Below are positions 1 to 64,000 of a DNA stretch of 64,000 nt, one piece after another. Within the stretch, counting starts at the first letter, position 1. Each line of letters begins with the position of its first letter. The stretch spans positions 1,088,069 through 1,152,068 of the forward strand of contig CALSRS010000001.1 of the NCBI GenBank assembly GCA_943788815.1, in the 5' to 3' direction. The translations under genes and the position numbers were made by a program. A model generated the notes under the pieces. That model was not told where the DNA came from and made no database searches. It saw only the letters and a list, made by a program, of their open reading frames with translations. The DNA is from an uncultured Gammaproteobacteria bacterium. Its GTDB lineage: Bacteria > Pseudomonadota > Gammaproteobacteria > Eutrophobiales > Eutrophobiaceae.

Positions 1-445
1 ATTCATAAGGTAATGGCACTGAAGGAAAGCTGTGACAATCGATAATAATCGCTTTGCCATTTTCGTTCAGTTCTTGTGATACCATATTTGATAATTTCAA
101 ATGGTGGGGATGATAATAATTATTTAACATCACATTTCGATCGTCCTCTGATGGATGTTTCCTTAATCTATTACCAGAAGAAGTTTTGGTATATATAACA
201 CCCATTCCTCTTGAAACCATCAATTCTTTTGAATCATCAGAAAATCTCTCTGGATCGACAATTAATCGACTGACAGAAAAGATTAATGATTTAGTATTTA
301 GCAAGTCGTCGAGAATAAACAACTCGTCTGTAAACCAGTCTGTCATCAAAAGTATTTCTGTATTCAATTCTTCATCACTAAGCACTATAGATTTGCGCTC
401 CGAAGCTGGTATCTCAATTGATGAATGTGGTATATGAAGTATCAT
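1..445 (-). CDS. N-formylglutamate amidohydrolase family protein, partial (runs off left edge)
   Basis: The minus strand is open from an ATG at 445 to base 1, giving 148 residues with no stop. The translation begins MILHIPHSS, contains SRLIVDPERF near residues 60-70 and IDCHSFPS near residue 140. These are hallmarks of the N-formylglutamate amidohydrolase (FGase, HutG-like) family, zinc enzymes that hydrolyse N-formyl-glutamate or related formyl-amino acids in the cytoplasm. The family normally starts close to this IPHSS motif, so the N-terminus looks intact. The C-terminal half lies outside the window. The base immediately upstream of the ATG (446) is the terminal base of an IS3-family end, so the native ribosome-binding site and promoter have been replaced. 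It may be silent or driven from the IS end. Confidence 0.85.
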   Translation of the reverse strand, partial: MILHIPHSSIEIPASERKSIVLSDEELNTEILLMTDWFTDELFILDDLLNTKSLIFSVSRLIVDPERFSDDSKELMVSRGMGVIYTKTSSGNRLRKHPSEDDRNVMLNNYYHPHHLKLSNMVSQELNENGKAIIIDCHSFPSVPLPYE

Positions 446-685
446 TGTATCCCGTCAAAGCATATGAGACAGAATTGAGCTAATTAATAAGAGAGACTTC
501 TGATAAGTTAACCTTAATAACAGGAGTCTCATTATGAGCAATAATAGCGAGAAATTAGTTAAAGATATACGTCGTCGTAACCGTAAGAAGTATTACTCTG
601 AAGAAAAGATCCGAATTGTACTGGAAGGGATGCGTGGAGAAGAAAACATTGCCGAGCTGTGTCGCCGTGAAGGATTGAATCAAAA
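446..685 (+). mobile_element. IS3-family left-end remnant with truncated orfA
   Basis: This stretch is nearly identical to the left end of the complete element at 4789: the terminal TGTATCCCGTCAAAG, the leader ending in AGGAGTCTC, and an orfA start at 534 encoding MSNNSEKLVKDIRRR. Identity stops abruptly after codon 50 at about 685. The following 16 codons to 734 are unrelated. It is therefore a truncated copy with no orfB and no right end beside it. Its outer edge abuts the start codon of the FGase gene. Confidence 0.93.
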
Positions 686-708
686 GCACAAAGCGGACAT
701 TAATACTC

Positions 709-734
709 TTAATCCGGTAATACTCCGGCATTAA
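709..734. repeat. hairpin next to the IS break-point
   Basis: TTAATCCGG and CCGGCATTAA form a 9-bp stem with one bulged C around the loop TAATACT. It is followed by the perfect palindrome AGTTTAAACT (734-743), which recurs approximately inverted near 775-786. This 686-840 stretch has no gene that I can support. The nested palindromes suggest the end of another mobile element, which I could not identify. Confidence 0.4.
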
Positions 735-840
735 GTTTAAACTTTCCGCAATTATCTAGAATTATAGCCAGTTTAAAGTTCAAACCTGCTAGTGGGATAC
801 TATAAAGTCGGTCAGGTTATGAAATCATTTCCTCTTCACA

Positions 841-1755
841 TTAGTTATTCTTATCAGTAATCCCAAGAATCCACCCCTCCTCATCTTCAATTATCTTTCT
901 TTCCTCAATAGTCAGGTCATCGGAACCTTCAAATAACTCCCCAAGTTTATTGTCTTTATCTAACTGTGCAAAATGATAAGCTAGCTCCCTAACCTGCGCT
1001 TTATCGATTGGCTCATTAATATCGATTTCAATATCTATAATCGATGGATAAATTTCAGCATGGACAATTAATTTATTTTCAAGCTGATCTTTATTCATGT
1101 ATTTAAGACCTGTTTCAAATGGCCAAACTACTGAGTATTGTCGTAATTCTTTATCTTCATAAAGGTTCAAAAGCTTTGGAATACCAGTTAAAACTTGGCT
1201 GCCAACACTACCCGGATAGAATAGTTTCCAAGCTGATTGCGCTCGATTATTACGTATTTCAGTTATTCTTAATTCATCAATTTCTAAATGTGAAGGTATT
1301 TTCGCTTTTGTTGAAGTAAGGTTTTCACTTGTTTGACTTCTTGGACAGCCCCAAAAGGGATAATTAGCCCCGCTTAATTGATGATTTATTTCTTTGGCTA
1401 CCTCGAACCTATTATTTTTGTTATTTACATTATCTATTATACGAGAATCAATATATCGCCATATAGACAACCATTTATTTTCTTGTTCTAATCCCAAGTG
1501 TTTTGAGAAACCTGTTGGGTAACCATAAGAAAAATCGAAACCTACTAACGTTCTATAATTTTTATTTTTACATTGGATTAATAGTTCGCGTATTTCATTA
1601 AAAGCTTCATGCCTTGTCGGTGGATTCTTAATATTTCTTATGACTATTTCATCATCTTCCCAAATAATATGGCAATACCATATACTATCTTTATCCGTAT
1701 TAGGTTTATTTGAAGAACTCCAATCAACAATTACATATGAATCAAAAATACTCAA
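841..1755 (-). CDS. conserved hypothetical protein with RNase H-like (DUF429-like) N-terminus
   Basis: 304 residues, ATG start at 1755. The N-terminus MSIFDSYVIVDWSSS followed by LVGFDFSYGYPTGF (about 70-83) has the acidic-residue-plus-GFD layout of DUF429-like RNase H-fold proteins. Further conserved-looking blocks are NANYPFWGCPRS-type sequence near 130, SVGSQVLTGIPKL near 190, WPFET and HAEIYPS near 220-240, and EEGWILG at the C-terminus. I recall similar proteins annotated only as conserved hypothetical. No function is assigned. It is AT-rich and sits between an IS remnant and a NUDIX fragment, so it is island cargo. No obvious operon partner. Confidence 0.7.
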   Translation of the reverse strand: MSIFDSYVIVDWSSSNKPNTDKDSIWYCHIIWEDDEIVIRNIKNPPTRHEAFNEIRELLIQCKNKNYRTLVGFDFSYGYPTGFSKHLGLEQENKWLSIWRYIDSRIIDNVNNKNNRFEVAKEINHQLSGANYPFWGCPRSQTSENLTSTKAKIPSHLEIDELRITEIRNNRAQSAWKLFYPGSVGSQVLTGIPKLLNLYEDKELRQYSVVWPFETGLKYMNKDQLENKLIVHAEIYPSIIDIEIDINEPIDKAQVRELAYHFAQLDKDNKLGELFEGSDDLTIEERKIIEDEEGWILGITDKNN

Positions 1756-1799
1756 CGACGCGATCCTTTGAGATACCAGATGATTTGACAGTTAGGAAC

Positions 1800-1945
1800 T
1801 TACAAGCCCCGCGATATTAAAGCCTCAGCTATAGGCATATCTGCTGGGGTTAAATTCATTTTTTTGAGTTCTTCCGTCATTACCCACATATAATCATCAT
1901 GGTCATTCATGGAATAAGATGCAATTTTATACTTACATAAAAAAG
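1800..1945 (-). pseudogene. C-terminal fragment of a NUDIX (MutT-like) hydrolase
   Basis: Reading the minus strand from the IS end at 1945 to the stop at 1800-1802 gives about 48 residues ending in DHDDYMWVMTEELKKMNLTPADMPIAEALISRGL, quoted here only as the blocks YMWVMTEEL and LTPADMPIAEAL. The pattern of WVT-EEL followed by L-PADIPI is the usual C-terminus of small MutT/NUDIX pyrophosphohydrolases. The catalytic NUDIX box is missing because the reading frame ends at the solo IS right end at 1946. A gene interrupted by an IS and then partly deleted explains this best. Confidence 0.6.
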
Positions 1946-2000
1946 TGTAAGTCGTCAAAAGATCTGGGACACAAAGGTCTAAAAGTTAAGAGAGACTTTC
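1946..2000 (-). mobile_element. solo IS3-family right-end remnant, inverted
   Basis: The sequence starting TGTAAGTCGTCAAAAGAT and ending AAGAGAGACTTTC matches the reverse complement of the right end of the complete element (about 6235-6292) with a few differences. Only about 55 bp remain, and no orfB coding is attached. It lies exactly at the broken edge of the NUDIX fragment. The rest of 2001-2142 contains no gene or signal I can support. Confidence 0.8.
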
Positions 2001-2142
2001 ACATACCAGCGGGTCGATATTTGTAAATATTTAACTTATGTCGACATATCACGACAAATCAGAACTAATTCCGGCAAAAGGCTGGCATAGATTTTCATAT
2101 ATGTTTCTCTCTGCTTTATCCAGTTCCCATGAATTAATAACC

Positions 2143-2631
2143 TCAAACTGTAACAATGCGATCCATTGATTCAAGCGCATCCTCAGCACTTTTCTCAGAC
2201 TCATAAAAACCGAGAAACTCTAAGATATGAAGACCCCCTTGTCCCTGAATTTGTTGCATTGTCAAAGTAAATAGTGATCTCTCCCCATCAGATAATTCAC
2301 TTATCACCGCAAACGAATCATCATCTTCAAAGATTGCTTCATGAACGGCATGCTCCTCATCTTGGGTGAGTTCTGCCCCCGCCATAATTTCTTCGCACCG
2401 CATCTCTGAAAATAGAAAGAAACTATCGGCATACTTCGTTCTTTCTTCTTTTTCCATTTCATACTTAACACGATACATTGCTGTTTTACACCGCCTATCT
2501 GCATCCAAATCACCGTCAAAATCATCGTAAGGATTAAGATCCATAGCCTCAAAAATACCTTTTTGTCCTGACAGGTTATTATTCAAACTCTGTTGAATTT
2601 TAGATAATAGCTCCGAGCTAATTTTAAACAT
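2143..2631 (-). CDS. hypothetical acidic protein
   Basis: 162 residues, ATG at 2631, unusually rich in Asp and Glu, with a short acidic patch DLNPYDDFDGDLDADRR near residues 30-47 and another EAIFEDDDSF near 98-107. No signal peptide, membrane segment or family motif was recognised. It lies 77 bp downstream of the large unknown gene that ends at 2709, on the same strand, so the two may be co-transcribed. AT-rich, as is the rest of the island. Probably a real cytoplasmic protein because codon use looks natural and no better overlapping frame exists. Confidence 0.6.
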   Translation of the reverse strand: MFKISSELLSKIQQSLNNNLSGQKGIFEAMDLNPYDDFDGDLDADRRCKTAMYRVKYEMEKEERTKYADSFFLFSEMRCEEIMAGAELTQDEEHAVHEAIFEDDDSFAVISELSDGERSLFTLTMQQIQGQGGLHILEFLGFYESEKSAEDALESMDRIVTV

Positions 2632-2708
2632 GACTGATTTCTCTATGAATAATCGTTGTCTTTAGCCATCATTTGCAATAGATTCTCTGACCTACCTCCC
2701 CTAAAATG

Positions 2709-4788
2709 CTAAATATTCTTCAATCTATCAAGAATGATTTCTACTACATTTTTTTCTGATTTTTTTACACCAAGATTATTCTCGACCCACCAAGCCCGCT
2801 TAACCATATTATAGAAAACATCCATAATTATACCTTGGCGATATAATTTGTTAGGCATAAAAGACGAATATGCAATTAAATCATTATCTTTCATTTTATG
2901 TCTACACCATGATCCTAATAGGTGACATTTTGTTGCACCATATATCTCATATTTATTAATTATTGAGACAATCTCTGCCGCTTCTCCTGCATTAAGTACT
3001 AGAGGGAGACGCAAACTAGTTAGCAATCCAGGACCATATTCAGGATGCGGAAGATTAGATGCAATCATAATTAATGATGTGTCATCACCGAATGGCACTT
3101 CTATGCTTACACCTTCTTTACTAGAACCTGCACTAAATAAATTTATCTTTCGACATTGTTCGGATACTGTTTCAAATTCAAATTCATTTGCAAATGCAGA
3201 AGGGATATCATTTGATTCTATATACAACTTTGATTTACAGCCAAGCATATCATCTGGGGTCTCTCTTCGACCAGAATTAGGATGTTTAAAAATGGCTATA
3301 TTTCCATTGAATGATTTAGCAAGATACTCTGCACGTTCTTCAGCTTCACATAGTTGAAGAATAGCTGCGGAACCTAACTGATAAGATCTCCAATCGAGTG
3401 TGTCTGAATGTACATAAACAGTCGAATAAGACCATAATGATTTTTCATCTTTATTATAAATTAGTGAATTCATGCTAGTTTCATGATTCAATTGGGCGAG
3501 TATTAAATGAGCATCTTCATCTGAAATAGAAACATTTTCTAATATTTTTGTTCTTGCTTGCACTTTTGAAAGCAAAATTCCCTCATCCTCAAAAGGGGGA
3601 GATGCATCAAAATATTGTTGTAGTCTATAACCCACCCAATATAAATGATTGTCAGACTGAACAGACCATTCATCATCAATCTGTAATAGATCACGAATAA
3701 TATTAATTGCTAAAATGCCTGGATTCTGATCATCATTAATTTTTTTATTCTCTAAATGTTTATAGTCGTCAAAAACTTTTTTAGAGTAATTTAAAATAGT
3801 ATTAATCTTCCTCTCTGCATTATATTTTATATTTTCTGAACTAGAATTTAATTCTTTATTAATTATTTCCATATATAATTCGTTCTCAACTAAATGCGGC
3901 AAAAAAACACGTCTAGTGCCATTAGTATCAAAATAATTAATGTTGACGCTAAATTCCTCTGAAGAATGAAATATAAGTGTAGAGAATTCTGGAGCTTGAT
4001 AGGACCTTTCTTCCCATATCCCTTGTGGCGCATCACCAATTAAATGTTCTTTATGTAGGTGCTCTAGCACACGAAATATATCTCTAAAAAAACAGGAAAC
4101 AATTAAGTAGTAAATGGGGCAACGAGTTGTTATTGCACTAGAATTACCATTACTATTTTCCAATACGGGTGTTTCTATTGGTGGTAATCCGGTCGATTCC
4201 ATCACCCAATGTTTTAATTCATCAGGCCTGCTTGGTATATTAGGGTTTTTACCCTGTATATAATTTACCACTTGAAGTGTAAGACTAAGATATGAAACCA
4301 CTTTAGATACCATATCAGTATCATTTTCTATAACATTTATGGCTGATAAAACAGCATGCAGTTTGCTCACATTAACAGGGCAAGCAATTATGAATGAAGG
4401 ACCATCTGGCAGAAAACATTCTCTTCTGCTGTCTTCCTGATATGCAAAATATTTAGCATTATATTTTTTAGTTATTAATTCGTTTAGAAGCGCATCCCAT
4501 GACTCTGTAAATTCAAAAAATTGTATTAAATGTTGAAGCTTAGGCGGACACCTCATAAAACCCTTGTGAGATTGCCATTCATATTCTGCAGTCAATAGAG
4601 ATTCATTTTTAGTTAGAGATAATTTAGATTCTAAATCGCTATCAGAATATAACGCAGACCATCCTTCATTATTCACACTAAATGAATCAGTATTTAAATC
4701 ACCAAAGATCAATCTAATAGGTAAATCTGAAGCATTTTGTATATTATCTAAGTCATTATAAGCGGGGATCCTGTCTTTATTTGGTAGA
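2709..4788 (-). pseudogene. large hypothetical protein, 5' end removed by IS insertion
   Basis: The minus strand is open from the IS boundary at 4788 to the stop at 2709, about 692 residues. A TTG at 4712 could serve as an internal start giving 667 residues, but coding-like sequence (LPNKDRIPAYNDLDNIQ) continues upstream without a start or stop right up to the first base of the IS, so the original N-terminus is lost. Inside the IS the frame meets a stop without an ATG. I recognise no domain. The protein is soluble-looking, with Trp, Tyr and Cys scattered through it and a C-terminal block HLLGSWCRHKMKDND. It may pair with the 162-residue gene downstream. It could still yield a shortened protein. 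Confidence 0.6.
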
Positions 4789-4876
4789 TGTATCCCGTCA
4801 AAGCATATGAGACAGAATTGAGCTGATTTCTAAGAGAGACTTCTGATAAGTTAAACTTATAAATAGGAGTCTCATT

Positions 4877-5236
4877 ATGAGCAATAATAGCGAGAAATTA
4901 GTTAAAGATATACGTCGTCGTACCCGTAAGAAGTATTCCTCTGAAGAAAAGATCCGAATTGTACTGGAAGGGATGCGTGGAGAAGAAAGCATTGCCGAGC
5001 TGTGTCGCCGTGAAGGATTGAATCAAAACGTGTATTACCGCTGGAGTAAGGAGTTCCTGGAAGCGGGTAAACAGCGTCTGGCGGGCGATATAAAACGGGA
5101 AGCAAACTCCACTGAAGTGACCGACCTGAAGAAAGAAAATGACCAGCTCAAACGCCTGGTGGCTGACATCATGCTGAAGAACGAGGTACTTAAAAAAAGT
5201 GTGCTTGGCTTGGAGTCGACCTGGGAAGACGAATGA
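4877..5236 (+). CDS. IS3-family transposase OrfA (helix-turn-helix)
   Basis: 119 residues, ATG at 4877 preceded by AGGAGTCTC. The N-terminal half (about 20-60) has the HTH pattern of IS3/IS911 OrfA with YSSEEKIRIVLEG and CRREGLNQNVYYRWSKEF. Residues 80-110 form a leucine-zipper-like coiled coil with regularly spaced Leu (LKKENDQLKRL), the usual OrfA multimerisation element. It binds the inverted repeats and regulates or forms the OrfAB transposase. The stop overlaps the orfB start as ATGA. A run of seven A at 5192-5198 lies near the end but is not in register for a canonical A-AAA-AAG slippery heptamer. Confidence 0.95.
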   Translation: MSNNSEKLVKDIRRRTRKKYSSEEKIRIVLEGMRGEESIAELCRREGLNQNVYYRWSKEFLEAGKQRLAGDIKREANSTEVTDLKKENDQLKRLVADIMLKNEVLKKSVLGLESTWEDE

Positions 5237-6219
5237 GTCTTTCAGCAGCTGAAAAGCTGGAAGTGATCCGCTTGGTAGAGGCGTCGGAATTACCCGTGAA
5301 ACGCACTCTGGCCGAGTTAGGTGTGAGCCGCAGCAGTTTCTATCGTTGGTATCGGCAATACCTGGATGATGGTCCAGAGGGCCTGGAGCCAGATAATCGG
5401 TCCCCGAGACAGTTCTGGAATAAGATACCTGAGATGGTGAAGGAGCAGTGTCTGGAGCTCGCGTTACAGTACCCTGACAAATCGCCTCGGGAACTTGCCT
5501 GGACCATCACCGATGAGCACAACTACTTCATCTCGGAATCCAGCGTTTATCGACTGTTAAAGCAGTACGATCTCATTACCAGTCCTGCTTATATCCTGAT
5601 GCAAGCGGGTGATTCGTTTCAGAATCCAACACGACGAGTCAACGAGCTTTGGCAGACTGACTTCACCTACTTTCGTATTGTTGGTTGGGGGTGGTATTAC
5701 CTGTCCACTGTTCTAGATGATTACTCCCGCTACATCATTGCCTGGAAGTTAACAACCAGCATGGCAGCTGATGACGTGAAGCAGACGCTGGATGCGGCGA
5801 TTGAGACCACGGGAGTCAACGAGATAACGGTCAAACACCGACCTCGCTTACTGAGTGATAACGGGCCTTGTTATATCTCCTCGGAATTGAAGGATTATCT
5901 GAGTAAATATCAGATGCAACACACCCGTGGCGCACCGTACCATCCCATGACACAAGGCAAGATAGAGCGATATCACCGCTCCATGAAGAACGTCGTGAAG
6001 CTGGAGCACTATTATTATCCGTGGGAACTCGAACATGCTATCCGGCAATTTGTACAATACTACAATCATGAACGTTACCATGAGTCACTTGATAATATTA
6101 CGCCGGCAGATATGTATTTTGGCCGCTATCATGAAATTATGGATAGAAGAACCATTATCAAATACGAAACATTACAACAGAGGAGAAAGGAAAATTTAAG
6201 AATATATATAAATCAGTGA
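5233..6219 (+). CDS. IS3-family transposase OrfB (DDE integrase core)
   Basis: 328 residues. An N-terminal HTH (about 5-45, SRSSFYRWY) is followed by an rve-type catalytic core. The catalytic triad is visible as D143 in LWQTDFTY, D209 in LLSDNGP and E245 in GKIERYHRS, with 35 residues between the last two as in DD(35)E enzymes. The C-terminus NHERYHESLDNITPADMYFGR is typical. It catalyses strand cleavage and joining for the element. The frame is -1 relative to orfA, with its own ATG overlapping the orfA stop, so translational coupling is possible. All key residues are intact, so the element may still move. Confidence 0.96.
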   Translation: MSLSAAEKLEVIRLVEASELPVKRTLAELGVSRSSFYRWYRQYLDDGPEGLEPDNRSPRQFWNKIPEMVKEQCLELALQYPDKSPRELAWTITDEHNYFISESSVYRLLKQYDLITSPAYILMQAGDSFQNPTRRVNELWQTDFTYFRIVGWGWYYLSTVLDDYSRYIIAWKLTTSMAADDVKQTLDAAIETTGVNEITVKHRPRLLSDNGPCYISSELKDYLSKYQMQHTRGAPYHPMTQGKIERYHRSMKNVVKLEHYYYPWELEHAIRQFVQYYNHERYHESLDNITPADMYFGRYHEIMDRRTIIKYETLQQRRKENLRIYINQ

Positions 6220-6292
6220 AACAAGACTATAATAGTTAAAAGTCTCTCTTAATATTTACGCTATTTTGTCCCAAATCTTTTGACGACTTACA

Positions 6293-7093
6293 GTTCGCAA
6301 GATCCGGCCGAGGCTTATTAAAGTATGTGGTCCCCCAAATAGAATTGCATATAAAGCCCTGTTAGAGGATATTCGTACTGCAATCAGACTATCTCTAAAT
6401 ACTTGCCGAGAAATCAATCGTAGTAGCTCATCAGCTCAGATTTATAATACGCTATTCTATTTCAAAGAACGCCCTGATGTAGCTTTCAAGTATTACAATA
6501 CATGTGACGCGGGCACAAGAAATGTAATAGCAGCTAATTATCCTGACGGGGCCATGGAATTAGAAATTAAGCCCGCAAACCCGAAGTTACTTATGCAAGG
6601 TATTGAAGCCGCCTTTTCCAAATTGAAAAAGCCTAGTCGTAATCGGCCACCCGGCACATCAAACCAGGCTATGATTCAGCTTGCAATAAAACTCACTGAC
6701 GCATTTTCTACTCATGTTGGTGACCCTGCTCGACTGGTTAATCGAATAGAAAGCAACGAGTATGGAAGATTTCATGAATTCATAACCCTGGTTCTATTAG
6801 CGATTCCTCAAGAACTATTAGAAACACGACGTAATTCTGTAAATACAGCAGAATGGATTGTACGAACCGGAACTGATTATTTTAAAGAACCAGAGAAATT
6901 TCAAGAACAGTACCCGCAATTTTTTACTTCAAGGAAGGAAATACACCAATTTAACTTTATAAAACTCGAGGCATGGAAAAATTTATTGTTAAATCTCGGA
7001 TTTGGAAAATTTATCTACAAATTAACGCTAGTTAGAAGAATAAAATTCATAAAAAGTAAGGGGGGAGTTTATCTCCATGTGACCGACGTGTAA
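6293..7093 (+). pseudogene. hypothetical protein, 5' end removed by the IS
   Basis: The plus strand is open from the first base after the IS right end (6293) to a stop at 7091-7093, 266 residues. The first in-frame ATG is at 6554, but the preceding 87 codons (VRKIRPRLIKVCGPPNRIAY and onward) look coding and have no stop, so the N-terminus was lost at the IS boundary. I recognise no family. Lys/Arg-rich and Asn-rich, soluble. It is not the continuation of the gene truncated on the left side of the IS, which lies on the opposite strand. Confidence 0.55.
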
Positions 7094-7135
7094 TCCAAGG
7101 TTATATTCCAGTTTTTCAAAATTGGAAGACCTTGA

Positions 7136-7327
7136 ATGACACGACAACCTGACATTCCTCAAACTTTCCTGTCACCCAGACAGGTCGCAGAACACTGCAA
7201 TATTTCCGTTAAGACCGTTTACCGTTGGATTATTCGCGGTGATTTGATCGCTTATAAGCTAGGTGAGCAGTGGCGCATCGAGCAAAAAGACCTCACAGTC
7301 TTCCTGAAGATGAGGAGGCAAGCATGA
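7136..7327 (+). CDS. small excisionase-family HTH protein
   Basis: 63 residues, ATG at 7136. Nearly the whole protein is a MerR/AlpA-like winged helix of the excisionase type (HTH_17): FLSPRQVAEHCNISVKTVYRWI, then GDLIAYKLGEQWRIEQKDL. Such proteins bind DNA and often direct excision or regulate the neighbouring recombinase. Its stop overlaps the next ATG as ATGA (7324-7327). Together with the following recombinase genes it forms a translationally coupled chain, which supports a role in the island's mobility. Confidence 0.88.
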   Translation: MTRQPDIPQTFLSPRQVAEHCNISVKTVYRWIIRGDLIAYKLGEQWRIEQKDLTVFLKMRRQA

Positions 7328-7497
7328 CCAATGCTGTCTATCTTTGTCCACTAATTTCAAAGAGTTATATCTCATCGGGACATCGTCGCCTCAATAATTG
7401 TTCCATCTATTATGGTGTAATATTCCCGAAAGTGTCGGGTTGGGCACCCCTGTCCACCCGAGTCACATTCATGTCCACTTATAGGAGGTCCCGATGA
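7324..7497 (+). CDS. short hypothetical ORF coupled to the HTH and recombinase genes
   Basis: 57 residues. Its ATG overlaps the HTH gene stop (ATGA, 7324-7327) and its own stop overlaps the next start (ATGA, 7494-7497). The sequence (MTNAVYLCPLISKS... ending STYRRSR) matches no family known to me. The back-to-back ATGA junctions are the main reason to list it. Since the next gene is decayed, this one may be decayed too. Confidence 0.3.
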   Translation: MTNAVYLCPLISKSYISSGHRRLNNCSIYYGVIFPKVSGWAPLSTRVTFMSTYRRSR

Positions 7498-9197
7498 GTA
7501 TTAATGAACGCATTTCAATGAAATATAGCCTGCTTCTAGCGGACACTCTGGCTGATGTCAGAGACTACATCACCACGGATCCGGTTTAAACCCCACCCAG
7601 AAACGGGACTGGTTGTCGGCCATCCAGCGCGTCTGTCATGCCCTAGAGACTCAACCTGAACGGTCTGCCGGCCGCGCCTCATCTATTATCGACAAAGCTT
7701 GAGTCTGTCCACCCTATCAAGCAGGGATCAACAAAAAGACCTGGCGCAATATTAAATCGAACCTGATGGCCGCGATTCGCTATCATCAATCGCAAAGACC
7801 AAAGCAAAAGGACTTTCATTATCAGCGGAGTGGGACGCCCTCTATCCAGTCCTGCCTGATGACAGGATGAAGTACGGTCTGTCCCGATTGATCCGGTATT
7901 GCAGCCATCATGGCATTCCCCCGGATACCAGTCACCGACTGATCATTGAAGCTTTATTCGAGATCCTCAAGGAGGACACCCTCTTATCTGAAAAACAACG
8001 CCGGGATTGTCATGTGAGGAGCACACGTCTCTGGAATGAAGCGGCTGCAGCTATCCCTAACTGGCCGCAGAATCCATTGACTGTACCGGACTATCGAAAA
8101 CCAAGGACAACGCATCCCCTATCAGATTTTCCATAAGATTTCAGGAGGAGGTCTCGGCTTATTTTAAATGGTTGGGGGACCCTGATCCGTTTTCAGTCCA
8201 TCAACGATCAAAACCATTAAGCAGGAAACACGCTTATCCTGCAAAAAAGCAGCTACAACTATCCGCCTCGGCACTTGTACACCAGGGAACCCCCATACTG
8301 GACATTACATCCTGGCTGATCTGGTGGAGGTTGAGGCGGTTAAACAGATCCTGCGCTTTTATCTCAAGAAATATGGTAAACCTAGCAGCTTCATCCAGGG
8401 ACTGGCCATCACCCTCGTCTCGGTGGCGAAGGACTGGGTCAAGGTGGATGACAGTACCTTGTCGGATCTGAAAAAAGCCCGCGCCGCGATGGGCACACTG
8501 CAGGGAGGCATGACGGAGAAGAACCGGCAGACACTCCGCCAATTTGAGCACGAAGACAACCAACGCCGGCTATTGTGCTCTACCTGAAATGTTACTCCAA
8601 CGAGCCAAACAGCAATCTGGTCAGAAGGCCGCCCTCACCTATCAACTGGCATTAACCGTCGAACTCTTATTGAATGCCCCGATCCGAATGGAAAACCTGG
8701 TAGCCCTCGAGTTTGACCGGCATCTCATCAAGACCGGCGGCCCCGGGTGATCCGTATCACCTAGTCCTACCGGCGCATGAGACCAAGAACGGGCAACCGA
8801 TGGAGTTTTGTTTGTCTACCATCCTCTCCGCGATGTTGGCAGAGTATCGATCAGAGCATGTCTCCCGACTTGGCAAGCATGCAGGACAATTCCTCTATCC
8901 AGGTCAGGCAGGGAAACATAAACATCCCTCGACCCTGCCCAGCAGCTGAAAGGTATCATTTATCAGCACACGGGCCTCACACTGACGCCGCACCAGTTTC
9001 GGCACCTGGCCGGGAAGTTTTATCTGGACGCGATGCCCGGGCAATACGAGGTCGTGCGTCAACTGCTGGGACACAAAAATCTTAAAACCACGACGCAATG
9101 TTATGCCTCGCTGAATTCCCGACAGGCACAAAAACTCCATGACAATGTGATCACGGCGACGCGCCATCGCCTGTCACTCGGTACGAAAGAAAACTAA
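7494..9197 (+). pseudogene. tyrosine recombinase A, multiply frameshifted
   Basis: The start at 7494 has a strong AGGAGG site six bases upstream. The first frame stops at 7589, after which consecutive pieces in changing frames still spell a recombinase: DWLSAIQRVCHAL (about 7600), KKTWRNIKSNLMAAIRYHQ (about 7730), LSRLIRYCSHHGIPP (7877), ADLVEVEAVKQILRFYLKKYGK with VDDSTLSDLKK (about 8310-8480), ALTYQLALTVELLLNAP (about 8630), DPYHLVLPAHETKNGQPMEF (about 8750) and finally the catalytic C-terminus with HQFRHLAGKFYL, LLGHKNLKTTTQCYA and a stop at 9195. At least five indels are needed, so no active enzyme is made. It is a DNA cutting-and-joining enzyme family typical of integrative elements. Confidence 0.88.
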
Positions 9198-9204
9198 TTC
9201 GACG

Positions 9205-10278
9205 ATGAAGCAAACACGTAAATCGCTCAAGCTCATTGACTGGCCAGACGTCGACCGGTCACGCTGGCTGACTGCCTGTGAAAAGGCCGACTGGTTTGAC
9301 GAGCAGGGCCGTGCCGCGAACTGGTCACCGGCCAGTCAACACGATGCCCAGTATCTATACGGGTATTGGCTTCGCTATTTAACCGAAAAGGAACCGGATC
9401 TCTTGTTGGAGGATCTGGGCTCACGCGTGACACCCACTCGAATCCAATCCTTCGTCTCCGATTTAAAAACCCATGTCAGCCCGGTAACGGTGGTGATTTA
9501 CGTTGACCATTGGTTGATGGCGCTGCGCGTCCTCGCACCAAGAGCAGGATTGGCAGCACCTCACCAAACTGGTCCGCCACCTCAAACAAAGTGTCACGCC
9601 CAATCCAAACGCCACCGCCTGGTGGAAACGGCACGGCTCTACCAGCTGGGTCTGGATTTGATGGGACCAGTGGAGGGTGTCTCGTCATATAAGAATATGC
9701 ATTGCGCCGTGCGCTACCGGGATGGGCTCATGATCGCGCTGCTGGCGGCACGGCCATTACGACGGCGGACCTTCACCCTGATCCGGATCGACGAGCATCT
9801 ACAGTACGATGGTCACTCGTATTATCTATCCTTCCGCGATTATGAGATAAAAAATAAGCGTCCCGCCGAATACTCTATCCCCACGGAACTGAATCCCTAT
9901 CTCGCAGAGTATTTGAAAACCATCCGGCCACTTTTTCCCAGGGCCGATACCCACACGGGTCTGTGGTGTTCGATGGCAGGTCAGGCATTGTCGTCAAGTG
10001 CGATTTACAGTGCCATTTGCAAACGGACAAAAGTCGCCTTTGGTCACCCCGTGAATTTACATCTCTTTCGTGATTGTGCGGCCACCTCATTAGCCACCCA
10101 TGCCCCCGAATCGGTGCTGGCCGGTGTTGAGATCCTCGGCCATACGGACACCCGCGCCCTCTACACTCATTATATCCATGCCCAAACCCAACAGGCGGGC
10201 AAGGCCTATCAGGCACATCTCGCCGATCGCCGGCAGCGCTTAGCCCCACCAGTCAACCACCGCCGGGGTAAAAAATGA
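9205..10278 (+). CDS. tyrosine recombinase B with internal frame excursion
   Basis: 357 residues, ATG at 9205, eight bases after recombinase A. The C-terminal catalytic domain is visible: box I in LLAARPLRRRTF (about 176-187), HLFRDCAATSL (about 290), and LGHTDTRALYTHYIHA with the nucleophilic Tyr near 325. Between about 9535 and 9610 the natural sequence lies in another frame (QDWQHLTKLVRHLKQSVTP), and the open frame there reads a Pro-rich nonsense stretch (RAGLAAPHQTGPPPQTK) before returning to RHRLVETARLYQLGLDLM. Two compensating indels have therefore replaced about 22 residues. The product may be inactive. Its stop overlaps the next start as ATGA. Confidence 0.85.
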   Translation: MKQTRKSLKLIDWPDVDRSRWLTACEKADWFDEQGRAANWSPASQHDAQYLYGYWLRYLTEKEPDLLLEDLGSRVTPTRIQSFVSDLKTHVSPVTVVIYVDHWLMALRVLAPRAGLAAPHQTGPPPQTKCHAQSKRHRLVETARLYQLGLDLMGPVEGVSSYKNMHCAVRYRDGLMIALLAARPLRRRTFTLIRIDEHLQYDGHSYYLSFRDYEIKNKRPAEYSIPTELNPYLAEYLKTIRPLFPRADTHTGLWCSMAGQALSSSAIYSAICKRTKVAFGHPVNLHLFRDCAATSLATHAPESVLAGVEILGHTDTRALYTHYIHAQTQQAGKAYQAHLADRRQRLAPPVNHRRGKK

Positions 10279-10628
10279 GGACAATCCGTCCACTCCTGCT
10301 GCCGCGTTTGATCCGCTTGCGGGACGCACCCGGCTATGTGGGCATGGATAAAAACCGGTTTAACCGGGAAGTTCGGCCGGCTCTGATCAACGTGCCGATT
10401 GGAAAACAGGGCATTGCCTTTGATCGACTTGAATTGGACGCCTGGGTGGAGCAGTATATCGCTTGCAACGGGCGTCCCGTCTCCAATGTAAAAGGAGAAT
10501 CAGTATGGGACGACGAAAAATACCAGGGCTGCGTAACCGGTCCGGGATCTGGCACATCGAAAAGCGGATCCTCGGCCGACAAATTCACGAAAGCACTGGC
10601 ACGAGCAAACTCAGCGAAGCGGAACTGA
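10275..10628 (+). CDS. excisionase/AlpA-like HTH protein upstream of integrase
   Basis: 117 residues, ATG at 10275 coupled to recombinase B by ATGA. The N-terminal part LIRLRDAPGYVGMDKNRFNREVRPALINVPIGKQGIAFDRLELDAW, here cited as the blocks RLRDAPGYVGMDKNRF and GKQGIAFDRLELDAW (about 13-65), is a short DNA-binding module that I know to precede phage-type integrases in proteobacterial islands. The tail from about residue 70 is low in complexity (Ser/Gly/Thr/Lys). Its last 124 bp overlap the integrase gene in another frame. A role in excision or integrase regulation is inferred. Confidence 0.75.
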   Translation: MRTIRPLLLPRLIRLRDAPGYVGMDKNRFNREVRPALINVPIGKQGIAFDRLELDAWVEQYIACNGRPVSNVKGESVWDDEKYQGCVTGPGSGTSKSGSSADKFTKALARANSAKRN

Positions 10629-11597
10629 TCCTGGCCCGCCGCGTTGAGGCAGTACGACACGCAGTGATCTTCGGCGAGCGGCCGAAACGGATCTTTCGAG
10701 ATGCCGCGACCCGCTATCTCGAAGAGAATCTGCACTTAGCCCGGATCAAGGATACGGCCAGACACCTGAGGCAACTGGATCCCCTACATCGGGGATCTGC
10801 CATTGCAGCGGGTGCATCTAGGGACACTGAAGCCCTTTATCGAGGAACGAAAAAGGCAAGGCAACAAAACCAAGACCATTAACCTGGGCTTGAGTGTGGT
10901 TCGCAGGATCTTGAACCTCTCGGCAAGGTTATGGCGGGACGATGACAGTGGATTAACCTGGCTGGCGACAGCCCCGTTGATCCAGTTATTACCCGTCACG
11001 GATGCAAGGCAGCCTTATCCGATATCGTGGGAGGAGCAACGCCTTTTGTTTCAGGCCTTACCGGATCACCTGGCGAAGATGTGTTTGTTCAAGGTGAACA
11101 CCGGTTGCCGTGAGCGGGAGATTTGTCTTTTGCGTTGGGAGTGGGAAGTGGACGTACCCGAATTGGGGACATCGGTCTTTCTCATCCCCGGTGAGAATGT
11201 GAAAAACCGGGAAGAGCGACTGGTGGTCTTGAATCGGATCGCCCGCTCGGTGATAGCGGGTCAACGAGGGTTGCACGAGGAATTCGTGTTTACCTACCAG
11301 GGACACGCCGTCACCAAGATGTACAACAGTGCCTGGAAGCGTGTACGAAAAGTAGTGGGGTTGGATCAGGTTCGCATTCATGATCTCAAACACACTTTTG
11401 GCAGACGTCTTCGGGCTGCCGGGGTGTCACTGGAAAATCGGAAGGTATTGCTTGGCCATACCAACGGTGACATCACCACACACTACTCGGCGCCGGACTT
11501 GGAAGGCCTAATTTCAGCTGCCGAATTAGCCTGTGGACAAAAATCCGGCAAAACTCCGGCACTGGTCATGTTGAAACGAAAAGCAGTAAATGGATAA
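10505..11597 (+). pseudogene. phage-type integrase C, disrupted by one frameshift
   Basis: ATG at 10505 with AAAGGAGA upstream. The first frame (MGRRKIPGLRNRSGIWHIEK... to RHLRQLDP) and the second frame (YIGDLPLQRVHLGTLKPFIEERK... to the stop at 11595-11597) join perfectly at the CCCC run 10781-10784 if one C is removed. The catalytic set is present in the second part: NTGCREREICLLRW (box I Arg), RIHDLKHTFGRRL, and LLGHTNGDITTHYSA with the Tyr. The gene ends 33 bp from the 3' end of tRNA-Arg, the usual place for an island integrase. A single-base difference may also be a sequencing error, in which case the integrase is intact at about 363 residues. Confidence 0.88.
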
Positions 11598-11629
11598 CGC
11601 GCTAACTGATTGAAAGGATTCAATTAAAA

Positions 11630-11706
11630 TGGCGCGCCCGGAAGGATTCGAACCTCCGACCCCCTGGTTCGTAGCCAGGTACTCTATCCAACTGAGCTAC
11701 GGGCGC
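11630..11706 (-). tRNA. tRNA-Arg (anticodon ACG)
   Basis: A 77-nt cloverleaf. The acceptor stem pairs GCGCCCG with CGGGCGC, the D arm has TAGCTCAGTTGGATAGAG, the anticodon stem-loop is CCTGG-CTACGAA-CCAGG giving anticodon ACG, and the T arm is GGAGG-TTCGAAT-CCTTC. The discriminator is G and CCA is encoded (3' end at 11630). A34 would be deaminated to inosine to read CGU/CGC/CGA. Its 3' end faces the integrase, so it is the likely attachment site of the island. Confidence 0.97.
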
Positions 11707-11808
11707 GTATATGGAAATCAAGATTTGCGATTTTAGCACTGTTATAAGATTGATTCACTACTGCTATTCTTTAATTATGCGTGCCTGCGATACAATTTTT
11801 TGATTAGA

Positions 11809-11826
11809 TTCTGGCATTCGCCAGAA
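11809..11826. repeat. REP-like palindrome (TTCTGGC..GCCAGAA)
   Basis: A perfect 7-bp stem with loop ATTC, followed by TGACG. The same pattern in variant form occurs at 17174-17215 and 19129-19148. No T-run follows on either strand, so it is more likely a dispersed palindrome than a terminator. Confidence 0.65.
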
Positions 11827-11846
11827 TGACGAGTGTTGCGCTGAAA

Positions 11847-12779
11847 TTATATCGATTGCATGAATTCCAGCATCATATTGCGTTCTGACTGTTCGGGGAA
11901 TCTACCAAATCCTCCGCTTGCATTGTCCAACATATGACGAGAATTACTGGTAGCGGGGATGGCACAGGTGATATCAGGGTTTCCGAGTATCCATTTTAAG
12001 GTGAATTGTGCCCAACTTTCGCAACCAAACTCTTTAACCCAGTCTGGTAATACCTTGCCTCGTACCTTGCGGAAATAGCCGCCATTTCCAAAAGGACGGT
12101 TTGTGACTATCGCGGCCCCCTTGTCTCTTGCTAATGGAATAAGGACGTCATCTGCCCTGGGTTCAATCAAGGAATAGTTAATCTGCATAAAGTCTACGCC
12201 GTTGGCCTTTCGCAGGAATGCCTCCATATCGTCAAAGTCTCGATAATTTGAGATGGTGACACCAATATATTTGACCTTTCCTGCCGCCTTCCATTCCTGC
12301 AGGTTTTGCCACTGGGTATCCAGATCATTAAGGTTATGCACATAGATCAAATCCAAAGGAGATTTCCCCATGACATTGGCGGATTCTATCATCTGATCTA
12401 TCCCTGCTTGTTTGGTATTAAACATTACACGCCGTAAACTTATCTTGGTGGCGATAAACAATTGTTGCTGGATATTCATTTCTGAAAATAACTTACCCAA
12501 TACCGATTCTGAGTTACCGTAGGTAGGAGCGGTATCCACCATGTTGGCGCCGTTATCGAGTAGATTTCTTAACACAGCTTTGAGATCATCAAGATTATCT
12601 GAGGTATTTCTTTCAAATTCATCAGAAGTACCCAAGCCAATGACCGGGATACTTTCTCCACTAGATGGGATAACACGGCGCATCATGGTTTGTTGTGCCA
12701 TTAGCTTATTAACAGATGCGATGGACATGACGGTTCCTGAAGATAATTTAATGAACTGACGCCTGTTTAATACTGTCAT
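11847..12779 (-). CDS. Tat-exported aldo/keto reductase
   Basis: 310 residues, ATG at 12779. The N-terminus NRRQFIKLSSGTVMSIASVNKLMAQ is a twin-arginine signal (RR at 6-7) with probable cleavage near residue 29. The remainder is a TIM-barrel aldo/keto reductase: catalytic D82 and Y87 in VDTAPTYG, K112 in ATKIS and H148 in IYVHN, the complete tetrad. Such enzymes reduce carbonyls with NADPH. Periplasmic export of one is unusual and raises the question of where its nicotinamide cofactor is loaded, presumably before Tat export. It is a single gene, divergent from ybbA. The substrate is unknown. Confidence 0.92.
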   Translation of the reverse strand: MTVLNRRQFIKLSSGTVMSIASVNKLMAQQTMMRRVIPSSGESIPVIGLGTSDEFERNTSDNLDDLKAVLRNLLDNGANMVDTAPTYGNSESVLGKLFSEMNIQQQLFIATKISLRRVMFNTKQAGIDQMIESANVMGKSPLDLIYVHNLNDLDTQWQNLQEWKAAGKVKYIGVTISNYRDFDDMEAFLRKANGVDFMQINYSLIEPRADDVLIPLARDKGAAIVTNRPFGNGGYFRKVRGKVLPDWVKEFGCESWAQFTLKWILGNPDITCAIPATSNSRHMLDNASGGFGRFPEQSERNMMLEFMQSI

Positions 12780-12962
12780 GGTAATGATTCACCCCTAATA
12801 TATGAGTTACAGTTAATATCTAAATTAATCTGATTATATGATGACAAAATCGAATTTACCTTGTCCATGATAAATATTGTAAATATCATCAATCTCAAGA
12901 AAATTTACCAAAAATACAGGTAAAATAGCGGGTTACCGAAATATATTAATTGATGGTGATAG

Positions 12963-13646
12963 ATGATTGAACTTAAAGACCTGGGGATGTCTTATGCCTT
13001 GGAATCAGGGAAGTTAACCGTCCTTAAGGATGTGGATGTTTTTATCGGCGATGGTGAGACGGTTGCCATAGTTGGACCTTCGGGATCAGGTAAAACCACC
13101 CTGCTCTTATTACTGGCAGGGCTGGAATTACCACAAGTTGGTGACATTAAACTAAATGGTACTAATCTCGCTGATCTAACACCAGATGACCTTGCTGATC
13201 TTCGTCGGGATAATCTTGGAATTATTTTTCAATCTTTTCACCTGGTCCCCAGCTTGACAGCATTGGGTAATGCTACCTTACCACTGGAGATCGCTGGTAA
13301 GGATAACGCAAAACAGCGCGCTGCCGAGTTACTTGAAAAAGTTGGTCTTGGTGAGCGCATGGATCATTATCCTTCCCAGTTGTCTGGTGGGGAACAACAA
13401 CGGGTGGCCATCGCCCGTGCACTGGTGCATGCACCAAAACTGGTATTAGCAGACGAACCCACCGGCAACCTGGACGTCAATACCGGTGCAAAAATTATTG
13501 AACTGTTATTCAACTTAAATGCCGATGCTGGATCTACTCTTGTGCTGGTAACCCATGATGAAGAGATCGCAAAACGGTGCCAACGAGTATTACGATTACA
13601 CCAGGGAAAATTGATTGAGGATGAAAGCCATGCCCTTTCTAATTGA
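12963..13646 (+). CDS. ybbA: ABC transporter ATP-binding protein, YbbA/LolD-like
   Basis: 227 residues, ATG at 12963 preceded by a GATGGTGATAG leader. Walker A GPSGSGKTT at 38-46, Q-loop IIFQSF near 88, signature LSGGEQQ at 140-146 and Walker B LVLADE at about 160-165 are all present. This is the MacB/LolD-type ATPase class that powers mechanotransmission rather than bulk transport. It overlaps the permease gene downstream by 26 bp, so the two form an operon and a complex at the inner membrane. The symbol rests on this pairing with a YbbP-type permease. Confidence 0.93.
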   Translation: MIELKDLGMSYALESGKLTVLKDVDVFIGDGETVAIVGPSGSGKTTLLLLLAGLELPQVGDIKLNGTNLADLTPDDLADLRRDNLGIIFQSFHLVPSLTALGNATLPLEIAGKDNAKQRAAELLEKVGLGERMDHYPSQLSGGEQQRVAIARALVHAPKLVLADEPTGNLDVNTGAKIIELLFNLNADAGSTLVLVTHDEEIAKRCQRVLRLHQGKLIEDESHALSN

Positions 13647-16146
13647 TCTTGCCTGGCGGGACCTGCGCTCCAGTGGTCGTTCACTATGGATTTTTTGTGC
13701 TTGCCTGATCCTGGGCGTCACCCTGGTGGCTGCCTCGGGTGGTCTATATCGTCTGATTGAAATTGCCCTGCTGGCTGATACCCGAGTTCTCATGGGCGGA
13801 GATGTGGAAGTCGATTCCAAAGAACCACTGCCTCCACATGTCATTGAATGGATCAAAGACAACGGTGATCTATCGCGGGTGACCGAGGTAGATACCATGT
13901 TAGGCACAGACAATGGTTTTTTACGGATAGAACTACAAAGTATGGATGAACTCTATCCCTTATACGGTGAACTTGTATTAGACCCCGCACTGCCTTTGTC
14001 TACCATAACCGCCTACGCAGACGGATATTGGGGTGTGGCTATCGATCCCTTTCTGGCCAATAAACTGAACATTGGCATAGGTGATAACGTCTATGTGGGG
14101 TCACAGGTCATGAAGGTTCGTGGCCTGGTGGTAAACCAACCGGATCGGAATTTGAGTGCAGATTGGCGTGGCACGCCGGTATTACTTGCCGAGGAGGCGT
14201 TAGAGGCATCTGAGTTAATACAACCCGGTAGTCGTATTGACTATGATTATCATATTCGTACTGATACCAATGCTGAGGTATGGCGAAATCAGTTTTATCA
14301 GACCTTTCCCAATGAGACCTGGCGGGTACGCACCTTTAATGATCGTAGCAGACGATTGTCGGAACGCCTGGGGCAGATTGCCTCTGGTCTGTTGATTATT
14401 GGATTCAGTACACTTTTTATCGGCGGTCTGGGGGTCTTTAATAGTATCCAGTCTTATTTACAGGGCAAGCTCAAGACTATTGCTACCCTTCGGGCTCTGG
14501 GTCTGCGAAATCGAAGACTGGCAATTGTCTATCTGTTACAGGTAGGCATCCTCAGCGGTGGTGCCAGCCTGGTGGGGGTATTCATCGGTGGTGGACTGGC
14601 ATTATTGGGCGCAGCGGTAATTGCGGATCAAGTTCCCGTGGCGACTACCGTTTCCAGTTTGATATTACCCAATCTAATCGCAATGATGTTTGGCATTTTT
14701 ACCGCATACACTTTTGCACTACCCGCCATAGGCAGGGCGCTGTCCGTACAACCCACAACCTTATTTCGTGGAAGTGATGGCATTAGTTCGGATACGCCTG
14801 CGACCTGGTGGCTGGCAACGTTGATTTATGGTGGCACGGTTATCATGCTAGTTTTAATCGCCATGCCGGATTTACAATTTGGTCTGGGATTTATTGGTGT
14901 GATTGCTCTGCTGCTATTGTTGTTGGACTTGATTGTCCGTGGTATTCGCAGAGTGGCTATTTCTTTTAATGATCATCCTTACCTGTCAAAACACTTTTCC
15001 ATGAAACTGGCCATGGCCAACTTGCACAGGCCCGGGGCACCATTGCGCACATCATTAATATCACTAGGATCGGCATTAACGTTGCTGGTTGCCTGTACCC
15101 TGATAGTGGGTGCATTAGTACGAGCCATTAATTCGACCATTCCCGAAGAGTCCCCTGCCCTGATCATGTATGACGCCTCCAGTGACCAGGTACAAAACAT
15201 TGTGGAAGCAATTAAACAATCCCCCAGTGTGGTACGGGTAGATATGGCGCCACTGGTACGCTCCAGGATCACTGAAGTAAATGGAATCCCTGTAACTGAG
15301 TTACCTGAAATGAGTGATCGACGTCGTCGTAATGTCAGTCGGGATGAATACAAGTTGAGTTATTCGGCCAATAATATCGACAATGTCACACTGGTCGATG
15401 GGGCATGGTGGGGGGAAAATAATACCGGTCTGGCGAAAATGGCCATGGAAGATCGTGAAGCGGACCAACTAGGTTTAGTCGTTGGTGATATTGTTACCTT
15501 TGCCATCGCAGGACGTAATTTACAAGCAGAAGTCTCTGCTATTTACAGTCAAAAAGGTGTGCAAACTAAATTCTGGTTTGAAGGCATCCTTTCCGATGGT
15601 TCCCTGGATACATTCATTAATCGTTATGTAGGCGCCGCCTACATGGATGACACCGAAGCCATTGCTGCCCAGGCCAGGGTGGCGCAAGTGGCGCCCAATG
15701 TAATCAGTGTACGTACCGCATCGCTACTGGCATCGGCCCGGGAAATTTTAGGTCAGGCCACTGCAGGGCTTGCCGTGGTAGCAGGGGTGAGTCTTGCTGC
15801 CAGCCTGCTGGTATTGATCAGTGTAATGGCAGCGGGTCGCACTCGACAAATCTATGATGCCACCGTCTTGCATTCTCTGGGCACTCGATTAGCCGTGATT
15901 AAAAATAGTCTGCATATAGAATATCTTTTGTTGGCCTTCACCACGTCACTGTTTGCTGTCATGGTCGGTTCTATTATTGCCCTGCCTCTGCTGAATCTAA
16001 GACTCAAACTGCCCTCAGAGGATTTGATCTGGCTGGGTATTATTACTGCCATGTCTGTAAGCGGGATTTCCCTGAGTCTTGGGGCAAAATATATGCTGCG
16101 TCGACTGAAACTAAAACCAGCTATCTTGTTACGCAGTGTGAATTAA
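13621..16146 (+). CDS. ybbP: FtsX-like ABC permease, YbbP type
   Basis: About 841 residues. I chose the ATG at 13621 (a second ATG is at 13630; a TTG at 13615 is also possible). One N-terminal membrane helix (about 18-38, LWIFCACLILGVTLVAASGG) precedes a periplasmic MacB-like domain, a first FtsX domain (about 255-385), then a central membrane segment, a second periplasmic domain and a second FtsX domain (about 715-835). This duplicated 8-10-helix layout with length near 800 is the YbbP family. With YbbA it probably extracts or remodels lipids or lipoproteins in the envelope. A terminator follows at 16164. Confidence 0.92.
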   Translation: MKAMPFLIDLAWRDLRSSGRSLWIFCACLILGVTLVAASGGLYRLIEIALLADTRVLMGGDVEVDSKEPLPPHVIEWIKDNGDLSRVTEVDTMLGTDNGFLRIELQSMDELYPLYGELVLDPALPLSTITAYADGYWGVAIDPFLANKLNIGIGDNVYVGSQVMKVRGLVVNQPDRNLSADWRGTPVLLAEEALEASELIQPGSRIDYDYHIRTDTNAEVWRNQFYQTFPNETWRVRTFNDRSRRLSERLGQIASGLLIIGFSTLFIGGLGVFNSIQSYLQGKLKTIATLRALGLRNRRLAIVYLLQVGILSGGASLVGVFIGGGLALLGAAVIADQVPVATTVSSLILPNLIAMMFGIFTAYTFALPAIGRALSVQPTTLFRGSDGISSDTPATWWLATLIYGGTVIMLVLIAMPDLQFGLGFIGVIALLLLLLDLIVRGIRRVAISFNDHPYLSKHFSMKLAMANLHRPGAPLRTSLISLGSALTLLVACTLIVGALVRAINSTIPEESPALIMYDASSDQVQNIVEAIKQSPSVVRVDMAPLVRSRITEVNGIPVTELPEMSDRRRRNVSRDEYKLSYSANNIDNVTLVDGAWWGENNTGLAKMAMEDREADQLGLVVGDIVTFAIAGRNLQAEVSAIYSQKGVQTKFWFEGILSDGSLDTFINRYVGAAYMDDTEAIAAQARVAQVAPNVISVRTASLLASAREILGQATAGLAVVAGVSLAASLLVLISVMAAGRTRQIYDATVLHSLGTRLAVIKNSLHIEYLLLAFTTSLFAVMVGSIIALPLLNLRLKLPSEDLIWLGIITAMSVSGISLSLGAKYMLRRLKLKPAILLRSVN

Positions 16147-16163
16147 ACTTATTAGTTTATAAA

Positions 16164-16194
16164 GAGATCAGACTAAAATCTGATCCCTTTTTTG
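16164..16194 (+). terminator. Rho-independent terminator after ybbP
   Basis: GATCAGA (16166-16172) pairs with TCTGATC (16179-16185), followed by CCTTTTTT. It lies 20 bp past the ybbP stop, in the correct orientation. Confidence 0.85.
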
Positions 16195-16221
16195 CTCCTC
16201 TGCCTGGGATCAAAATATTTC

Positions 16222-16593
16222 TTAATAAGGCAAAAATTGAAACCGGTAGTGTTGCTGAGGAGTATTAACTAGCCTTTGGGCGAGTATTGCACAACCGGAT
16301 TCCTCCCTACAGCCTATAGCATATAGGAGCATCCATGTGCCACTCCTCCCAATATCGCGGAAGTAATGTAATTTGGCAAATTGAGCACTACTGTCAAATT
16401 TGCGAAATCGTATATCCAGGCAAGAATCAAAAAAGTCAGTATTTACAAGATTAATATGATTGATAACAATTCTTGTATCAATAAGACGTATCATACAATG
16501 AAATATATCTTGATTTAACTCATACCATCTTTGCCAACAAAATGGTCCTATAGATACAAATACATAAATATATGGAGTTCTCGATGAAATCAC
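16222..16593 (-). CDS. possible small hypothetical ORF
   Basis: A 123-codon open frame on the minus strand, the only candidate in the 16195-16583 gap. It has aromatic and Cys-containing segments (RDIGRSGTWMLLYAIG, QQHYRFQFLPY) but no recognisable family, and its 5' end overlaps the start of the divergent gene at 16584. A shorter version could begin at the internal ATG at 16494. It may be spurious. Confidence 0.3.
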   Translation of the reverse strand: MISSRTPYIYVFVSIGPFCWQRWYELNQDIFHCMIRLIDTRIVINHINLVNTDFFDSCLDIRFRKFDSSAQFAKLHYFRDIGRSGTWMLLYAIGCREESGCAILAQRLVNTPQQHYRFQFLPY

Positions 16594-17096
16594 TTATCAA
16601 TTTAATTATTCTCACATTTTTTGGTCTGTCTCTGTCGTGTGCCCAAACACAAGAACAACATGAACACGAGGCTCATCATGCCAGTCTTGATGCCCATCTT
16701 ACGCATGTACAACAGGTAGAAGATCCCGCGGAGCGTAAAAGAATGTTACGTATGCATATACAAATGATGAAGAAAAAGATGGAAGCTATGGCCTCCATGG
16801 AACATGGTGGCATGGGCGGTATGGATCATGGTGAAGGCGGTATGGGTGGTGGCATGGGCGGCATGGACCACGGTGAAGGCGGTATGGGTGGTGGTATGGG
16901 CGGCATGAACCACGGTGAAGGCGGTATGGGTGATAGTATGGGAGGTATGAACCACGGTGAAGGCGGTATGGGAGGTATGAACCACGGTGAAGGCGGCATG
17001 GGTGGTGGTATGATGCAACATCACAATGCCATGGTAAACAGGATGCAGCAGATGATAAGTGTTCAGGAAATGTTACTGGATATGATTGATAATTGA
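16584..17096 (+). CDS. exported His/Met/Gly-repeat protein, putative metal binder
   Basis: 170 residues. The ATG at 16584 has GGAG six bases upstream and is preferred to the ATG at 16572. A signal peptide (about 1-23, ending LSLSCAQ) is followed by an His/Glu-rich segment, a Met/Lys helix (MHIQMMKKKMEAMASM), and then five to six tandem units of the type MGGMDHGEGGMGGG (about residues 75-150). The C-terminus is a Met/Gln-rich helix. The Met, His and acidic content resembles periplasmic copper or silver binders, but no family match is claimed. At DNA level the repeat has a 42-bp unit between about 16805 and 17010. Confidence 0.8.
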   Translation: MKSLINLIILTFFGLSLSCAQTQEQHEHEAHHASLDAHLTHVQQVEDPAERKRMLRMHIQMMKKKMEAMASMEHGGMGGMDHGEGGMGGGMGGMDHGEGGMGGGMGGMNHGEGGMGDSMGGMNHGEGGMGGMNHGEGGMGGGMMQHHNAMVNRMQQMISVQEMLLDMIDN

Positions 17097-17173
17097 ACTG
17101 GTCAAACAATTTATTTACGAGAGAACCTTATACAATTCCCTATATAGATTAAGACTCAATCAGAAGAGAAATA

Positions 17174-17215
17174 ATTCTGGTGTGCTGTATAATTCGTTTT
17201 GCATCATGCCAGAAT
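17174..17215. repeat. REP-like palindrome, long-spacer variant
   Basis: ATTCTGG and CCAGAAT flank a 28-bp spacer, followed by GACT. It belongs to the same family as the palindromes at 11809 and 19129. Confidence 0.5.
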
Positions 17216-17264
17216 GACTATATGAATCTACCTGTAAATTCGTAGTAATAACAAGGAAGCACCT

Positions 17265-18503
17265 TTGACTGATACCGTTCAGAACGCTGACCGCGCGTTT
17301 AAATATCCTAATTTTCGCAATTTTGTCATCGCAAAATTTTGCACCACCTTTGCTGTCCAAATGCAAAGTGTTGCCATTGGATGGCAGGTATACTCAATTA
17401 CCGGCGATCCTATGGATCTGGGTTTAGTCGGATTGGCGCAGTTTTTACCTTTTGTCATACTCATTTTACCCGCTGGCCAAGTTGCCGACCGACTCAATAG
17501 ACGCTTTATTTTAAGTTTGTGTTATGCCACAGAAGCAGTCTGTGCGGGGCTATTATTAATGCTGACTTTTATAGGCATACAGTCAGTCTGGCCGGTGCTG
17601 GCTGTACTGGTTCTATTTGGTTCTGCCCGGGCATTCTCCCAACCTGCATCCCAGGCCATCACACCGAACCTGGTTCCTGCATCTGCTTTTCCAAATGCTA
17701 TCGCATTAAACTCTTCCTCAGGCCATATCGCCAGAATTGCAGGACCAGCAGCCGGGGGGGCCCTGTATATCATGGGACCGAATGTTGTATACACCAGTGT
17801 TGCCATTACACTTTGCTTATCAGTCTTTCTAATGTCACGCGTAAAACTTCCCAAAATCATTAGAGCAAAGGAACCGGCAAGTTGGCATACCGTATTTGAA
17901 GGGCTACGATTTGTGAAATCTCGCCCGATGATTTTGGGAGCAATATCCCTGGACCTCTTTGCAGTATTGTTTGGTGGCGCTGTTGCTCTTTTACCTGCCT
18001 ATGCAAGTGACATTCTTCATGTCGGTCCGCAAGGTCTAGGATTTCTGCGTACTGCACCTGCCATAGGTGCTGCGACAACCGCTGCCATTCTGGTATTTAA
18101 TCCGGTGATTCGGAATGTGGGTAACTGGTTGTTTGGTGGCGTTGCTGTGTTTGGTATGGCCATCATCGTATTTGGACTATCAGAAAATTTCCTCTTGTCA
18201 CTTGCTGCCTTGATTGTCCTGGGTGCGGGCGACATGGTCAGTGTGTATATACGCCATATGCTGGTACAGCTAGAAACTCCTGATGAAATACGCGGTCGAG
18301 TGAGTGCCGTCAATGGCGTGTTTATTGGTGCATCTAATGAACTGGGCGAGTTTGAATCCGGCGTTACAGCGGCCTGGTTTGGCTTGGTACCTGCTGTGGT
18401 ATTTGGTGGTGTCGCAACCATTATCGTGACTGGACTTTGGATAAAGCTATTTCCCCAACTCAGCAAGATGGATAGATTACCGGGACATTACAAAGAGAAG
18501 TAA
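17265..18503 (+). CDS. MFS transporter, EntS-like (MFS_3)
   Basis: 412 residues with about 12 membrane helices. The start is a TTG at 17265 with AAGGAAG six bases upstream. No ATG occurs near it in frame. Motif A-like sequence AGQVADRLNRR (about 75-85) lies between helices 2 and 3, and SQPASQAITPNLVP (about 128-141) is characteristic of the EntS/MFS_3 branch, which exports siderophores or small hydrophobic compounds. Typical length for the family is 400-430. It is monocistronic, followed by palindromes and a terminator. The substrate is not predictable. Confidence 0.88.
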   Translation: MTDTVQNADRAFKYPNFRNFVIAKFCTTFAVQMQSVAIGWQVYSITGDPMDLGLVGLAQFLPFVILILPAGQVADRLNRRFILSLCYATEAVCAGLLLMLTFIGIQSVWPVLAVLVLFGSARAFSQPASQAITPNLVPASAFPNAIALNSSSGHIARIAGPAAGGALYIMGPNVVYTSVAITLCLSVFLMSRVKLPKIIRAKEPASWHTVFEGLRFVKSRPMILGAISLDLFAVLFGGAVALLPAYASDILHVGPQGLGFLRTAPAIGAATTAAILVFNPVIRNVGNWLFGGVAVFGMAIIVFGLSENFLLSLAALIVLGAGDMVSVYIRHMLVQLETPDEIRGRVSAVNGVFIGASNELGEFESGVTAAWFGLVPAVVFGGVATIIVTGLWIKLFPQLSKMDRLPGHYKEK

Positions 18504-18540
18504 GCAGTTTTTTTTATTGGATTCTAGCTTTGGCTTAGGT

Positions 18541-18568
18541 CGTCATTCCCGCGTTCGCGGGAATGACG
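18541..18568. repeat. 13-bp perfect palindrome (CGTCATTCCCGCG)
   Basis: CGTCATTCCCGCG and CGCGGGAATGACG are separated by TT only. This is the core of a dispersed palindromic repeat common in proteobacterial intergenic DNA. It lies 38 bp past the MFS stop and may also slow transcription from both sides. Confidence 0.85.
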
Positions 18569-18649
18569 GATAGCCGAAAATCGTCATTTACCTGGAATTT
18601 TTATCCTGTAAATCTTGATAAAATCTGTTATTCCTGTCCTTTCTTCTTC

Positions 18650-18676
18650 CTGCCCTTCGGGCGGTTTTATTTTTTA
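18650..18676 (+). terminator. Rho-independent terminator overlapping the end of the dehydratase gene
   Basis: CTGCCC-TTC-GGGCGG followed by TTTTATTTTTT on the plus strand. It would stop read-through from the MFS gene. The T-run covers the stop codon of the convergent gene at 18667. Confidence 0.65.
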
Positions 18677-19008
18677 TAAATATTATCGGTCTTTGCTGCC
18701 ATGATAAAGTCGTTTCGATGTAGTCCACCGATCTTGTGAGTCCACCAAGACACTACAACACTTCCCCACTCGGTGAGTAATGCAGGGTGATGGTCTTCAG
18801 ATTCCGCAATTTCACCAATCTGGTTGGTAAATGCCAGTGCCATTAAAAAATTATCAAAGGTGTATTTTCTGACCAGGTGCTTGATCCCATCGACTTCGAC
18901 GATTTCCCAATTTGGCACCTCGGGCTTTAAGGAATTAATTTCATCATCGCCCAGTCGGGGGGCGTCTGCCCGGCAGGCTACACAGTGTTGGGAGTTGAGG
19001 TTGGACAT
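18667..19008 (-). CDS. phhB: pterin-4a-carbinolamine dehydratase
   Basis: 113 residues, ATG at 19008. The active-site block [20 protein letters not shown] with H73, H74 and P75, then H91 in [12 protein letters not shown], is diagnostic of the PCD/DCoH family. The enzyme dehydrates 4a-hydroxytetrahydrobiopterin to regenerate pterin cofactor for aromatic amino acid hydroxylases. The length is normal. No phenylalanine hydroxylase gene lies next to it in this window. Confidence 0.95.
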
Positions 19009-19061
19009 TTGATTTTTAACTCTATGTCATGAATTTTAAATTAGATGATAACTACTTCGTC

Positions 19062-19148
19062 ATGCTGGTGTAGACCAGCATCCATTTCTAATAATGAACG
19101 CCCACAGGGCGTATGATTTATTTATTGGATACTGGCTTTCGCCAGTAT
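19062..19148. repeat. cluster of three REP-like palindromes
   Basis: Three perfect inverted repeats in a row: ATGCTGGT-GTAG-ACCAGCAT (19062-19081), ACGCCC-ACA-GGGCGT (19098-19112) and ATACTGGC-TTTC-GCCAGTAT (19129-19148). The first and last are related to the TTCTGGC type elsewhere in the window. They fill the convergent-side gap between phhB and the PQQ dehydrogenase gene. Confidence 0.75.
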
Positions 19149-19179
19149 GACGGCGTTATATTTTTTTTCTTCTAACAAG

Positions 19180-20874
19180 CTAATCCGGTAATGCAAATAC
19201 CATAAGCATGCTGCTACCAAATTGAACATTTAGTTCCGGGTACATAGTTGCGAAGTGACGTGTACCTGCAGACCCACCACCGATAGCCACTGCGACATAT
19301 TGCTTACCATTGGCGGCATAACTGATAGGATATCCAGTGATGGCAGAACCCAATCCAATCTCCCAGAGTTTTTCTCCAGTCTCGGCATTTACCGCACGGA
19401 AGTAACGGTGCAGGTCACCATAAAATACCAGGTTACCTCCTGTAGTCAGGACAGATCCCAATGCGGCGCGCTGATCCAGGTTCCAGAGCAGGTTGCCTGT
19501 TGAAGCAGATATCGCGGCCAAACGGCCAACCTGTTCATTGGTCCCTTGCATGTAATGCAGACCACCGTAATCCAGGCCGGATCGACTTTGTTCTAATGGG
19601 ACAACCTTGAATTCTGAACAGGAACTGGAAATCGGGCTGTATATTACCTGAGTCCTGGGGTTATAAGCATTGGTCTGAAATAATTTTCCACCTCTCATTC
19701 CAGGACATACCAAATGCGTATCGCCGACTACCCTGGGTATGATGGCTTCATTTATGGTTATTTCGCCGGTTTCCGGATCGATGTTGCTATAAAGATTCTG
19801 GTATTCCACCAGTTGCTTATTCCAGATATGCTCACCGGTCTCCCGATCAAATGCCCAAAGTATTCCTGGTTTACCCAGGAGGTAAATCACTTTTCTCATT
19901 GTGCCGCCTATCATGACATCAGCGAGGATGGGATTATCCTGATGGTCCATGTCATAGTTATCCCGTGGCTGCATCTGGAAAAACCAGCGGATATTCCCGG
20001 TCTCAGCTTCCAGTGCCAATATGGAGTTGGTGTATAGTAAATCACCATCCCCTGTGCCTTTGAGGATACCCGGGTAAGGATAGGGACTGGCAGTTGACCA
20101 GTACACCAGCTTGAGTTCCGGATCATAACTCCCGGCCAACCAGAAAGAGGCCTTTCTTCTTTCTTCATAAGGCACACCACCCCAGCTATTAAAATGCTCG
20201 GGAGGATCATTTGGCCCGGCGGCAGAAGAGCGTCGCCACAGTTCCCTGCCAGTATTAACATCATGGGCGATAAGCGCACAGGATTTAGATGTACCCACAC
20301 CACAGGTCTGGCCGGCAAAGATGATTCCATCGCCAACAATCGGGGGGGAAGAATAATTTACACGGTCATCTGGATCTCCTGTCTGTATTTCCCAGATCAT
20401 CTCCCCGGTCATCGCGTTCAATGCAACCAGGAAGGAATCATCCGTTGTAAACAGGATCTTGTCTTCATAAATGGCCAGGCCCCGTGTTGTCCCGTTCATC
20501 CCCCTGGGCATGCGGCGTTGATACTCCCAAATGAGATTTCCATTACTCGCATCGAGCGCCTGTACCTTACCGCTAGTATGCGGCAGGAACATAATACCGT
20601 TGTATACTATGGGTTCCTGTTCTGTCTCACCGTCGTTCAGGTTCCACGCCCAGGCAAGTTGCAGCTTATTAACATTTTCTGGATTAAGCTGGTCCAGTGG
20701 GCTGTATCCATCGGCATTATGATTACCCCGCCATCTTAACCAGTTGGCCGGATCAGGATTATTGATAGCAGCATTGTTGACTGGGATAAAATCACGCAAT
20801 TGCGCGACGGCGACCTGGTTAAATACCATCAGTGCCGTAAAAAACAAAATGCCACTATTTCTAATGAAAATCAT
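19180..20874 (-). CDS. exported PQQ-dependent (quinoprotein) alcohol dehydrogenase-like protein
   Basis: 564 residues, ATG at 20874. The signal peptide ends near residue 24 (FNQVAVAQ). The body is an eight-bladed propeller built from repeated units of the type ALDASNGNLIWEYQ, ALNAMTGEMIWEIQ, NAETGEKLWEI. LRWRGNHNADGYSPLDQLNPENV near the start is the classic PQQ-ADH N-terminus. QTCGVGTSKSCALIAHD has two Cys ten residues apart rather than the vicinal Cys pair of methanol/ethanol dehydrogenases. There is no fused cytochrome domain, but a separate haem c gene lies 65 bp upstream in the same direction and is its probable electron acceptor. It oxidises an alcohol or aldehyde in the periplasm. The substrate is unknown. 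Confidence 0.9.
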   Translation of the reverse strand: MIFIRNSGILFFTALMVFNQVAVAQLRDFIPVNNAAINNPDPANWLRWRGNHNADGYSPLDQLNPENVNKLQLAWAWNLNDGETEQEPIVYNGIMFLPHTSGKVQALDASNGNLIWEYQRRMPRGMNGTTRGLAIYEDKILFTTDDSFLVALNAMTGEMIWEIQTGDPDDRVNYSSPPIVGDGIIFAGQTCGVGTSKSCALIAHDVNTGRELWRRSSAAGPNDPPEHFNSWGGVPYEERRKASFWLAGSYDPELKLVYWSTASPYPYPGILKGTGDGDLLYTNSILALEAETGNIRWFFQMQPRDNYDMDHQDNPILADVMIGGTMRKVIYLLGKPGILWAFDRETGEHIWNKQLVEYQNLYSNIDPETGEITINEAIIPRVVGDTHLVCPGMRGGKLFQTNAYNPRTQVIYSPISSSCSEFKVVPLEQSRSGLDYGGLHYMQGTNEQVGRLAAISASTGNLLWNLDQRAALGSVLTTGGNLVFYGDLHRYFRAVNAETGEKLWEIGLGSAITGYPISYAANGKQYVAVAIGGGSAGTRHFATMYPELNVQFGSSMLMVFALPD

Positions 20875-20939
20875 ACTTGCCTCTCCACTGTAATAAAGAA
20901 TAAATTTATAGTGTCTTATATTAAGACGATTGATTTTTG

Positions 20940-21215
20940 TTATTTTTCTATACCGAAGCTATTTGACAGATACTCTACAACCGTATCGACCTCGTAGTCC
21001 TGTAAGGGTGCACCCTGCATCACCATCTGGTTTACGACAAATTGCCATTGTTCAGGACTGCGTTTTGAGTCGGTAATATTGGTCAGGTCATGACACATGG
21101 TGCAGACATCTTCAACAATGTCACTGCCTTCACCTACTGGTAATGCAGATTGTGAGAATACATTCTGCGAATTAAATAGAAACAAAATCAGGGATACAAA
21201 AATTTTTGTCCGCAT
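20940..21215 (-). CDS. small exported c-type cytochrome
   Basis: 91 residues, ATG at 21215. The signal peptide spans about 1-22 (cleavage after VFSQS). A single haem-binding CTMCH occurs at about residues 38-42, and a likely distal Met ligand lies in VNQMVMQGAPL (about 65-75). It is 14 bp downstream of ankyrin copy 1 and 65 bp upstream of the PQQ dehydrogenase, so it probably shares their transcript and carries electrons from the quinoprotein to the respiratory chain. Confidence 0.92.
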   Translation of the reverse strand: MRTKIFVSLILFLFNSQNVFSQSALPVGEGSDIVEDVCTMCHDLTNITDSKRSPEQWQFVVNQMVMQGAPLQDYEVDTVVEYLSNSFGIEK

Positions 21216-21229
21216 ACTCTCAATCTCAA

Positions 21230-22828
21230 CTACTGAGGCTGAGCCGTAGTATCACCATAATCGATACTGATATCTCTACCAAAAAAGTTAGAATAGGCAT
21301 CGGGGGTATTCATTTCATCGCGGGAAATTTGTGTTGCTCCTAATTTAACCAGCAGTGCTGCTGTCTCTTCATGCACACCATACGCACCCACGTTGTTAAA
21401 AGAGGGAGCCATACCCAATGCCATACTCCATGGAGTTTCGCCATTACTGTTTCTTGCATCGATGTTTGCACCATTATCAGCAAGGAACTGAACAATATTG
21501 GTTGCCCCGGTGAATGCTGCTTTATGCATGGCAGTTTCGCCATCTTCATTGACGGCATTGACATCTACCCCCATTGCGACAATTGACTTAATGGCTTCCA
21601 GGGCCCGAGCTCGTTTTGCCGGTGAGGTATTGTCTTCCTGATTCATACCAGTACACGATGATCTGGCAGCGACCATTAACGGAGTATTGCCATTTTTTGT
21701 GGTTAAGGTGGCGTCAGCCTCATATTCACTCAACAAGCGAAGTAATTCCGCATCGGCAGAAACCGCCGCCAGAAAATAGGGAGTGGCACCCACCATATTA
21801 CTGACGCTCTCACAGGAACTGCGGATTGCAGGGCCAATTAAGTAACTTTTTTCAATTTGAGCATTAGGATCAGCACCAGTTTCCAATAATGCCTTAACCA
21901 GTTTCGGCTGATTTTTGGGACGCAGCCGGTAGGATGGATCATAGGTAATGCCATGCATATAGGACAGACCATTTTGATGAGCATGATGTAATGCAGTCAC
22001 CCCATTTTCATCCTTTGATTCTGGATCAGCTCCTGACTCTAATAAAAAGATTGCAAGGTCTTCATGATTACTTGCAGCTGCTATCACAAGGGGATTGCCA
22101 TACTCATCCGTTGCCTCATTAATATCTGCACCGGCGTCCAATAACAATCTTGCGGTATCAATATTCCCGGCCCGTGCTGCAAACATCAGTGCAGTAAAAC
22201 CACCGGGCGAGGGTTTCCATTCACAGATTCTGCAAGTATTGGGGACGCGGTCTTCCGAAGCCAGGGTCTTAGGTGAGATATCCGCACCGTGATCCAGCAA
22301 CAATTTTGTAATTTCTGCGTGACCACCTGCGGCTGCCCACATTAATGGGGTTTGACCCATTTTATCTTCCGAAACATTCGGGATTGCACCGGCATTTAAT
22401 AATGCAGCCACGGCATCTGTAGCACCTGTGCGAACACATTCCATTAGCACCGATTCACCAGACCATTTCTCCGCATTAGCATTTGCACCGGCATCCAGTA
22501 ACAACTCCACCATATCACCGTTACGATTCGTGCAGGCCAGGGACAGGGGTGTGATGCCATAGTCATTGGCGACATCTGGATTTGCCTTAGATTTAACCAG
22601 TAGTTTAGCTAGCCCAAGATCATTGAGATGTACTGCATAGTGTAATGCAGTCGTGCCATCAGCCTTTTTAGTATTCACATCCGCTGATGATTTCAACAAT
22701 GATTTAATTTCAGCAGTATCACCTTTTTTTGCAGCATCTATTAGCCCCAAACCGGAATTGGCAAAGACAGCCAACGACAAGAATGAAAGCACAAATGTTG
22801 AAAATGCAATTCGTAACAACTGGATCAT
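21230..22828 (-). CDS. exported ankyrin-repeat protein, cassette copy 1
   Basis: 532 residues, ATG at 22828. A signal peptide (about 1-23, AVFANSG) is followed by about ten ankyrin repeats recognisable as DGTTALHYAVHLNDLGLAKLL, YGITPLSLACTNRNGDMVELLL and so on to NGETPWSMALGMAPS near 480. The middle carries family-specific insertions (LASEDRVPNTCRICEWKPSPGG near 200; SSCTGMNQEDN near 390). Periplasmic ankyrin proteins act as binding scaffolds. It is third in cassette 1, 32 bp after the DUF1552 gene. Its C-terminus ends DYGDTTAQPQ rather than the PPPPGQ seen in copies 2 and 4, and it lacks the paired-Cys insertion typical of copies 2-4. Confidence 0.92.
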   Translation of the reverse strand: MIQLLRIAFSTFVLSFLSLAVFANSGLGLIDAAKKGDTAEIKSLLKSSADVNTKKADGTTALHYAVHLNDLGLAKLLVKSKANPDVANDYGITPLSLACTNRNGDMVELLLDAGANANAEKWSGESVLMECVRTGATDAVAALLNAGAIPNVSEDKMGQTPLMWAAAGGHAEITKLLLDHGADISPKTLASEDRVPNTCRICEWKPSPGGFTALMFAARAGNIDTARLLLDAGADINEATDEYGNPLVIAAASNHEDLAIFLLESGADPESKDENGVTALHHAHQNGLSYMHGITYDPSYRLRPKNQPKLVKALLETGADPNAQIEKSYLIGPAIRSSCESVSNMVGATPYFLAAVSADAELLRLLSEYEADATLTTKNGNTPLMVAARSSCTGMNQEDNTSPAKRARALEAIKSIVAMGVDVNAVNEDGETAMHKAAFTGATNIVQFLADNGANIDARNSNGETPWSMALGMAPSFNNVGAYGVHEETAALLVKLGATQISRDEMNTPDAYSNFFGRDISIDYGDTTAQPQ

Positions 22829-22860
22829 AATGTCTCCCGCACTCTATCTCTTGTTATGAT

Positions 22861-24198
22861 TTATGACACCGACAAGGCATTGAGCTTTCCGGTACTATCA
22901 CCGAAGTTTTCGATATCAAGGCCAAGCTTGTCAAGTAAGGTCAGGTAAAGATTACTAATCGGTGTATCGTCTGTATAGCGTATATGTTTACCACCTTTTA
23001 ATTGCCCGCTTCCACCGCCAAATAACGCACAGGGTAAGTCCTGCAGGATATGATCATTACCGTCACTCATAGAGCATGCATACATCACCATGCTGTTATC
23101 CAGCAAGCTACCTTCAATATCCGGAGTTGACGCCATCTTGTCCAGGTAATAGGTCAATAACTCGGAATGGTAAAGATTAATCTTGTATAGCTTATCCAGA
23201 CTAATCTCATTACCCTGGTGATGAGAGAGGGAGTGATGGACATCCGGAACTCCAATCTCAGGATAGGTTCGATTACTTTGCTCCGGTCCAGTCATCATGG
23301 TAACCACCCGGGTCATATCCGTTTGATAGGCCATGACGTTGAGGTCAAACATGAGTTTAAGATGCTCAGCAAAGTCTGCTGGGATTCCTGCCGGTGGCTC
23401 ATCAATAGAGAGATCTATATCGGACTGTTGTTCTACCATTTGGATACGGTGTTCGAGTTCTCGCATTCCATCCAGGTATTCTGTGAGCCTCAGCTTATCT
23501 TCAGTACCGACCTGCTTCATCAGATCATTTGCTGCTTCGCGGACTGAATCCAGGATGCTTTGTTCCTTTTTGATACGTTGCATTCTTACCAAAGGATCAG
23601 CGCTGTCCCCGAACAATCGCTCAAATACGGCCCTGGGTCGGTTCTCTATTGGAAGTGGCATGGTTGGTGTGCGCCATGACAAGGTGCTGATAAAGGCACA
23701 ACTCCAGCCTTTCTCACACTGACCAACGGCATCACTGCTATGCAGACCCAGTTCCAGGGACGCCAGCTGTGTCTTTTTACCTAATTCCTGTGCAGCAATT
23801 TGATCAACCGATATACCAGTCTCACCTTCGCGTTTGGGATGTACGCCTGTCAGAAATACCGCACCGGCTCGCTCGTGAGGGGCAGATTCACCTTCACCAG
23901 GTTTAGCATAACCCTCCATATTGGATAGGCCACTAAGCACGGTCATGTTGTCTTTATAGGCTGCTAGAGGTTGCATGATTGGTGACAATTCGTAGTTTGC
24001 CCCGGTCGCCTTAGGTGTCCACTTTGTCATGTTCATCCCATTGGGTGCATAAACTATAGACAACCTGCGAGGTATCTCAACCCGGTCTTTAACCGAAGCC
24101 AGCGCTGGAAACATGGCATCCAGCATAGGTATGGCGATGGTGGCACCAGCGCCACGTAAAAATGTCCTACGGGGTATAGATTTCTTAAATATCAACAC
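22861..24198 (-). CDS. Tat-exported DUF1552 (HXXSHH) protein, cassette copy 1
   Basis: 445 residues. The start is GTG at 24198, nested in the end of the upstream DUF1592 gene (14-bp overlap). The N-terminus KKSIPRRTFLRGAGATIAIPMLDAMFPALA is a Tat signal with RR at 9-10. The eponymous motif HHSLSHH occurs near residue 325, with other conserved blocks YAPNGMNM near 50, APHERAG near 105 and SDGNDHILQDLP near 390. DUF1552 is an uncharacterised family. The related DUF1501 family belongs to the alkaline phosphatase-like fold, so a metal site made by the His and Asp residues is plausible but inferred. It is always partnered with the DUF1592 protein here. Confidence 0.94.
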   Translation of the reverse strand: MLIFKKSIPRRTFLRGAGATIAIPMLDAMFPALASVKDRVEIPRRLSIVYAPNGMNMTKWTPKATGANYELSPIMQPLAAYKDNMTVLSGLSNMEGYAKPGEGESAPHERAGAVFLTGVHPKREGETGISVDQIAAQELGKKTQLASLELGLHSSDAVGQCEKGWSCAFISTLSWRTPTMPLPIENRPRAVFERLFGDSADPLVRMQRIKKEQSILDSVREAANDLMKQVGTEDKLRLTEYLDGMRELEHRIQMVEQQSDIDLSIDEPPAGIPADFAEHLKLMFDLNVMAYQTDMTRVVTMMTGPEQSNRTYPEIGVPDVHHSLSHHQGNEISLDKLYKINLYHSELLTYYLDKMASTPDIEGSLLDNSMVMYACSMSDGNDHILQDLPCALFGGGSGQLKGGKHIRYTDDTPISNLYLTLLDKLGLDIENFGDSTGKLNALSVS

Positions 24199-26593
24199 GG
24201 TTCGAGACCCTCCTCATTTGATAAGGTGAACTGTTTACAATTGCAATAATAAGAGACGGCAGGCTGTGCTGCTGTGATTTCGTCTCTTCAATAATGGATC
24301 GGATAATTGGGGCATCGGTATGACGAATCTCCCTGCCCAATGAATAGGTCAGCATCTTTTCAATAAAGGTAAATACAAAATCATATTGCCTTTTTTCCGA
24401 TAGTACCTGTTTTAATTCTGATGGACCTTCAAATGGTGTTCCGTCTGGCAATACACCAGTAGAATCTATCATTGCTGCTGATGCGCCATCAACAGTTCGC
24501 CATTTACCAATGCCATCATAGTTTTCAAGGGCAAACCCCAGGGGATCCATAATCTTATGGCAACTGGCACAGACTGGATTTGCCCGGTGCATTTCCATAC
24601 GTTCACGCATGGTCAGAATGACCCCGGATTCATCTTTGTCCTTTAATCCTGGCACATCGTTTGGTGGTGGTGGAGGTGGTACACCCAGAATATTTTCCAG
24701 TATCCATTTACCGCGAATGGTAGGTGCTGTCCGGTTTGCGTAGGAGGTAACAGTCAGGATACTCCCCTGCCCCAATAAGCCGCCTCGTGATTCATCTTCC
24801 AACATTACTTTACGGAAATGGTTCCCATAAATATCCGAAATTCCGTAATGCCCCGCCAGGCGTTCATTAATGAACGTATAGTCAGCAGTCAACATTTCCA
24901 ATAAGGGCTTGTCTTCACGCATGACGTGGTCAATAAATAATTCAGTCTCGGTCCTAAATGCCTCTCTCAGATTGTCATCAAAATAGGGAAAGATATCGAT
25001 GTCTGGTGCAGCGACATTCAGCTTTCCTAGTGTCAGCCACTGGGAGGCAAAATTCTTGACTAGTGCGATGGAGCGAGGATCATCCAACATGCGTCTAACC
25101 TGTTGCTCCAGGACTTTTGGATTCTTTAGTTTACCTGACTCGGCAACAGACAATAATTCTTCATCGGGGATACTACTCCAGATAAAAAATGACAGCCGAC
25201 TGGCCATTTCCAGATCTGGCAGGGAGTAGAGTTCACCTTCGGCAATATTCGCTGGTACTTTTTCTGTTAAAAACAGAAACTCAGGGCCAGCAAGCATTCG
25301 CTCAACAGCAACACCAATACCTTCTTCGAATCCGCCTCGTTCAACACCCTGGTCAAAAAAGCTCATCAAGGTGTTAACTTCTTTATTCGTAGGCGATCTC
25401 CGGTAGGCCTTGCGGGCTAAGGATGAAAGAATAGTCCTGGCACAGTCTGTATCGTTATCGTTTTTCGGGCTACAGATCAAAATCTTTTCCCGACTTGCCG
25501 TTTCCCCTGCACCTCGAACCTCATATGGCCCACCTATGGCCAAGGTGCGCACACCCGGGTTACCGCCCTTGAACTGGGTGTAATCATACATAGTATGTTC
25601 AGGGATGTGTGGCCCTTCTGGCAGAAAAATATCTTCTAGAAAAGATGTCGTAATTAACTGCTCACCAGCTTTTGCCTGGAAGCGAACTTCCAGTGATTGA
25701 TCTGAATATCGTTCATAGGCTTCCTGCTTTAAATCCCCCTGTGCCGATGTGGAATAAAGCTGGGAAGACTTACCAAATTTTTGGCCACCGACAGTAAAGA
25801 GCTTGAGGCGCTCATCGTTCATACGGATGTCCAGTTGATGAGGCCGGTTGGTCATACCGCGAATATAATCGCGGTAATTTCTTTGCAGCTTGACCTGCAC
25901 AACATACTCACCATCCATGGGAAAGCGATGACGCACAGCAATGCCACCACGGGAACCGAACGGCATATCATCATTCATGCGTTCGTCCTGTTTGAGTGCC
26001 TGAGGCAAAGTGTAATATTCAAAGGCAGGGGAAATATCCGGATCTCCCAGAGCCTTGTTTCGAATTTTTCGGGCAGCGGCTATATAACGTTCTATCAATA
26101 GTGGCGAAAGGGTCAATACACTACCAATATTGTCAAAATTGAACATGGCTGCGTCTGCTGGCAACAAGGTTTCGCTATCAATATCGACTGCAAACAGATC
26201 CCGAATAGAATTTTCGTATTCTGTCCTGTTCAGACGCCTTATGGAGGGCCTGCCTGGTTCGGGATTCTGACTTGCATATTGGTTTAGACCAGTTTCCAGA
26301 AAGCTGACAAAAGACTCGTAGGTAGCATTATCTGGCCTGGGCATTCCCGATGGTGGCATGGCCTTGGCTCGTAATTTACGTAAAACCTTTTCCCAGACTT
26401 CACCATCAGTACCGATATTTTGGCTATCAACGTGTTGAAGACTGAGTCCAGCGGTATTCAGGACATCATTATGACAGCCAACACAGTATTGATTGATTGT
26501 ATTCTGATAAAACCCAGCATCTTGCTGAGCAACGCTGACTCCTGAGACCAGGAACAGTGCACTAAAAATACAGGCTAAATAACTCTTTACCAT
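24185..26593 (-). CDS. exported di-haem PSD/DUF1592 protein, cassette copy 1
   Basis: 802 residues, ATG at 26593. Signal peptide about 1-22. First haem motif CVGCH at 37-41. Then PSD3/DUF1587 (about 115-180, RRLNRTEYENSIRDLF), PSD5/DUF1595 (about 380-440, LARKAYRRSPTNKEV), PSD4/DUF1592 (about 450-585, MLAGPEFLFL), PSCyt3/DUF1588 (about 615-710) with the PPPPPP hinge and second haem motif CASCH at 675-679, and PSD2/DUF1585 (about 725-795). The architecture is known from planctomycetes and myxobacteria but has no assigned function. It starts cassette 1. The final codons also encode the start of the DUF1552 gene. Electron transfer in the periplasm is implied by the haems. Confidence 0.94.
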   Translation of the reverse strand: MVKSYLACIFSALFLVSGVSVAQQDAGFYQNTINQYCVGCHNDVLNTAGLSLQHVDSQNIGTDGEVWEKVLRKLRAKAMPPSGMPRPDNATYESFVSFLETGLNQYASQNPEPGRPSIRRLNRTEYENSIRDLFAVDIDSETLLPADAAMFNFDNIGSVLTLSPLLIERYIAAARKIRNKALGDPDISPAFEYYTLPQALKQDERMNDDMPFGSRGGIAVRHRFPMDGEYVVQVKLQRNYRDYIRGMTNRPHQLDIRMNDERLKLFTVGGQKFGKSSQLYSTSAQGDLKQEAYERYSDQSLEVRFQAKAGEQLITTSFLEDIFLPEGPHIPEHTMYDYTQFKGGNPGVRTLAIGGPYEVRGAGETASREKILICSPKNDNDTDCARTILSSLARKAYRRSPTNKEVNTLMSFFDQGVERGGFEEGIGVAVERMLAGPEFLFLTEKVPANIAEGELYSLPDLEMASRLSFFIWSSIPDEELLSVAESGKLKNPKVLEQQVRRMLDDPRSIALVKNFASQWLTLGKLNVAAPDIDIFPYFDDNLREAFRTETELFIDHVMREDKPLLEMLTADYTFINERLAGHYGISDIYGNHFRKVMLEDESRGGLLGQGSILTVTSYANRTAPTIRGKWILENILGVPPPPPPNDVPGLKDKDESGVILTMRERMEMHRANPVCASCHKIMDPLGFALENYDGIGKWRTVDGASAAMIDSTGVLPDGTPFEGPSELKQVLSEKRQYDFVFTFIEKMLTYSLGREIRHTDAPIIRSIIEETKSQQHSLPSLIIAIVNSSPYQMRRVSNRVDI

Positions 26594-26637
26594 TACCCCA
26601 ACTCCCAGACAGGTAGTTAATTACTTGATGTCGATAA

Positions 26638-26643
26638 ATTATA
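26638..26643 (-). promoter_or_regulatory. putative -10 box upstream of cassette 1
   Basis: On the minus strand TATAAT lies 45 bp upstream of the DUF1592 start, the same distance as the TATACT boxes of copies 2 and 3. The -35 region (TTATGC at 17 bp) is weak. The rest of the 26594-26789 gap shows only AT-rich DNA. Confidence 0.45.
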
Positions 26644-26789
26644 GCGGAAATAGCGGCCGTGCATAACCGTTATGTTTCCGATGAAAATAATCTCAGTTTT
26701 TGAAAATACTTAAATTTTCACATTAATTTCAATAACTTAAATATTTATTTGAAATGTTGCGATGCCATATTTGCTAAGCACCCCATTGA

Positions 26790-28544
26790 TCAATCAGGCC
26801 TAACCATTAGATTAATAGTATTGGATGTTCCCCCTTCTGGTGCTGGATTAAAGGCGTGGATTTTAATCCCACGATAACCAATGGTATTAAACTCCTGAAA
26901 CGGACCGGGAGACCGATAAGGATCGGGGGCAGATTCCTTAAACAAGGAAGCTGATAAATCAAATTCAATACGCCTGGGATTTATAAAATATGTCTTCACT
27001 GAAATCCCGTTCACTCTCACCAGGGTTGTCATCTGAAAGCCGCTACCTTCCAGTGCGACTCGCCGATCTCTACCACCTGCCGTCACGTATGAAGGGTACA
27101 AAGTACTGATAACGGGGGCAAAGGTTGAACCTGCTATAGAACGCGGCGGTTGAGTAAATGTGTAGTATTCAGGATGATATCCCAGTTCTACCCACATGCC
27201 ATTTTTCATGACCCGAGATATTGAACGTGAATTGTAAATATCCACCAACGGGTTTTTATCCAGTACAACAAGATCTGCAAATTTGTCAGTCTCAATAGAA
27301 CCCACCATGGCTGACCCACGTTTACCCTCAATTCCTTCAAATTGTTCAGCTGACCACCGGGTTGCGGCCTTGATGGCCTGCATAGGTGTCAAACCTGTCT
27401 CAACCAGCATACGCATTTCCTGATGCAGTCCTAGCCCAGGCACGCCTGCAGTAATGGCATCAGTACCGGCCTGTACCTTGCCACCGGCGGCCATCCAGCG
27501 GCGCATGAATTCCTTAATATTCTCAAAACCCAATTCAAATATTTTACGGTCTTCATCCTGGAGCATTTCAAGCAAGGGTAAATTTCCATATCGGGATGAA
27601 AAGTTTTTAATCTGACGGTGCTTGGCAAACAGGCTTAACTTTATATTTCCGGGAAAATATACCAGACCAGGATCTCGTAGGGTCAGGTAATCATCTATCT
27701 CACGCTGGTTGGCATCCTGGCTCATACCACCCCATTCATAGACCAGGGTAGGATTCAGATAAACGTCCTGCTCCACGACATCCTGGATTATCTTATCAAT
27801 CTCATCCCAGCGATCTGTCATAAATGTTGCCCAGGTCAGGTAATCGCCACGCTGGAAGGCGCTGAGTTCCGCATCCGTCATCACCGCCTGGGTAAACCCC
27901 CAGATATGTTCAACGATGCCATGTCCATCTCGGAAACTATTCGTGACATCTTCAGTATGGCCAAAGACCATATAATCGTGGCGTTGCACTTCCCTGGCGG
28001 CCAGGGCATAAGCCCGGCTTATCTGGGCATTGTGTGTGGGGAAATGCGCGATGTCCGGTTCATTATCCAGCCATTCTTCTATGATCTGTCGCATCTCCCT
28101 TTGTGTGGTGTCCTTATTGAATGGAGGACGATTCCCACTATGAAATAGTCGTGGAAGTCCGTGGGAGGTCTGACTGCGTGTACGCTTGGTCTTTGCAAGA
28201 TTGGTCAAACCAACCACAGAGGTAACACCATGGTTAACATACAGTTCGCCCATCCAATCCAGCCAATGAACATGAGAATCTATCAATCCTGGAATTATAT
28301 ATTTACCATCCAGATCGATTACTTCAACATTTCCACTCACTGATTCACCGGGCTGCAGGACTTCCTTTATCAGATTATCTTCAATCAGAATGGAGTATCC
28401 GCGTAATGGTGTATCTGACACACCATCGATTATGGTGGCACCCTGCAGAAGCAGTCTGGATTGTTGTGCTGATACGGGAGAAATTACAAGTGTAGAGATA
28501 ATAACTATTTTTATTAAATGACAAATCCTGTCGACCTTTTCCAT
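26790..28544 (-). CDS. exported amidohydrolase with C-terminal IPT-like domain
   Basis: 584 residues, ATG at 28544. Signal peptide about 1-27 (ISPVSAQ). The metal-dependent hydrolase domain has the HxH pair H91 and H93 in IDSHVHW, further His in MVFGHTED and GIVEHIWGF, and a late Asp in AGTDAITAG (about 375). Residues about 485-584 form an extra beta-rich domain (PVISTLYPSYVTAGG, VALEGSGF, VRVNGISVKTYFINP) resembling an IPT/TIG fold. Imidazolonepropionase-like exported members cleave small amides or peptides. It precedes cassette 1 on the same strand by 196 bp, and its own promoter probably lies in the 28545-28647 gap shared with the divergent NADH dehydrogenase. Confidence 0.88.
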   Translation of the reverse strand: MEKVDRICHLIKIVIISTLVISPVSAQQSRLLLQGATIIDGVSDTPLRGYSILIEDNLIKEVLQPGESVSGNVEVIDLDGKYIIPGLIDSHVHWLDWMGELYVNHGVTSVVGLTNLAKTKRTRSQTSHGLPRLFHSGNRPPFNKDTTQREMRQIIEEWLDNEPDIAHFPTHNAQISRAYALAAREVQRHDYMVFGHTEDVTNSFRDGHGIVEHIWGFTQAVMTDAELSAFQRGDYLTWATFMTDRWDEIDKIIQDVVEQDVYLNPTLVYEWGGMSQDANQREIDDYLTLRDPGLVYFPGNIKLSLFAKHRQIKNFSSRYGNLPLLEMLQDEDRKIFELGFENIKEFMRRWMAAGGKVQAGTDAITAGVPGLGLHQEMRMLVETGLTPMQAIKAATRWSAEQFEGIEGKRGSAMVGSIETDKFADLVVLDKNPLVDIYNSRSISRVMKNGMWVELGYHPEYYTFTQPPRSIAGSTFAPVISTLYPSYVTAGGRDRRVALEGSGFQMTTLVRVNGISVKTYFINPRRIEFDLSASLFKESAPDPYRSPGPFQEFNTIGYRGIKIHAFNPAPEGGTSNTINLMVRPD

Positions 28545-28647
28545 CTTGCCCCCTATTATTAGATTTGACTATGTCACGAGTGAATCAAATTATGTATCGT
28601 ATCAAAAAATATAATTACTGCTACTTCGTTGTAATCCGATCATAGCG

Positions 28648-29934
28648 ATGAAACCTAAGCAAAGTAAACAGCTAAAAAATAAACCAAAAGTGGTGGTTAT
28701 CGGTTCAGGATTTGCCGGCTTGGCTGCTACTAAACGACTAGGCACAGCGGATGTCGATATTATCCTCATAGACAAAAGTAACCATCACGTATTTCAACCC
28801 TTACTTTACCAGGTTGCGACCGCTGCACTTTCCCCTGCACAAATTGCCCAGCCCACCAGGACAATTGTTAAACATCAAAAAAATTGTACTGTCGAATTAA
28901 ATGAAGTCGTTGATATTAACACCGAAAAAAAACGAGTGATCTGTAAAACCTGTTCCATTGAGTACGATTACCTGGTGATTGCTACCGGGGCAACCCATAC
29001 CTATTTTAGTCATGATGAATGGTCTGAATATGCCCCTGGAATTAAATCTATAGAAGATGCACTGATTGCCAGAAGAAATATTCTTAGTGCCTTCGAGCAA
29101 GCAGAAACCACAGAAGATACTCGGACGCAAAAAAAATTAATGACATTTGTCCTCATTGGCGGTGGCCCTACGGGTGTTGAAATGGCCGGTGCGATAGCTG
29201 AATTGGCCAGACATACCTTGGTTGGCGAATTTCGCAACATAAATACCAAAGATGCCAGAGTAGTCTTGATTGAAGGGAATAAACGAATTCTACCCACCTT
29301 TCCAGAGACATTGTCCATCCAGTCTCAATTGGATCTGGAAGAACTCGGAGTAGAAGTCATGACAGGACAGATGGTGACTGAGTGTAACGAAAATGGCGTT
29401 AAGATAAATAATGACCTGATTGAATGTCACACCATTATCTGGTGTGCAGGCGTCAAGGCTTCGCCTGCTGCCAAATGGTTGAATGTAGAACATGACTCAT
29501 CGGGCAGAGTAAAGGTCAATCCGGACTTGTCTGTTCCCGATCACACTGACATATTTGTGGTGGGTGATACCGCCCATGTTATCGATGATGCAGGAATCAC
29601 TGTCCCTGGATTATGTCCGGCTGCTGTCCAGCAAGGCGACTATGTGGCCCAGGTGATTAGCAATCAAATCAACAAGCAAGCCAAACCCGCCCCATTTCGT
29701 TACCAGGATAAAGGAATAATGGCGACTATAGGTCGTGCTAAGGCCGTCGCCCATTTAAAATATATTAATCTCTCTGGATTCATTGCCTGGTGCATGTGGG
29801 GAGCTATACATCTGATCCCTCTGGTCGGATTTCGAAACCGCATCGTCGTTGCCATGGACTGGCTTTGGTCATACCTTACCAGTGATCGGGGGGTTAGATT
29901 GATTACGTCAGTATCTGACAATCATCCCGATTAA
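28648..29934 (+). CDS. type II NADH dehydrogenase (NDH-2)-like flavoprotein
   Basis: 428 residues, ATG at 28648. FAD-binding GSGFAGL at 19-25, NADH-binding GGGPTGVE at 170-177, and the second FAD contact DIFVVGDTAHV near 306. AAVQQGDYVAQVI near 325 (AxQxG) is the quinone-site signature of NDH-2. The C-terminus (about 365-400, FIAWCMWGAIHLIPLVGFRN) is the amphipathic membrane-anchoring region. It passes electrons from NADH to quinone without proton pumping. The gene converges on the hydroxyacid dehydrogenase with one base between the stops. Confidence 0.93.
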   Translation: MKPKQSKQLKNKPKVVVIGSGFAGLAATKRLGTADVDIILIDKSNHHVFQPLLYQVATAALSPAQIAQPTRTIVKHQKNCTVELNEVVDINTEKKRVICKTCSIEYDYLVIATGATHTYFSHDEWSEYAPGIKSIEDALIARRNILSAFEQAETTEDTRTQKKLMTFVLIGGGPTGVEMAGAIAELARHTLVGEFRNINTKDARVVLIEGNKRILPTFPETLSIQSQLDLEELGVEVMTGQMVTECNENGVKINNDLIECHTIIWCAGVKASPAAKWLNVEHDSSGRVKVNPDLSVPDHTDIFVVGDTAHVIDDAGITVPGLCPAAVQQGDYVAQVISNQINKQAKPAPFRYQDKGIMATIGRAKAVAHLKYINLSGFIAWCMWGAIHLIPLVGFRNRIVVAMDWLWSYLTSDRGVRLITSVSDNHPD

Positions 29935-29935
29935 A

Positions 29936-30877
29936 TCAGGTAATTATATTAATCGGGTTCTTATTCAGCCAGGCTAGTAAATTTTCATATGTCTGCTGGT
30001 AAAACACTTTAAAGGTATCGACACTGGCATAACCCTTGTGTGGTGAAAGTATTACATTATCAAGTTTTCTTAATTCATCATCTTCGGGTAAAGGTTCGGT
30101 CTCAAATACATCTAAAGACGCACAGATTCTTCCCGTATGTAACTCCTTTGATAAAGCCTGCATGTCAATAATCGGTGCCCTTGAAGTATTAACGATCCAT
30201 GCGCCTTCTTGCATCCGGGCAAGGTCTTCAGATTTTACCAGGTGATGAGTATGATCAGAAAGCCTGAGATGAATTGTGATAAAGTCACTTTGCGACATTA
30301 GCTGGTCTTTACTAACCAATTCAACGTTACATTCTTGCGTCCTTTCTTTGGTGAGATTTGTGCTCCAGGCAATGACATTCATGTCCATGGCCTGGGCATA
30401 CTTTGCTACCATCCCACCAATTCTACCCAGGCCCATCACTCCTAATGTCCGACCTTTGAGATTTCCCGCCAGACCTGACTGCCAACCACCGGACCGCATA
30501 TGGTTATGTTCGGTGATTACGCCTTTTGCTGCGGCCAGAATTAAAGCAAAGGTCAATTCTGCCGTACCATACCCAGGCGAATCCGTACCACAAACAGTGA
30601 TGCCGGCTGACTTGCATGCATCCATATCGATCACATCGTTTCGCCTTCCAGTGGTAACAATCAACTTAAGATTAGTTAACTGGTTGATGACCTCTCCAGG
30701 AAAAGCGGTTCTCTCTCGCATGACCAAGAGAACATCAAAATCCTTTAAGGTATCAACCAGTTTGTTGTCTGCAATCCCACTGGTAAAAACGGTAAATTGA
30801 TGTTCAGACTCGAGCTCTTTAAACGGCGCATACTTGAACGCAATTTCAAGATAATCATCCAGTATTGCTATCTTCAT
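29936..30877 (-). CDS. D-isomer-specific 2-hydroxyacid dehydrogenase family protein
   Basis: 313 residues, ATG at 30877. Rossmann motif GLGRIG at 149-154 and the catalytic triad R233 (NTSRAPIID), E261 (FETEPLP) and H280 (SPHKGY) are intact, with normal spacing. It reduces a 2-oxoacid or oxidises a D-2-hydroxyacid with NAD(P) in the cytoplasm. The substrate cannot be told from sequence, although the SerA/glyoxylate-reductase branch is closest in style. It lies 25 bp downstream of a lipoprotein gene on the same strand. Confidence 0.92.
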   Translation of the reverse strand: MKIAILDDYLEIAFKYAPFKELESEHQFTVFTSGIADNKLVDTLKDFDVLLVMRERTAFPGEVINQLTNLKLIVTTGRRNDVIDMDACKSAGITVCGTDSPGYGTAELTFALILAAAKGVITEHNHMRSGGWQSGLAGNLKGRTLGVMGLGRIGGMVAKYAQAMDMNVIAWSTNLTKERTQECNVELVSKDQLMSQSDFITIHLRLSDHTHHLVKSEDLARMQEGAWIVNTSRAPIIDMQALSKELHTGRICASLDVFETEPLPEDDELRKLDNVILSPHKGYASVDTFKVFYQQTYENLLAWLNKNPINIIT

Positions 30878-30902
30878 TTATCTTCCCTGTATTAAATTAT
30901 TA

Positions 30903-31565
30903 TTAATGTAACGTGGACGGACGATCATAGGGCAAGTGAACATCAAACATAAAAAGTAGAAAGAAACTGTTCATTCCCCCACCCATTAATTCGGTAATCT
31001 GGATTAGATCCTTTCGCCCAAAATGTTTGGTCAGATTCGAATAGGTCTGTGAACTAATATGATGGTTCTTGAATACTTCACGGATCATCTGAATGACTGC
31101 TGCCTCATTATCCGGGACACCTGATAGAGAGCGATTGTGTTTTATAACATCGATGGTTTTTTGATCAAGACCTTCTCTTAGTGCCACAGGCTCGTGCATG
31201 GTCCATTCAAAGTCCTGATCCATTTCCCTGGAAATTGCCAGGCGAACTAACTCACGAATTTTTGAGGTAACCTTCGATGGGCTTTTGTCAGTAATCTTAT
31301 TTAACCTGATCCCACCCGGGCCCTGTATTCCAGCTAAAGATGTAGAGTCTGGTGACATATACCGGTCATATATTGCTTTGCCGTCATCATCCAGATCAGC
31401 GCGGTTAACAACAGGTAATCTTCCCCTGGATTCAGGATGAACATCATCGGGTAATGATGCATTAAATTCTGCCTGTGTTACTGGTCTGACGCTAGCACAA
31501 CCAACCAGGGCTGTTGCTAAAACCAGGACTGATAACAATTGAAATTGTCTCTTTTGTATATTCAT
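30903..31565 (-). CDS. lipoprotein resembling carboxymuconolactone decarboxylase family, paralogue 1
   Basis: 220 residues, ATG at 31565 with a GGAGGGGG site. Lipobox LVGC with Cys at 23. The body (RLPVVNRADLDDDGKAIYDRY, IRELVRLAISREMDQDFEWTMHEPVAL, SLSGVPDNEAAVIQMIREVF) follows the all-helical AhpD/CMD pattern with the W..HEP..A..GL segment where family members carry catalytic or binding residues. The CxxC peroxidatic pair of AhpD is absent. It is a membrane-anchored variant of an otherwise cytoplasmic family, and a close paralogue lies immediately upstream. Confidence 0.75.
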   Translation of the reverse strand: MNIQKRQFQLLSVLVLATALVGCASVRPVTQAEFNASLPDDVHPESRGRLPVVNRADLDDDGKAIYDRYMSPDSTSLAGIQGPGGIRLNKITDKSPSKVTSKIRELVRLAISREMDQDFEWTMHEPVALREGLDQKTIDVIKHNRSLSGVPDNEAAVIQMIREVFKNHHISSQTYSNLTKHFGRKDLIQITELMGGGMNSFFLLFMFDVHLPYDRPSTLH

Positions 31566-31662
31566 GTCCCCCTCCTATTTAATTATTTTTAATTTGTAAA
31601 TTTTATCGGACGTTGTTCTGATATATAAGCTCAGCCCTTGTTAGTTCATAGCCTACTATAGA

Positions 31663-32352
31663 TTATGGCAATGGTAATAATGGCTCCATTTCGTACGGCA
31701 AATGGGCATCTATGGTATGCAATAAAATTGCAGTTGTTGTGTAATTTCCCATATAGGCAGTTAGGTCGACAAGATCCCTTTTATCAATAATTTTTAATAG
31801 CCGGGCAAAAGTATCTGAACTTACTGAGTGGGTCTGGAATAATTCCCTACCCCACTGAATTAAAGTTGCCTCTCGCTCAGGTATACCGTCCAGAGACTTT
31901 CTATAACGAATTACATCGATAATTTCAGGCTCCAGCCCGTTTGCCAGCGCAACCGGTTCATGCAAGGTCCATTCAAATGGCTGATCCATTTCTCTTGACA
32001 CGACAAGTCGCATTAATTCCTGAGTTCGCTTATCTATTCTAGACTCTCTGAGACTGGGGCTACCATGCAACCTGACCGACCCTGGCCCTCTAATTCCACC
32101 AAGAGAAGTTGATCCTGTGGCACGCCTGCTGTCATAAAAAGCCCTTTGTTCATCTGTTAATAATTCATTGCGATTTACAAATGGTAATCGGCTACCTGAA
32201 TCTGAATGAACGTCATTAGGCAGAGAATTGGCATATTCTTGCTGTGTCACTGGCCAATCCAGCTTGTAATATTCAGGTACTGTCGTAGTACCAGTGCAGC
32301 CATAAATGAATACTGAAAGTACAATGACTAATAATTTGTTATTATTCAGCAT
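31663..32352 (-). CDS. lipoprotein resembling carboxymuconolactone decarboxylase family, paralogue 2
   Basis: 229 residues from the ATG at 32352 (an upstream ATG at 32388 adds 12 residues that do not look like a signal peptide). Lipobox IYGC with Cys at 19. It shares with the next gene the blocks RLPFVNRNELLTDEQRAFYDSR, GSTSLGGIRGPGSVRL, SREMDQPFEWTLHEPVAL and DAHLPYE, so the two arose by tandem duplication. No CxxC. The divergent ABC transporter begins 84 bp away. Confidence 0.75.
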   Translation of the reverse strand: MLNNNKLLVIVLSVFIYGCTGTTTVPEYYKLDWPVTQQEYANSLPNDVHSDSGSRLPFVNRNELLTDEQRAFYDSRRATGSTSLGGIRGPGSVRLHGSPSLRESRIDKRTQELMRLVVSREMDQPFEWTLHEPVALANGLEPEIIDVIRYRKSLDGIPEREATLIQWGRELFQTHSVSSDTFARLLKIIDKRDLVDLTAYMGNYTTTAILLHTIDAHLPYEMEPLLPLP

Positions 32353-32435
32353 ATCCAATCTCCACAAATATTTTTTATTATCCAACATAATCAGATATAA
32401 ATAAAAAAAGAAATGAATTTAACACAGGTGATACT

Positions 32436-33356
32436 TTGCAGCCCATAATTTCAGTTAAACAACTGAACAAAACATACAATAATTCTTTTGTTGCATTGGA
32501 AAATATCGATCTGGATATCACCCAGGGTGAGATCTTTGCCCTTTTGGGTCCAAATGGCGCCGGAAAAACCACGTTAATCAACATTATATGTGGAATCGTC
32601 AATCCTACTAGTGGAACTATCCTGGCAAATGGACATGACATTATCACAGAATATCGAAAGGCAAGATCGAACATTGGGCTTGTTCCACAGGAATTATCTA
32701 CAGATACCTTTGAAACTGTAATCGCATCGGTTAATTTCAGCCGCGGCTTGTTTGGCAAAGCGCAAAACCCGGAATTGGTTGAGAAGATTCTCAGGCAATT
32801 ATCATTATGGGATAAACGAGACTCCAGGATTATGACCCTGTCTGGTGGCATGAAACGTAGAGTAATGATTGCCAAGGCATTATCCCACGAGCCCAACATT
32901 CTATTTCTGGATGAACCCACAGCCGGTGTGGATGTAGAACTTCGACAAGGCATGTGGGAAATGGTGAGAGAGCTCAGAAAGAATGGCGTTACCATTATAT
33001 TAACTACACATTACATAGAAGAAGCCGAAGATATGGCCGACCGTATCGGGATCATTAGCAAGGGTAAAATTATCCTGGTGGATAATAAAAACACTTTGAT
33101 GAAAAAACTTGGCAAGAAACAATTGAAGTTACATCTTCAAAGCCCGCTTACAAGTCTTCCTGAGGAGTTAAATGATTATAATCTTGAAATCACCAACGAA
33201 GGAATCGAACTAATCTATACATTCGACACGCAAAGCGAGCAGACCGGTATAGCATTGTTACTCAAAAAACTGAATGAACAAGGTATTGATTTTAAAGATC
33301 TGCAGTCTAGTGAAAGTTCACTTGAAGAAATTTTTGTCAGCCTGGTGCGGAATTAA
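32436..33356 (+). CDS. ABC-2 type transporter ATP-binding protein
   Basis: 306 residues. The start is TTG at 32436 with AGGTGA upstream, and no in-frame ATG or GTG fits better. Walker [10 protein letters not shown] at 38-46, signature LSGGMKRR at 136-143, Walker B ILFLDE at 156-161, then a C-terminal extension (about 230-306) usual in YadG/CcmA-type ATPases. It pairs with the permease that starts 2 bp after its stop. The class exports polysaccharides, antibiotics or lipids. Confidence 0.93.
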
Positions 33357-33358
33357 TC

Positions 33359-34120
33359 ATGAATGTTTATGCCATCATTGCCATTTTTAAATTTGAAATG
33401 TCACGCACCAGAAGAACCCTGATGCAAAGTATTGCATCACCGGTTATCTCGACCACCCTCTACTTTATTGTTTTTGGCGCAGCCATCGGCTCTCGAATGG
33501 GTCAGATTGAAGGCGTGAGTTATGGGGCATTTATTATCCCAGGCTTGATTATGCTGTCGATATTAAACGAGAGTATTTCCAATGCTGCGTTCGGAATCTA
33601 TCTCCCGCGATTTATGGGTACAGTTTATGAACTTTTTTCCGCCCCGATTTCCTACATAGAAATTATCATTGGATACGTAGGGGCTGCCGCAACCAAGTCA
33701 TTATTATTGGGAATATTGATCCTGATAACAGCCAGATTTTTTGTCGACTACGAGATCTTACATCCGATGTGGATGTTCTGTTTTCTGTTTTTGACTGCAA
33801 TCACCTTTAGTCTTTTGGGCTTTCTCATCGGTATCTGGGCGGATGGGTTTGAAAAACTTCAGGTTGTCCCGATGATGATAATTACTCCCCTAACCTTTCT
33901 TGGTGGCAGTTTTTATACCATTGATATGCTTCCCCCACTGTGGCAAAAAATCACTTTGCTCAATCCCGTCGTTTATCTTATCAGTGGATTTCGCTGGAGC
34001 TTTTATGGCATATCAGACGTACAAGTAGGCATCAGTCTGGGTATGATTATGTTATTTCTAATTATCTGCCTGACACTGGTCTGGTGGATCTTTAAAACCG
34101 GTTACAGAATTAAATCATAA
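33359..34120 (+). CDS. ABC-2 type permease, YadH-like
   Basis: 253 residues with six predicted membrane helices. The [17 protein letters not shown] block (about 200-216) is the C-terminal ABC-2 signature, and the ATG at 33359 follows the ATPase stop by two bases. Together they make a YadG/YadH-like exporter whose substrate is unknown. A DsrE-like gene follows 25 bp later and may be co-transcribed. Confidence 0.92.
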
Positions 34121-34145
34121 AATATAAATACATAAGGAGATAAAA

Positions 34146-34499
34146 ATGCATTATGCAATCTCAGCAACATGGGGCCCTACAGATACCACACGGGCATCTC
34201 TCCCTTTTATCTTTGCAGAATCTGCTCTTCAGGCAGGCGATACGGTCATGATCATGCTATTTCATGACTCAGTAACAATTGCAGTCAATGGATCGCATGA
34301 GAAAATGGTTCCGGTAGGGCCGCCACCGAAATTCGCGCCCGTATTAGCCCATCCAAATGCCAGGGTTCTGGTTTGTAAACCCTGTGCTGAAGCCCGGGGA
34401 ATTACCCCGGAGATGTTGGTAGAAAACTGCACTCTGGGAGGCATGAATGATTACCATGCCGAAGTATCGAAGGACGATTGCAAAGCTGTCACATTTTAA
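34146..34499 (+). CDS. DsrE-family protein
   Basis: 117 residues, ATG at 34146 with AAGGAGAT upstream. The Rossmann-like DsrE fold is suggested by MHYAISATWGPTDTTRASLPFIFAESAL-type spacing, GDTVMIMLFHDSVTI and VLVCKPCAEARG. Cys residues occur in KPCAEARG (about 80) and ENCTLGG. DsrE/TusD proteins relay sulfur or act as small redox or binding proteins. Here there is no dsr or tus context. A strong inverted-repeat terminator follows. Confidence 0.85.
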   Translation: MHYAISATWGPTDTTRASLPFIFAESALQAGDTVMIMLFHDSVTIAVNGSHEKMVPVGPPPKFAPVLAHPNARVLVCKPCAEARGITPEMLVENCTLGGMNDYHAEVSKDDCKAVTF

Positions 34500-34503
34500 T
34501 TCG

Positions 34504-34537
34504 AGGCAGAACAGATTATGAATCTGTTCTGCCTTTT
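34504..34537. terminator. bidirectional terminator between convergent genes
   Basis: AGGCAGAACAGATT and AATCTGTTCTGCCT form a perfect 14-bp stem with loop ATG, followed by TTT on the plus strand. It separates the DsrE gene from the convergent TonB receptor. Confidence 0.88.
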
Positions 34538-34543
34538 CACAAA

Positions 34544-36715
34544 TTACCAGTGGTAACTAAGCTTACCGTAAAAATTTCGTCCGATACCGGGGATACGGGC
34601 GCCCACTGGAACATCACTGTTCAGCACACGATTAAACCCTGATAAAGGGTCCGCATAGGTCTTATCCAGCAGGTTCTCCACGCCAGCACGAATACTGATC
34701 CCTGAATCAGAAAATTCATATTGCCCATACAGATTTAACAATCCATATCCTGGCACCTCCCGGTTGTCACCTGTCGCGCTATTGGTCGTGATGGATTGAG
34801 AAATTTTAGTCTGCTTTGCAAACACGACACCTTCGATTGCTGCATACCATCCGGGCTGGTCATAGCGTAATGTCAAACGTGTGTTGAATGGTGCAATCCT
34901 GTATAAATTATCATCAATGTCCCTGCGCTTACCCCGGGTATAACTCAAGATACCATCCAGGCGCCAGTTTGGTGTCATTTCAACACCATACATTGCATCA
35001 AAACCGTATATCTTGGCATCAACATTGGAAAACTGTAATGGGTTTGCGTCTCCATTTGCATTGGTACTGACCGCAATAGCAAACATATTGGAGCTGGGAG
35101 CACCCTGAATATAATCATCGACAATTCGATAATATGCCCGGGGAGCGATATAGGCCGTGTCTGTTTGCCAGTCCATACCAAACTCAAACTGGTGAGATAC
35201 TTCGGGTTTTAGTTCAACATTACCGACATAATTATTACCATCACCGAGTCCTGCGTTTACCTCCAGCGGTATCCACATGAACCTTTCGATATAACTGGGT
35301 GATCGCACTTTTCTTGATGCACCGATCTCAAAGCTGGTTGCTTCTGAAGCGAGATATTCCAGCTTCACCACCCAGTCAATATTGTCATCGGTAATACTAT
35401 GATCCAGTCCATTGAAGCTATCTCTCAACATTCTCACGGCAAAAGGAGGCGTCCCCGGCATGGATGCCATGGGTTCAAGGTTAGCAGGTTGTGCATCCAC
35501 ATCCTGAGTATCCATTTTTACATGGTTATATCGAATACCCAGTTCCAGTGTCGTACTTGTGGCAATATCGCCATTCCATTCTGCAAAGAATCCAAAGGTA
35601 TTTGTTTTTGATTCGTTAAAGTTATTTACAAAGAATGGTTCAAAATCTGGATCCAGTACTGTGGCATTATGTTCTGCGAGATGACCATCAACCCCAAAAT
35701 TAACATATCCAGAATACAGGTCGCGGTTAATAATTAGGGCGTAACCAATTCCATTACTGTCTGAATCAACTATTCGCCTGTCATCACCGATGAAAGGTGG
35801 CAGGGGTAAGGAAGAAAAATCCGGCGCCTGTCTGAGCTTATAATTATTCATTTTGTGATCAACGTTGGAATAATTAAACTGAGCAATGACCTGGTAATCT
35901 CCTATGTACCCTTCATATTTTCCTTTGAAGAGATCGGTGTCCAGGACTTCAATGTCCAGTGGAAGCACAGGATTTCCGGAATCACCAGTATCACTGTAGC
36001 GGTAATCTAATGAAAAACTATGATCGCCATTTTGATAACCATAACCTGCCCCCATAAAATACCGATTATAGGAAGTTGGATTGACTGAGCCGTCATCAAA
36101 TGTCCGGTTATCACCATCTTCATAACTACCAACAATATGGAAGCGATTGGAATCATTTGCAAGACTCATAATTCCACCAAGGTTAATCGCTTCATCGGCA
36201 TTATGTGCTCCAAGTTCAAGGTCACCACTGAATAGGTAATCCTTTGAGTCTGTAAACTGGCTGGTCTTATAGTTTGCCAGCACATGTCCGCCAATCCCGT
36301 TACCGTAACTTACCGATGCAATACCACGTGTTACTTCCAGGGTATCTAGTAGTGCAGACGGCATATAATGCAACGGTGGGTCCATCCAGTTTGGCCCACC
36401 AGAATTGACATACATTCCATCTAAGCGGACGTTCATGCGTGGTCCAAACATGCCACGATACTGAGTCTGGCCACTAATAGGACCGTTATCATTCATACTA
36501 CCTCCGGGCACCATGGCCATCAGCTTCGCCACATCTGCTGTTGAAAACATAGCTTCCCGTTGGTCAACTTCATGGTGGGAAAATCGATTATGCACGTGTC
36601 CTGACACGATGATGTATTCCATAGGAGGTTTTTCTTCCTCATGGGCAACGACATCTAATGCAACAAAATTTAACGCAACAATAATAAATTGAAAATATGT
36701 GATTAACTTTTTCAT
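34544..36715 (-). CDS. TonB-dependent receptor, OprC/copper-receptor-like
   Basis: 723 residues, ATG at 36715. Signal peptide about 1-24 (VVAHEEE). The plug spans about 35-160 and is rich in Met (MVPGGSMNDNGPISGQTQYRGMFGPRMNVRLDG), followed by a 22-strand barrel that ends in an aromatic residue (KLSYHW). The plug block GQTQYRGMFGPR-LDGM resembles the OprC/NosA copper receptors. A DUF2946-like gene, a family often next to such receptors, lies 67 bp upstream on the same strand. Copper uptake is therefore the most likely role, inferred from this context. Confidence 0.85.
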   Translation of the reverse strand: MKKLITYFQFIIVALNFVALDVVAHEEEKPPMEYIIVSGHVHNRFSHHEVDQREAMFSTADVAKLMAMVPGGSMNDNGPISGQTQYRGMFGPRMNVRLDGMYVNSGGPNWMDPPLHYMPSALLDTLEVTRGIASVSYGNGIGGHVLANYKTSQFTDSKDYLFSGDLELGAHNADEAINLGGIMSLANDSNRFHIVGSYEDGDNRTFDDGSVNPTSYNRYFMGAGYGYQNGDHSFSLDYRYSDTGDSGNPVLPLDIEVLDTDLFKGKYEGYIGDYQVIAQFNYSNVDHKMNNYKLRQAPDFSSLPLPPFIGDDRRIVDSDSNGIGYALIINRDLYSGYVNFGVDGHLAEHNATVLDPDFEPFFVNNFNESKTNTFGFFAEWNGDIATSTTLELGIRYNHVKMDTQDVDAQPANLEPMASMPGTPPFAVRMLRDSFNGLDHSITDDNIDWVVKLEYLASEATSFEIGASRKVRSPSYIERFMWIPLEVNAGLGDGNNYVGNVELKPEVSHQFEFGMDWQTDTAYIAPRAYYRIVDDYIQGAPSSNMFAIAVSTNANGDANPLQFSNVDAKIYGFDAMYGVEMTPNWRLDGILSYTRGKRRDIDDNLYRIAPFNTRLTLRYDQPGWYAAIEGVVFAKQTKISQSITTNSATGDNREVPGYGLLNLYGQYEFSDSGISIRAGVENLLDKTYADPLSGFNRVLNSDVPVGARIPGIGRNFYGKLSYHW

Positions 36716-36782
36716 ACTTCACCTCAAATATAAACACCTGCACCTGTACATCACATACTGGTGCATTTAAGAAAATAAAAAA

Positions 36783-37226
36783 TTAAATGAGGTGTGGGCC
36801 AGGTGGTGCCCTTGGGGGGTGATTTTTAAGATAGGTAACTGACTTGATGTTTTCTGTATACGCAGTTGCAGTATTTCCTGCGTTAACAATCAATAACTGC
36901 TCAGAAGTAAATATATAATTACTGATAAAACTAGCATTACCCGTCCATAAACCACAGGTTGCAGTAAAATGGTCCCCTTCTGAATTTTCGGGATGATCAT
37001 TTTTATTATTTTCATGATCATGCTCATGTTCATGATCCTCAACCTGATCCAGTGCATAGATATTATTAAGGCCAGGACACCAGACAACACCGAAAGAAAA
37101 TTCACCATTCTCATCAACATTGGCAAATTCATAACCCGGGGCAACAAGTGAACGGAGTATGACCGACACAAAAAGCAGCAAGGGCAATACTTGCTTGAAA
37201 GATTTTCTAATTCGCTTAATCGTCAT
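36783..37226 (-). CDS. DUF2946-like exported protein
   Basis: 147 residues, ATG at 37226. An N-terminal membrane or signal segment (about 12-32) is followed by RSLVAPGYEFANVDENGEF, a WCPG block, a His/Glu/Asp-rich linker (EDHEHEHDHENNKNDH) near 64-80, a TATCGLW block and the tail HPPRAPPGP. The tail and the first block match the DUF2946 pattern, found beside copper TonB receptors and copper-handling genes. The His-rich linker would suit metal binding. It probably forms an operon with the receptor. Confidence 0.7.
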   Translation of the reverse strand: MTIKRIRKSFKQVLPLLLFVSVILRSLVAPGYEFANVDENGEFSFGVVWCPGLNNIYALDQVEDHEHEHDHENNKNDHPENSEGDHFTATCGLWTGNASFISNYIFTSEQLLIVNAGNTATAYTENIKSVTYLKNHPPRAPPGPHLI

Positions 37227-37340
37227 TTCAATAACTACCTGGTAACAGTTTTATTATAATGCCAACTGAATACCAAATCGTGCATAAAAATAGTAAGATT
37301 TGATTATGTATCAATAACTTGATCTATCTCATATGTCGAG

Positions 37341-38327
37341 TCAGTCATTAATCTGAAGATTTAATCTTTCTTTCGCCTTTTGTTGGTAAGTAGTGTCTGC
37401 ATATTTTTCCATGGGAGAAATTTCGTTAACTATTCCTTTTTCAAGTAACAACTGAGAAATTTGACTATAACCATCAGAACTCAGCGTGCCAAACCGAACC
37501 AGACCGTGCTTTACGAATGCTTCATAAGCACCATCGAGTATATTTCTTTCATGGCCACCAATATTAACGGCTATATTCATTGCCTCGTCACGATTCGATT
37601 CATCTAGCAACCATTCAGTGGCACGGATATATGCCATCAGATATTTCACCAGGACATCACGATTCAATTCTCCCCAGTCCCTGCGGGTAGCAATTGAAGA
37701 CGCAGGGAATTGGGGATAATGCTCTGAAAGACTGGTCAACCTTGTATAACCCTCCGCTTCAGCTTCAATACTTGCAGGTGGGTTCATATAGGTCACATCA
37801 GCCTTGCCTGCTCTTAGAACTTGCATGCGCATGGCTGGACCACCAGAGTTTGCAATTACCTTGTAATCACCTGGATTGACCCCATTAGCACGCAGGACCT
37901 TATCAAACATAAGCCAATAACTGACATTCAAGTTTGCCAGTGCAAAAGTTTTATCCTTGAGGTCATTAAAAGATTTGATACCAGGCCCGACAAGTAAATC
38001 ATTGGTAGCTCGGGTAATGGTATGCACCACGACAAAGTTGTCTCCCCTTTCAATTGCCCTGACGATATGATCTGCTGCCTGATGCCCCAGGTCGAGTTCA
38101 GCATTTCTCAATTTTTCAAGTTGGGCTGTCGCGTCCCCTGTCAGTATCAGCTCTACATTAATACCTTGTTCTGCGAAATACCCCTTGTCTTCGGCCACCC
38201 ACATTGGCCATTTGTTGACGGATTCGCTGATGACACCGACACGTAAATCGACAGCACCTGATGCGCTAGTCACTACGAGGAAAAGGATTAAAACTAAATA
38301 TCTGCAATCACGATCGGGGAATGACAT
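37341..38327 (-). CDS. NMT1/SsuA-like periplasmic solute-binding protein, paralogue 1
   Basis: 328 residues, ATG at 38327. Signal peptide about 1-24 (TSASGAVDL). The NMT1-like fold is shown by LRVGVISESVNKWPMWVAEDKGYFAEQGINVEL, LKDKTFALANLNVSYWLMFDKVL and TYMNPPASIEAEAEGY. Such proteins bind thiamine precursors, sulfonates, taurine or aromatic compounds for ABC import. No ABC permease or ATPase of this class lies nearby, so it is an orphan. A close paralogue starts 17 bp upstream. Confidence 0.87.
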   Translation of the reverse strand: MSFPDRDCRYLVLILFLVVTSASGAVDLRVGVISESVNKWPMWVAEDKGYFAEQGINVELILTGDATAQLEKLRNAELDLGHQAADHIVRAIERGDNFVVVHTITRATNDLLVGPGIKSFNDLKDKTFALANLNVSYWLMFDKVLRANGVNPGDYKVIANSGGPAMRMQVLRAGKADVTYMNPPASIEAEAEGYTRLTSLSEHYPQFPASSIATRRDWGELNRDVLVKYLMAYIRATEWLLDESNRDEAMNIAVNIGGHERNILDGAYEAFVKHGLVRFGTLSSDGYSQISQLLLEKGIVNEISPMEKYADTTYQQKAKERLNLQIND

Positions 38328-38344
38328 GATTACATTCCTGATTA

Positions 38345-39301
38345 TTATTGCCGGGCTGCCTGTTGATAGGAAGGATCTGCGTATTTTTCCATACCTTCAT
38401 ATTTATCAATAACATCACCCTCAATCAGTGTTTCACCTACCAACTGTAAGCCTTCTCGACTTAATGTCCCATATCTGACTAATCCATATTTCAAGAATGT
38501 ATCATAGCTACCGGGCAAGGTTTCTCGGTCATGTCCAACATTTTCTGCAATGTCTATTGCTTCCGCACGATTCGCTGGATCTCTTAACCATTCACTGGCA
38601 CGAATGTAACCACGAAGATAGGCAATAACCTTGTCACGGTTTGCCTCCATCCACTGTTTCCTGCCACCGATAGATGAGGCGGGAAATTCTGGATAGTGTT
38701 CAGACAAGTTAGTAAAACGTGTAAATCCATCCAGTTCCGCCCTTATACTGGCTGGTGCATTCATATAGGTAAATTGCGCTACATTGTCCCTGACTTTTTT
38801 CATTCTGTTTCGAGGACCACCTGATTCTGGAGATAATTGATAGTCACCCGTATTCAGTCCATATTTTTGCAGGACTTTTTTAAACAATAACCAATAACCA
38901 GTCTGCAGGTTATCCAATGCAATGGTTTTACCTCGCAAGTCCTCATAACTATTAAATTCAGGTCGTACGATAAGATCATTAGCACCTCGTGTGATGGTAT
39001 GAATAATCACATAATCCTTTCCGTCCTCAATCTCACGGACAAAATGGTCAGCAGCCTGGTGAAATATTTCCAGTTCTTCGGCATCAACCATATCCAACTG
39101 ATGTTCAGACTCTCCGGTAACAATTGTTTGAACATCTAGACCTTCATCAACAAAGAAATTTTTATCCTGGGCGATCCATAAAGGCCAGTTGTTAATTGAC
39201 TGACTGATCGTACCTACACGAATTGTCTGGGCAAGGAGGAGAGGTGACGTTAATGAAGAAAATAAAACTACAAAGATAAGCAGGTAAGAATTAATTTTCA
39301 T
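38345..39301 (-). CDS. NMT1/SsuA-like periplasmic solute-binding protein, paralogue 2
   Basis: 318 residues from the ATG at 39301, which has GGAGG eight bases upstream. A TTG at 39307 is less likely. Signal peptide about 1-24. It shares with the next gene RVGTISQSINNWPLWIAQDKNFF, GNHE-type FHQAADHFVREI, LRGKTIALDNLQTGYWLLFKKVL and the C-terminal MEKYADPSYQQ, so they are tandem duplicates. It lies downstream of ankyrin copy 2 but is separated from it by a terminator. Confidence 0.87.
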   Translation of the reverse strand: MKINSYLLIFVVLFSSLTSPLLLAQTIRVGTISQSINNWPLWIAQDKNFFVDEGLDVQTIVTGESEHQLDMVDAEELEIFHQAADHFVREIEDGKDYVIIHTITRGANDLIVRPEFNSYEDLRGKTIALDNLQTGYWLLFKKVLQKYGLNTGDYQLSPESGGPRNRMKKVRDNVAQFTYMNAPASIRAELDGFTRFTNLSEHYPEFPASSIGGRKQWMEANRDKVIAYLRGYIRASEWLRDPANRAEAIDIAENVGHDRETLPGSYDTFLKYGLVRYGTLSREGLQLVGETLIEGDVIDKYEGMEKYADPSYQQAARQ

Positions 39302-39333
39302 GAACAACCTCCGGTAGTCATACTTAAATAAAA

Positions 39334-39381
39334 TGCCACAGTGATAAAAGAGTATAAAAATACTCTGCGATCACTGTGGCA
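39334..39381 (-). terminator. Rho-independent terminator after cassette 2
   Basis: TGCCACAGTGAT and ATCACTGTGGCA form a perfect 12-bp outer stem, with an inner AGAGTAT/ATACTCT stem. On the minus strand it is followed by TTTTATTT, so it ends the cassette 2 transcript before the solute-binding protein genes. Confidence 0.82.
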
Positions 39382-39398
39382 ATGAATGTTAATTCTTA

Positions 39399-40910
39399 TT
39401 ACTGACCTGGCGGCGGCGGCGCGTTGGAATCCATCGCGTCCCGACTAGTTGTATTTGCTCCGAGTTCTTCGAGCAGCTTCGCCGTACTCTCGTGATAACC
39501 ATATAATCCGCGGTATCGAAGTACAGGACTGATACCAGATGCCATACTCCATGGAGTTTCTCCATAGTTGTCTGTCACATCTATATCAGCACCTTTTTCC
39601 GCAAGGTACTTTACAACCAGGTCGTTACCGGTAAAGGCAGCCATGTGCATGGCCGTCTGGCCTTCTTCATTCTTCGCATTAATGTTGATACCCATCTCAA
39701 TAACGGTTTTAACTGCATTGTATGCGAGTTCGATATCTTTATCTTTGGCCTCATTTCCTCCCTTAAATGCACACGCACCGGTACAAGCTGCACGGGCTGC
39801 GGCCATTAAGGAGTTGATACCACCCTTGGCAACAATTCCCTGATCTGCTTCATATGAATTTAGTAATTCCATCAACTTTGTGTCTGCAGATATGGATGCG
39901 AGCAGAAATGGCGTGGCCCCTACCATATCAAATGGACTTCCGTCTGGCCCTAGACGCTTACCCTTCTTAATTTGCAAGTTCGGGTCTGCGCCTGCTTCCA
40001 GAAGTGCATGGGCAAGATTATGCAGGTTATCCGGGAGTTGTCTGTATACGGGGTCGTAACGCACACCATTAAGTGCAGCAATCCCATTCGCTATGGAATG
40101 GTGCAAGGCTGAAATTCCATTCTCATCTGTAGCGTCGGGGTCTGCACCCGCTTTCAGCAAATACACCCCAAGATCCTCATGTCCGCCGGCAGCAGCAATG
40201 ACCAGGGCCGTTCCATGTACCGATGTCTTCTCATTCGGATCTGCACCGGCATCTATAATCGCCTGTGCAGAAATCACATCACCAGAACGAGCAGCGAATA
40301 ACAGCGGTGTAAAACCTAAGATAGATTTGGCTGCTATGTCAGCACCATATTCCACTAATAGCTGGCTGATTTCACCGTGACCTTCTGCCGCAGCCCACAT
40401 CAAGGCTGTTTGATTTTTCTTTTTTTCAGATAAGTTAGGATTTGCGCCCTTTGCCAGTAATGCAGCGACGGCTTCAGTGGCTCCTGTTTTTGAACAATTC
40501 ATCAATACGGATTCACCACTCCATAAAACTGAATTGGGGTTTGCGCCTGCCACCAGTAAATTCTTGACCAACTCATTATTGCGATTGGTACACGCAATGT
40601 ACAAAGGCGTAACACCATAATCATTGGCAGCATCAACATTAGCATCTGCAAAGAGTAACTGCTGCGTAATCTCCACGTCATCACGATGTACCGCCCAATG
40701 CAATGCCGTGGTGCCGTCTGCTTCTGAAGCACTTACATTTGATGACTCACTGATTAATCTGGCAACAGATTCCGAATCTCCTCTTTTAACTGCCTTGATT
40801 AATTGATGTTCTCCAGCAGCAAATACAATTGAAGAGAACATACATAATAAAATGCAGCGACTGAGAAACAGTTTTGAATGGTATTTATAAGAAACGTTAA
40901 AAAACATCAT
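39399..40910 (-). CDS. exported ankyrin-repeat protein, cassette copy 2
   Basis: 503 residues from the ATG at 40910, chosen because GAGG lies eight bases upstream. An ATG at 40931 overlapping the DUF1552 stop is possible. Signal peptide ends near SSIVFAAGEH. About ten ankyrin repeats follow (DGTTALHWAVHRDDVEIT, YGVTPLYIACTNRNNELV, to YGETPWSMASGISPVLRYRG). The insertion ARAACTGACAFKGGNEAK (paired Cys) is shared by copies 2-4. The C-terminus ends APPPPGQ. Third gene of cassette 2. Confidence 0.92.
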   Translation of the reverse strand: MMFFNVSYKYHSKLFLSRCILLCMFSSIVFAAGEHQLIKAVKRGDSESVARLISESSNVSASEADGTTALHWAVHRDDVEITQQLLFADANVDAANDYGVTPLYIACTNRNNELVKNLLVAGANPNSVLWSGESVLMNCSKTGATEAVAALLAKGANPNLSEKKKNQTALMWAAAEGHGEISQLLVEYGADIAAKSILGFTPLLFAARSGDVISAQAIIDAGADPNEKTSVHGTALVIAAAGGHEDLGVYLLKAGADPDATDENGISALHHSIANGIAALNGVRYDPVYRQLPDNLHNLAHALLEAGADPNLQIKKGKRLGPDGSPFDMVGATPFLLASISADTKLMELLNSYEADQGIVAKGGINSLMAAARAACTGACAFKGGNEAKDKDIELAYNAVKTVIEMGININAKNEEGQTAMHMAAFTGNDLVVKYLAEKGADIDVTDNYGETPWSMASGISPVLRYRGLYGYHESTAKLLEELGANTTSRDAMDSNAPPPPGQ

Positions 40911-40920
40911 GCTTATTACC

Positions 40921-42264
40921 TCATGAAACATTTAGCAGGTTAACCTTACCTGTACTGTCACCAAATTTACCTTCCTGAATACCCAGTTTGTCCATGATGG
41001 TCAGGTAAAGATTCGATATTGGTGTCTCATTCGGATAAACAAGATGCTTACCCCCTTGCAACTGCCCGGAACCACCACCTAGCAATGCAACTGGAAGATT
41101 TTGTAATAGATGTTCATTCCCATCACTCATGGAACTACCGTACATGACGATCATGTTATCCAGAAGGTTCCCTTCTATGTCCTGGGTAGCACGTAATTTC
41201 TCCAGGTAATAAGTGAATAATTGAGAATGATAAAGGTCAATCTTTGCAATTTTTTCAAGAAAAACGGGGTCATTCCTGTGATGTGATAGTGAATGATGAA
41301 CATCAGGTATTCCAATCTCCTGGTATGTCCTGTTACTTTGTTCCGGAGCCGTCATAAAGGTAATCATACGAGTCATATCGGTCTGGAATGCCAGAACCTG
41401 CAGGTCAAACATCAGTTTTAGGTGATCAGCAAATTCTGAAGGCACCCCTGACGGCCGATCAAACGAAGGGATTTCCCTTGAAGATTGTTTCTCGGCCAGC
41501 TGGATGCGTCGTTCTACATCTCTCATCCCGTCCATGTATTCATTGAGCCTTGATTTGTCTTCAACACCCACCTTATTCATGATTCGGTTTGTTGCATCGG
41601 CAATGGAATCCAGAATACTCTGCTCCTTGTGAATACGAGTAAGTCTCAACGCAGGATCAGTACTGTTACTATCGCCAAACAATCGCTCAAACACTGCCCG
41701 AGGTCTATATTCGATCGGTAATGGTGTCGTCGGTGTACGCCAGCTTAGTGTCATCCTGTAAGCACAACTCCAGCCTTTCTCACAACTTCCTACTACATCA
41801 GTATTATGAAGTCCCAGTTCAAGTGAAGCCAATTGGGTTGATCTCCCTAGTTCCCGCGCAATAATCTGATCGATAGAAGTCCCAACATGCCCTTCACGTA
41901 ATGGGTGGACACCGGTGAGATAGACGCCGCCAGCTCTCTCATGGGGGGCTGATTCACCTTCTCCGGGCAGAGCATCACCTTCGGTATTATGCATACCACT
42001 TAGTACCAACATCTGGTCGCGGTAAGGCGCTAATGGTTCCATAGTCTTTGATAGCTTAAAATCTTTTCCTGAATCTTCAGGAGACCAGTTGTTCATGTTC
42101 ATTCCATTGGGAACATAGACAATGGAAAACCGTTTTGGCACTTCTGCCTTGTCTCCTGGTGCAGCAAGTGCTGGAAACATTGCATCAAGTACTGGCAGAG
42201 CCACGCTGGCACCTGCACCTCGTAAAAATGTACGGCGAGGTATGGATCGTTTAAATATCATCAT
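40921..42264 (-). CDS. Tat-exported DUF1552 (HXXSHH) protein, cassette copy 2
   Basis: 447 residues from the ATG at 42264 (MMIFKRSIPRRTFLRG). The longer frame to 42303 adds residues without a Tat layout, and 42264 reproduces the 14-bp overlap seen in the other cassettes. RR is at 9-10 of a Tat signal. HHSLSHH lies near 325, SDGNEHLLQNLP near 390, and YVPNGMNM, APHERAG and GGGSGQLQGG are conserved with the other copies. Confidence 0.94.
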   Translation of the reverse strand: MMIFKRSIPRRTFLRGAGASVALPVLDAMFPALAAPGDKAEVPKRFSIVYVPNGMNMNNWSPEDSGKDFKLSKTMEPLAPYRDQMLVLSGMHNTEGDALPGEGESAPHERAGGVYLTGVHPLREGHVGTSIDQIIARELGRSTQLASLELGLHNTDVVGSCEKGWSCAYRMTLSWRTPTTPLPIEYRPRAVFERLFGDSNSTDPALRLTRIHKEQSILDSIADATNRIMNKVGVEDKSRLNEYMDGMRDVERRIQLAEKQSSREIPSFDRPSGVPSEFADHLKLMFDLQVLAFQTDMTRMITFMTAPEQSNRTYQEIGIPDVHHSLSHHRNDPVFLEKIAKIDLYHSQLFTYYLEKLRATQDIEGNLLDNMIVMYGSSMSDGNEHLLQNLPVALLGGGSGQLQGGKHLVYPNETPISNLYLTIMDKLGIQEGKFGDSTGKVNLLNVS

Positions 42265-44659
42265 GGCCAGGGGCCCTCCTCTTCTGAAATGGTGTGCTAT
42301 CAATGATCGCCAGGATCATTGATGAAAGTTTGAAATCATTTTCTGCAGATTTGTTCATAATAGAACGCATTACCGGGGCATCGCGATAATCCACGCCTCT
42401 ACCCAATGCGTAGGTCATTAATTTTTCAATGGCCGTCAAGAGAAAATCTTCCTTTCTCTTCTCTATCAGGACTTCTCTCAACTCTGCCAATCCATTAAAC
42501 GGCGTACCATCAGGCAGTGTACCCGTAGAATCTATGGAGGAGTCAGATGCCGCATCGACAGTTCTCCACTTACCAATTGCATCATAATTTTCAAGTGCAA
42601 AACCAAGAGGGTCCATTACTTTATGACAACTTGCACATACAGGGTTGGCTCGATGTTGTTCCATTTGCTGACGCATATTCAGAACTTTACCTGCGTCATT
42701 AGTATTACGTAACGCGGGGATATTGGCTGGTGGTGGCGGCGGCGGTGCTCCAAGAATATTCTCCAGGATCCATTTGCCTCTTATAGTCGGTGCAGTCCGG
42801 TTTGGATAAGAAGTCACTGTAAGAATACTACCCTGGCCTAACAAGCCTCCTCTGCTTGGATCCGGCAGAGTTACTTTTCTGAAGTGACTTCCATAGACAT
42901 TGGGAATACCGTAATGCCTCGCCAGCCTTTCGTTAATGAATGTGTAATCGGCATCAATCAATTCCATCATTGATCTATCGTTCCGAAAAATGTAATCAAA
43001 AAAGTATTCTGTCTCATTTTGAAAAGCCTGCCTGAGGTTATCTTCAAAATAGGGAAACAGATCAGTATTTGGTGAGGCAACGTTTAATCTTCCCAGGTGC
43101 AACCATTGTGAAGCAAAACTACTAATGATCGCTTCTGATCTGGGATTAGATAACATACGTTGAACTTGCTGCCTTAGTACCGCAGGTTGCGAAAGCCTGC
43201 CAGACTCCGCCAGAGACAATAACTCATCATCAGGAATAGAACGCCACAGGAAAAATGATAATTCGCTGGCAAGTTCCAGATCCGAGATATTAAATATCTC
43301 GCCAGGTTTTACATCATCTGGGCGTTCTACTATAAGAAATAAAAATTCAGGCCCTGCAAGCATACGTTCAATGGCTATACCTATCCCTTCTTCAAAACTG
43401 ACGGATTTCCCCTGATGATAAAAGGACATTAAATCGCGGATCTCCTGGTCAGTCGGTGGCCGACGATATGCCCTGTGTGCCAGATTAGATAATATTTTTC
43501 TGGCGCAGCCTTCATCATTATTATTTCTCGGCTCGCAAATCAGGACTTTATCCCTGCTTGCAGTCCGGCCAATTCCTTTTGCATTATAGGGACCACCAAT
43601 GGCCACAGTATGAACAGCGGGCACACCACCCTTGTATTGTGCATAGTCATAGAGTGTATGAAGTGGGTATTCAGGTTCTTCCGGGACTGTCGATTCTTTC
43701 AACAAGGTTACCGTTAACTTGTGCATGCCTGCCTTGGATGTAAAACGTGCCTCCAGGGCATTATCAGCTGTTCTCTCATAGTGCTCCTGCGCAACATCAC
43801 CGGATGTGCCTGATGAAAATATCCCAGCTGACTGACCATGTTTTTCACCACCAATAGTGATCAACTTAATTCTTTCGTCATCAAGGCGTATATCAAATTG
43901 ATAAGGTTCGGTTAATCCTCTAATGTATTCCCTTGAGTTTCGCTGCAGTTTAATCTGTACTACGTACTCACCCTCCATGGGAAAATAATGATTGACCGAT
44001 GTGCCACCCATAGAACCAAATGGCATGTCTTCCCCCATGCGGTCATCCTGCATCAAATAGCCGGAGACAGTATAGATATCAAAAACTGGTTGCATCTCAG
44101 GTTCACCGAGTGCACGTTTCCTGACTTTCCTGGCTGCTGAAATGTATTGCTCTGCCAGTAATGGTGACAGTGTCAAAACCTCACCGATATTATCAAACCC
44201 ATACATGGTGTCATCAGAAGGCAAGATAGTGTCATCAGAGATCTCAACTGCAAGCAAGTCACGGACAGAATTTATATATTCCGTTTTATTTAACCGACGA
44301 ATCGACGGACCACCTGGTCTTGGATTAGTCATCGCCACATGATCAAGCGATGACTCAATATAGTTTGCTACATTGTCGTAAGTAGTAGCATCCGGTCTTG
44401 GCATGCCTGAAGGTGGCATGGACCTGGCCTTAAGTTTGCGAAGAACTTTTTCCCAGACTTCTGCATCCTCATCGATCTTGCCAGTATCTACTCCCTGGAG
44501 TGAGAGCCCTGCAGTTCGCAATGCATCATTATGGCAGCCTACACAATATTGATTGATGGTGGCCTGATGAGCAGCACTCTCAATAGTTTGTTGAGCTCTG
44601 AGACCCATACTCAGCAAAAAACAAAATGATATTAGGACAATCCTTGGAAATAAGGCCAT
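42251..44659 (-). CDS. exported di-haem PSD/DUF1592 protein, cassette copy 2
   Basis: 802 residues, ATG at 44659 with GGGAG six bases upstream. Signal peptide about 1-22. First haem motif CVGCH at 39-43, second CASCH near 675. The PSD3-PSD5-PSD4-PSCyt3-PSD2 order and the PPPPPP hinge are as in copy 1. A possible promoter and a conserved element lie 46 bp upstream. It ends HDDI-stop, which contains the start of the DUF1552 gene. Confidence 0.94.
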   Translation of the reverse strand: MALFPRIVLISFCFLLSMGLRAQQTIESAAHQATINQYCVGCHNDALRTAGLSLQGVDTGKIDEDAEVWEKVLRKLKARSMPPSGMPRPDATTYDNVANYIESSLDHVAMTNPRPGGPSIRRLNKTEYINSVRDLLAVEISDDTILPSDDTMYGFDNIGEVLTLSPLLAEQYISAARKVRKRALGEPEMQPVFDIYTVSGYLMQDDRMGEDMPFGSMGGTSVNHYFPMEGEYVVQIKLQRNSREYIRGLTEPYQFDIRLDDERIKLITIGGEKHGQSAGIFSSGTSGDVAQEHYERTADNALEARFTSKAGMHKLTVTLLKESTVPEEPEYPLHTLYDYAQYKGGVPAVHTVAIGGPYNAKGIGRTASRDKVLICEPRNNNDEGCARKILSNLAHRAYRRPPTDQEIRDLMSFYHQGKSVSFEEGIGIAIERMLAGPEFLFLIVERPDDVKPGEIFNISDLELASELSFFLWRSIPDDELLSLAESGRLSQPAVLRQQVQRMLSNPRSEAIISSFASQWLHLGRLNVASPNTDLFPYFEDNLRQAFQNETEYFFDYIFRNDRSMMELIDADYTFINERLARHYGIPNVYGSHFRKVTLPDPSRGGLLGQGSILTVTSYPNRTAPTIRGKWILENILGAPPPPPPANIPALRNTNDAGKVLNMRQQMEQHRANPVCASCHKVMDPLGFALENYDAIGKWRTVDAASDSSIDSTGTLPDGTPFNGLAELREVLIEKRKEDFLLTAIEKLMTYALGRGVDYRDAPVMRSIMNKSAENDFKLSSMILAIIDSTPFQKRRAPGHDDI

Positions 44660-44704
44660 TAAAAACTCCCAGGTAACAATAATTTAAAAAATTTATATTT
44701 AAAC

Positions 44705-44763
44705 AAGTATATCGACTTTGATTTGAAATATTAACTGGATCTCCCCGTAAATTAAGGAAAATT
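44705..44763 (-). promoter_or_regulatory. conserved upstream element of cassette 2 with -10-like box
   Basis: AAGTATATCGACTTTGAT followed by TG-AATATTAACTG (44705-44738) is 31 of 33 identical to the element at 50144, and both begin 46-47 bp before the DUF1592 start. On the minus strand it contains TATACT. A second shared block, TAAATTAAGGAAAATT, ends at 44763. Confidence 0.6.
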
Positions 44764-44798
44764 TCTGATAAATAAACCTTCGGAATCAGGGATTAACG

Positions 44799-44812
44799 AG
44801 AATCACTCTCAG
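44799..44812. promoter_or_regulatory. palindrome upstream of cassette 2, possible operator
   Basis: GAGAATCACTCTCA is an inverted repeat 140 bp upstream of the DUF1592 start. The counterpart TGAGAATGAGTCTCA lies 133 bp upstream of copy 3. It could be a regulator site, or a weak structure at the end of the preceding ankyrin gene. Confidence 0.35.
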
Positions 44813-44853
44813 TAGAGGTAATAACGGATAAAAATGCTCAAGAATTTGGAGTA

Positions 44854-46335
44854 TTAGCGAGGCGTTATTGCATCCATTTCTTCTATACTGATAGGGCTAG
44901 CACCAAGCTTTTCCAGCAGTTCGACGGTACTGTCATGTCTACCATAAAGACCACGTCGCCTTAATACGGGGCTAATCCCTGAAGCCATAGTCCAGGGGGT
45001 TTCTCCGAATTTATCAGCAACAGTCACGCTAGCACCTTTATCGGCCAAATACTGGACAACTTCATCAGCACCGGTAAATGCCGCCATGTGCATTGCAGTT
45101 TGGCCATCCTTGTTTGTAGCGTTGAGATCAACACCCAATTCCACGGCCGCCTTAGCGGCATGGAAAGAATTAATGATGCTCTGTTTATCCGGGACATTCG
45201 CATTCTTATAGGCGCATGAGCCTATGCAAGCCACCCTGGCCGCTGCCATAAGGGGAGTAATCCCCCCATCAGAGTTCAAACCAGGATCTGCCTCATATTC
45301 AGCCAATAGATGCATAAGATCTACATCAACTGAAAAAGCGGCAAGCATAAAAGGCGTCGCTTTGGTCATTTTTAATGGTCCAACATCAGGACCGAGCATA
45401 TTATTTTTTGCTATCTGCACATTGGGATCTGCGCCGGCTTGCAAGAGTGCCTTTGTTAAATTATGCATATTTTGGGGACGAACACGATACGCAGGATCAT
45501 ATCGGATGCCGTTAACGACTGACATTCCACGCCGGATTGAATAGTGTAATGGTGTAATCCCATATTCATCCATTGAGTTTATATCGGCACCACGCTCCAA
45601 TAAATATAGGGATAAGGCTTCATGACCACCTGCCGCCGCAATCACCAGTGAGTTACCATATTTGTCTGTCGCCTCATTGGGATCAGCACCTGCATCCAGT
45701 AAAACACGAGTCGTTTCCACATCACCTGAACGTGCAGCAAACAACAATGGGGTGAAACCATTTTTTGTCTTTTTACTAATGTCAGCACCATGTTCGATCA
45801 GGGATTTTACAATATTTGAATTACCTTCCGTAGCAGCCCACATCAATGCTGTTTGGCCATTTCTATTCTCATGGACATCAATCTTCGCACCGCTTTTAAG
45901 CAGTTGCAGTACGGCATTATCTGCGCCTCGCCTGGCACAATTCATTAAGACAGTTTCACCTGTCCACAAGGTGGCACTGGCATCAGCCCCCGCTTTTAAT
46001 AGCAACTCAATCATGCCTGGGCTTTTATTGGTACAGGCAAGATAGGCAGGGGTGACACCATAATCATTTGCAAGATTTGTATCAGCACCAGCATTAATAA
46101 GTAGATTGGCTATCTCGACTTCATCCCAATGGGCGGCCCATTGCAATGCAGTCGTCCCATCCATTTCAGATTGATTTACATCTGCCTTTTGTTTCAGCAC
46201 GGCACGAACGCCTGTAATATCACGATCCTTAACCGCCTCTATGAGCTGATATTCTTCACTGGCAAGGAGTGATTGCGATACCAGTAAAACACCAAACGCA
46301 AGATAAGCTAAATTCCAATTCATAGACATTCCCAC
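44854..46335 (-). CDS. exported ankyrin-repeat protein, cassette copy 3
   Basis: 493 residues, ATG at 46335 (another ATG three codons in). Signal peptide ends near SQSLLASEEY. About ten ankyrin repeats, including DGTTALQWAAHWDEVEIA, NGFTPLLFAARSGDVETTRVLLDAG and FGETPWTMASGISPVLRRRG. The paired-Cys insertion is ARVACIGSCAYKNAN. It lacks the PPPPGQ tail of copies 2 and 4 and ends MDAITPR. Third gene of cassette 3, 20 bp after DUF1552. Confidence 0.92.
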   Translation of the reverse strand: MGMSMNWNLAYLAFGVLLVSQSLLASEEYQLIEAVKDRDITGVRAVLKQKADVNQSEMDGTTALQWAAHWDEVEIANLLINAGADTNLANDYGVTPAYLACTNKSPGMIELLLKAGADASATLWTGETVLMNCARRGADNAVLQLLKSGAKIDVHENRNGQTALMWAATEGNSNIVKSLIEHGADISKKTKNGFTPLLFAARSGDVETTRVLLDAGADPNEATDKYGNSLVIAAAGGHEALSLYLLERGADINSMDEYGITPLHYSIRRGMSVVNGIRYDPAYRVRPQNMHNLTKALLQAGADPNVQIAKNNMLGPDVGPLKMTKATPFMLAAFSVDVDLMHLLAEYEADPGLNSDGGITPLMAAARVACIGSCAYKNANVPDKQSIINSFHAAKAAVELGVDLNATNKDGQTAMHMAAFTGADEVVQYLADKGASVTVADKFGETPWTMASGISPVLRRRGLYGRHDSTVELLEKLGASPISIEEMDAITPR

Positions 46336-46355
46336 ACAGGTTTCCTCATTACAGT

Positions 46356-47696
46356 TTAGACAGACAAAAGATCCAGCCTACCGTTACTATCTCCGAATTT
46401 TTCCACTGGTATTTCAAACTTATCAAGCAAGGTCATATACAGGTTTGCAACCGGAGTTCTTTCTGGATATTTAATATGCTTTCCACCCTTGAGCTTTCCT
46501 GCGCCACCGCCAAACAATACTATTGGCAGGTTTTGCATTAAGTGATCATTTCCATCACTGATACTTGAACCGTACATAATTATCAAATTATCCAACAGTG
46601 TGCCATCCACATCTTCAGTAGCACGCAGTTTATCAAGATAGTAGCTTAGTAATTCAGAATGATAGTGGTTAATCTTGGTGAGTTTAGCTAACTTTTCAGG
46701 ATTACTTTGATGGTGCGACAAGGAGTGATGTACGTCCGGGACGCCAATCTCTTTATAGGTTCGATTACTTTGTTCAGGCCCAGTCATTAAAGTGATCGTC
46801 CTTGTCATATCTGTTTGGAAAGCCAAAACCTGAAGATCAAACATTAATTTCAAATGATCAGAAAATTCTGATGGCAGCCCTGTAGGACGTTCCACCGAAG
46901 GAATTTCTCGTGATGACTGTTGCTCAGCCATTTGAATTCGTCGTTCAACATCCCGCATACCATCAAGATACTCGGTCAGCCTGAGCTTATCTTCAGCGCC
47001 CACTCTCGTCATTAAGCGAGATGCCGCATTCGTAACAGAATCCAGTAAACTTTTGTCCTTTTTGATTCTAACTAACCGTACCTCTGAATCAGTGCTGCTA
47101 CTGTCACCAAACAGTCTTTCAAACACAGCCCTGGGCCGGTATTCAATTGGTAAAGGTGTAGTAGGTGTGCGCCATGACACCGTACTCATATACGCACAAT
47201 TCCAACCATTTTCACATTTCCCAACAATGTCGTTGGTGTGTAGCCCAAGCTCAAGGGACGCAAGCTGGGTATGTTGACTAAATTCCTTTGCAATGATCTG
47301 ATCTATGGATACGCCTGTTTGCCCCTGTTGCAATGGATGGACTCCAGTAAGAAAGACACCAGCAGCGCGCTCATGAGGTGCAACTTCACCTTCGCCAGGC
47401 AATGCATCACCTTCATTATTATCAAGACCACTAAGCACCAGCATCTGATCTTTGAAACGAGTGAGCGGTTGTAATGCGGGACTTAATTCATAGGATGCAC
47501 CCGTTAATTTTGGGGTCCAGGTCTCCATATTCATACCATTGGGGGCATAAATAACAGAAAACCGAGGCGCTGCCTTCAGCTTCTCTTTTGATAATGCCAA
47601 TGCCGGTGTCATCGCATCCAATAACGGCAGGGCAACACTTGCTCCCATTCCGCGTAAAAAAGTACGGCGGGGAATTGATTTTTTAAATATCATCAT
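46356..47696 (-). CDS. Tat-exported DUF1552 (HXXSHH) protein, cassette copy 3
   Basis: 446 residues, ATG at 47696 nested in the DUF1592 end (14-bp overlap). Tat signal KKSIPRRTFLRGMGASVALP. HHSLSHH near 325, SDGNDHLMQNLP near 390, APHERAA instead of APHERAG near 105. The tail ends LDLLSV. Otherwise collinear with copies 2 and 4. Confidence 0.94.
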   Translation of the reverse strand: MMIFKKSIPRRTFLRGMGASVALPLLDAMTPALALSKEKLKAAPRFSVIYAPNGMNMETWTPKLTGASYELSPALQPLTRFKDQMLVLSGLDNNEGDALPGEGEVAPHERAAGVFLTGVHPLQQGQTGVSIDQIIAKEFSQHTQLASLELGLHTNDIVGKCENGWNCAYMSTVSWRTPTTPLPIEYRPRAVFERLFGDSSSTDSEVRLVRIKKDKSLLDSVTNAASRLMTRVGAEDKLRLTEYLDGMRDVERRIQMAEQQSSREIPSVERPTGLPSEFSDHLKLMFDLQVLAFQTDMTRTITLMTGPEQSNRTYKEIGVPDVHHSLSHHQSNPEKLAKLTKINHYHSELLSYYLDKLRATEDVDGTLLDNLIIMYGSSISDGNDHLMQNLPIVLFGGGAGKLKGGKHIKYPERTPVANLYMTLLDKFEIPVEKFGDSNGRLDLLSV

Positions 47697-50097
47697 GACT
47701 GGTTACCCTCCTCATTTGAAACGGTGTGCTTTCGATAATCGCGTTGATTAACGCTGATATTCGATACTCTTCAGACGCTGCTTGCTTAATTATTGAACGC
47801 ATAAAGGAGGCATCAGTATGCTCAACCTCGCGCCCTAAGGCATAAATAAGTAATTTTTCCACTACAGTATGTATAAAATCATAACTTCGTTTTTCCAGTA
47901 GCACCTGTCTTAATCCAGCAGGTCCAACAAAAGGTGTACTGTCAGGCAATTCTCCTGAGGCATTAATGGCTGAACCAGAAGCAGCATCTATAGTGCGCCA
48001 CTTACCAATACCGTCATAATTTTCCAACGCAAAACCCAGAGGGTCCATTACTTTGTGACAACTTGCACATACCGGGTTAGAGCGATGTTGCTCCATCTGT
48101 GCGCGCATAGACAATACTTCGCCATCATCATTTTTATCTCTGAGACCAGGAATATTCGGTGGTGGTGCCGGCGGTGGCGCACTAAGGATATTTTCTAATA
48201 CCCATTTTCCACGAATGGTGGGGGCCGTACGATTGGCATAGGAGGTTATAGTTAAAATACTTCCCTGACCTAACAGGCCACCACGGGAGGGATCCGATAA
48301 GGTAACCTTACGAAAATGACTGCCATGAATATCTGGAATATCATAATGTTTGGCGAGGAGTTCATTCACAAACGTGTAATCTGCGTTCAGGAGTTCCAGT
48401 AGTGGACGATCCTCCCTGAGGATATATTCAATAAATAACTTGGTTTCCGTCTGAAATGCCTGTCGCAGATTGTCCGTAAAGTACGGAAATAAATCAGCGT
48501 CTGGGTCTGCTGCATTTAATCTACCCAAATTCAGCCACTGCGATGCGAAGTTATCAATGAGTGCTTGTGATCTTGGATCCTCAAGCATGCGTTCAAGCTG
48601 CTGTTTCAATACTTTGCTGTTTTTGAGTTTTCCGGTTTCAGCAATATCCAGCAAGATGTCATCTGGAAAACTACTCCAGAGAAATAAAGACATTCGGGTA
48701 GCAAGCTCATTGTCTGAAATTGAAAAAATTTCTCCAGGCACCACGTTTTCAGGCAGGTCTTCAATCAGAAATAAAAATTCCGGTCCTGCCAGAATTCGTT
48801 CAATCGCCAGACCTATCCCCTCATCAAAACTCCCTTCAGCTTGCCCCTGTTTAAAAAAATACATCAAATCGTCCATTTCGGCCTGGCCAGGTGTAGCGCG
48901 ATAGGCACGTTTTGCCAGATTTCTCAGGATTTTTGTAGCACACTCATCGTCATTTAAGTTTTTTGGTTGGCAAGTGAAAATCTTCTTACGACTAGCCGTC
49001 TCGCTAATTCCATTGTTATTAAACGGTCCTCCAATAGAAACCGATCGAACCTCAGGATTCCCCCCCTTGAACTGCGCATGATCATAGTGGGTCGGTTCAG
49101 GATACAAAGGCGTTTCATCAATTGCAGTATCCTGCAAAAAGGCCGCAGTCAATTTATGATTACCAGCCTTAGCATTAAATCTAACATTCAATGTTGTATC
49201 GAAGTAACGTTCATAGGCCTCCTGAGCAACATCTCCCTGTGCTGCTGTGGAATATATCCCGGCAGATCTCCCTTTCTTTTCACCACCGACACTAAATACT
49301 TTAAGGCGCTCACCATTTAGTCGTACATCTAATAGATGGGGATAGTCCTGCAGACCACGAATATAATCACGAGAATTTTTTTGCAATCGTATCTGTACTT
49401 CATATTCACCTTCCAATGGAAAATAGTGTTGAATAGCCATACCACCGCGAGTACCAAATGCCAACTCCTCGTTCATCCTGTCTTCTTGCCTGGTGGTCGT
49501 AGATATTGAGTAGACCTCAAATTCGGGCTGCATTCCTGAATCACCAATTGCGAGATGCCGAACTTTTCGGGCTGCAGAGATATATTGCTCCGCCAATAAA
49601 GGCGATAAAGTTAATGCTGTTCCAATATTTTCAAAACCAAACATGGTGTCATCTGGTGGTAATAATGACTCTCCATTCACTTCAAGGGCGAGAAGATCTC
49701 GTACGGCATTAGTGTATTCTGTGCGATTAATTCGCCGCATGGAGGGCTTACCCGGGTAAGGGTTTTCCAGAGAATGATTGTCTAGCTCAGACTCCAGGTA
49801 GCTTGAGATTTTTTCATAAGTAACCAAGTCTGGTCGAGGCATCCCGAGAGGAGGCATGGCTCTGGCTTTGAGTTTTCGTAAAACTTTTTCCCAGATTTCA
49901 GCATCTTCACCAACGCGACTAGTATCTATACCCTGGAGAGTAAGACCGGCTGTTCGTAGTGCATCATTATGACAGCCTACACAATATTGATTAACTGTGG
50001 CTTGATGTGTTGCCCCCTCGCTAACTCGTTGAGCACTCGCATCCAGGCTGAGTATCAAACAAAATGTTATCAGGCCTATCCTTGAAAACACGGTCAT
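47683..50097 (-). CDS. exported di-haem PSD/DUF1592 protein, cassette copy 3
   Basis: 804 residues, ATG at 50097. Signal peptide about 1-22. Haem motifs CVGCH at 39-43 and CASCH near 677. The hinge reads PPPAPPP instead of an uninterrupted proline run. All PSD domains are present in the same order. It ends SHDDI-stop with the DUF1552 start inside. Confidence 0.94.
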   Translation of the reverse strand: MTVFSRIGLITFCLILSLDASAQRVSEGATHQATVNQYCVGCHNDALRTAGLTLQGIDTSRVGEDAEIWEKVLRKLKARAMPPLGMPRPDLVTYEKISSYLESELDNHSLENPYPGKPSMRRINRTEYTNAVRDLLALEVNGESLLPPDDTMFGFENIGTALTLSPLLAEQYISAARKVRHLAIGDSGMQPEFEVYSISTTTRQEDRMNEELAFGTRGGMAIQHYFPLEGEYEVQIRLQKNSRDYIRGLQDYPHLLDVRLNGERLKVFSVGGEKKGRSAGIYSTAAQGDVAQEAYERYFDTTLNVRFNAKAGNHKLTAAFLQDTAIDETPLYPEPTHYDHAQFKGGNPEVRSVSIGGPFNNNGISETASRKKIFTCQPKNLNDDECATKILRNLAKRAYRATPGQAEMDDLMYFFKQGQAEGSFDEGIGLAIERILAGPEFLFLIEDLPENVVPGEIFSISDNELATRMSLFLWSSFPDDILLDIAETGKLKNSKVLKQQLERMLEDPRSQALIDNFASQWLNLGRLNAADPDADLFPYFTDNLRQAFQTETKLFIEYILREDRPLLELLNADYTFVNELLAKHYDIPDIHGSHFRKVTLSDPSRGGLLGQGSILTITSYANRTAPTIRGKWVLENILSAPPPAPPPNIPGLRDKNDDGEVLSMRAQMEQHRSNPVCASCHKVMDPLGFALENYDGIGKWRTIDAASGSAINASGELPDSTPFVGPAGLRQVLLEKRSYDFIHTVVEKLLIYALGREVEHTDASFMRSIIKQAASEEYRISALINAIIESTPFQMRRVTSHDDI

Positions 50098-50143
50098 TTA
50101 TATAACCCCCAGTGAAAACAATCTTTAAAGAATTCAGACAAAT

Positions 50144-50202
50144 AAGTATATCGACTTTGATATGCAATATTAACTGATTGAACGCGATAATTAAGGAAAA
50201 TT
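50144..50202 (-). promoter_or_regulatory. conserved upstream element of cassette 3 with -10-like box
   Basis: Nearly identical to 44705-44738, starting 47 bp before the DUF1592 start, and followed by TAATTAAGGAAAATT (50188-50202). The palindrome TGAGAATGAGTCTCA lies further upstream at 50230-50244. Copies 1 and 4 lack the full element but have TATAAT or TATACT at 45-56 bp. Confidence 0.6.
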
Positions 50203-50285
50203 GGTGGAATGTAAAGACGACTAGCTAATTGAGAATGAGTCTCAGATTAGGGAGATTTAGACAATATATTCGTTGGTAATTGCAG

Positions 50286-51764
50286 TTATTGGCCTGGTGG
50301 GGGAGGAGATCGATCATCCATTTGATCACGACTGACAACTTTTGCACCCAATTTCAATAGCAATTGTGCAGTACTTTCGTGTTTCCCATACAGTCCCTGG
50401 TATCGAATCACAGGGCTAATCCCCGAGGCCATACTCCAGGGGGTTTCACCATAATTGTCTGATACATTCACATCTGCCCCCTGATCAGCAAGGAACTGGA
50501 CAATATCATCAGCACCGATAAATGCGGCCATATGCATTGCAGTTTGACCCTTTTCTGTCCTGGCATTGATATCGACCCCCATATTCACTGCGGCCTTAAC
50601 CGCCTCAAGTGCAAGGCGGTTCTTTTCGCTGTTCGACTGATTGCCTCCCTGAAATGCACAAGACCCAGTACAAGCTGCCTGGGCTGCGGCAATAAGGGGC
50701 GTCACCCCCCCCTTCGCAGTAAGACTGGTATCCGCTTCATATTCAGTTAATAAATGCATCAGTTCCACATCCGATGATAGTGCAGAAAGTATTAATGGTG
50801 TTGCATATGTCATTTCAAAAGCACTTCCATCTGGGCCCAGTCGATGACTTTTCTGAATTTTCGCATTAGGGTCGGCCCCTGCTTCCAGCAAACTTTTGGT
50901 CAAGCTTCTCATGTTGTCAGGCCGTACTCGGTATACCGCATCGTATCGTACACCGTTAACTGTGGACATCCCGTTTCGAATGGAATTATGTAGTGCGGTC
51001 ACCCCATACTGATCACTTGAATCAGATTCGGCAGCTTGTTGTAACAGATAGATTGATAATGCTTCATGACCACTGGCACTAGCAACCACCAGGGAATTGC
51101 CTGTCTCAACAGTGCTTTCATTTGGATCTGCGCCCGCTTCCACTAGCAGTTTTGCAGTTTCCACATCACCGGATATTGCCGCAAACAATAAGGGTGTAAA
51201 CCCATTACGGGATTCCGTTGAGACTTTTGCCCCATTTTCGATCAATACCTTAACGACCTCAGCATGCCCCTTCGCTGCTGCCCACATCAGCACGGTCTGC
51301 CCTTTCTCTTGCTCAGTTGCATTAGCATCTGCCCCAGCATCAAGCAATAATTTAACCGCAGCAGCCGCACCTCTACTCGCACAATTCATTAAGGGGGTTT
51401 CACCTGACCAAAGTTTTGTATTGGTAGTAGCACCAGCATTCAATAGTGCTTCGACCATGTCTGTATTTTTATTCGTACAGGCAAGGTATAAGGGTGTCAC
51501 GCCATATGCATTGGCAAGATTTGTATCAGCATTGTTTTGAATCAAGAGTTTTGCTATTTCCTGGTTATCCCAGTGGGCTGCCCAATGTAGCGCAGAGGTT
51601 CCATCATTATCGGTATGATTTACATCGACTCCCTGTTTAAGCATAGCCGAAACATCGTCAATATTTCCCTGTTTGGCCGAGGTCACTAACGATAATTGCG
51701 CCATTGCCAATACACCATGAACTAACAGGCCAATTGTTAAAAATATATTTAGATGTGTCTTCAT
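50286..51764 (-). CDS. exported ankyrin-repeat protein, cassette copy 4
   Basis: 492 residues, ATG at 51764, three bases after the DUF1552 stop. Signal peptide ends near VLAMAQLS. About ten ankyrin repeats (DGTSALHWAAHWDNQEIA to YGETPWSMASGISPVIRYQG). The paired-Cys insertion is AQAACTGSCAFQGGNQSN. The tail ends SPPPPGQ. Third gene of cassette 4. Confidence 0.92.
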   Translation of the reverse strand: MKTHLNIFLTIGLLVHGVLAMAQLSLVTSAKQGNIDDVSAMLKQGVDVNHTDNDGTSALHWAAHWDNQEIAKLLIQNNADTNLANAYGVTPLYLACTNKNTDMVEALLNAGATTNTKLWSGETPLMNCASRGAAAAVKLLLDAGADANATEQEKGQTVLMWAAAKGHAEVVKVLIENGAKVSTESRNGFTPLLFAAISGDVETAKLLVEAGADPNESTVETGNSLVVASASGHEALSIYLLQQAAESDSSDQYGVTALHNSIRNGMSTVNGVRYDAVYRVRPDNMRSLTKSLLEAGADPNAKIQKSHRLGPDGSAFEMTYATPLILSALSSDVELMHLLTEYEADTSLTAKGGVTPLIAAAQAACTGSCAFQGGNQSNSEKNRLALEAVKAAVNMGVDINARTEKGQTAMHMAAFIGADDIVQFLADQGADVNVSDNYGETPWSMASGISPVIRYQGLYGKHESTAQLLLKLGAKVVSRDQMDDRSPPPPGQ

Positions 51765-51767
51765 TGA

Positions 51768-53108
51768 TTAAGCAGTTGAGATATCCAGGTGTCCATTACT
51801 ATCACCAAACGACTCCATTTGTATTCCCAGCTTATCCAATAAAGTTAGATATAAATTCGCCACTGGTGTCTTTTCAGGATACTTGATATGAACACCTCCA
51901 TTTAATTGACCTGACCCACCACCTATAATTGCCAATGGAAGATTTTGCATCAGGTGATCATTGCCATCACTGATTCCACTGCCATACATAATAATGATGT
52001 TATCCAGCAAAGACCCATCCATGTCCGGCGTAGCAGCCAGCCTGTCCAGATAATAAGACATTAATTCTGTATGGTACCCGTCAATTTTCTTTAGCTTATC
52101 CAGTTTCTCCGGGCTACCCTGGTGATGTGACAGGGAGTGATGTACGTCAGGAATACCGATTTCTTTGAATGTGCGATTACTTTGTTCTGGTCCTATCATC
52201 AAAGTTATCATTCGGGTCATATCCGTTTGATACGCCAGGATCTGTAAATCAAACATTAACTTAAGGTGATCAGCAAAGTTTGATGGTACGCCTGATGGCC
52301 GTTCAACCGTCGGGATTTCCCTGTCGGATTGCTGTTCTGCCATCTGGATACGCCGTTCAACATCCCGCATTCCATCTAAATATTCTGTAATTCTGACACG
52401 GTCCTCTGGCCCTACCTTTCTAATTAGTCGTGCCGCTGCATTCGTCACAGAATCTAGAAGGCTTTTATCGTTTTCGATTCTGGCCATCCTGACTTTAGGA
52501 TCGGTACTGTTATTATCACCAAATAATCTTTCGAATACGGCACGGGGGCGATACTCTATAGGTAATGGTGTCGTTGGATTACGCCATGACAAGGTATTCA
52601 TGAATGCGCAGCTCCAACCTTTTTCACAATGACCAACAACGTCTGTTGTATGCAGTCCCATTTCTAAGGACGCAAGTTGTGTTTGCTGTCCCAATTCCCT
52701 GGCAACTATTTGATCAATAGATATACCAGTCTCCCCATAACGTAATGGATGCACACCCGTTAAAAAGACGCCCCCCGCGCGTTCATGCGGGGCAGTTTCA
52801 CCTTCGCCTGGTAAGGCATCACCTTCATTATTGTCCAGTCCGGTCAATACATGCAGCTTGTCCTTATATTTGGCAAACGGCTGTAGTGATGGACTCAAAT
52901 CGAAATTTCTGCCCGTTGTTTTGGGTGTCCATTGACTCATGTTCATACCATTTGGGGTATACACAACGGAAAACCGCCTTGCAGGTTCTATTTTATCGCG
53001 TGCAGCTGCCAGTGCTGGCAACATGGAATCAAGAAATGGCAGGGCAATGGTCGCACCTGTTCCTTTCAAAAATGTCCTACGATCAATTGATTTTTTAAAT
53101 ATCATCAT
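51768..53108 (-). CDS. Tat-exported DUF1552 (HXXSHH) protein, cassette copy 4
   Basis: 446 residues, ATG at 53108, 14-bp overlap with DUF1592. The Tat signal is KKSIDRRTFLKGTGATIALP, with IDRR in place of IPRR. HHSLSHH near 325 and SDGNDHLMQNLP near 390 are retained, as are YTPNGMNM and APHERAG. It ends LDISTA. Confidence 0.94.
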   Translation of the reverse strand: MMIFKKSIDRRTFLKGTGATIALPFLDSMLPALAAARDKIEPARRFSVVYTPNGMNMSQWTPKTTGRNFDLSPSLQPFAKYKDKLHVLTGLDNNEGDALPGEGETAPHERAGGVFLTGVHPLRYGETGISIDQIVARELGQQTQLASLEMGLHTTDVVGHCEKGWSCAFMNTLSWRNPTTPLPIEYRPRAVFERLFGDNNSTDPKVRMARIENDKSLLDSVTNAAARLIRKVGPEDRVRITEYLDGMRDVERRIQMAEQQSDREIPTVERPSGVPSNFADHLKLMFDLQILAYQTDMTRMITLMIGPEQSNRTFKEIGIPDVHHSLSHHQGSPEKLDKLKKIDGYHTELMSYYLDRLAATPDMDGSLLDNIIIMYGSGISDGNDHLMQNLPLAIIGGGSGQLNGGVHIKYPEKTPVANLYLTLLDKLGIQMESFGDSNGHLDISTA

Positions 53109-55494
53109 AACTTACGGCCCTCCTCGTCTGGAAAGGTATACTCTCGACGATTGCAGTGATTAATGCTGAAATCTTGTGCTTGTCTTTGTCGGTCTTTTTC
53201 ATTATTTCTCGCATGGTAGATGCATCTCGGTAATCGACTTCGCGCCCCAACCCATAGGTCAATATTTTTTCTACGAAGGTAAAAATAAAATCTTCACTTC
53301 GTTTATCCAGCATGACCTCTTTGAGTCCGACTGGTCCTGAAAAAGGAGTACTGTCTGGTAATTCACCTGAAGGATCTATCACAGAACCTGAAGCTGCATC
53401 AACTGTCCGCCATTTTCCGATACCATCATAGTTTTCCAGGGCAAATCCGATAGGATCCATTACCTTGTGACAACTGGCACAAACAGGATTGGCCCGATGT
53501 TGCTCCATCCGCGCGCGCATAGACAACACCTTTCCTTCATCATTCTTATCCCGCAATCCTGGGACATTGGGTGGTGGTGGCGGTGGTGGGGAACCAAGCA
53601 GATTTTCCAATACCCATTTTCCACGGATGACAGGTGAAGTCCGGTTTGCGTAAGAGGTAATAGTCAAAATACTTCCCTGCCCAAGTAGTCCACCCCTGGT
53701 TTTGCCAGTCAGGTTAATTTTTCTAAAATGACTGCCATGTACATCGGGAATACCATAGTGCTGTGCAAGCCTCTCATTTACAAATGTATAGGGGGCATCC
53801 AGAAGCTCCAACAACGGCCTATCTTCTTTAATAATATAATCAACAAATAATTCTGTTTCCTTCTTAAAAGCAGCTCGCAGATTGTCATCAAAATAGGGAA
53901 ACAATTCAGTATCCGGCGCCACCGCATTTAATCGACCTATGTTGAGCCATTGCAAGGCAAAGTTATTTAACAATGCATCTGAGCGCGGGTCATTTAACAT
54001 CCTTTGTACCTGCTGGTTTAATATCCTGGAGTCCTGAATTTTCCCAGAATCAGCCAGTGCCAATAATTCATCATCAGGAAAACTGCTCCAGATAAATAAG
54101 GCTAGTTTTGTCACCAGTTCATGGGGGGGAATATTAAACGAATTCCCTACTGCAACTGACTCTGGCTGCTCTTCCAATATAAAAAGGAATTCTGGACCAG
54201 CAAGAATGCGTTCAATCGCAAGGCCTAGACCATCATCAAAACTCCCTTGAGATTGTCCACGCTTAAAAAATGCCATGAGCTCATCCATTTCAACGTCTTC
54301 GGGCTGACGTCGGTATGCCCTGGTTGCGAGTTTCTTTAATATGGTCTCAGCACATTGAGATTCATTATTTCTTGAAGGCTCGCAGATTAAAATCTTTTGT
54401 CGACTTGCCGTTTGAACCATTCCATTGGGTTCAAATGGACCACCAACCGAGACTGAACGAATGCCGGGCAGTCCTCCCTTATATTGAGAAAAGTCATAAT
54501 TAGTATGTTTTGGATATACCGGTTTTTCAGTGATCGCATTATTCTTAAGAAAGGTAGCGACAAGCTGATGATAACCGGCATCACTATAAAAACGAATGTT
54601 CAAGTCTTCATCCAGTGTACGCTCATAAATTTCTTGATCGATATCACCCTGGGCAGCAGTAGAAAAAATACCGGATGATCGACCCCGTTTTTCACCACCA
54701 ATGGTAAATTGATGAAGCTGTTTACCATCCAGGCGAATATCTAATAGGTGAGGATCATCTTGTAGACCGCGTATATAGTCCCTGGAGTTTCGTTGAAGTC
54801 TTACCTGAATTTCATATTCACCATTGGCAGGAAAAAAATGTTTCACCGCCATTCCACCTCGTGAACCAAATGGCAAATCTTCACCTAACCTGTCTTCTTG
54901 ACGAGTGTTATTGCTTAACTGGTAGATGTCATATGACGCTTGTACGTTGGCATCCCCGAGGGCTTGTTTTCTTACTTTTCTTGCTGCAGAAATGTATTGT
55001 TCCGTTAGTACTGGCGATAGTGTTAACACATTGCCAATATTGTTAAAACCAAACATCGAATCATCTGGCGGCAGCAGGGATTCTTCATCAATATCAACTG
55101 CAAGTAGGTCACGAATCACATTGGTATACTCTGTGCGATTAATCCTACGCATCGCGGGCCTGCCTGGATGCGGGTTCGCTTGTGCATATTTGTCTAGCTC
55201 ATCCTCAAGAAATTGTGAGAAGCCATCATAGGTGGAGGTATCCGGTCTTGGCATACCTGCTGGCGGCATAGCACGCGCGTTTAGTTTACGTAAAACCTTT
55301 TCCCACTTTTGTGCACCATTACCTATGTCATGGGTACTGATATCTTGCAAGCTTAGACCCGCTGTTTTTAGCTGATCATTATGACAGGTGACGCAATATT
55401 GATTGACGATAGATTGATAGTGGTCGGAGACGGCCTGTGCTGAGCATGACACGCTTAACACACTCAACATTATCCAGTATAAATAAAGACGCAT
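53095..55494 (-). CDS. exported di-haem PSD/DUF1592 protein, cassette copy 4
   Basis: 799 residues, ATG at 55494. Signal peptide about 1-20 (SVSCSAQA). First haem motif CVTCH at 34-38 (Thr instead of Gly), second CASCH near 672. The hinge has seven consecutive Pro. Domain order as in the other copies. It ends SYDDI-stop. A TATACT box lies 56 bp upstream on the minus strand. Confidence 0.94.
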   Translation of the reverse strand: MRLYLYWIMLSVLSVSCSAQAVSDHYQSIVNQYCVTCHNDQLKTAGLSLQDISTHDIGNGAQKWEKVLRKLNARAMPPAGMPRPDTSTYDGFSQFLEDELDKYAQANPHPGRPAMRRINRTEYTNVIRDLLAVDIDEESLLPPDDSMFGFNNIGNVLTLSPVLTEQYISAARKVRKQALGDANVQASYDIYQLSNNTRQEDRLGEDLPFGSRGGMAVKHFFPANGEYEIQVRLQRNSRDYIRGLQDDPHLLDIRLDGKQLHQFTIGGEKRGRSSGIFSTAAQGDIDQEIYERTLDEDLNIRFYSDAGYHQLVATFLKNNAITEKPVYPKHTNYDFSQYKGGLPGIRSVSVGGPFEPNGMVQTASRQKILICEPSRNNESQCAETILKKLATRAYRRQPEDVEMDELMAFFKRGQSQGSFDDGLGLAIERILAGPEFLFILEEQPESVAVGNSFNIPPHELVTKLALFIWSSFPDDELLALADSGKIQDSRILNQQVQRMLNDPRSDALLNNFALQWLNIGRLNAVAPDTELFPYFDDNLRAAFKKETELFVDYIIKEDRPLLELLDAPYTFVNERLAQHYGIPDVHGSHFRKINLTGKTRGGLLGQGSILTITSYANRTSPVIRGKWVLENLLGSPPPPPPPNVPGLRDKNDEGKVLSMRARMEQHRANPVCASCHKVMDPIGFALENYDGIGKWRTVDAASGSVIDPSGELPDSTPFSGPVGLKEVMLDKRSEDFIFTFVEKILTYGLGREVDYRDASTMREIMKKTDKDKHKISALITAIVESIPFQTRRAVSYDDI

Positions 55495-55787
55495 TCATTC
55501 CCCTCGCATGACCTGAAAAGAATAAAATTCCAGGTAAATTTAACCTTTGAGTATATGAAGGAACATATCTCATATCAAATGAAATCCTTATTATAAGGTC
55601 AAATATCTGACAAGATGACCGAATAATTATCAGACGATTCTTTAAAATAAAATTTTGAAAACTTCGCATTCTTTTAAAATCTGGATATCTTGACATTACC
55701 CCAGGAATGGTTCATTTTCGACGTATTAAACGCTACCAATAACACGCCTGTCTGGTTTATTAATAGATACGCTTTAGGAGTCAGTAA
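55495..55787. other. divergent intergenic region
   Basis: 293 bp between cassette 4 and the FAD dehydrogenase, both transcribed away from it. Apart from the TATACT box near 55550-55556 and a GATATGAGATATG stretch around 55575, I see no gene or clear operator. It must contain both promoters. Confidence 0.5.
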
Positions 55788-57647
55788 ATGAGTATAGATG
55801 ACAACGGTAATGACAATAAAATTAAAAGAAGAGAATTCATAAAAGGCGCGGGTATGGGTGCCGCTGCCGTGGTGGGAGGTGGAACAATAAATTCGGCCTC
55901 AGCCCAGTCCAGCCAAATACCCGACCCATACAATATTCCAGATCAATGGGATCTTGAGGCAGATGTTGTCATCATCGGATCAGGGCCTACAGGACTTGTA
56001 GCCGCAAACCGGGCCAGGGATGCGGGGGCTTCTGTTATCGTGGTAGATGCAAATTATGACGTTGGCGGACACGGTTTAATGAATGGTGGACAGATCCATC
56101 TAGGTGGCGGTACTGCCATGCAAAAGAAACATGGAATTGAAGATGACCCGGATACCTTATTTAAAGACCTCACCGACTGGTCGGTCGTGGAAACCAATGG
56201 GATGCCAGATTACCGGTATAACGATAGAGGTGTACAAAGGGCCCTTGCAGACAATGAAGCCTCGACCTTCGACTATTTGGTAGAAAATGGTGTTGAATTT
56301 GTAGATATGGCACCAGCGACAGCAGGTGGACATGCGGTAGGTATCTCGGCACCTCGCGGACATTATGCCATCTGGACAAAGGGACAAAGTGCCGAAAGCC
56401 CCAGAGGCGGCGGAGGTACGGCCATATATCGTGCGCTTGAAGTCAGTGCCCGAAATAAGGGTGTTAAGTTTGTGCTGAACTACCATATGGATGTTATATA
56501 CCGCGAACGACCTAATGCAGGTCGCGTGCTTGGAATCAAAGCGCATCATTCCCCCCGTTATCTTCCTGGTGAATCCTCACCTATGAAGAGCTTTCACTCA
56601 AAAGGCAACGTCGATATGAGTCAGCCTGAAATAACGGTTAAGGCTAAAAAATCGATTCTTGTTGGAACTGGCGGGCACACAGGCAACCTCAATTTTCGCC
56701 GAATTTTTGATCCAAGGATGACTGAAGAATATCAATTGGCAGGAAGTCCTTTTTCTGATCAGGACGCAAGTGGTGAGATGGCCTCCATGGCAATCGGCGC
56801 ATCGTTATGGGGAGTGGCTAACCAGGTTATGGAACGAAATGGCTATTTCAGAAAACGCCCCGTGATTGGCTGTCAATATACCTATATAGAATGGACACCG
56901 AAAAGCATCCTTTTTCCTTTCGTACGGGCCACAGGATTAAAAGTAAGAAGTTTTCGAAATCTAATACTAGTCAACCAGATGGGTAAACGTTTCTATAATG
57001 AGCTGGGGGCAAGCTGGCCTTATGGAACACATCATGGTGATATTGAAGGCTATAAACACGGCGACTGGCGAAATCCTATGAAGCGGCCTTACAAACCTGA
57101 TAATTGGCTCGATGCTGCACTGGCACCCAATGAAGGTTCATCAGCCCCTGATTATGCGGCCGGTCCTATCTGGGCCATCTTTGATTCTGAAGCAGTTAAA
57201 CGAGAAAAATGGGACCTTTCGCCGCCTTCTATAGATCCGGACTATTTTTTCAAAGCAGATACGCTTGAAGAACTAGCTAATAAAATCAAAAATAACCCCT
57301 ATCAAAAAGTCGATATGCCTGAAGAAAACCTGGCAGAGACAGTCAAACGCTTTAATCAAATCGTTGAATTTGGTTATGACCCGGATTTTGAACAACCCAA
57401 TCCCAGGTATAAATTTAATGCCCCACCTTACTATGCGGCGTGGGCAACACCCGTCATACATGATACCTATGCAGGATTAAGGATAAATATGGATTGTCAG
57501 GTGGTTGATATGCATGGGGAAGTTATACAGGGACTTTATTGCGGAGGGGAATCTGCAGGCGGATCTAGTCAGCATGGACAGGGAAGGTGTACGACTCAAG
57601 GGTATATTGCAGGCGGGAATCTTGCCAAAGAAAAGCCGTGGAGCTAA
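55788..57647 (+). CDS. Tat-exported FAD-dependent dehydrogenase, ketosteroid-dehydrogenase-like
   Basis: 619 residues, ATG at 55788 after AGGAGTCAGTAA. Tat signal with RR at 14-15 (KRREFIKGAGMG), cleavage near SASAQ. FAD-binding GSGPTG at 64-69, then an FAD_binding_2 (fumarate reductase/flavoprotein) body. The C-terminal YCGGESAGGSSQHGQGRCTTQGYIAGG (in two parts, ending near 610) is the second FAD contact. The family includes 3-ketosteroid Delta1-dehydrogenase and fumarate reductase types. An exported member without a CxxCH haem domain needs a separate electron acceptor. Substrate unknown. Confidence 0.88.
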   Translation: MSIDDNGNDNKIKRREFIKGAGMGAAAVVGGGTINSASAQSSQIPDPYNIPDQWDLEADVVIIGSGPTGLVAANRARDAGASVIVVDANYDVGGHGLMNGGQIHLGGGTAMQKKHGIEDDPDTLFKDLTDWSVVETNGMPDYRYNDRGVQRALADNEASTFDYLVENGVEFVDMAPATAGGHAVGISAPRGHYAIWTKGQSAESPRGGGGTAIYRALEVSARNKGVKFVLNYHMDVIYRERPNAGRVLGIKAHHSPRYLPGESSPMKSFHSKGNVDMSQPEITVKAKKSILVGTGGHTGNLNFRRIFDPRMTEEYQLAGSPFSDQDASGEMASMAIGASLWGVANQVMERNGYFRKRPVIGCQYTYIEWTPKSILFPFVRATGLKVRSFRNLILVNQMGKRFYNELGASWPYGTHHGDIEGYKHGDWRNPMKRPYKPDNWLDAALAPNEGSSAPDYAAGPIWAIFDSEAVKREKWDLSPPSIDPDYFFKADTLEELANKIKNNPYQKVDMPEENLAETVKRFNQIVEFGYDPDFEQPNPRYKFNAPPYYAAWATPVIHDTYAGLRINMDCQVVDMHGEVIQGLYCGGESAGGSSQHGQGRCTTQGYIAGGNLAKEKPWS

Positions 57648-57674
57648 ACCAGAAGATACAAGCAATTACATTTT

Positions 57675-57729
57675 AACTATCAATCAGTCATGGATATTGA
57701 GCCTGTCAATTTCATCCTGATTGATAGTT
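57675..57729. repeat. 13-bp perfect inverted repeat after the FAD dehydrogenase
   Basis: AACTATCAATCAG (57675-57687) and CTGATTGATAGTT (57717-57729) are separated by 29 bp. It lies 28 bp past the stop and 35 bp before the pseudopilin gene. It may be a terminator without a clear T-run, or a binding site. Confidence 0.6.
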
Positions 57730-57763
57730 ATGGATCATATTTAACGCGCGTACACAGATAGCA

Positions 57764-58234
57764 ATGCCAGTTCAAAATGATAAATATCAGCAGGGTTTTA
57801 CATTAGTGGAGTTTTCCATTGCCATACTTGTAGCTGCACTGATTATTGGGACTGCCACTCCCGCATATATATATCTCGTCGACAAAGCGCGCACAAATAA
57901 AACCATCGATGAAATCAAGAGTATGCAAAGAGACATTAATAGATTTGAACGAAAAGGCAATCGGTATCCAGATTCATTGTTGGAAATTTTTCCAGAACAA
58001 CCTGTAGACCCCTGGGGAAATTTTTATCAATATTTGAACATCAAAAATGCAAGCAACCCCAATGCAATCAATCCAAGGACGGATAAAAACTTTAAAAAGC
58101 TGAACATTGATTATGACCTCTTCAGCACGGGTGCGGATTCGCTGAGCCTTTCTCCCATTGCCGCGAGCGAAAGCCTGGATGATATAGTCAGAGGCGACAA
58201 TGGCGATTTTGTCGGTCCGGTCAGAGACTATTAA
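57764..58234 (+). CDS. orphan GspG-like type II secretion pseudopilin
   Basis: 156 residues, ATG at 57764. A prepilin leader ends QQG before the mature N-terminus FTLVEFSIAILVAALIIG with Glu at +5, followed by the hydrophobic helix. VDPWGNFYQYLN (about 85-95) and DYDLFSTGADS (about 122-132) match the GspG core, which in true GspG binds calcium. No other gsp or pil gene is in the window, so it is an orphan between a flavoprotein and a TonB receptor. Confidence 0.85.
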   Translation: MPVQNDKYQQGFTLVEFSIAILVAALIIGTATPAYIYLVDKARTNKTIDEIKSMQRDINRFERKGNRYPDSLLEIFPEQPVDPWGNFYQYLNIKNASNPNAINPRTDKNFKKLNIDYDLFSTGADSLSLSPIAASESLDDIVRGDNGDFVGPVRDY

Positions 58235-58328
58235 CCGTTATTCACATTATTTCCATCATCATTCGACTCCAATTAGCTGTTTTATTGTGTATCATTGCGC
58301 AACTTTTTATTCGCCTGGAGCTTAGTGC

Positions 58329-60440
58329 ATGATTTTCAACTCTCGTATCCTGCTTATTATGTTGACCTTGTCTTCTCTTTTTCCGATTAAGGTTTTAGCA
58401 CAGAGTAATGAAACTAACCCTACTTCCAGTGTTGAAACCCAAATTGTCAGCTACCCGGCATCATTTTTTGAGCGTTATCAACCCAGCACCGCCCTGGAAA
58501 TTGTCAATCAGGTTCCTGGGTTTATATTAAATGATGGTGATTCAGAACGTGGATTTGGCGGATCTGTTGGCAATGTCTTAATTAATGACAGACGCCCCAG
58601 TGCTAAACAGGATCCCCCCTCCCAAATATTGAGCCGCATTCCTGCAAGCCTGGTTGAAAGTATAGAATTGATAAGAGGTCAGGTTAGAAACATTGACCTG
58701 CAGGGTTATTCCGTAGTTGCAAACGTAATCATTATGGAAGATGCTCAGGCTGCCGCACGTTGGGAATCCGCCATGCGATATAACTTCTCGATATTCCCAG
58801 CTACCTGGTCGGGCGGTGTATCTGTGTCCGATAAATGGGGTGATATTGAATTTAATGCTGGACTTAGTGCCAGAACGGGGTCTTCTGGTGATAGAGGAAC
58901 CGATGATGAATTCGATGCGCAAGGGATTTTAACTGAATCTATCATAGAAAGTTTTATCAACAAGGCGGATAGCGGATCTGGAAATCTCAATGCCTCTACC
59001 TGGTTTGGAGAGACGTTTGTTCAACTTAATACCGAATTATTCGTCGAAAAGCGTGACATGCACCGTAGTACACATATTTTTCCCCAACTCCCAGGTAATT
59101 CACAAAGTAGGGAAACCATTGATGGTGATACAACGCTATACCGATTCGAGCTTGGTATGGATGCTGAAAGATTATTACAAACGGATCTTCTGGGCAAAGC
59201 CATCTTTTTATATTCATATCGTGATTTTGATAGAATCAATGATGAATTAAATTTCAATTCCTCCAACATTGAAACATTACAACAAATTGCTGATGAAGTT
59301 ACCAAGACATCCGAAATAATCTCAAGGCTTGAGTTTGACTGGGTCAGATGGGAAAACCACACTCTACAAGCTAATTTTGAAGTAGCGTATAACGTTCTCG
59401 ATAATTCGCTGGCACAAACACAAGACATCGGGGCTGGTCCTGTCGCTAGAATCGTGCCGGGCGCAAATTCCCGAGTTAAAGAAATTCGTGGAGATTTTGA
59501 AATTCAGGACACCTGGTCGATGGGTGCATTTGAAATGGAACTTGGATTGGGTGGTGAAGTTTCGAATATCTCCCAATCCGGTGATGCCGTTGAGGAACGC
59601 GACTTCTTCTTCATTAAACCGCTTGCGAACTTTAGCTATTCACCAAACCAGGTATCCCAGACCCGAGTACGATTATACCGGGATGTTGCACAACTGGATT
59701 TTAATGACTTTGTCAGTACCGTTGTTTTTGAAGATGATGAACGTGCTCTGGGCAACCCTAATCTCAGTCCAGAAACTTCCTGGATCAGTGAAATCAGTCA
59801 TGAACGTCGTTTTGGCGAGGTTGGGGTTATTACAGTTTCCGCGTTTCATCACTGGATATCCGACGTACAGGATTTACTACCAGTAACAGAAGAAGATGAA
59901 GTCCCTGGCAATATAGGTAACGGTCGTCGATGGGGTCTGGAACTAGAAAGTGCCATCCCACTGGACTGGTTAGGTCTCCAGAGCAGCAGACTAGATATTC
60001 AAACGCGTTGGCAGGACTCTTCTGTAACTGATCCGGTCACCGATGAAAAACGAGTACTGACTTCATCACGTGGCTACCCTAAACCGCTACCATTTCGAGA
60101 CGAGCTGGAATTTATTATTATTGCAAAATTTCGACAGGATTTTAAAGATGCAAAAGTCTCCTGGGGTATAGAGGGCAGAGAACGTAGCAATCGACCTGTA
60201 TTTCGAGTTGATGAACTGGAAGTATTTAATGAATCCACTGAGGTAAATGCCTTTATTGAAACAACGCGTTTCTGGGACCTGAAAATCAGATTGGAAGGAC
60301 AGGATATACTGAATTTCAACCAGTGGCGTGACCGTACTTTTTTTGTTGGCAGACGAGACCTGACGCCTGTTCAACGAAATGTCCGAATATTAAGACATGA
60401 CGGGGCTCGATTTTCGATATCCGTGAGTGGGAATTTTTAA
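58329..60440 (+). CDS. TonB-dependent receptor
   Basis: 703 residues, ATG at 58329. Signal peptide about 1-24 (KVLAQS). The plug spans about 30-145 (ALEIVNQVPGFILNDGDSERGFGGSVGNVLINDRRPS, here as the blocks IVNQVPGFIL and VLINDRRPS; SIELIRGQV). A barrel of typical length follows, ending RFSISVSGNF with a terminal Phe. It is a different subfamily from the receptor at 34544, with no Met-rich plug. No cognate TonB/ExbBD genes are seen. Substrate unknown. Confidence 0.9.
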   Translation: MIFNSRILLIMLTLSSLFPIKVLAQSNETNPTSSVETQIVSYPASFFERYQPSTALEIVNQVPGFILNDGDSERGFGGSVGNVLINDRRPSAKQDPPSQILSRIPASLVESIELIRGQVRNIDLQGYSVVANVIIMEDAQAAARWESAMRYNFSIFPATWSGGVSVSDKWGDIEFNAGLSARTGSSGDRGTDDEFDAQGILTESIIESFINKADSGSGNLNASTWFGETFVQLNTELFVEKRDMHRSTHIFPQLPGNSQSRETIDGDTTLYRFELGMDAERLLQTDLLGKAIFLYSYRDFDRINDELNFNSSNIETLQQIADEVTKTSEIISRLEFDWVRWENHTLQANFEVAYNVLDNSLAQTQDIGAGPVARIVPGANSRVKEIRGDFEIQDTWSMGAFEMELGLGGEVSNISQSGDAVEERDFFFIKPLANFSYSPNQVSQTRVRLYRDVAQLDFNDFVSTVVFEDDERALGNPNLSPETSWISEISHERRFGEVGVITVSAFHHWISDVQDLLPVTEEDEVPGNIGNGRRWGLELESAIPLDWLGLQSSRLDIQTRWQDSSVTDPVTDEKRVLTSSRGYPKPLPFRDELEFIIIAKFRQDFKDAKVSWGIEGRERSNRPVFRVDELEVFNESTEVNAFIETTRFWDLKIRLEGQDILNFNQWRDRTFFVGRRDLTPVQRNVRILRHDGARFSISVSGNF

Positions 60441-60475
60441 TCTGCCGGAACAATAACCAATTTTGTATGTTCAAC

Positions 60476-61558
60476 TCATTGAAGGCTGTCGCTGACAGTC
60501 TGAATGATGTCATTTTCAATAATATTCGTTAATGCCCTTCTGTGAGATCTACGGTCCTGGTGAGGTGTACTAATTGAAGTGGTCACGATCACTAAATCGA
60601 GTTCCGGTACAAGAATGATATATTGCCCTCCATATCCCCAGGCATATTTCACGTCATAACCTGCCATTTTTTTGAGCCACCAACCATATCCATAATATCT
60701 ACCTCTCTCACGCGTTGATATCGCATGACGTTTTAGTGAAAGCGTCACCCAATCCTCAGATAAAATCTGCTCCTCCTCTCTCTGACCACCGTTGATATAT
60801 AACTCACCAAATTGCAACATCTGTCTTGCAGTCATTTCCATATCATTGCCGCCAAAATATATCCCCTGTGGATCTGTAGGCCAGGGGGCCAGGTTAAAAC
60901 CCAGAGAGTCTCCCAAATATTCTCTCGCAAATTCCAATGTCGATTTACCCGTTGCCCTGGTCAGAATTGCAGATAATAAATGAGTATTGCCTGTGCTATA
61001 GCGCATGATAGTGCCCGGACTAGCCTCCATGGGTTGTGATAAGGCAAAATTCACCCAGTCATTACTTAATACCCATGCGCCATAATTTCGGTTACTGGTC
61101 GGTCTTAATCCTGACTGCATAGTTAACAGATCAGCAATGGTTATATTATTTTTTTCCTCATCAAAATTATCTATTGCCAACTCACCAAAATAATCTTTTA
61201 TGGGAACATCCACTCCTTGTATATATCCATGTTGAATAGCAATTCCAATCAGGGCAGAGATAACACTCTTAGATGCAGATTTTATATTTACCAGTTTATC
61301 GCGATGACTTCCCTGAAAATAGTCTTCAAGGATGATTTCACCATTCAGGCTGACAAGCACGCCGTAAAGCCTGGGCATGTTACTGGCATTTTTCAGAAAC
61401 GAATTAAATTGAATGTCATTTGAAGGTGAGTTGTTATCCTGGTTTGCAAAAACCAACTGCATACAGAAAAAACATATGATCAGGATGTGTCCCCGAACAA
61501 TATTTTTATTGAGCACTAAGCTTGTACTTTTTTCTTGCGACATAGTCATAATATACAC
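60476..61558 (-). CDS. exported serine hydrolase, class C beta-lactamase fold
   Basis: 360 residues, ATG at 61558. An N-terminal membrane or signal segment spans about 24-38. The catalytic SxxK is S94-A-S-K97 in NIKSASKSVISA. The second motif region is MRYSTGNTHLL (about 190), and WGYGGQYI near 310 stands in place of the KTG box. GLRPTSNRNYGAW near 150 is common in the penicillin-binding-protein-like hydrolases. Likely an esterase or peptidase in the periplasm rather than a true beta-lactamase. Convergent with the TonB receptor. Confidence 0.87.
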   Translation of the reverse strand: MYIMTMSQEKSTSLVLNKNIVRGHILIICFFCMQLVFANQDNNSPSNDIQFNSFLKNASNMPRLYGVLVSLNGEIILEDYFQGSHRDKLVNIKSASKSVISALIGIAIQHGYIQGVDVPIKDYFGELAIDNFDEEKNNITIADLLTMQSGLRPTSNRNYGAWVLSNDWVNFALSQPMEASPGTIMRYSTGNTHLLSAILTRATGKSTLEFAREYLGDSLGFNLAPWPTDPQGIYFGGNDMEMTARQMLQFGELYINGGQREEEQILSEDWVTLSLKRHAISTRERGRYYGYGWWLKKMAGYDVKYAWGYGGQYIILVPELDLVIVTTSISTPHQDRRSHRRALTNIIENDIIQTVSDSLQ

Positions 61559-61602
61559 AAATCGTATTGTAATATGTATTTAGATTCATTAACTTAATTA
61601 AT

Positions 61603-62750
61603 ATGACAAATGTAATTAACGGAAAAAATGGTGTCCTCTTTCTGGCTGGCGATCATAACGCCGTCATAAAGCAACATACAGGGGAACGATTGCTCAAAGA
61701 TCGGCAATTGACTAAATGGAAAATGGTCTTTAGTGATAGAAAACGATCACTTGAGACTATAGGTATAAAACTTTACCTGCAAATTGTGCCGGCCAACATC
61801 CTGTATACCGTGAGTATTTACCTGATGAATTTCAGCTAATTCATAAACGAAATATCGATTTATTTCTAGAGCATGTTGAGCCCGTCCTTAAAGCGCGTGT
61901 GAATTATCCGCTAAGCGCAATTTTATCTGCCTCAGACCACAATAAGGTCTATTTTAAAACAGACTCGCATTGGACAGACCAAGGAGCATATATTGCTTAC
62001 CTGGACTTGATGAAGATAATTAAAAACGACCTGCCAAATATTTCAATTTTGAAAGACCCTCTATTTCACCCTGGAGCTATTCAAGGTGATCTTGCCAGAC
62101 TTTCAGGAGTCGAAGATGATGAAGCCACTGAGGTTTTTGATGAAGCATCAAGTGTAAAAACCATCTTCAATAATAAAGTAAAAAATACTGGCCGCATTAA
62201 AATATTTACAAATTCAACGGCAAAAAACGATAATACGATACTAATATTCGGCAGTTCTTCAACTCTGTATACCTTAAAATTTTTGACCCATGATTTTAAA
62301 AATGTGATTTTCTACTGGTCGGGAATTTTTGACTATGCTGCAATTAATCATTACAAACCAGATTTAATCATTAATCAGATAAGAGAAAGACATTTAATCA
62401 GGCCAGCAGATGATATCGTTGGACTGACAACGACAGAAATGGCATTTGTAAAATCCTTTTCTGCAATCGGTGAAGCTATCTCACCAATTTCATTCAATAA
62501 AAAGTCAACATTGCTTAATTGTCTTGCAAAGGCTGGCAATAAATCAAATCAAGCGTATCAGAAATACTTAATTGAACTGTGTAAACGATTAGACCTAAAT
62601 TCTATTTGCGAATTTTCCTTAGATATAGATAGAAGCAAGTATCGTCTCTGGATGATACGACTTTTGATCAATGGCAGGCTATTTTACAAGCAGTTATATT
62701 CAGGCTCAATTTTGTCCCGCTTATGTAGTGTTGTTGAAGATCAAAACTGA
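61603..62750 (+). pseudogene. AlgJ/AlgX-like SGNH protein, one frameshift
   Basis: The first frame (61603-61839) begins NVINGKNGVLFLAGDHN and ends in nonsense after IVPANI. The second frame continues naturally with HPVYREYLPDEFQLIHKRNIDLFL and on to the stop at 62748. The frames join near 61797 if one base is added. KTDSHWTDQGAYIAY (about residue 125 overall) is the DxHW catalytic motif of AlgJ/AlgX polysaccharide O-acetyltransferases. FGSSSTLYTLKFL later may be the Ser-containing block. There is no polysaccharide gene cluster beside it. Either a decayed gene or a sequencing error. Confidence 0.75.
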
Positions 62751-62752
62751 CC

Positions 62753-64000
62753 TCAATTTGCAACGATGTCTTTTGCATCTCCAGTTAACTCTAGTATATG
62801 CATACCAGTTCCGACTCGGTCTACAATATAGATATACCCTCTTCCATCAACTTCCACATTATTGGTTTGAACAACGGTTTTACAGGGAATAGTGGGATCA
62901 CGCCTGACACAGCTTTGTGCCGTGTTTGGCGTCGTTGCGGGAATATAGTATCCAACCTCATTAGGACGATAGGGGTCGCGTATATCTACAACTCTAACGC
63001 CGGCATTAAAATAGGAAACAAATACCAGTTTGCGATAATATTCTGGATACATGGCTTCATCCACCGCATGGGGACCAAACCGCCCTCCCCGCTGGCAAAA
63101 ATCACCGTCAGATTCTTTTACCTGATAATTTGAAACCGACATGGGCCTTTCAGGATAAGTAATATCGATTATTAATACCGCATCTCTTTCTTCCGTACAT
63201 TCTTCACGTGTTGATTCAGAAGGCATAATGAGAAAATCCCTAACCTTGCCTATAGAGCTGTCAGCATAATCCGGCACCGGGACACCCAGAACGGGTAGCG
63301 TGGTATGTGCACCAAAATTTGGTGCCAGATAAAATCTGGATATTTCAGGTGCCTCCAGATTCGCTACGGTCGGTTCGGGGTCTCCATTAAGCAGTTTTTC
63401 ACGATCAACTATCTGAATTAAACCTTCGCGAGAAGAACCATATCCAAAATAGACCTTGTCACCCAGCACCATAGGGCCATGCAGATCCATAGGCACAGGC
63501 TCTACCTTTGATCCTGGCTCCTGACCTGGCACACCATAACTGCGTATATGGATGGGGTTTTCAGGATCACTCAAATCATAAATCTTGGTGTGTCTAGCTC
63601 TCCAGTTATCGCCATCACCCACGATATAAGCGATTCCGGTATCACATTCCCACCAGTTTTTATGAATACTGGTAAGATCATCTTCCACATTTAATACCAG
63701 TTGAGGTTCGTGTGGAGCTGTCACATTCCAGATCTGATGACCAGAATTGCCATAACTTCTTAACAGATAAGATTTACCACTAATAGTACAAACCCTGTTC
63801 ATCTGCGCACCACTGCCCGCAGGACTCGATGCCACCTCACTGCCAGGTATATGTGTTAGACCAACGGGATTCATAGGATCAGTGACATCAACTATGTATG
63901 TGCCGTTCCATTCCATTTCACCGTTAAAATCATTTACTGCGCTACCCGCACCCAAGCCCAGATATGCAATCCACCTGTCACCTTGTTTTTCTATTACGGG
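62753..64000 (-). CDS. LVIVD-repeat (beta-propeller) protein, 5' end outside window
   Basis: Open from the right edge (64000) to the stop at 62753, about 415 residues. A TTG at 63955 is not the real start because coding continues upstream (IEKQGDRWIAYLGLGAG). Repeated units of the type TYIVDVTDPMNPVGLTHI, TKIYDLSDPENPIHIRSYG and VRVVDIRDPYRPNEVGYYIPA are LVIVD propeller repeats, usual in surface or periplasmic proteins. Cys pairs (ECTEERD; SCVRRDPTIPCK) may form disulfides. It converges on the SGNH gene with two bases between the stops. Function unknown. Confidence 0.85.
   Translation of the reverse strand, partial: PVIEKQGDRWIAYLGLGAGSAVNDFNGEMEWNGTYIVDVTDPMNPVGLTHIPGSEVASSPAGSGAQMNRVCTISGKSYLLRSYGNSGHQIWNVTAPHEPQLVLNVEDDLTSIHKNWWECDTGIAYIVGDGDNWRARHTKIYDLSDPENPIHIRSYGVPGQEPGSKVEPVPMDLHGPMVLGDKVYFGYGSSREGLIQIVDREKLLNGDPEPTVANLEAPEISRFYLAPNFGAHTTLPVLGVPVPDYADSSIGKVRDFLIMPSESTREECTEERDAVLIIDITYPERPMSVSNYQVKESDGDFCQRGGRFGPHAVDEAMYPEYYRKLVFVSYFNAGVRVVDIRDPYRPNEVGYYIPATTPNTAQSCVRRDPTIPCKTVVQTNNVEVDGRGYIYIVDRVGTGMHILELTGDAKDIVAN

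Follow-up and report, generated by a model that had tools for sequence, protein, structure and literature searches.

Proteins of the PSD/PSCyt and DUF type pose a long-standing open question, as they occur in many copies and have no known function (PMC5615132, as excerpted). In freshwater Verrucomicrobia, their genes are numerous in each genome, are predicted to encode periplasmic or cytoplasmic proteins, and include PSCyt3/DUF1592-type genes that adjoin an unknown gene family (He et al. 2017, PMC5615132). The main-text passages do not name the families, but this pair is very likely the DUF1592/DUF1552 pair, because DUF1552 is named three times in the file of that paper (as is DUF1501). The word ankyrin was not found there. 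The window, a stretch of 64,000 nucleotides from a freshwater gammaproteobacterium, raises the question of why both genes recur in a block with a third gene, encoding an ankyrin-repeat protein, and what the three products do. Our preferred reading, in which we place about even confidence, is that the three genes encode one periplasmic redox module, a functional unit outside the cytoplasm. No prior description of the trio was found among open-licence papers in PMC.

The four cassettes of the window all lie on the minus strand, with DUF1592 first, then DUF1552 and then the ankyrin, and their 12 ORFs, all found at the coordinates given here, each exceed the Pfam cut-off for their own family. Cassette 1 consists of a DUF1592-type di-haem c protein (24185..26593; PSD3-PSD5-PSD4-PSCyt3-PSD2) with a Sec-like start and CXXCH motifs at residues 37 and 675, a DUF1552 (HXXSHH) protein (22861..24198) with a twin-arginine start, whose gene shares 14 bp with the DUF1592 gene, and an exported-type ankyrin-repeat protein (21230..22828) with a signal-like start. 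In cassette 2, the DUF1592-type di-haem protein with its CXXCH motifs (42251..44659) is followed by the DUF1552 protein (40921..42303), for which an alignment of homologues makes a start at 42264 (the ATG of MMIFKRS) more likely, and by the ankyrin protein (39399..40931). Cassette 3 (DUF1592, 47683..50097; DUF1552, 46356..47696; ankyrin, 44854..46335) provided structure models of its DUF1592 protein (pLDDT 85.8) and its DUF1552 protein. Cassette 4 comprises a DUF1592 protein with CXXCH motifs (53095..55494), a DUF1552 protein (51768..53108) included in an alignment of which 34/34 members match PF07586, and an ankyrin protein (50286..51764); the ankyrins of cassettes 2 to 4 are of the exported type, with N-terminal hydrophobic stretches. 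Measured from the ankyrin gene ends at 39399, 44854 and 50286, these three cassettes form a tandem array with periods of 5455 and 5432 bp. The preliminary description of four triples in the same order and on the same strand, three of them in tandem at about 5.4 kb, is thus borne out in full for the window. Relative to cassette 3, the other copies are 60-65% identical in DUF1592, 67-74% in DUF1552 and 50-58% in the ankyrin, and, judged by this divergence, the window copies are old duplications.

The count of four is right for the window and falls far short of the genome total of 17 DUF1592-DUF1552-ankyrin blocks. All 17 DUF1592 genes of the genome belong to a triple, and its 82 Ank_2 matches all fall in 18 ORFs, every one of which lies within a triple; such membership (17/17 DUF1592 genes, 18/18 ankyrin genes found) is far beyond chance. 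With starts as used, the DUF1592 and DUF1552 ORFs overlap by 4, 14 or 53 bp in 13 of the 17 copies, which suggests translational coupling. There is thus good support for treating the three genes as one genetic unit.

Export of all three proteins, as claimed previously, agrees with calls made from motifs and hydropathy: a twin-arginine pair is present in 18/18 DUF1552 proteins of the host genome, an N-terminal hydrophobic stretch in 18/18 cassette ankyrins, and the DUF1592 start in cassette 1 is Sec-like. The di-haem assignment of DUF1592 likewise fits the presence of exactly two CXXCH (c-haem) motifs in each of the 17 host copies. PSD3, PSD5, PSD4, PSCyt3 and PSD2 all score above the Pfam cut-off in the four window copies, and all five domains match 28/28 members of the DUF1592 alignment, for which the same scan returned no row for the CCP/MauG profile. 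An NCBIfam scan of one DUF1592 and one DUF1552 protein gave no match, and a sequence search of solved structures gave only two weak cytochrome matches for DUF1592. In a fold search with the model, residues 190-362 form a β-sandwich resembling CBM6/35/36, with a best Z of 8.1 that may reflect merely a common arrangement; matches to this β-domain crowded out all others, so that the helical part yielded none that could be used. Apparent DUF1592-DUF1552 fusions at three other loci (L022, L023, L028) proved spurious, the long upstream open frame having no DUF1592 match and the DUF1592 gene lying in a different frame.

The cassette ankyrins are a coherent family. Within genomes, the distance matrices for DUF1592, DUF1552 and the ankyrin are correlated (r 0.76-0.94), and none of 5000 permutations reached the observed value in any of the 12 tests; the three genes co-diversify. 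For residue coupling between the proteins, the 93 complete triples are too small a sample at more than 1600 columns, and descent from a common cassette would give the same signal. Congruence copy by copy is not tight, as pairs of proteins have a common nearest relative in 6-10 of 17 copies in the host genome, 12-15 of 30 in the acidobacterial genome G351 and 14-16 of 17 in genome G009. Raw partial correlations linked the ankyrin more strongly to DUF1592 (0.46-0.59) than to DUF1552 (0.11-0.32), but the difference mostly vanished when DUF1592 was trimmed to the length of DUF1552 (0.386 for ankyrin-DUF1592 given DUF1552, 0.308 for ankyrin-DUF1552 given DUF1592), and because the gap shrank in this way, a closer tie to DUF1592 is only a weak lean.

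This lean, slight as it is, is what would be expected if the ankyrin were a maturation or protection factor instead of a scaffold, one that delivers or guards haem, or shields from peroxide, for its cognate DUF1592, so that lasting binding would be unnecessary. c-type haem is normally attached by dedicated maturation machinery, which counts against such a role, and no haem ligand is identified in the cassette ankyrins, whose invariant columns are mostly typical repeat positions. Ankyrins in this role are nevertheless known beside haem enzymes: in the excerpted sources (PMC11442138, PMC7567364), Cj1386 of Campylobacter jejuni binds haem and serves KatA, AnkB of Pseudomonas aeruginosa is needed for the activity of the catalase KatB, and Leptospira has an ank-katE operon. 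The same sources place Leptospira KatE in the periplasm, as the title of the AnkB paper does for AnkB, whereas Cj1386, unlike the cassette ankyrins, is listed among cytoplasmic proteins. Taken together, a maturation factor is possible but doubtful.

A second alternative concerns the DUF1552 protein, which scores above the PF07586 cut-off and carries the HXXSHH motif. Four of its histidines are nearly invariant (H108 in 161/161 sequences, H324 in 161/162, H328 in 162/162 and H385 in 159/161), with S or T at position 327 in 161/162 and H329 in 153/162. The model (pLDDT 76.7) has ten Foldseek matches at E<=0.001, which are sulfatases, LtaS and YejM/PbgA-type entries; the best is a sulfatase at E 4.7e-5, and TM-scores reach at most 0.48 among the matches listed. 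By VIA, the top match has a Z of 17.1 (268 residues aligned, rmsd 4.0), 482 of 998 chains have Z >= 8, and the best 50 of the 998 rows (Z 15.9-17.1, 237-278 residues aligned) belong for the most part to sulfatases, nucleotide phosphodiesterases and their relatives. The model thus folds like a member of the alkaline phosphatase/sulfatase superfamily, and DUF1552 might be an ordinary hydrolase from it, such as a sulfatase, phosphatase or phosphodiesterase, trimming the substrate ahead of oxidation by the cytochrome. In this superfamily, a Ser, Thr or Cys nucleophile stands at a helix start, and an Asp ligand, part of an Asp/His set for two metals, is expected after the first strand. Mapped by the succession of secondary-structure elements rather than by superposition, the helix start expected for the nucleophile is presumably occupied in DUF1552 by the invariant H108, while most rows have N, H, T or M at the place of the Asp, and the remaining putative ligand positions are His-rich. 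Sulfatase and phosphatase Pfam profiles match 0/34 DUF1552 members, and a sequence search of solved structures found nothing for this protein. An ordinary hydrolase is on these grounds unlikely; the protein probably binds a metal. Of the previously proposed Tat-folded metalloprotein, the twin-arginine start and a fold with four near-invariant histidines stand, and the metal is a candidate only.

It could also be argued that the ankyrin is merely carried along in a trio that duplicates as a block and is kept by linkage rather than by joint function. Co-duplication of linked genes by itself yields correlated trees, as block duplication predicts, and the tandem array of the window is an example. 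The known hosts of the trio here are one gammaproteobacterial genus and Acidobacteriota. In the host's order, ankyrins are found in 38/53 genomes and DUF1552 in only 6/53; in these six, 77 of 83 cassette-ankyrin matches lie <=4 kb from DUF1552, all 77 downstream and on the same strand, and the 6/83 that stand alone include two short fragments. In Acidobacteriota, where one genome has about 40 copies of the trio, counts were made of matches of at least 150 bits, with <=5 kb from DUF1552 taken as near: in G351, 30/36 cassette-type ankyrins are near (random mean 2.8), in G352 18/23, in G354 10/19 and in G353 3/3, and the ankyrin is present in 19/21 cassettes fetched from G431. Against mere carriage by linkage, the ankyrin there switches side or strand yet remains <=5 kb away. 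Likewise, among the nine genomes inspected that have a single copy, six across two phyla (G355, G371, G411, G429, G019, G305) still have the full set, and on a DUF1552 tree (FastTree, SH-like support), in which one Acidobacteriota row (L024) falls inside the gammaproteobacterial group, ankyrin presence needs only three changes. The synteny search thus finds the three-gene unit conserved in two phyla, with ankyrins beside the pair far more often than chance, so that the first outcome named earlier as refuting the idea did not arise. The earlier statement that every copy keeps an ankyrin holds for the host's 17 DUF1592 genes and fails elsewhere, as a clade of Acidobacteriota pairs and distant subfamilies have none; with these pairs and a few solitary cassette-type ankyrins, the ankyrin is therefore not strictly required.

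The flanking genes annotated, a selection of 30 ORFs (29 outside the window), the window's own and a few more, vary between copies while the trio stays, which also argues against mere linkage. Cassette 1 is adjoined by a PQQ-type (methanol/ethanol dehydrogenase-like) gene (19180..20874, minus strand), above the Pfam and below the NCBIfam cut-off, and by an amidohydrolase-like gene (26790..28544, minus strand). Near cassette 2 are a TonB-dependent receptor (34544..36715, minus strand) and, directly downstream, two NMT1/THI5-like substrate-binding proteins (37341..39307, minus strand), and divergent from cassette 4 is an FAD_binding_2 oxidoreductase with a twin-arginine-like start (55788..57647, plus strand). 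An ORF of 619 aa with a similar start occupies the same place at locus L018. All of these are accessory. PQQ and TonB plug genes are enriched around the cassettes, with 4/11 PQQ genes (0.74 expected) and 8/43 TonB plug genes (2.91 expected) <=5 kb away; 13/17 cassettes have no PQQ gene and 9/17 no TonB plug within that distance. A passively carried ankyrin is very improbable. A role as eukaryote-like effectors or immunity proteins unconnected to the redox pair is scarcely credible for the cassette ankyrins. Bacterial ankyrins are often effectors (PMC3932732, in part), and generic ankyrin effector models do match, if far below their cut-offs, but the family is coherent, tied to the DUF1592/DUF1552 pair and has Sec-like starts.

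As the same trio is found in a distant phylum, it looks, from its sequences, like a real, undescribed three-part machine outside the cytoplasm. For the periplasmic redox module, we infer a physical complex, metal, haem, electron flow and substrates as follows. The di-haem DUF1592, with its β-sandwich resembling a sugar-binding module, would take or give electrons, and its C-terminal haem is possibly a site of chemistry too. DUF1552, exported folded by Tat, would have an alkaline phosphatase-type pocket rebuilt around four histidines, probably as a metal centre, and would work with the cytochrome on a substrate or intermediate. The exported ankyrin would bind this pair, either holding it together or loading or protecting cofactors like the catalase-linked ankyrins. 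Copies would be tuned to differing substrates, which may enter through TonB receptors and be oxidised in part by the PQQ dehydrogenases near some copies.

A more specific version, which we offer tentatively, is that the trio represents an undescribed class of periplasmic three-part oxidase. Here an alkaline phosphatase fold would have become a redox metalloenzyme with His ligands. It would be coupled to a di-haem cytochrome of its own, itself equipped with a domain for substrate binding, and an ankyrin reserved for the purpose would be the platform of assembly. Each genome, in one freshwater genus of Gammaproteobacteria and in some Acidobacteriota, would have 10-40 such sets of differing substrate specificity, comparable on the redox side to polysaccharide utilisation loci. 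If the substrates are carbohydrates or other recalcitrant organic matter, this would be an unrecognised part of lake and soil carbon turnover. It would also be a case of an ankyrin that serves enzyme assembly outside the cytoplasm instead of host interaction. New here are the alkaline phosphatase-type fold predicted for DUF1552, with four near-invariant histidines, and the two c-haem motifs and CBM-like β-sandwich of DUF1592. Now that a third partner is known to be frequent, DUF1552 has a predicted fold, low-copy genomes are found to have the full trio and all ankyrins found in one genome belong to the cassettes, expression of a single operon would suffice to test the question.

Several known systems resemble parts of the cassettes. 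The Verrucomicrobia genes (PMC5615132, as excerpted) encode the same multi-domain PSD/PSCyt protein type, whereas the cassettes have a fixed third gene and reside in a gammaproteobacterial genus and Acidobacteriota. The predicted β-sandwich of DUF1592 resembles CBM6/35/36 modules, a comparison that the weak score confines to the fold level. DUF1552 appears to share its overall fold with the alkaline phosphatase/sulfatase superfamily, but differs in the invariant histidine at what is presumably the nucleophile place, in its four near-invariant histidines and in its genetic pairing with a di-haem protein. The ankyrin has a parallel in AnkB-KatB, Cj1386-KatA and ank-katE, where an ankyrin is likewise encoded beside a haem protein; the partners there are catalases, and Cj1386 is described as cytoplasmic, whereas the cassette ankyrins have export-type starts and accompany a di-haem c protein and a protein of alkaline phosphatase fold, in up to about 40 copies.

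The window holds four three-gene blocks, all on the minus strand by ORF and Pfam annotation, in which a gene for a DUF1592-type protein (799-804 aa) is followed by genes for a DUF1552 protein (445-460 aa) and an ankyrin protein (492-532 aa). As the preliminary description had noticed, three of these cassettes form a tandem array, with periods of 5455 and 5432 bp, and the remaining one lies about 13 kb off. Relative to cassette 3 (44854-50097, minus strand), the other three copies are 60-65% identical in DUF1592, 67-74% in DUF1552 and 50-58% in the ankyrin; judged by this divergence, the copies are not of recent origin. The 3.23 Mb assembly to which the window belongs (3 contigs) contains profile matches to 17 DUF1592, 18 DUF1552 and 82 Ank_2 domains. 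All 17 DUF1592 genes, when their neighbourhoods are read, are followed on the same strand by DUF1552 and then ankyrin, and the 82 Ank_2 matches fall into 18 ORFs, every one inside a block; one cassette (L046:5999-9887, minus strand) has two consecutive ankyrin genes. The DUF1592 and DUF1552 ORFs overlap in 13 of the 17 copies, by 4, 14 or 53 bp, the last shrinking to 14 bp if the start expected from homology is used. A motif scan finds exactly two CXXCH motifs in each of the 17 DUF1592 proteins; by motif only, 18/18 DUF1552 proteins have a twin-arginine pair near the start, and by hydropathy only, 18/18 ankyrins have a hydrophobic N-terminal stretch. The products of all three genes thus appear to leave the cytoplasm. 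Neither DUF1592 nor ankyrin was found alongside the genome's sole lone DUF1552 (L048:6424-7773), nor alongside its closest relative, L122:5271-6614, in another species (G007).

Among 53 genomes sampled from the order, all of a single family, DUF1552 is present in six: the five of the genus (18, 17, 10, 20 and 13 matches) and one other (1 match). The order is not poor in ankyrins, since the ankyrin profile matches 38 of the 53. In the six genomes with DUF1552, 77 of 83 ankyrin matches have a DUF1552 gene no more than 4 kb away, and all 77 are downstream of it on the same strand; two of the other six are fragments below 210 bases. Conversely, 75 of 79 DUF1552 matches have a same-strand downstream ankyrin within that distance, the exceptions being one at contig base 6, one partial match, and L048 and L122. 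Across Pseudomonadota, only 6 of 299 genomes carry DUF1552, the window's own included. The MAG records CAMDWI and CAMBTO, titled Klebsiella pneumoniae, contain cassettes of this freshwater genus (L009-L011, L013, L015-L017, L019, L020, L033); the label of CAMDWI looks wrong, and that of CAMBTO looks doubtful from its cassettes alone.

The syntenic triple was also recovered in Acidobacteriota, where 11 of 80 genomes across the phylum, G351 included, carry DUF1552. Four genomes (G351, G352, G353 and G354), a non-random sample because they were reached via close relatives in database loci, have 40, 31, 4 and 17 DUF1552 matches, and 30/36, 18/23, 3/3 and 10/19 of their cassette-type ankyrins (at least 150 bits) lie within 5 kb of one. 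G352 and G354 are fragmented assemblies, and the 14 misses of these two are all ankyrins whose contig lacks a DUF1552 match. In G351, a single contig, random placement put 2.8 ankyrins on average, and never more than 9, within that distance over 2000 trials, against the 30 observed; as in the order, ankyrins thus stand beside the DUF1592/DUF1552 pair beyond chance. The many-copy genome G431 has an ankyrin in 19 of 21 fetched cassettes, and nine low-copy Acidobacteriota genomes have one at 9 of 18 loci, in 7 of the 9 genomes. Nine of the eleven genomes seen with a single DUF1552 match were inspected: the full trio is present in four Acidobacteriota (G355, G371, G411, G429) and two Gammaproteobacteria (G019, G305), and was not found in G363, G127 and G222. 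The position of the ankyrin varies in Acidobacteriota, where upstream or opposite-strand genes also occur; over all sampled cassettes, the downstream same-strand arrangement accounts for no fewer than 102 of 136, an underestimate if anything, since an overlap of one base counted as upstream.

The expectation of an ankyrin in every copy holds for the 17 DUF1592 genes of this genome and fails more widely: in G351, DUF1592 adjoins all 39 distinct DUF1552 genes and ankyrin accompanies 30. Three changes suffice to explain where the ankyrin is present among the scorable rows of a tree of 162 distinct DUF1552 proteins, as would be expected of a clade trait. In the closer subfamily (at least 440 bits, a line set post hoc; n = 152), an ankyrin is present in 136, absent in 5 and unscorable without one in 11, and none of the ten distant members has one (4 no, 6 unscored). 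Acidobacteriota loci L132, L134, L140-L142 and L104-L107 hold distant DUF1592/DUF1552 subfamilies with no ankyrin found, and offer a natural contrast set. The genus cassettes form one 66-row group (support 94, not starred) within Acidobacteriota diversity, and one Acidobacteriota row is nested inside it; transfer of cassettes between the phyla, in either direction and once or more, is therefore likely. Subgroups hold members of several species of the genus, so that many duplications predate these species.

The trio broadly diversifies jointly. In each of four genomes the distance matrix of one protein correlates with those of the other two (r 0.76-0.94; in all 12 tests, none of 5000 permutations reached the observed value). 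Agreement is looser for nearest relatives, which protein pairs share in 6-10/17 cases in this genome, 14-16/17 in G009, 7-8/13 in G010 and 12-15/30 in G351. With lengths equalised, 93 complete triples from five genomes together give partial correlations of 0.58 for DUF1592-DUF1552, 0.39 for DUF1592-ankyrin and 0.31 for DUF1552-ankyrin. Block duplication by itself could produce such joint diversification.

Annotation of selected flanks found TonB-dependent receptors, PQQ-type dehydrogenases, amidohydrolases, an amidase, a patatin and others, varying between copies and adjoining housekeeping genes. Four of 11 PQQ genes lie within 5 kb of a cassette where 0.74 would be expected, a count that 25 of 5000 random placements equalled or exceeded. 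Of 43 TonB plug genes, including three that score below the family threshold, 8 lie as near, against 2.91 expected (35 of 5000 placements). These odds are optimistic because random placement ignores clustering of such genes, and within 5 kb 13 of 17 cassettes lack a PQQ gene. As circumstantial evidence, the neighbours suggest that different compounds are taken up and oxidised in the periplasm. Divergent from cassette 4 (50286-55494, minus strand) is an FAD oxidoreductase with a twin-arginine-like start (55788-57647, plus strand). Its best NCBIfam models, none of which reaches its cut-off, are flavocytochrome c and, with a lower score, ketosteroid dehydrogenase; the equivalent place at L018:2481-4340 is taken by an ORF of 619 aa whose start is similar. 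Two adjacent NMT1/THI5-like substrate-binding proteins (37341-39307, minus strand) lie immediately downstream of cassette 2 (39399-44659, minus strand), and a TonB receptor follows further on. A possible decahaem cytochrome is encoded roughly 5 kb upstream of another cassette by a 308 aa ORF (L039:596-1522, plus strand), whose product has ten CXXCH motifs and a signal-like N-terminus. Elsewhere in the genome of the window, four consecutive TonB plug matches about 3-12 kb beyond a cassette (G000:C1:707438-717003) are a possible receptor array.

The reading best supported is a three-gene unit that joins a di-haem c protein and a dedicated ankyrin to a protein of alkaline-phosphatase superfamily fold, in which histidines probably form a metal site. 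The proposal put forward is that the trio works as a periplasmic redox module whose ankyrin would bind the DUF1592/DUF1552 pair. The ankyrin may scaffold the pair or help to mature or protect haem; by analogy, the latter gains weight from the catalase-linked ankyrins of PMC11442138 and PMC7567364. In He et al. 2017 (PMC5615132), genes with PSCyt3, a domain of DUF1592-type proteins, usually adjoin members of one unknown gene family, the copies being many and their function unknown, and DUF1552 is counted in a file of that paper; to that extent the pair is not new. Searches of the open-licence PMC literature yielded no paper naming both DUF1592 and DUF1552 and no description of the ankyrin partner.

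Neither DUF1592 nor DUF1552 has a close sequence relative among solved structures. In the DUF1592 model (pLDDT 85.8, pTM 0.84) a cytochrome c-like N-terminus is followed by a β-sandwich (residues 190-362) that resembles CBM35/36/6 modules with Z up to 8.1. Beyond it, the C-terminal part is helical and carries the second haem motif; for this part the fold search gave no usable match. The DUF1552 model (mean pLDDT 76.7, pTM 0.82) matches the alkaline-phosphatase superfamily: the best Foldseek hit, to a sulfatase, has E 4.7e-5, and the top VIA-align match has Z 17.1 with 268 residues aligned at 4.0 Å, 482 of 998 chains reaching a Z of at least 8. Pfam profiles of phosphatases and sulfatases hit none of 34 DUF1552 members. 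Four histidines are conserved among the 162 members: H108 (161/161), H324 (161/162), H328 (162/162) and H385 (159/161). From the strand and helix order of the model, H324/H328 would stand at the superfamily's Asp-x-x-x-His, H385 in place of its Asp-His pair, and H108 where its Ser/Thr/Cys nucleophile belongs. DUF1552 would thus share the overall fold of the superfamily but differ from it in having a histidine, H108, at the place expected, by element order, for the nucleophile.
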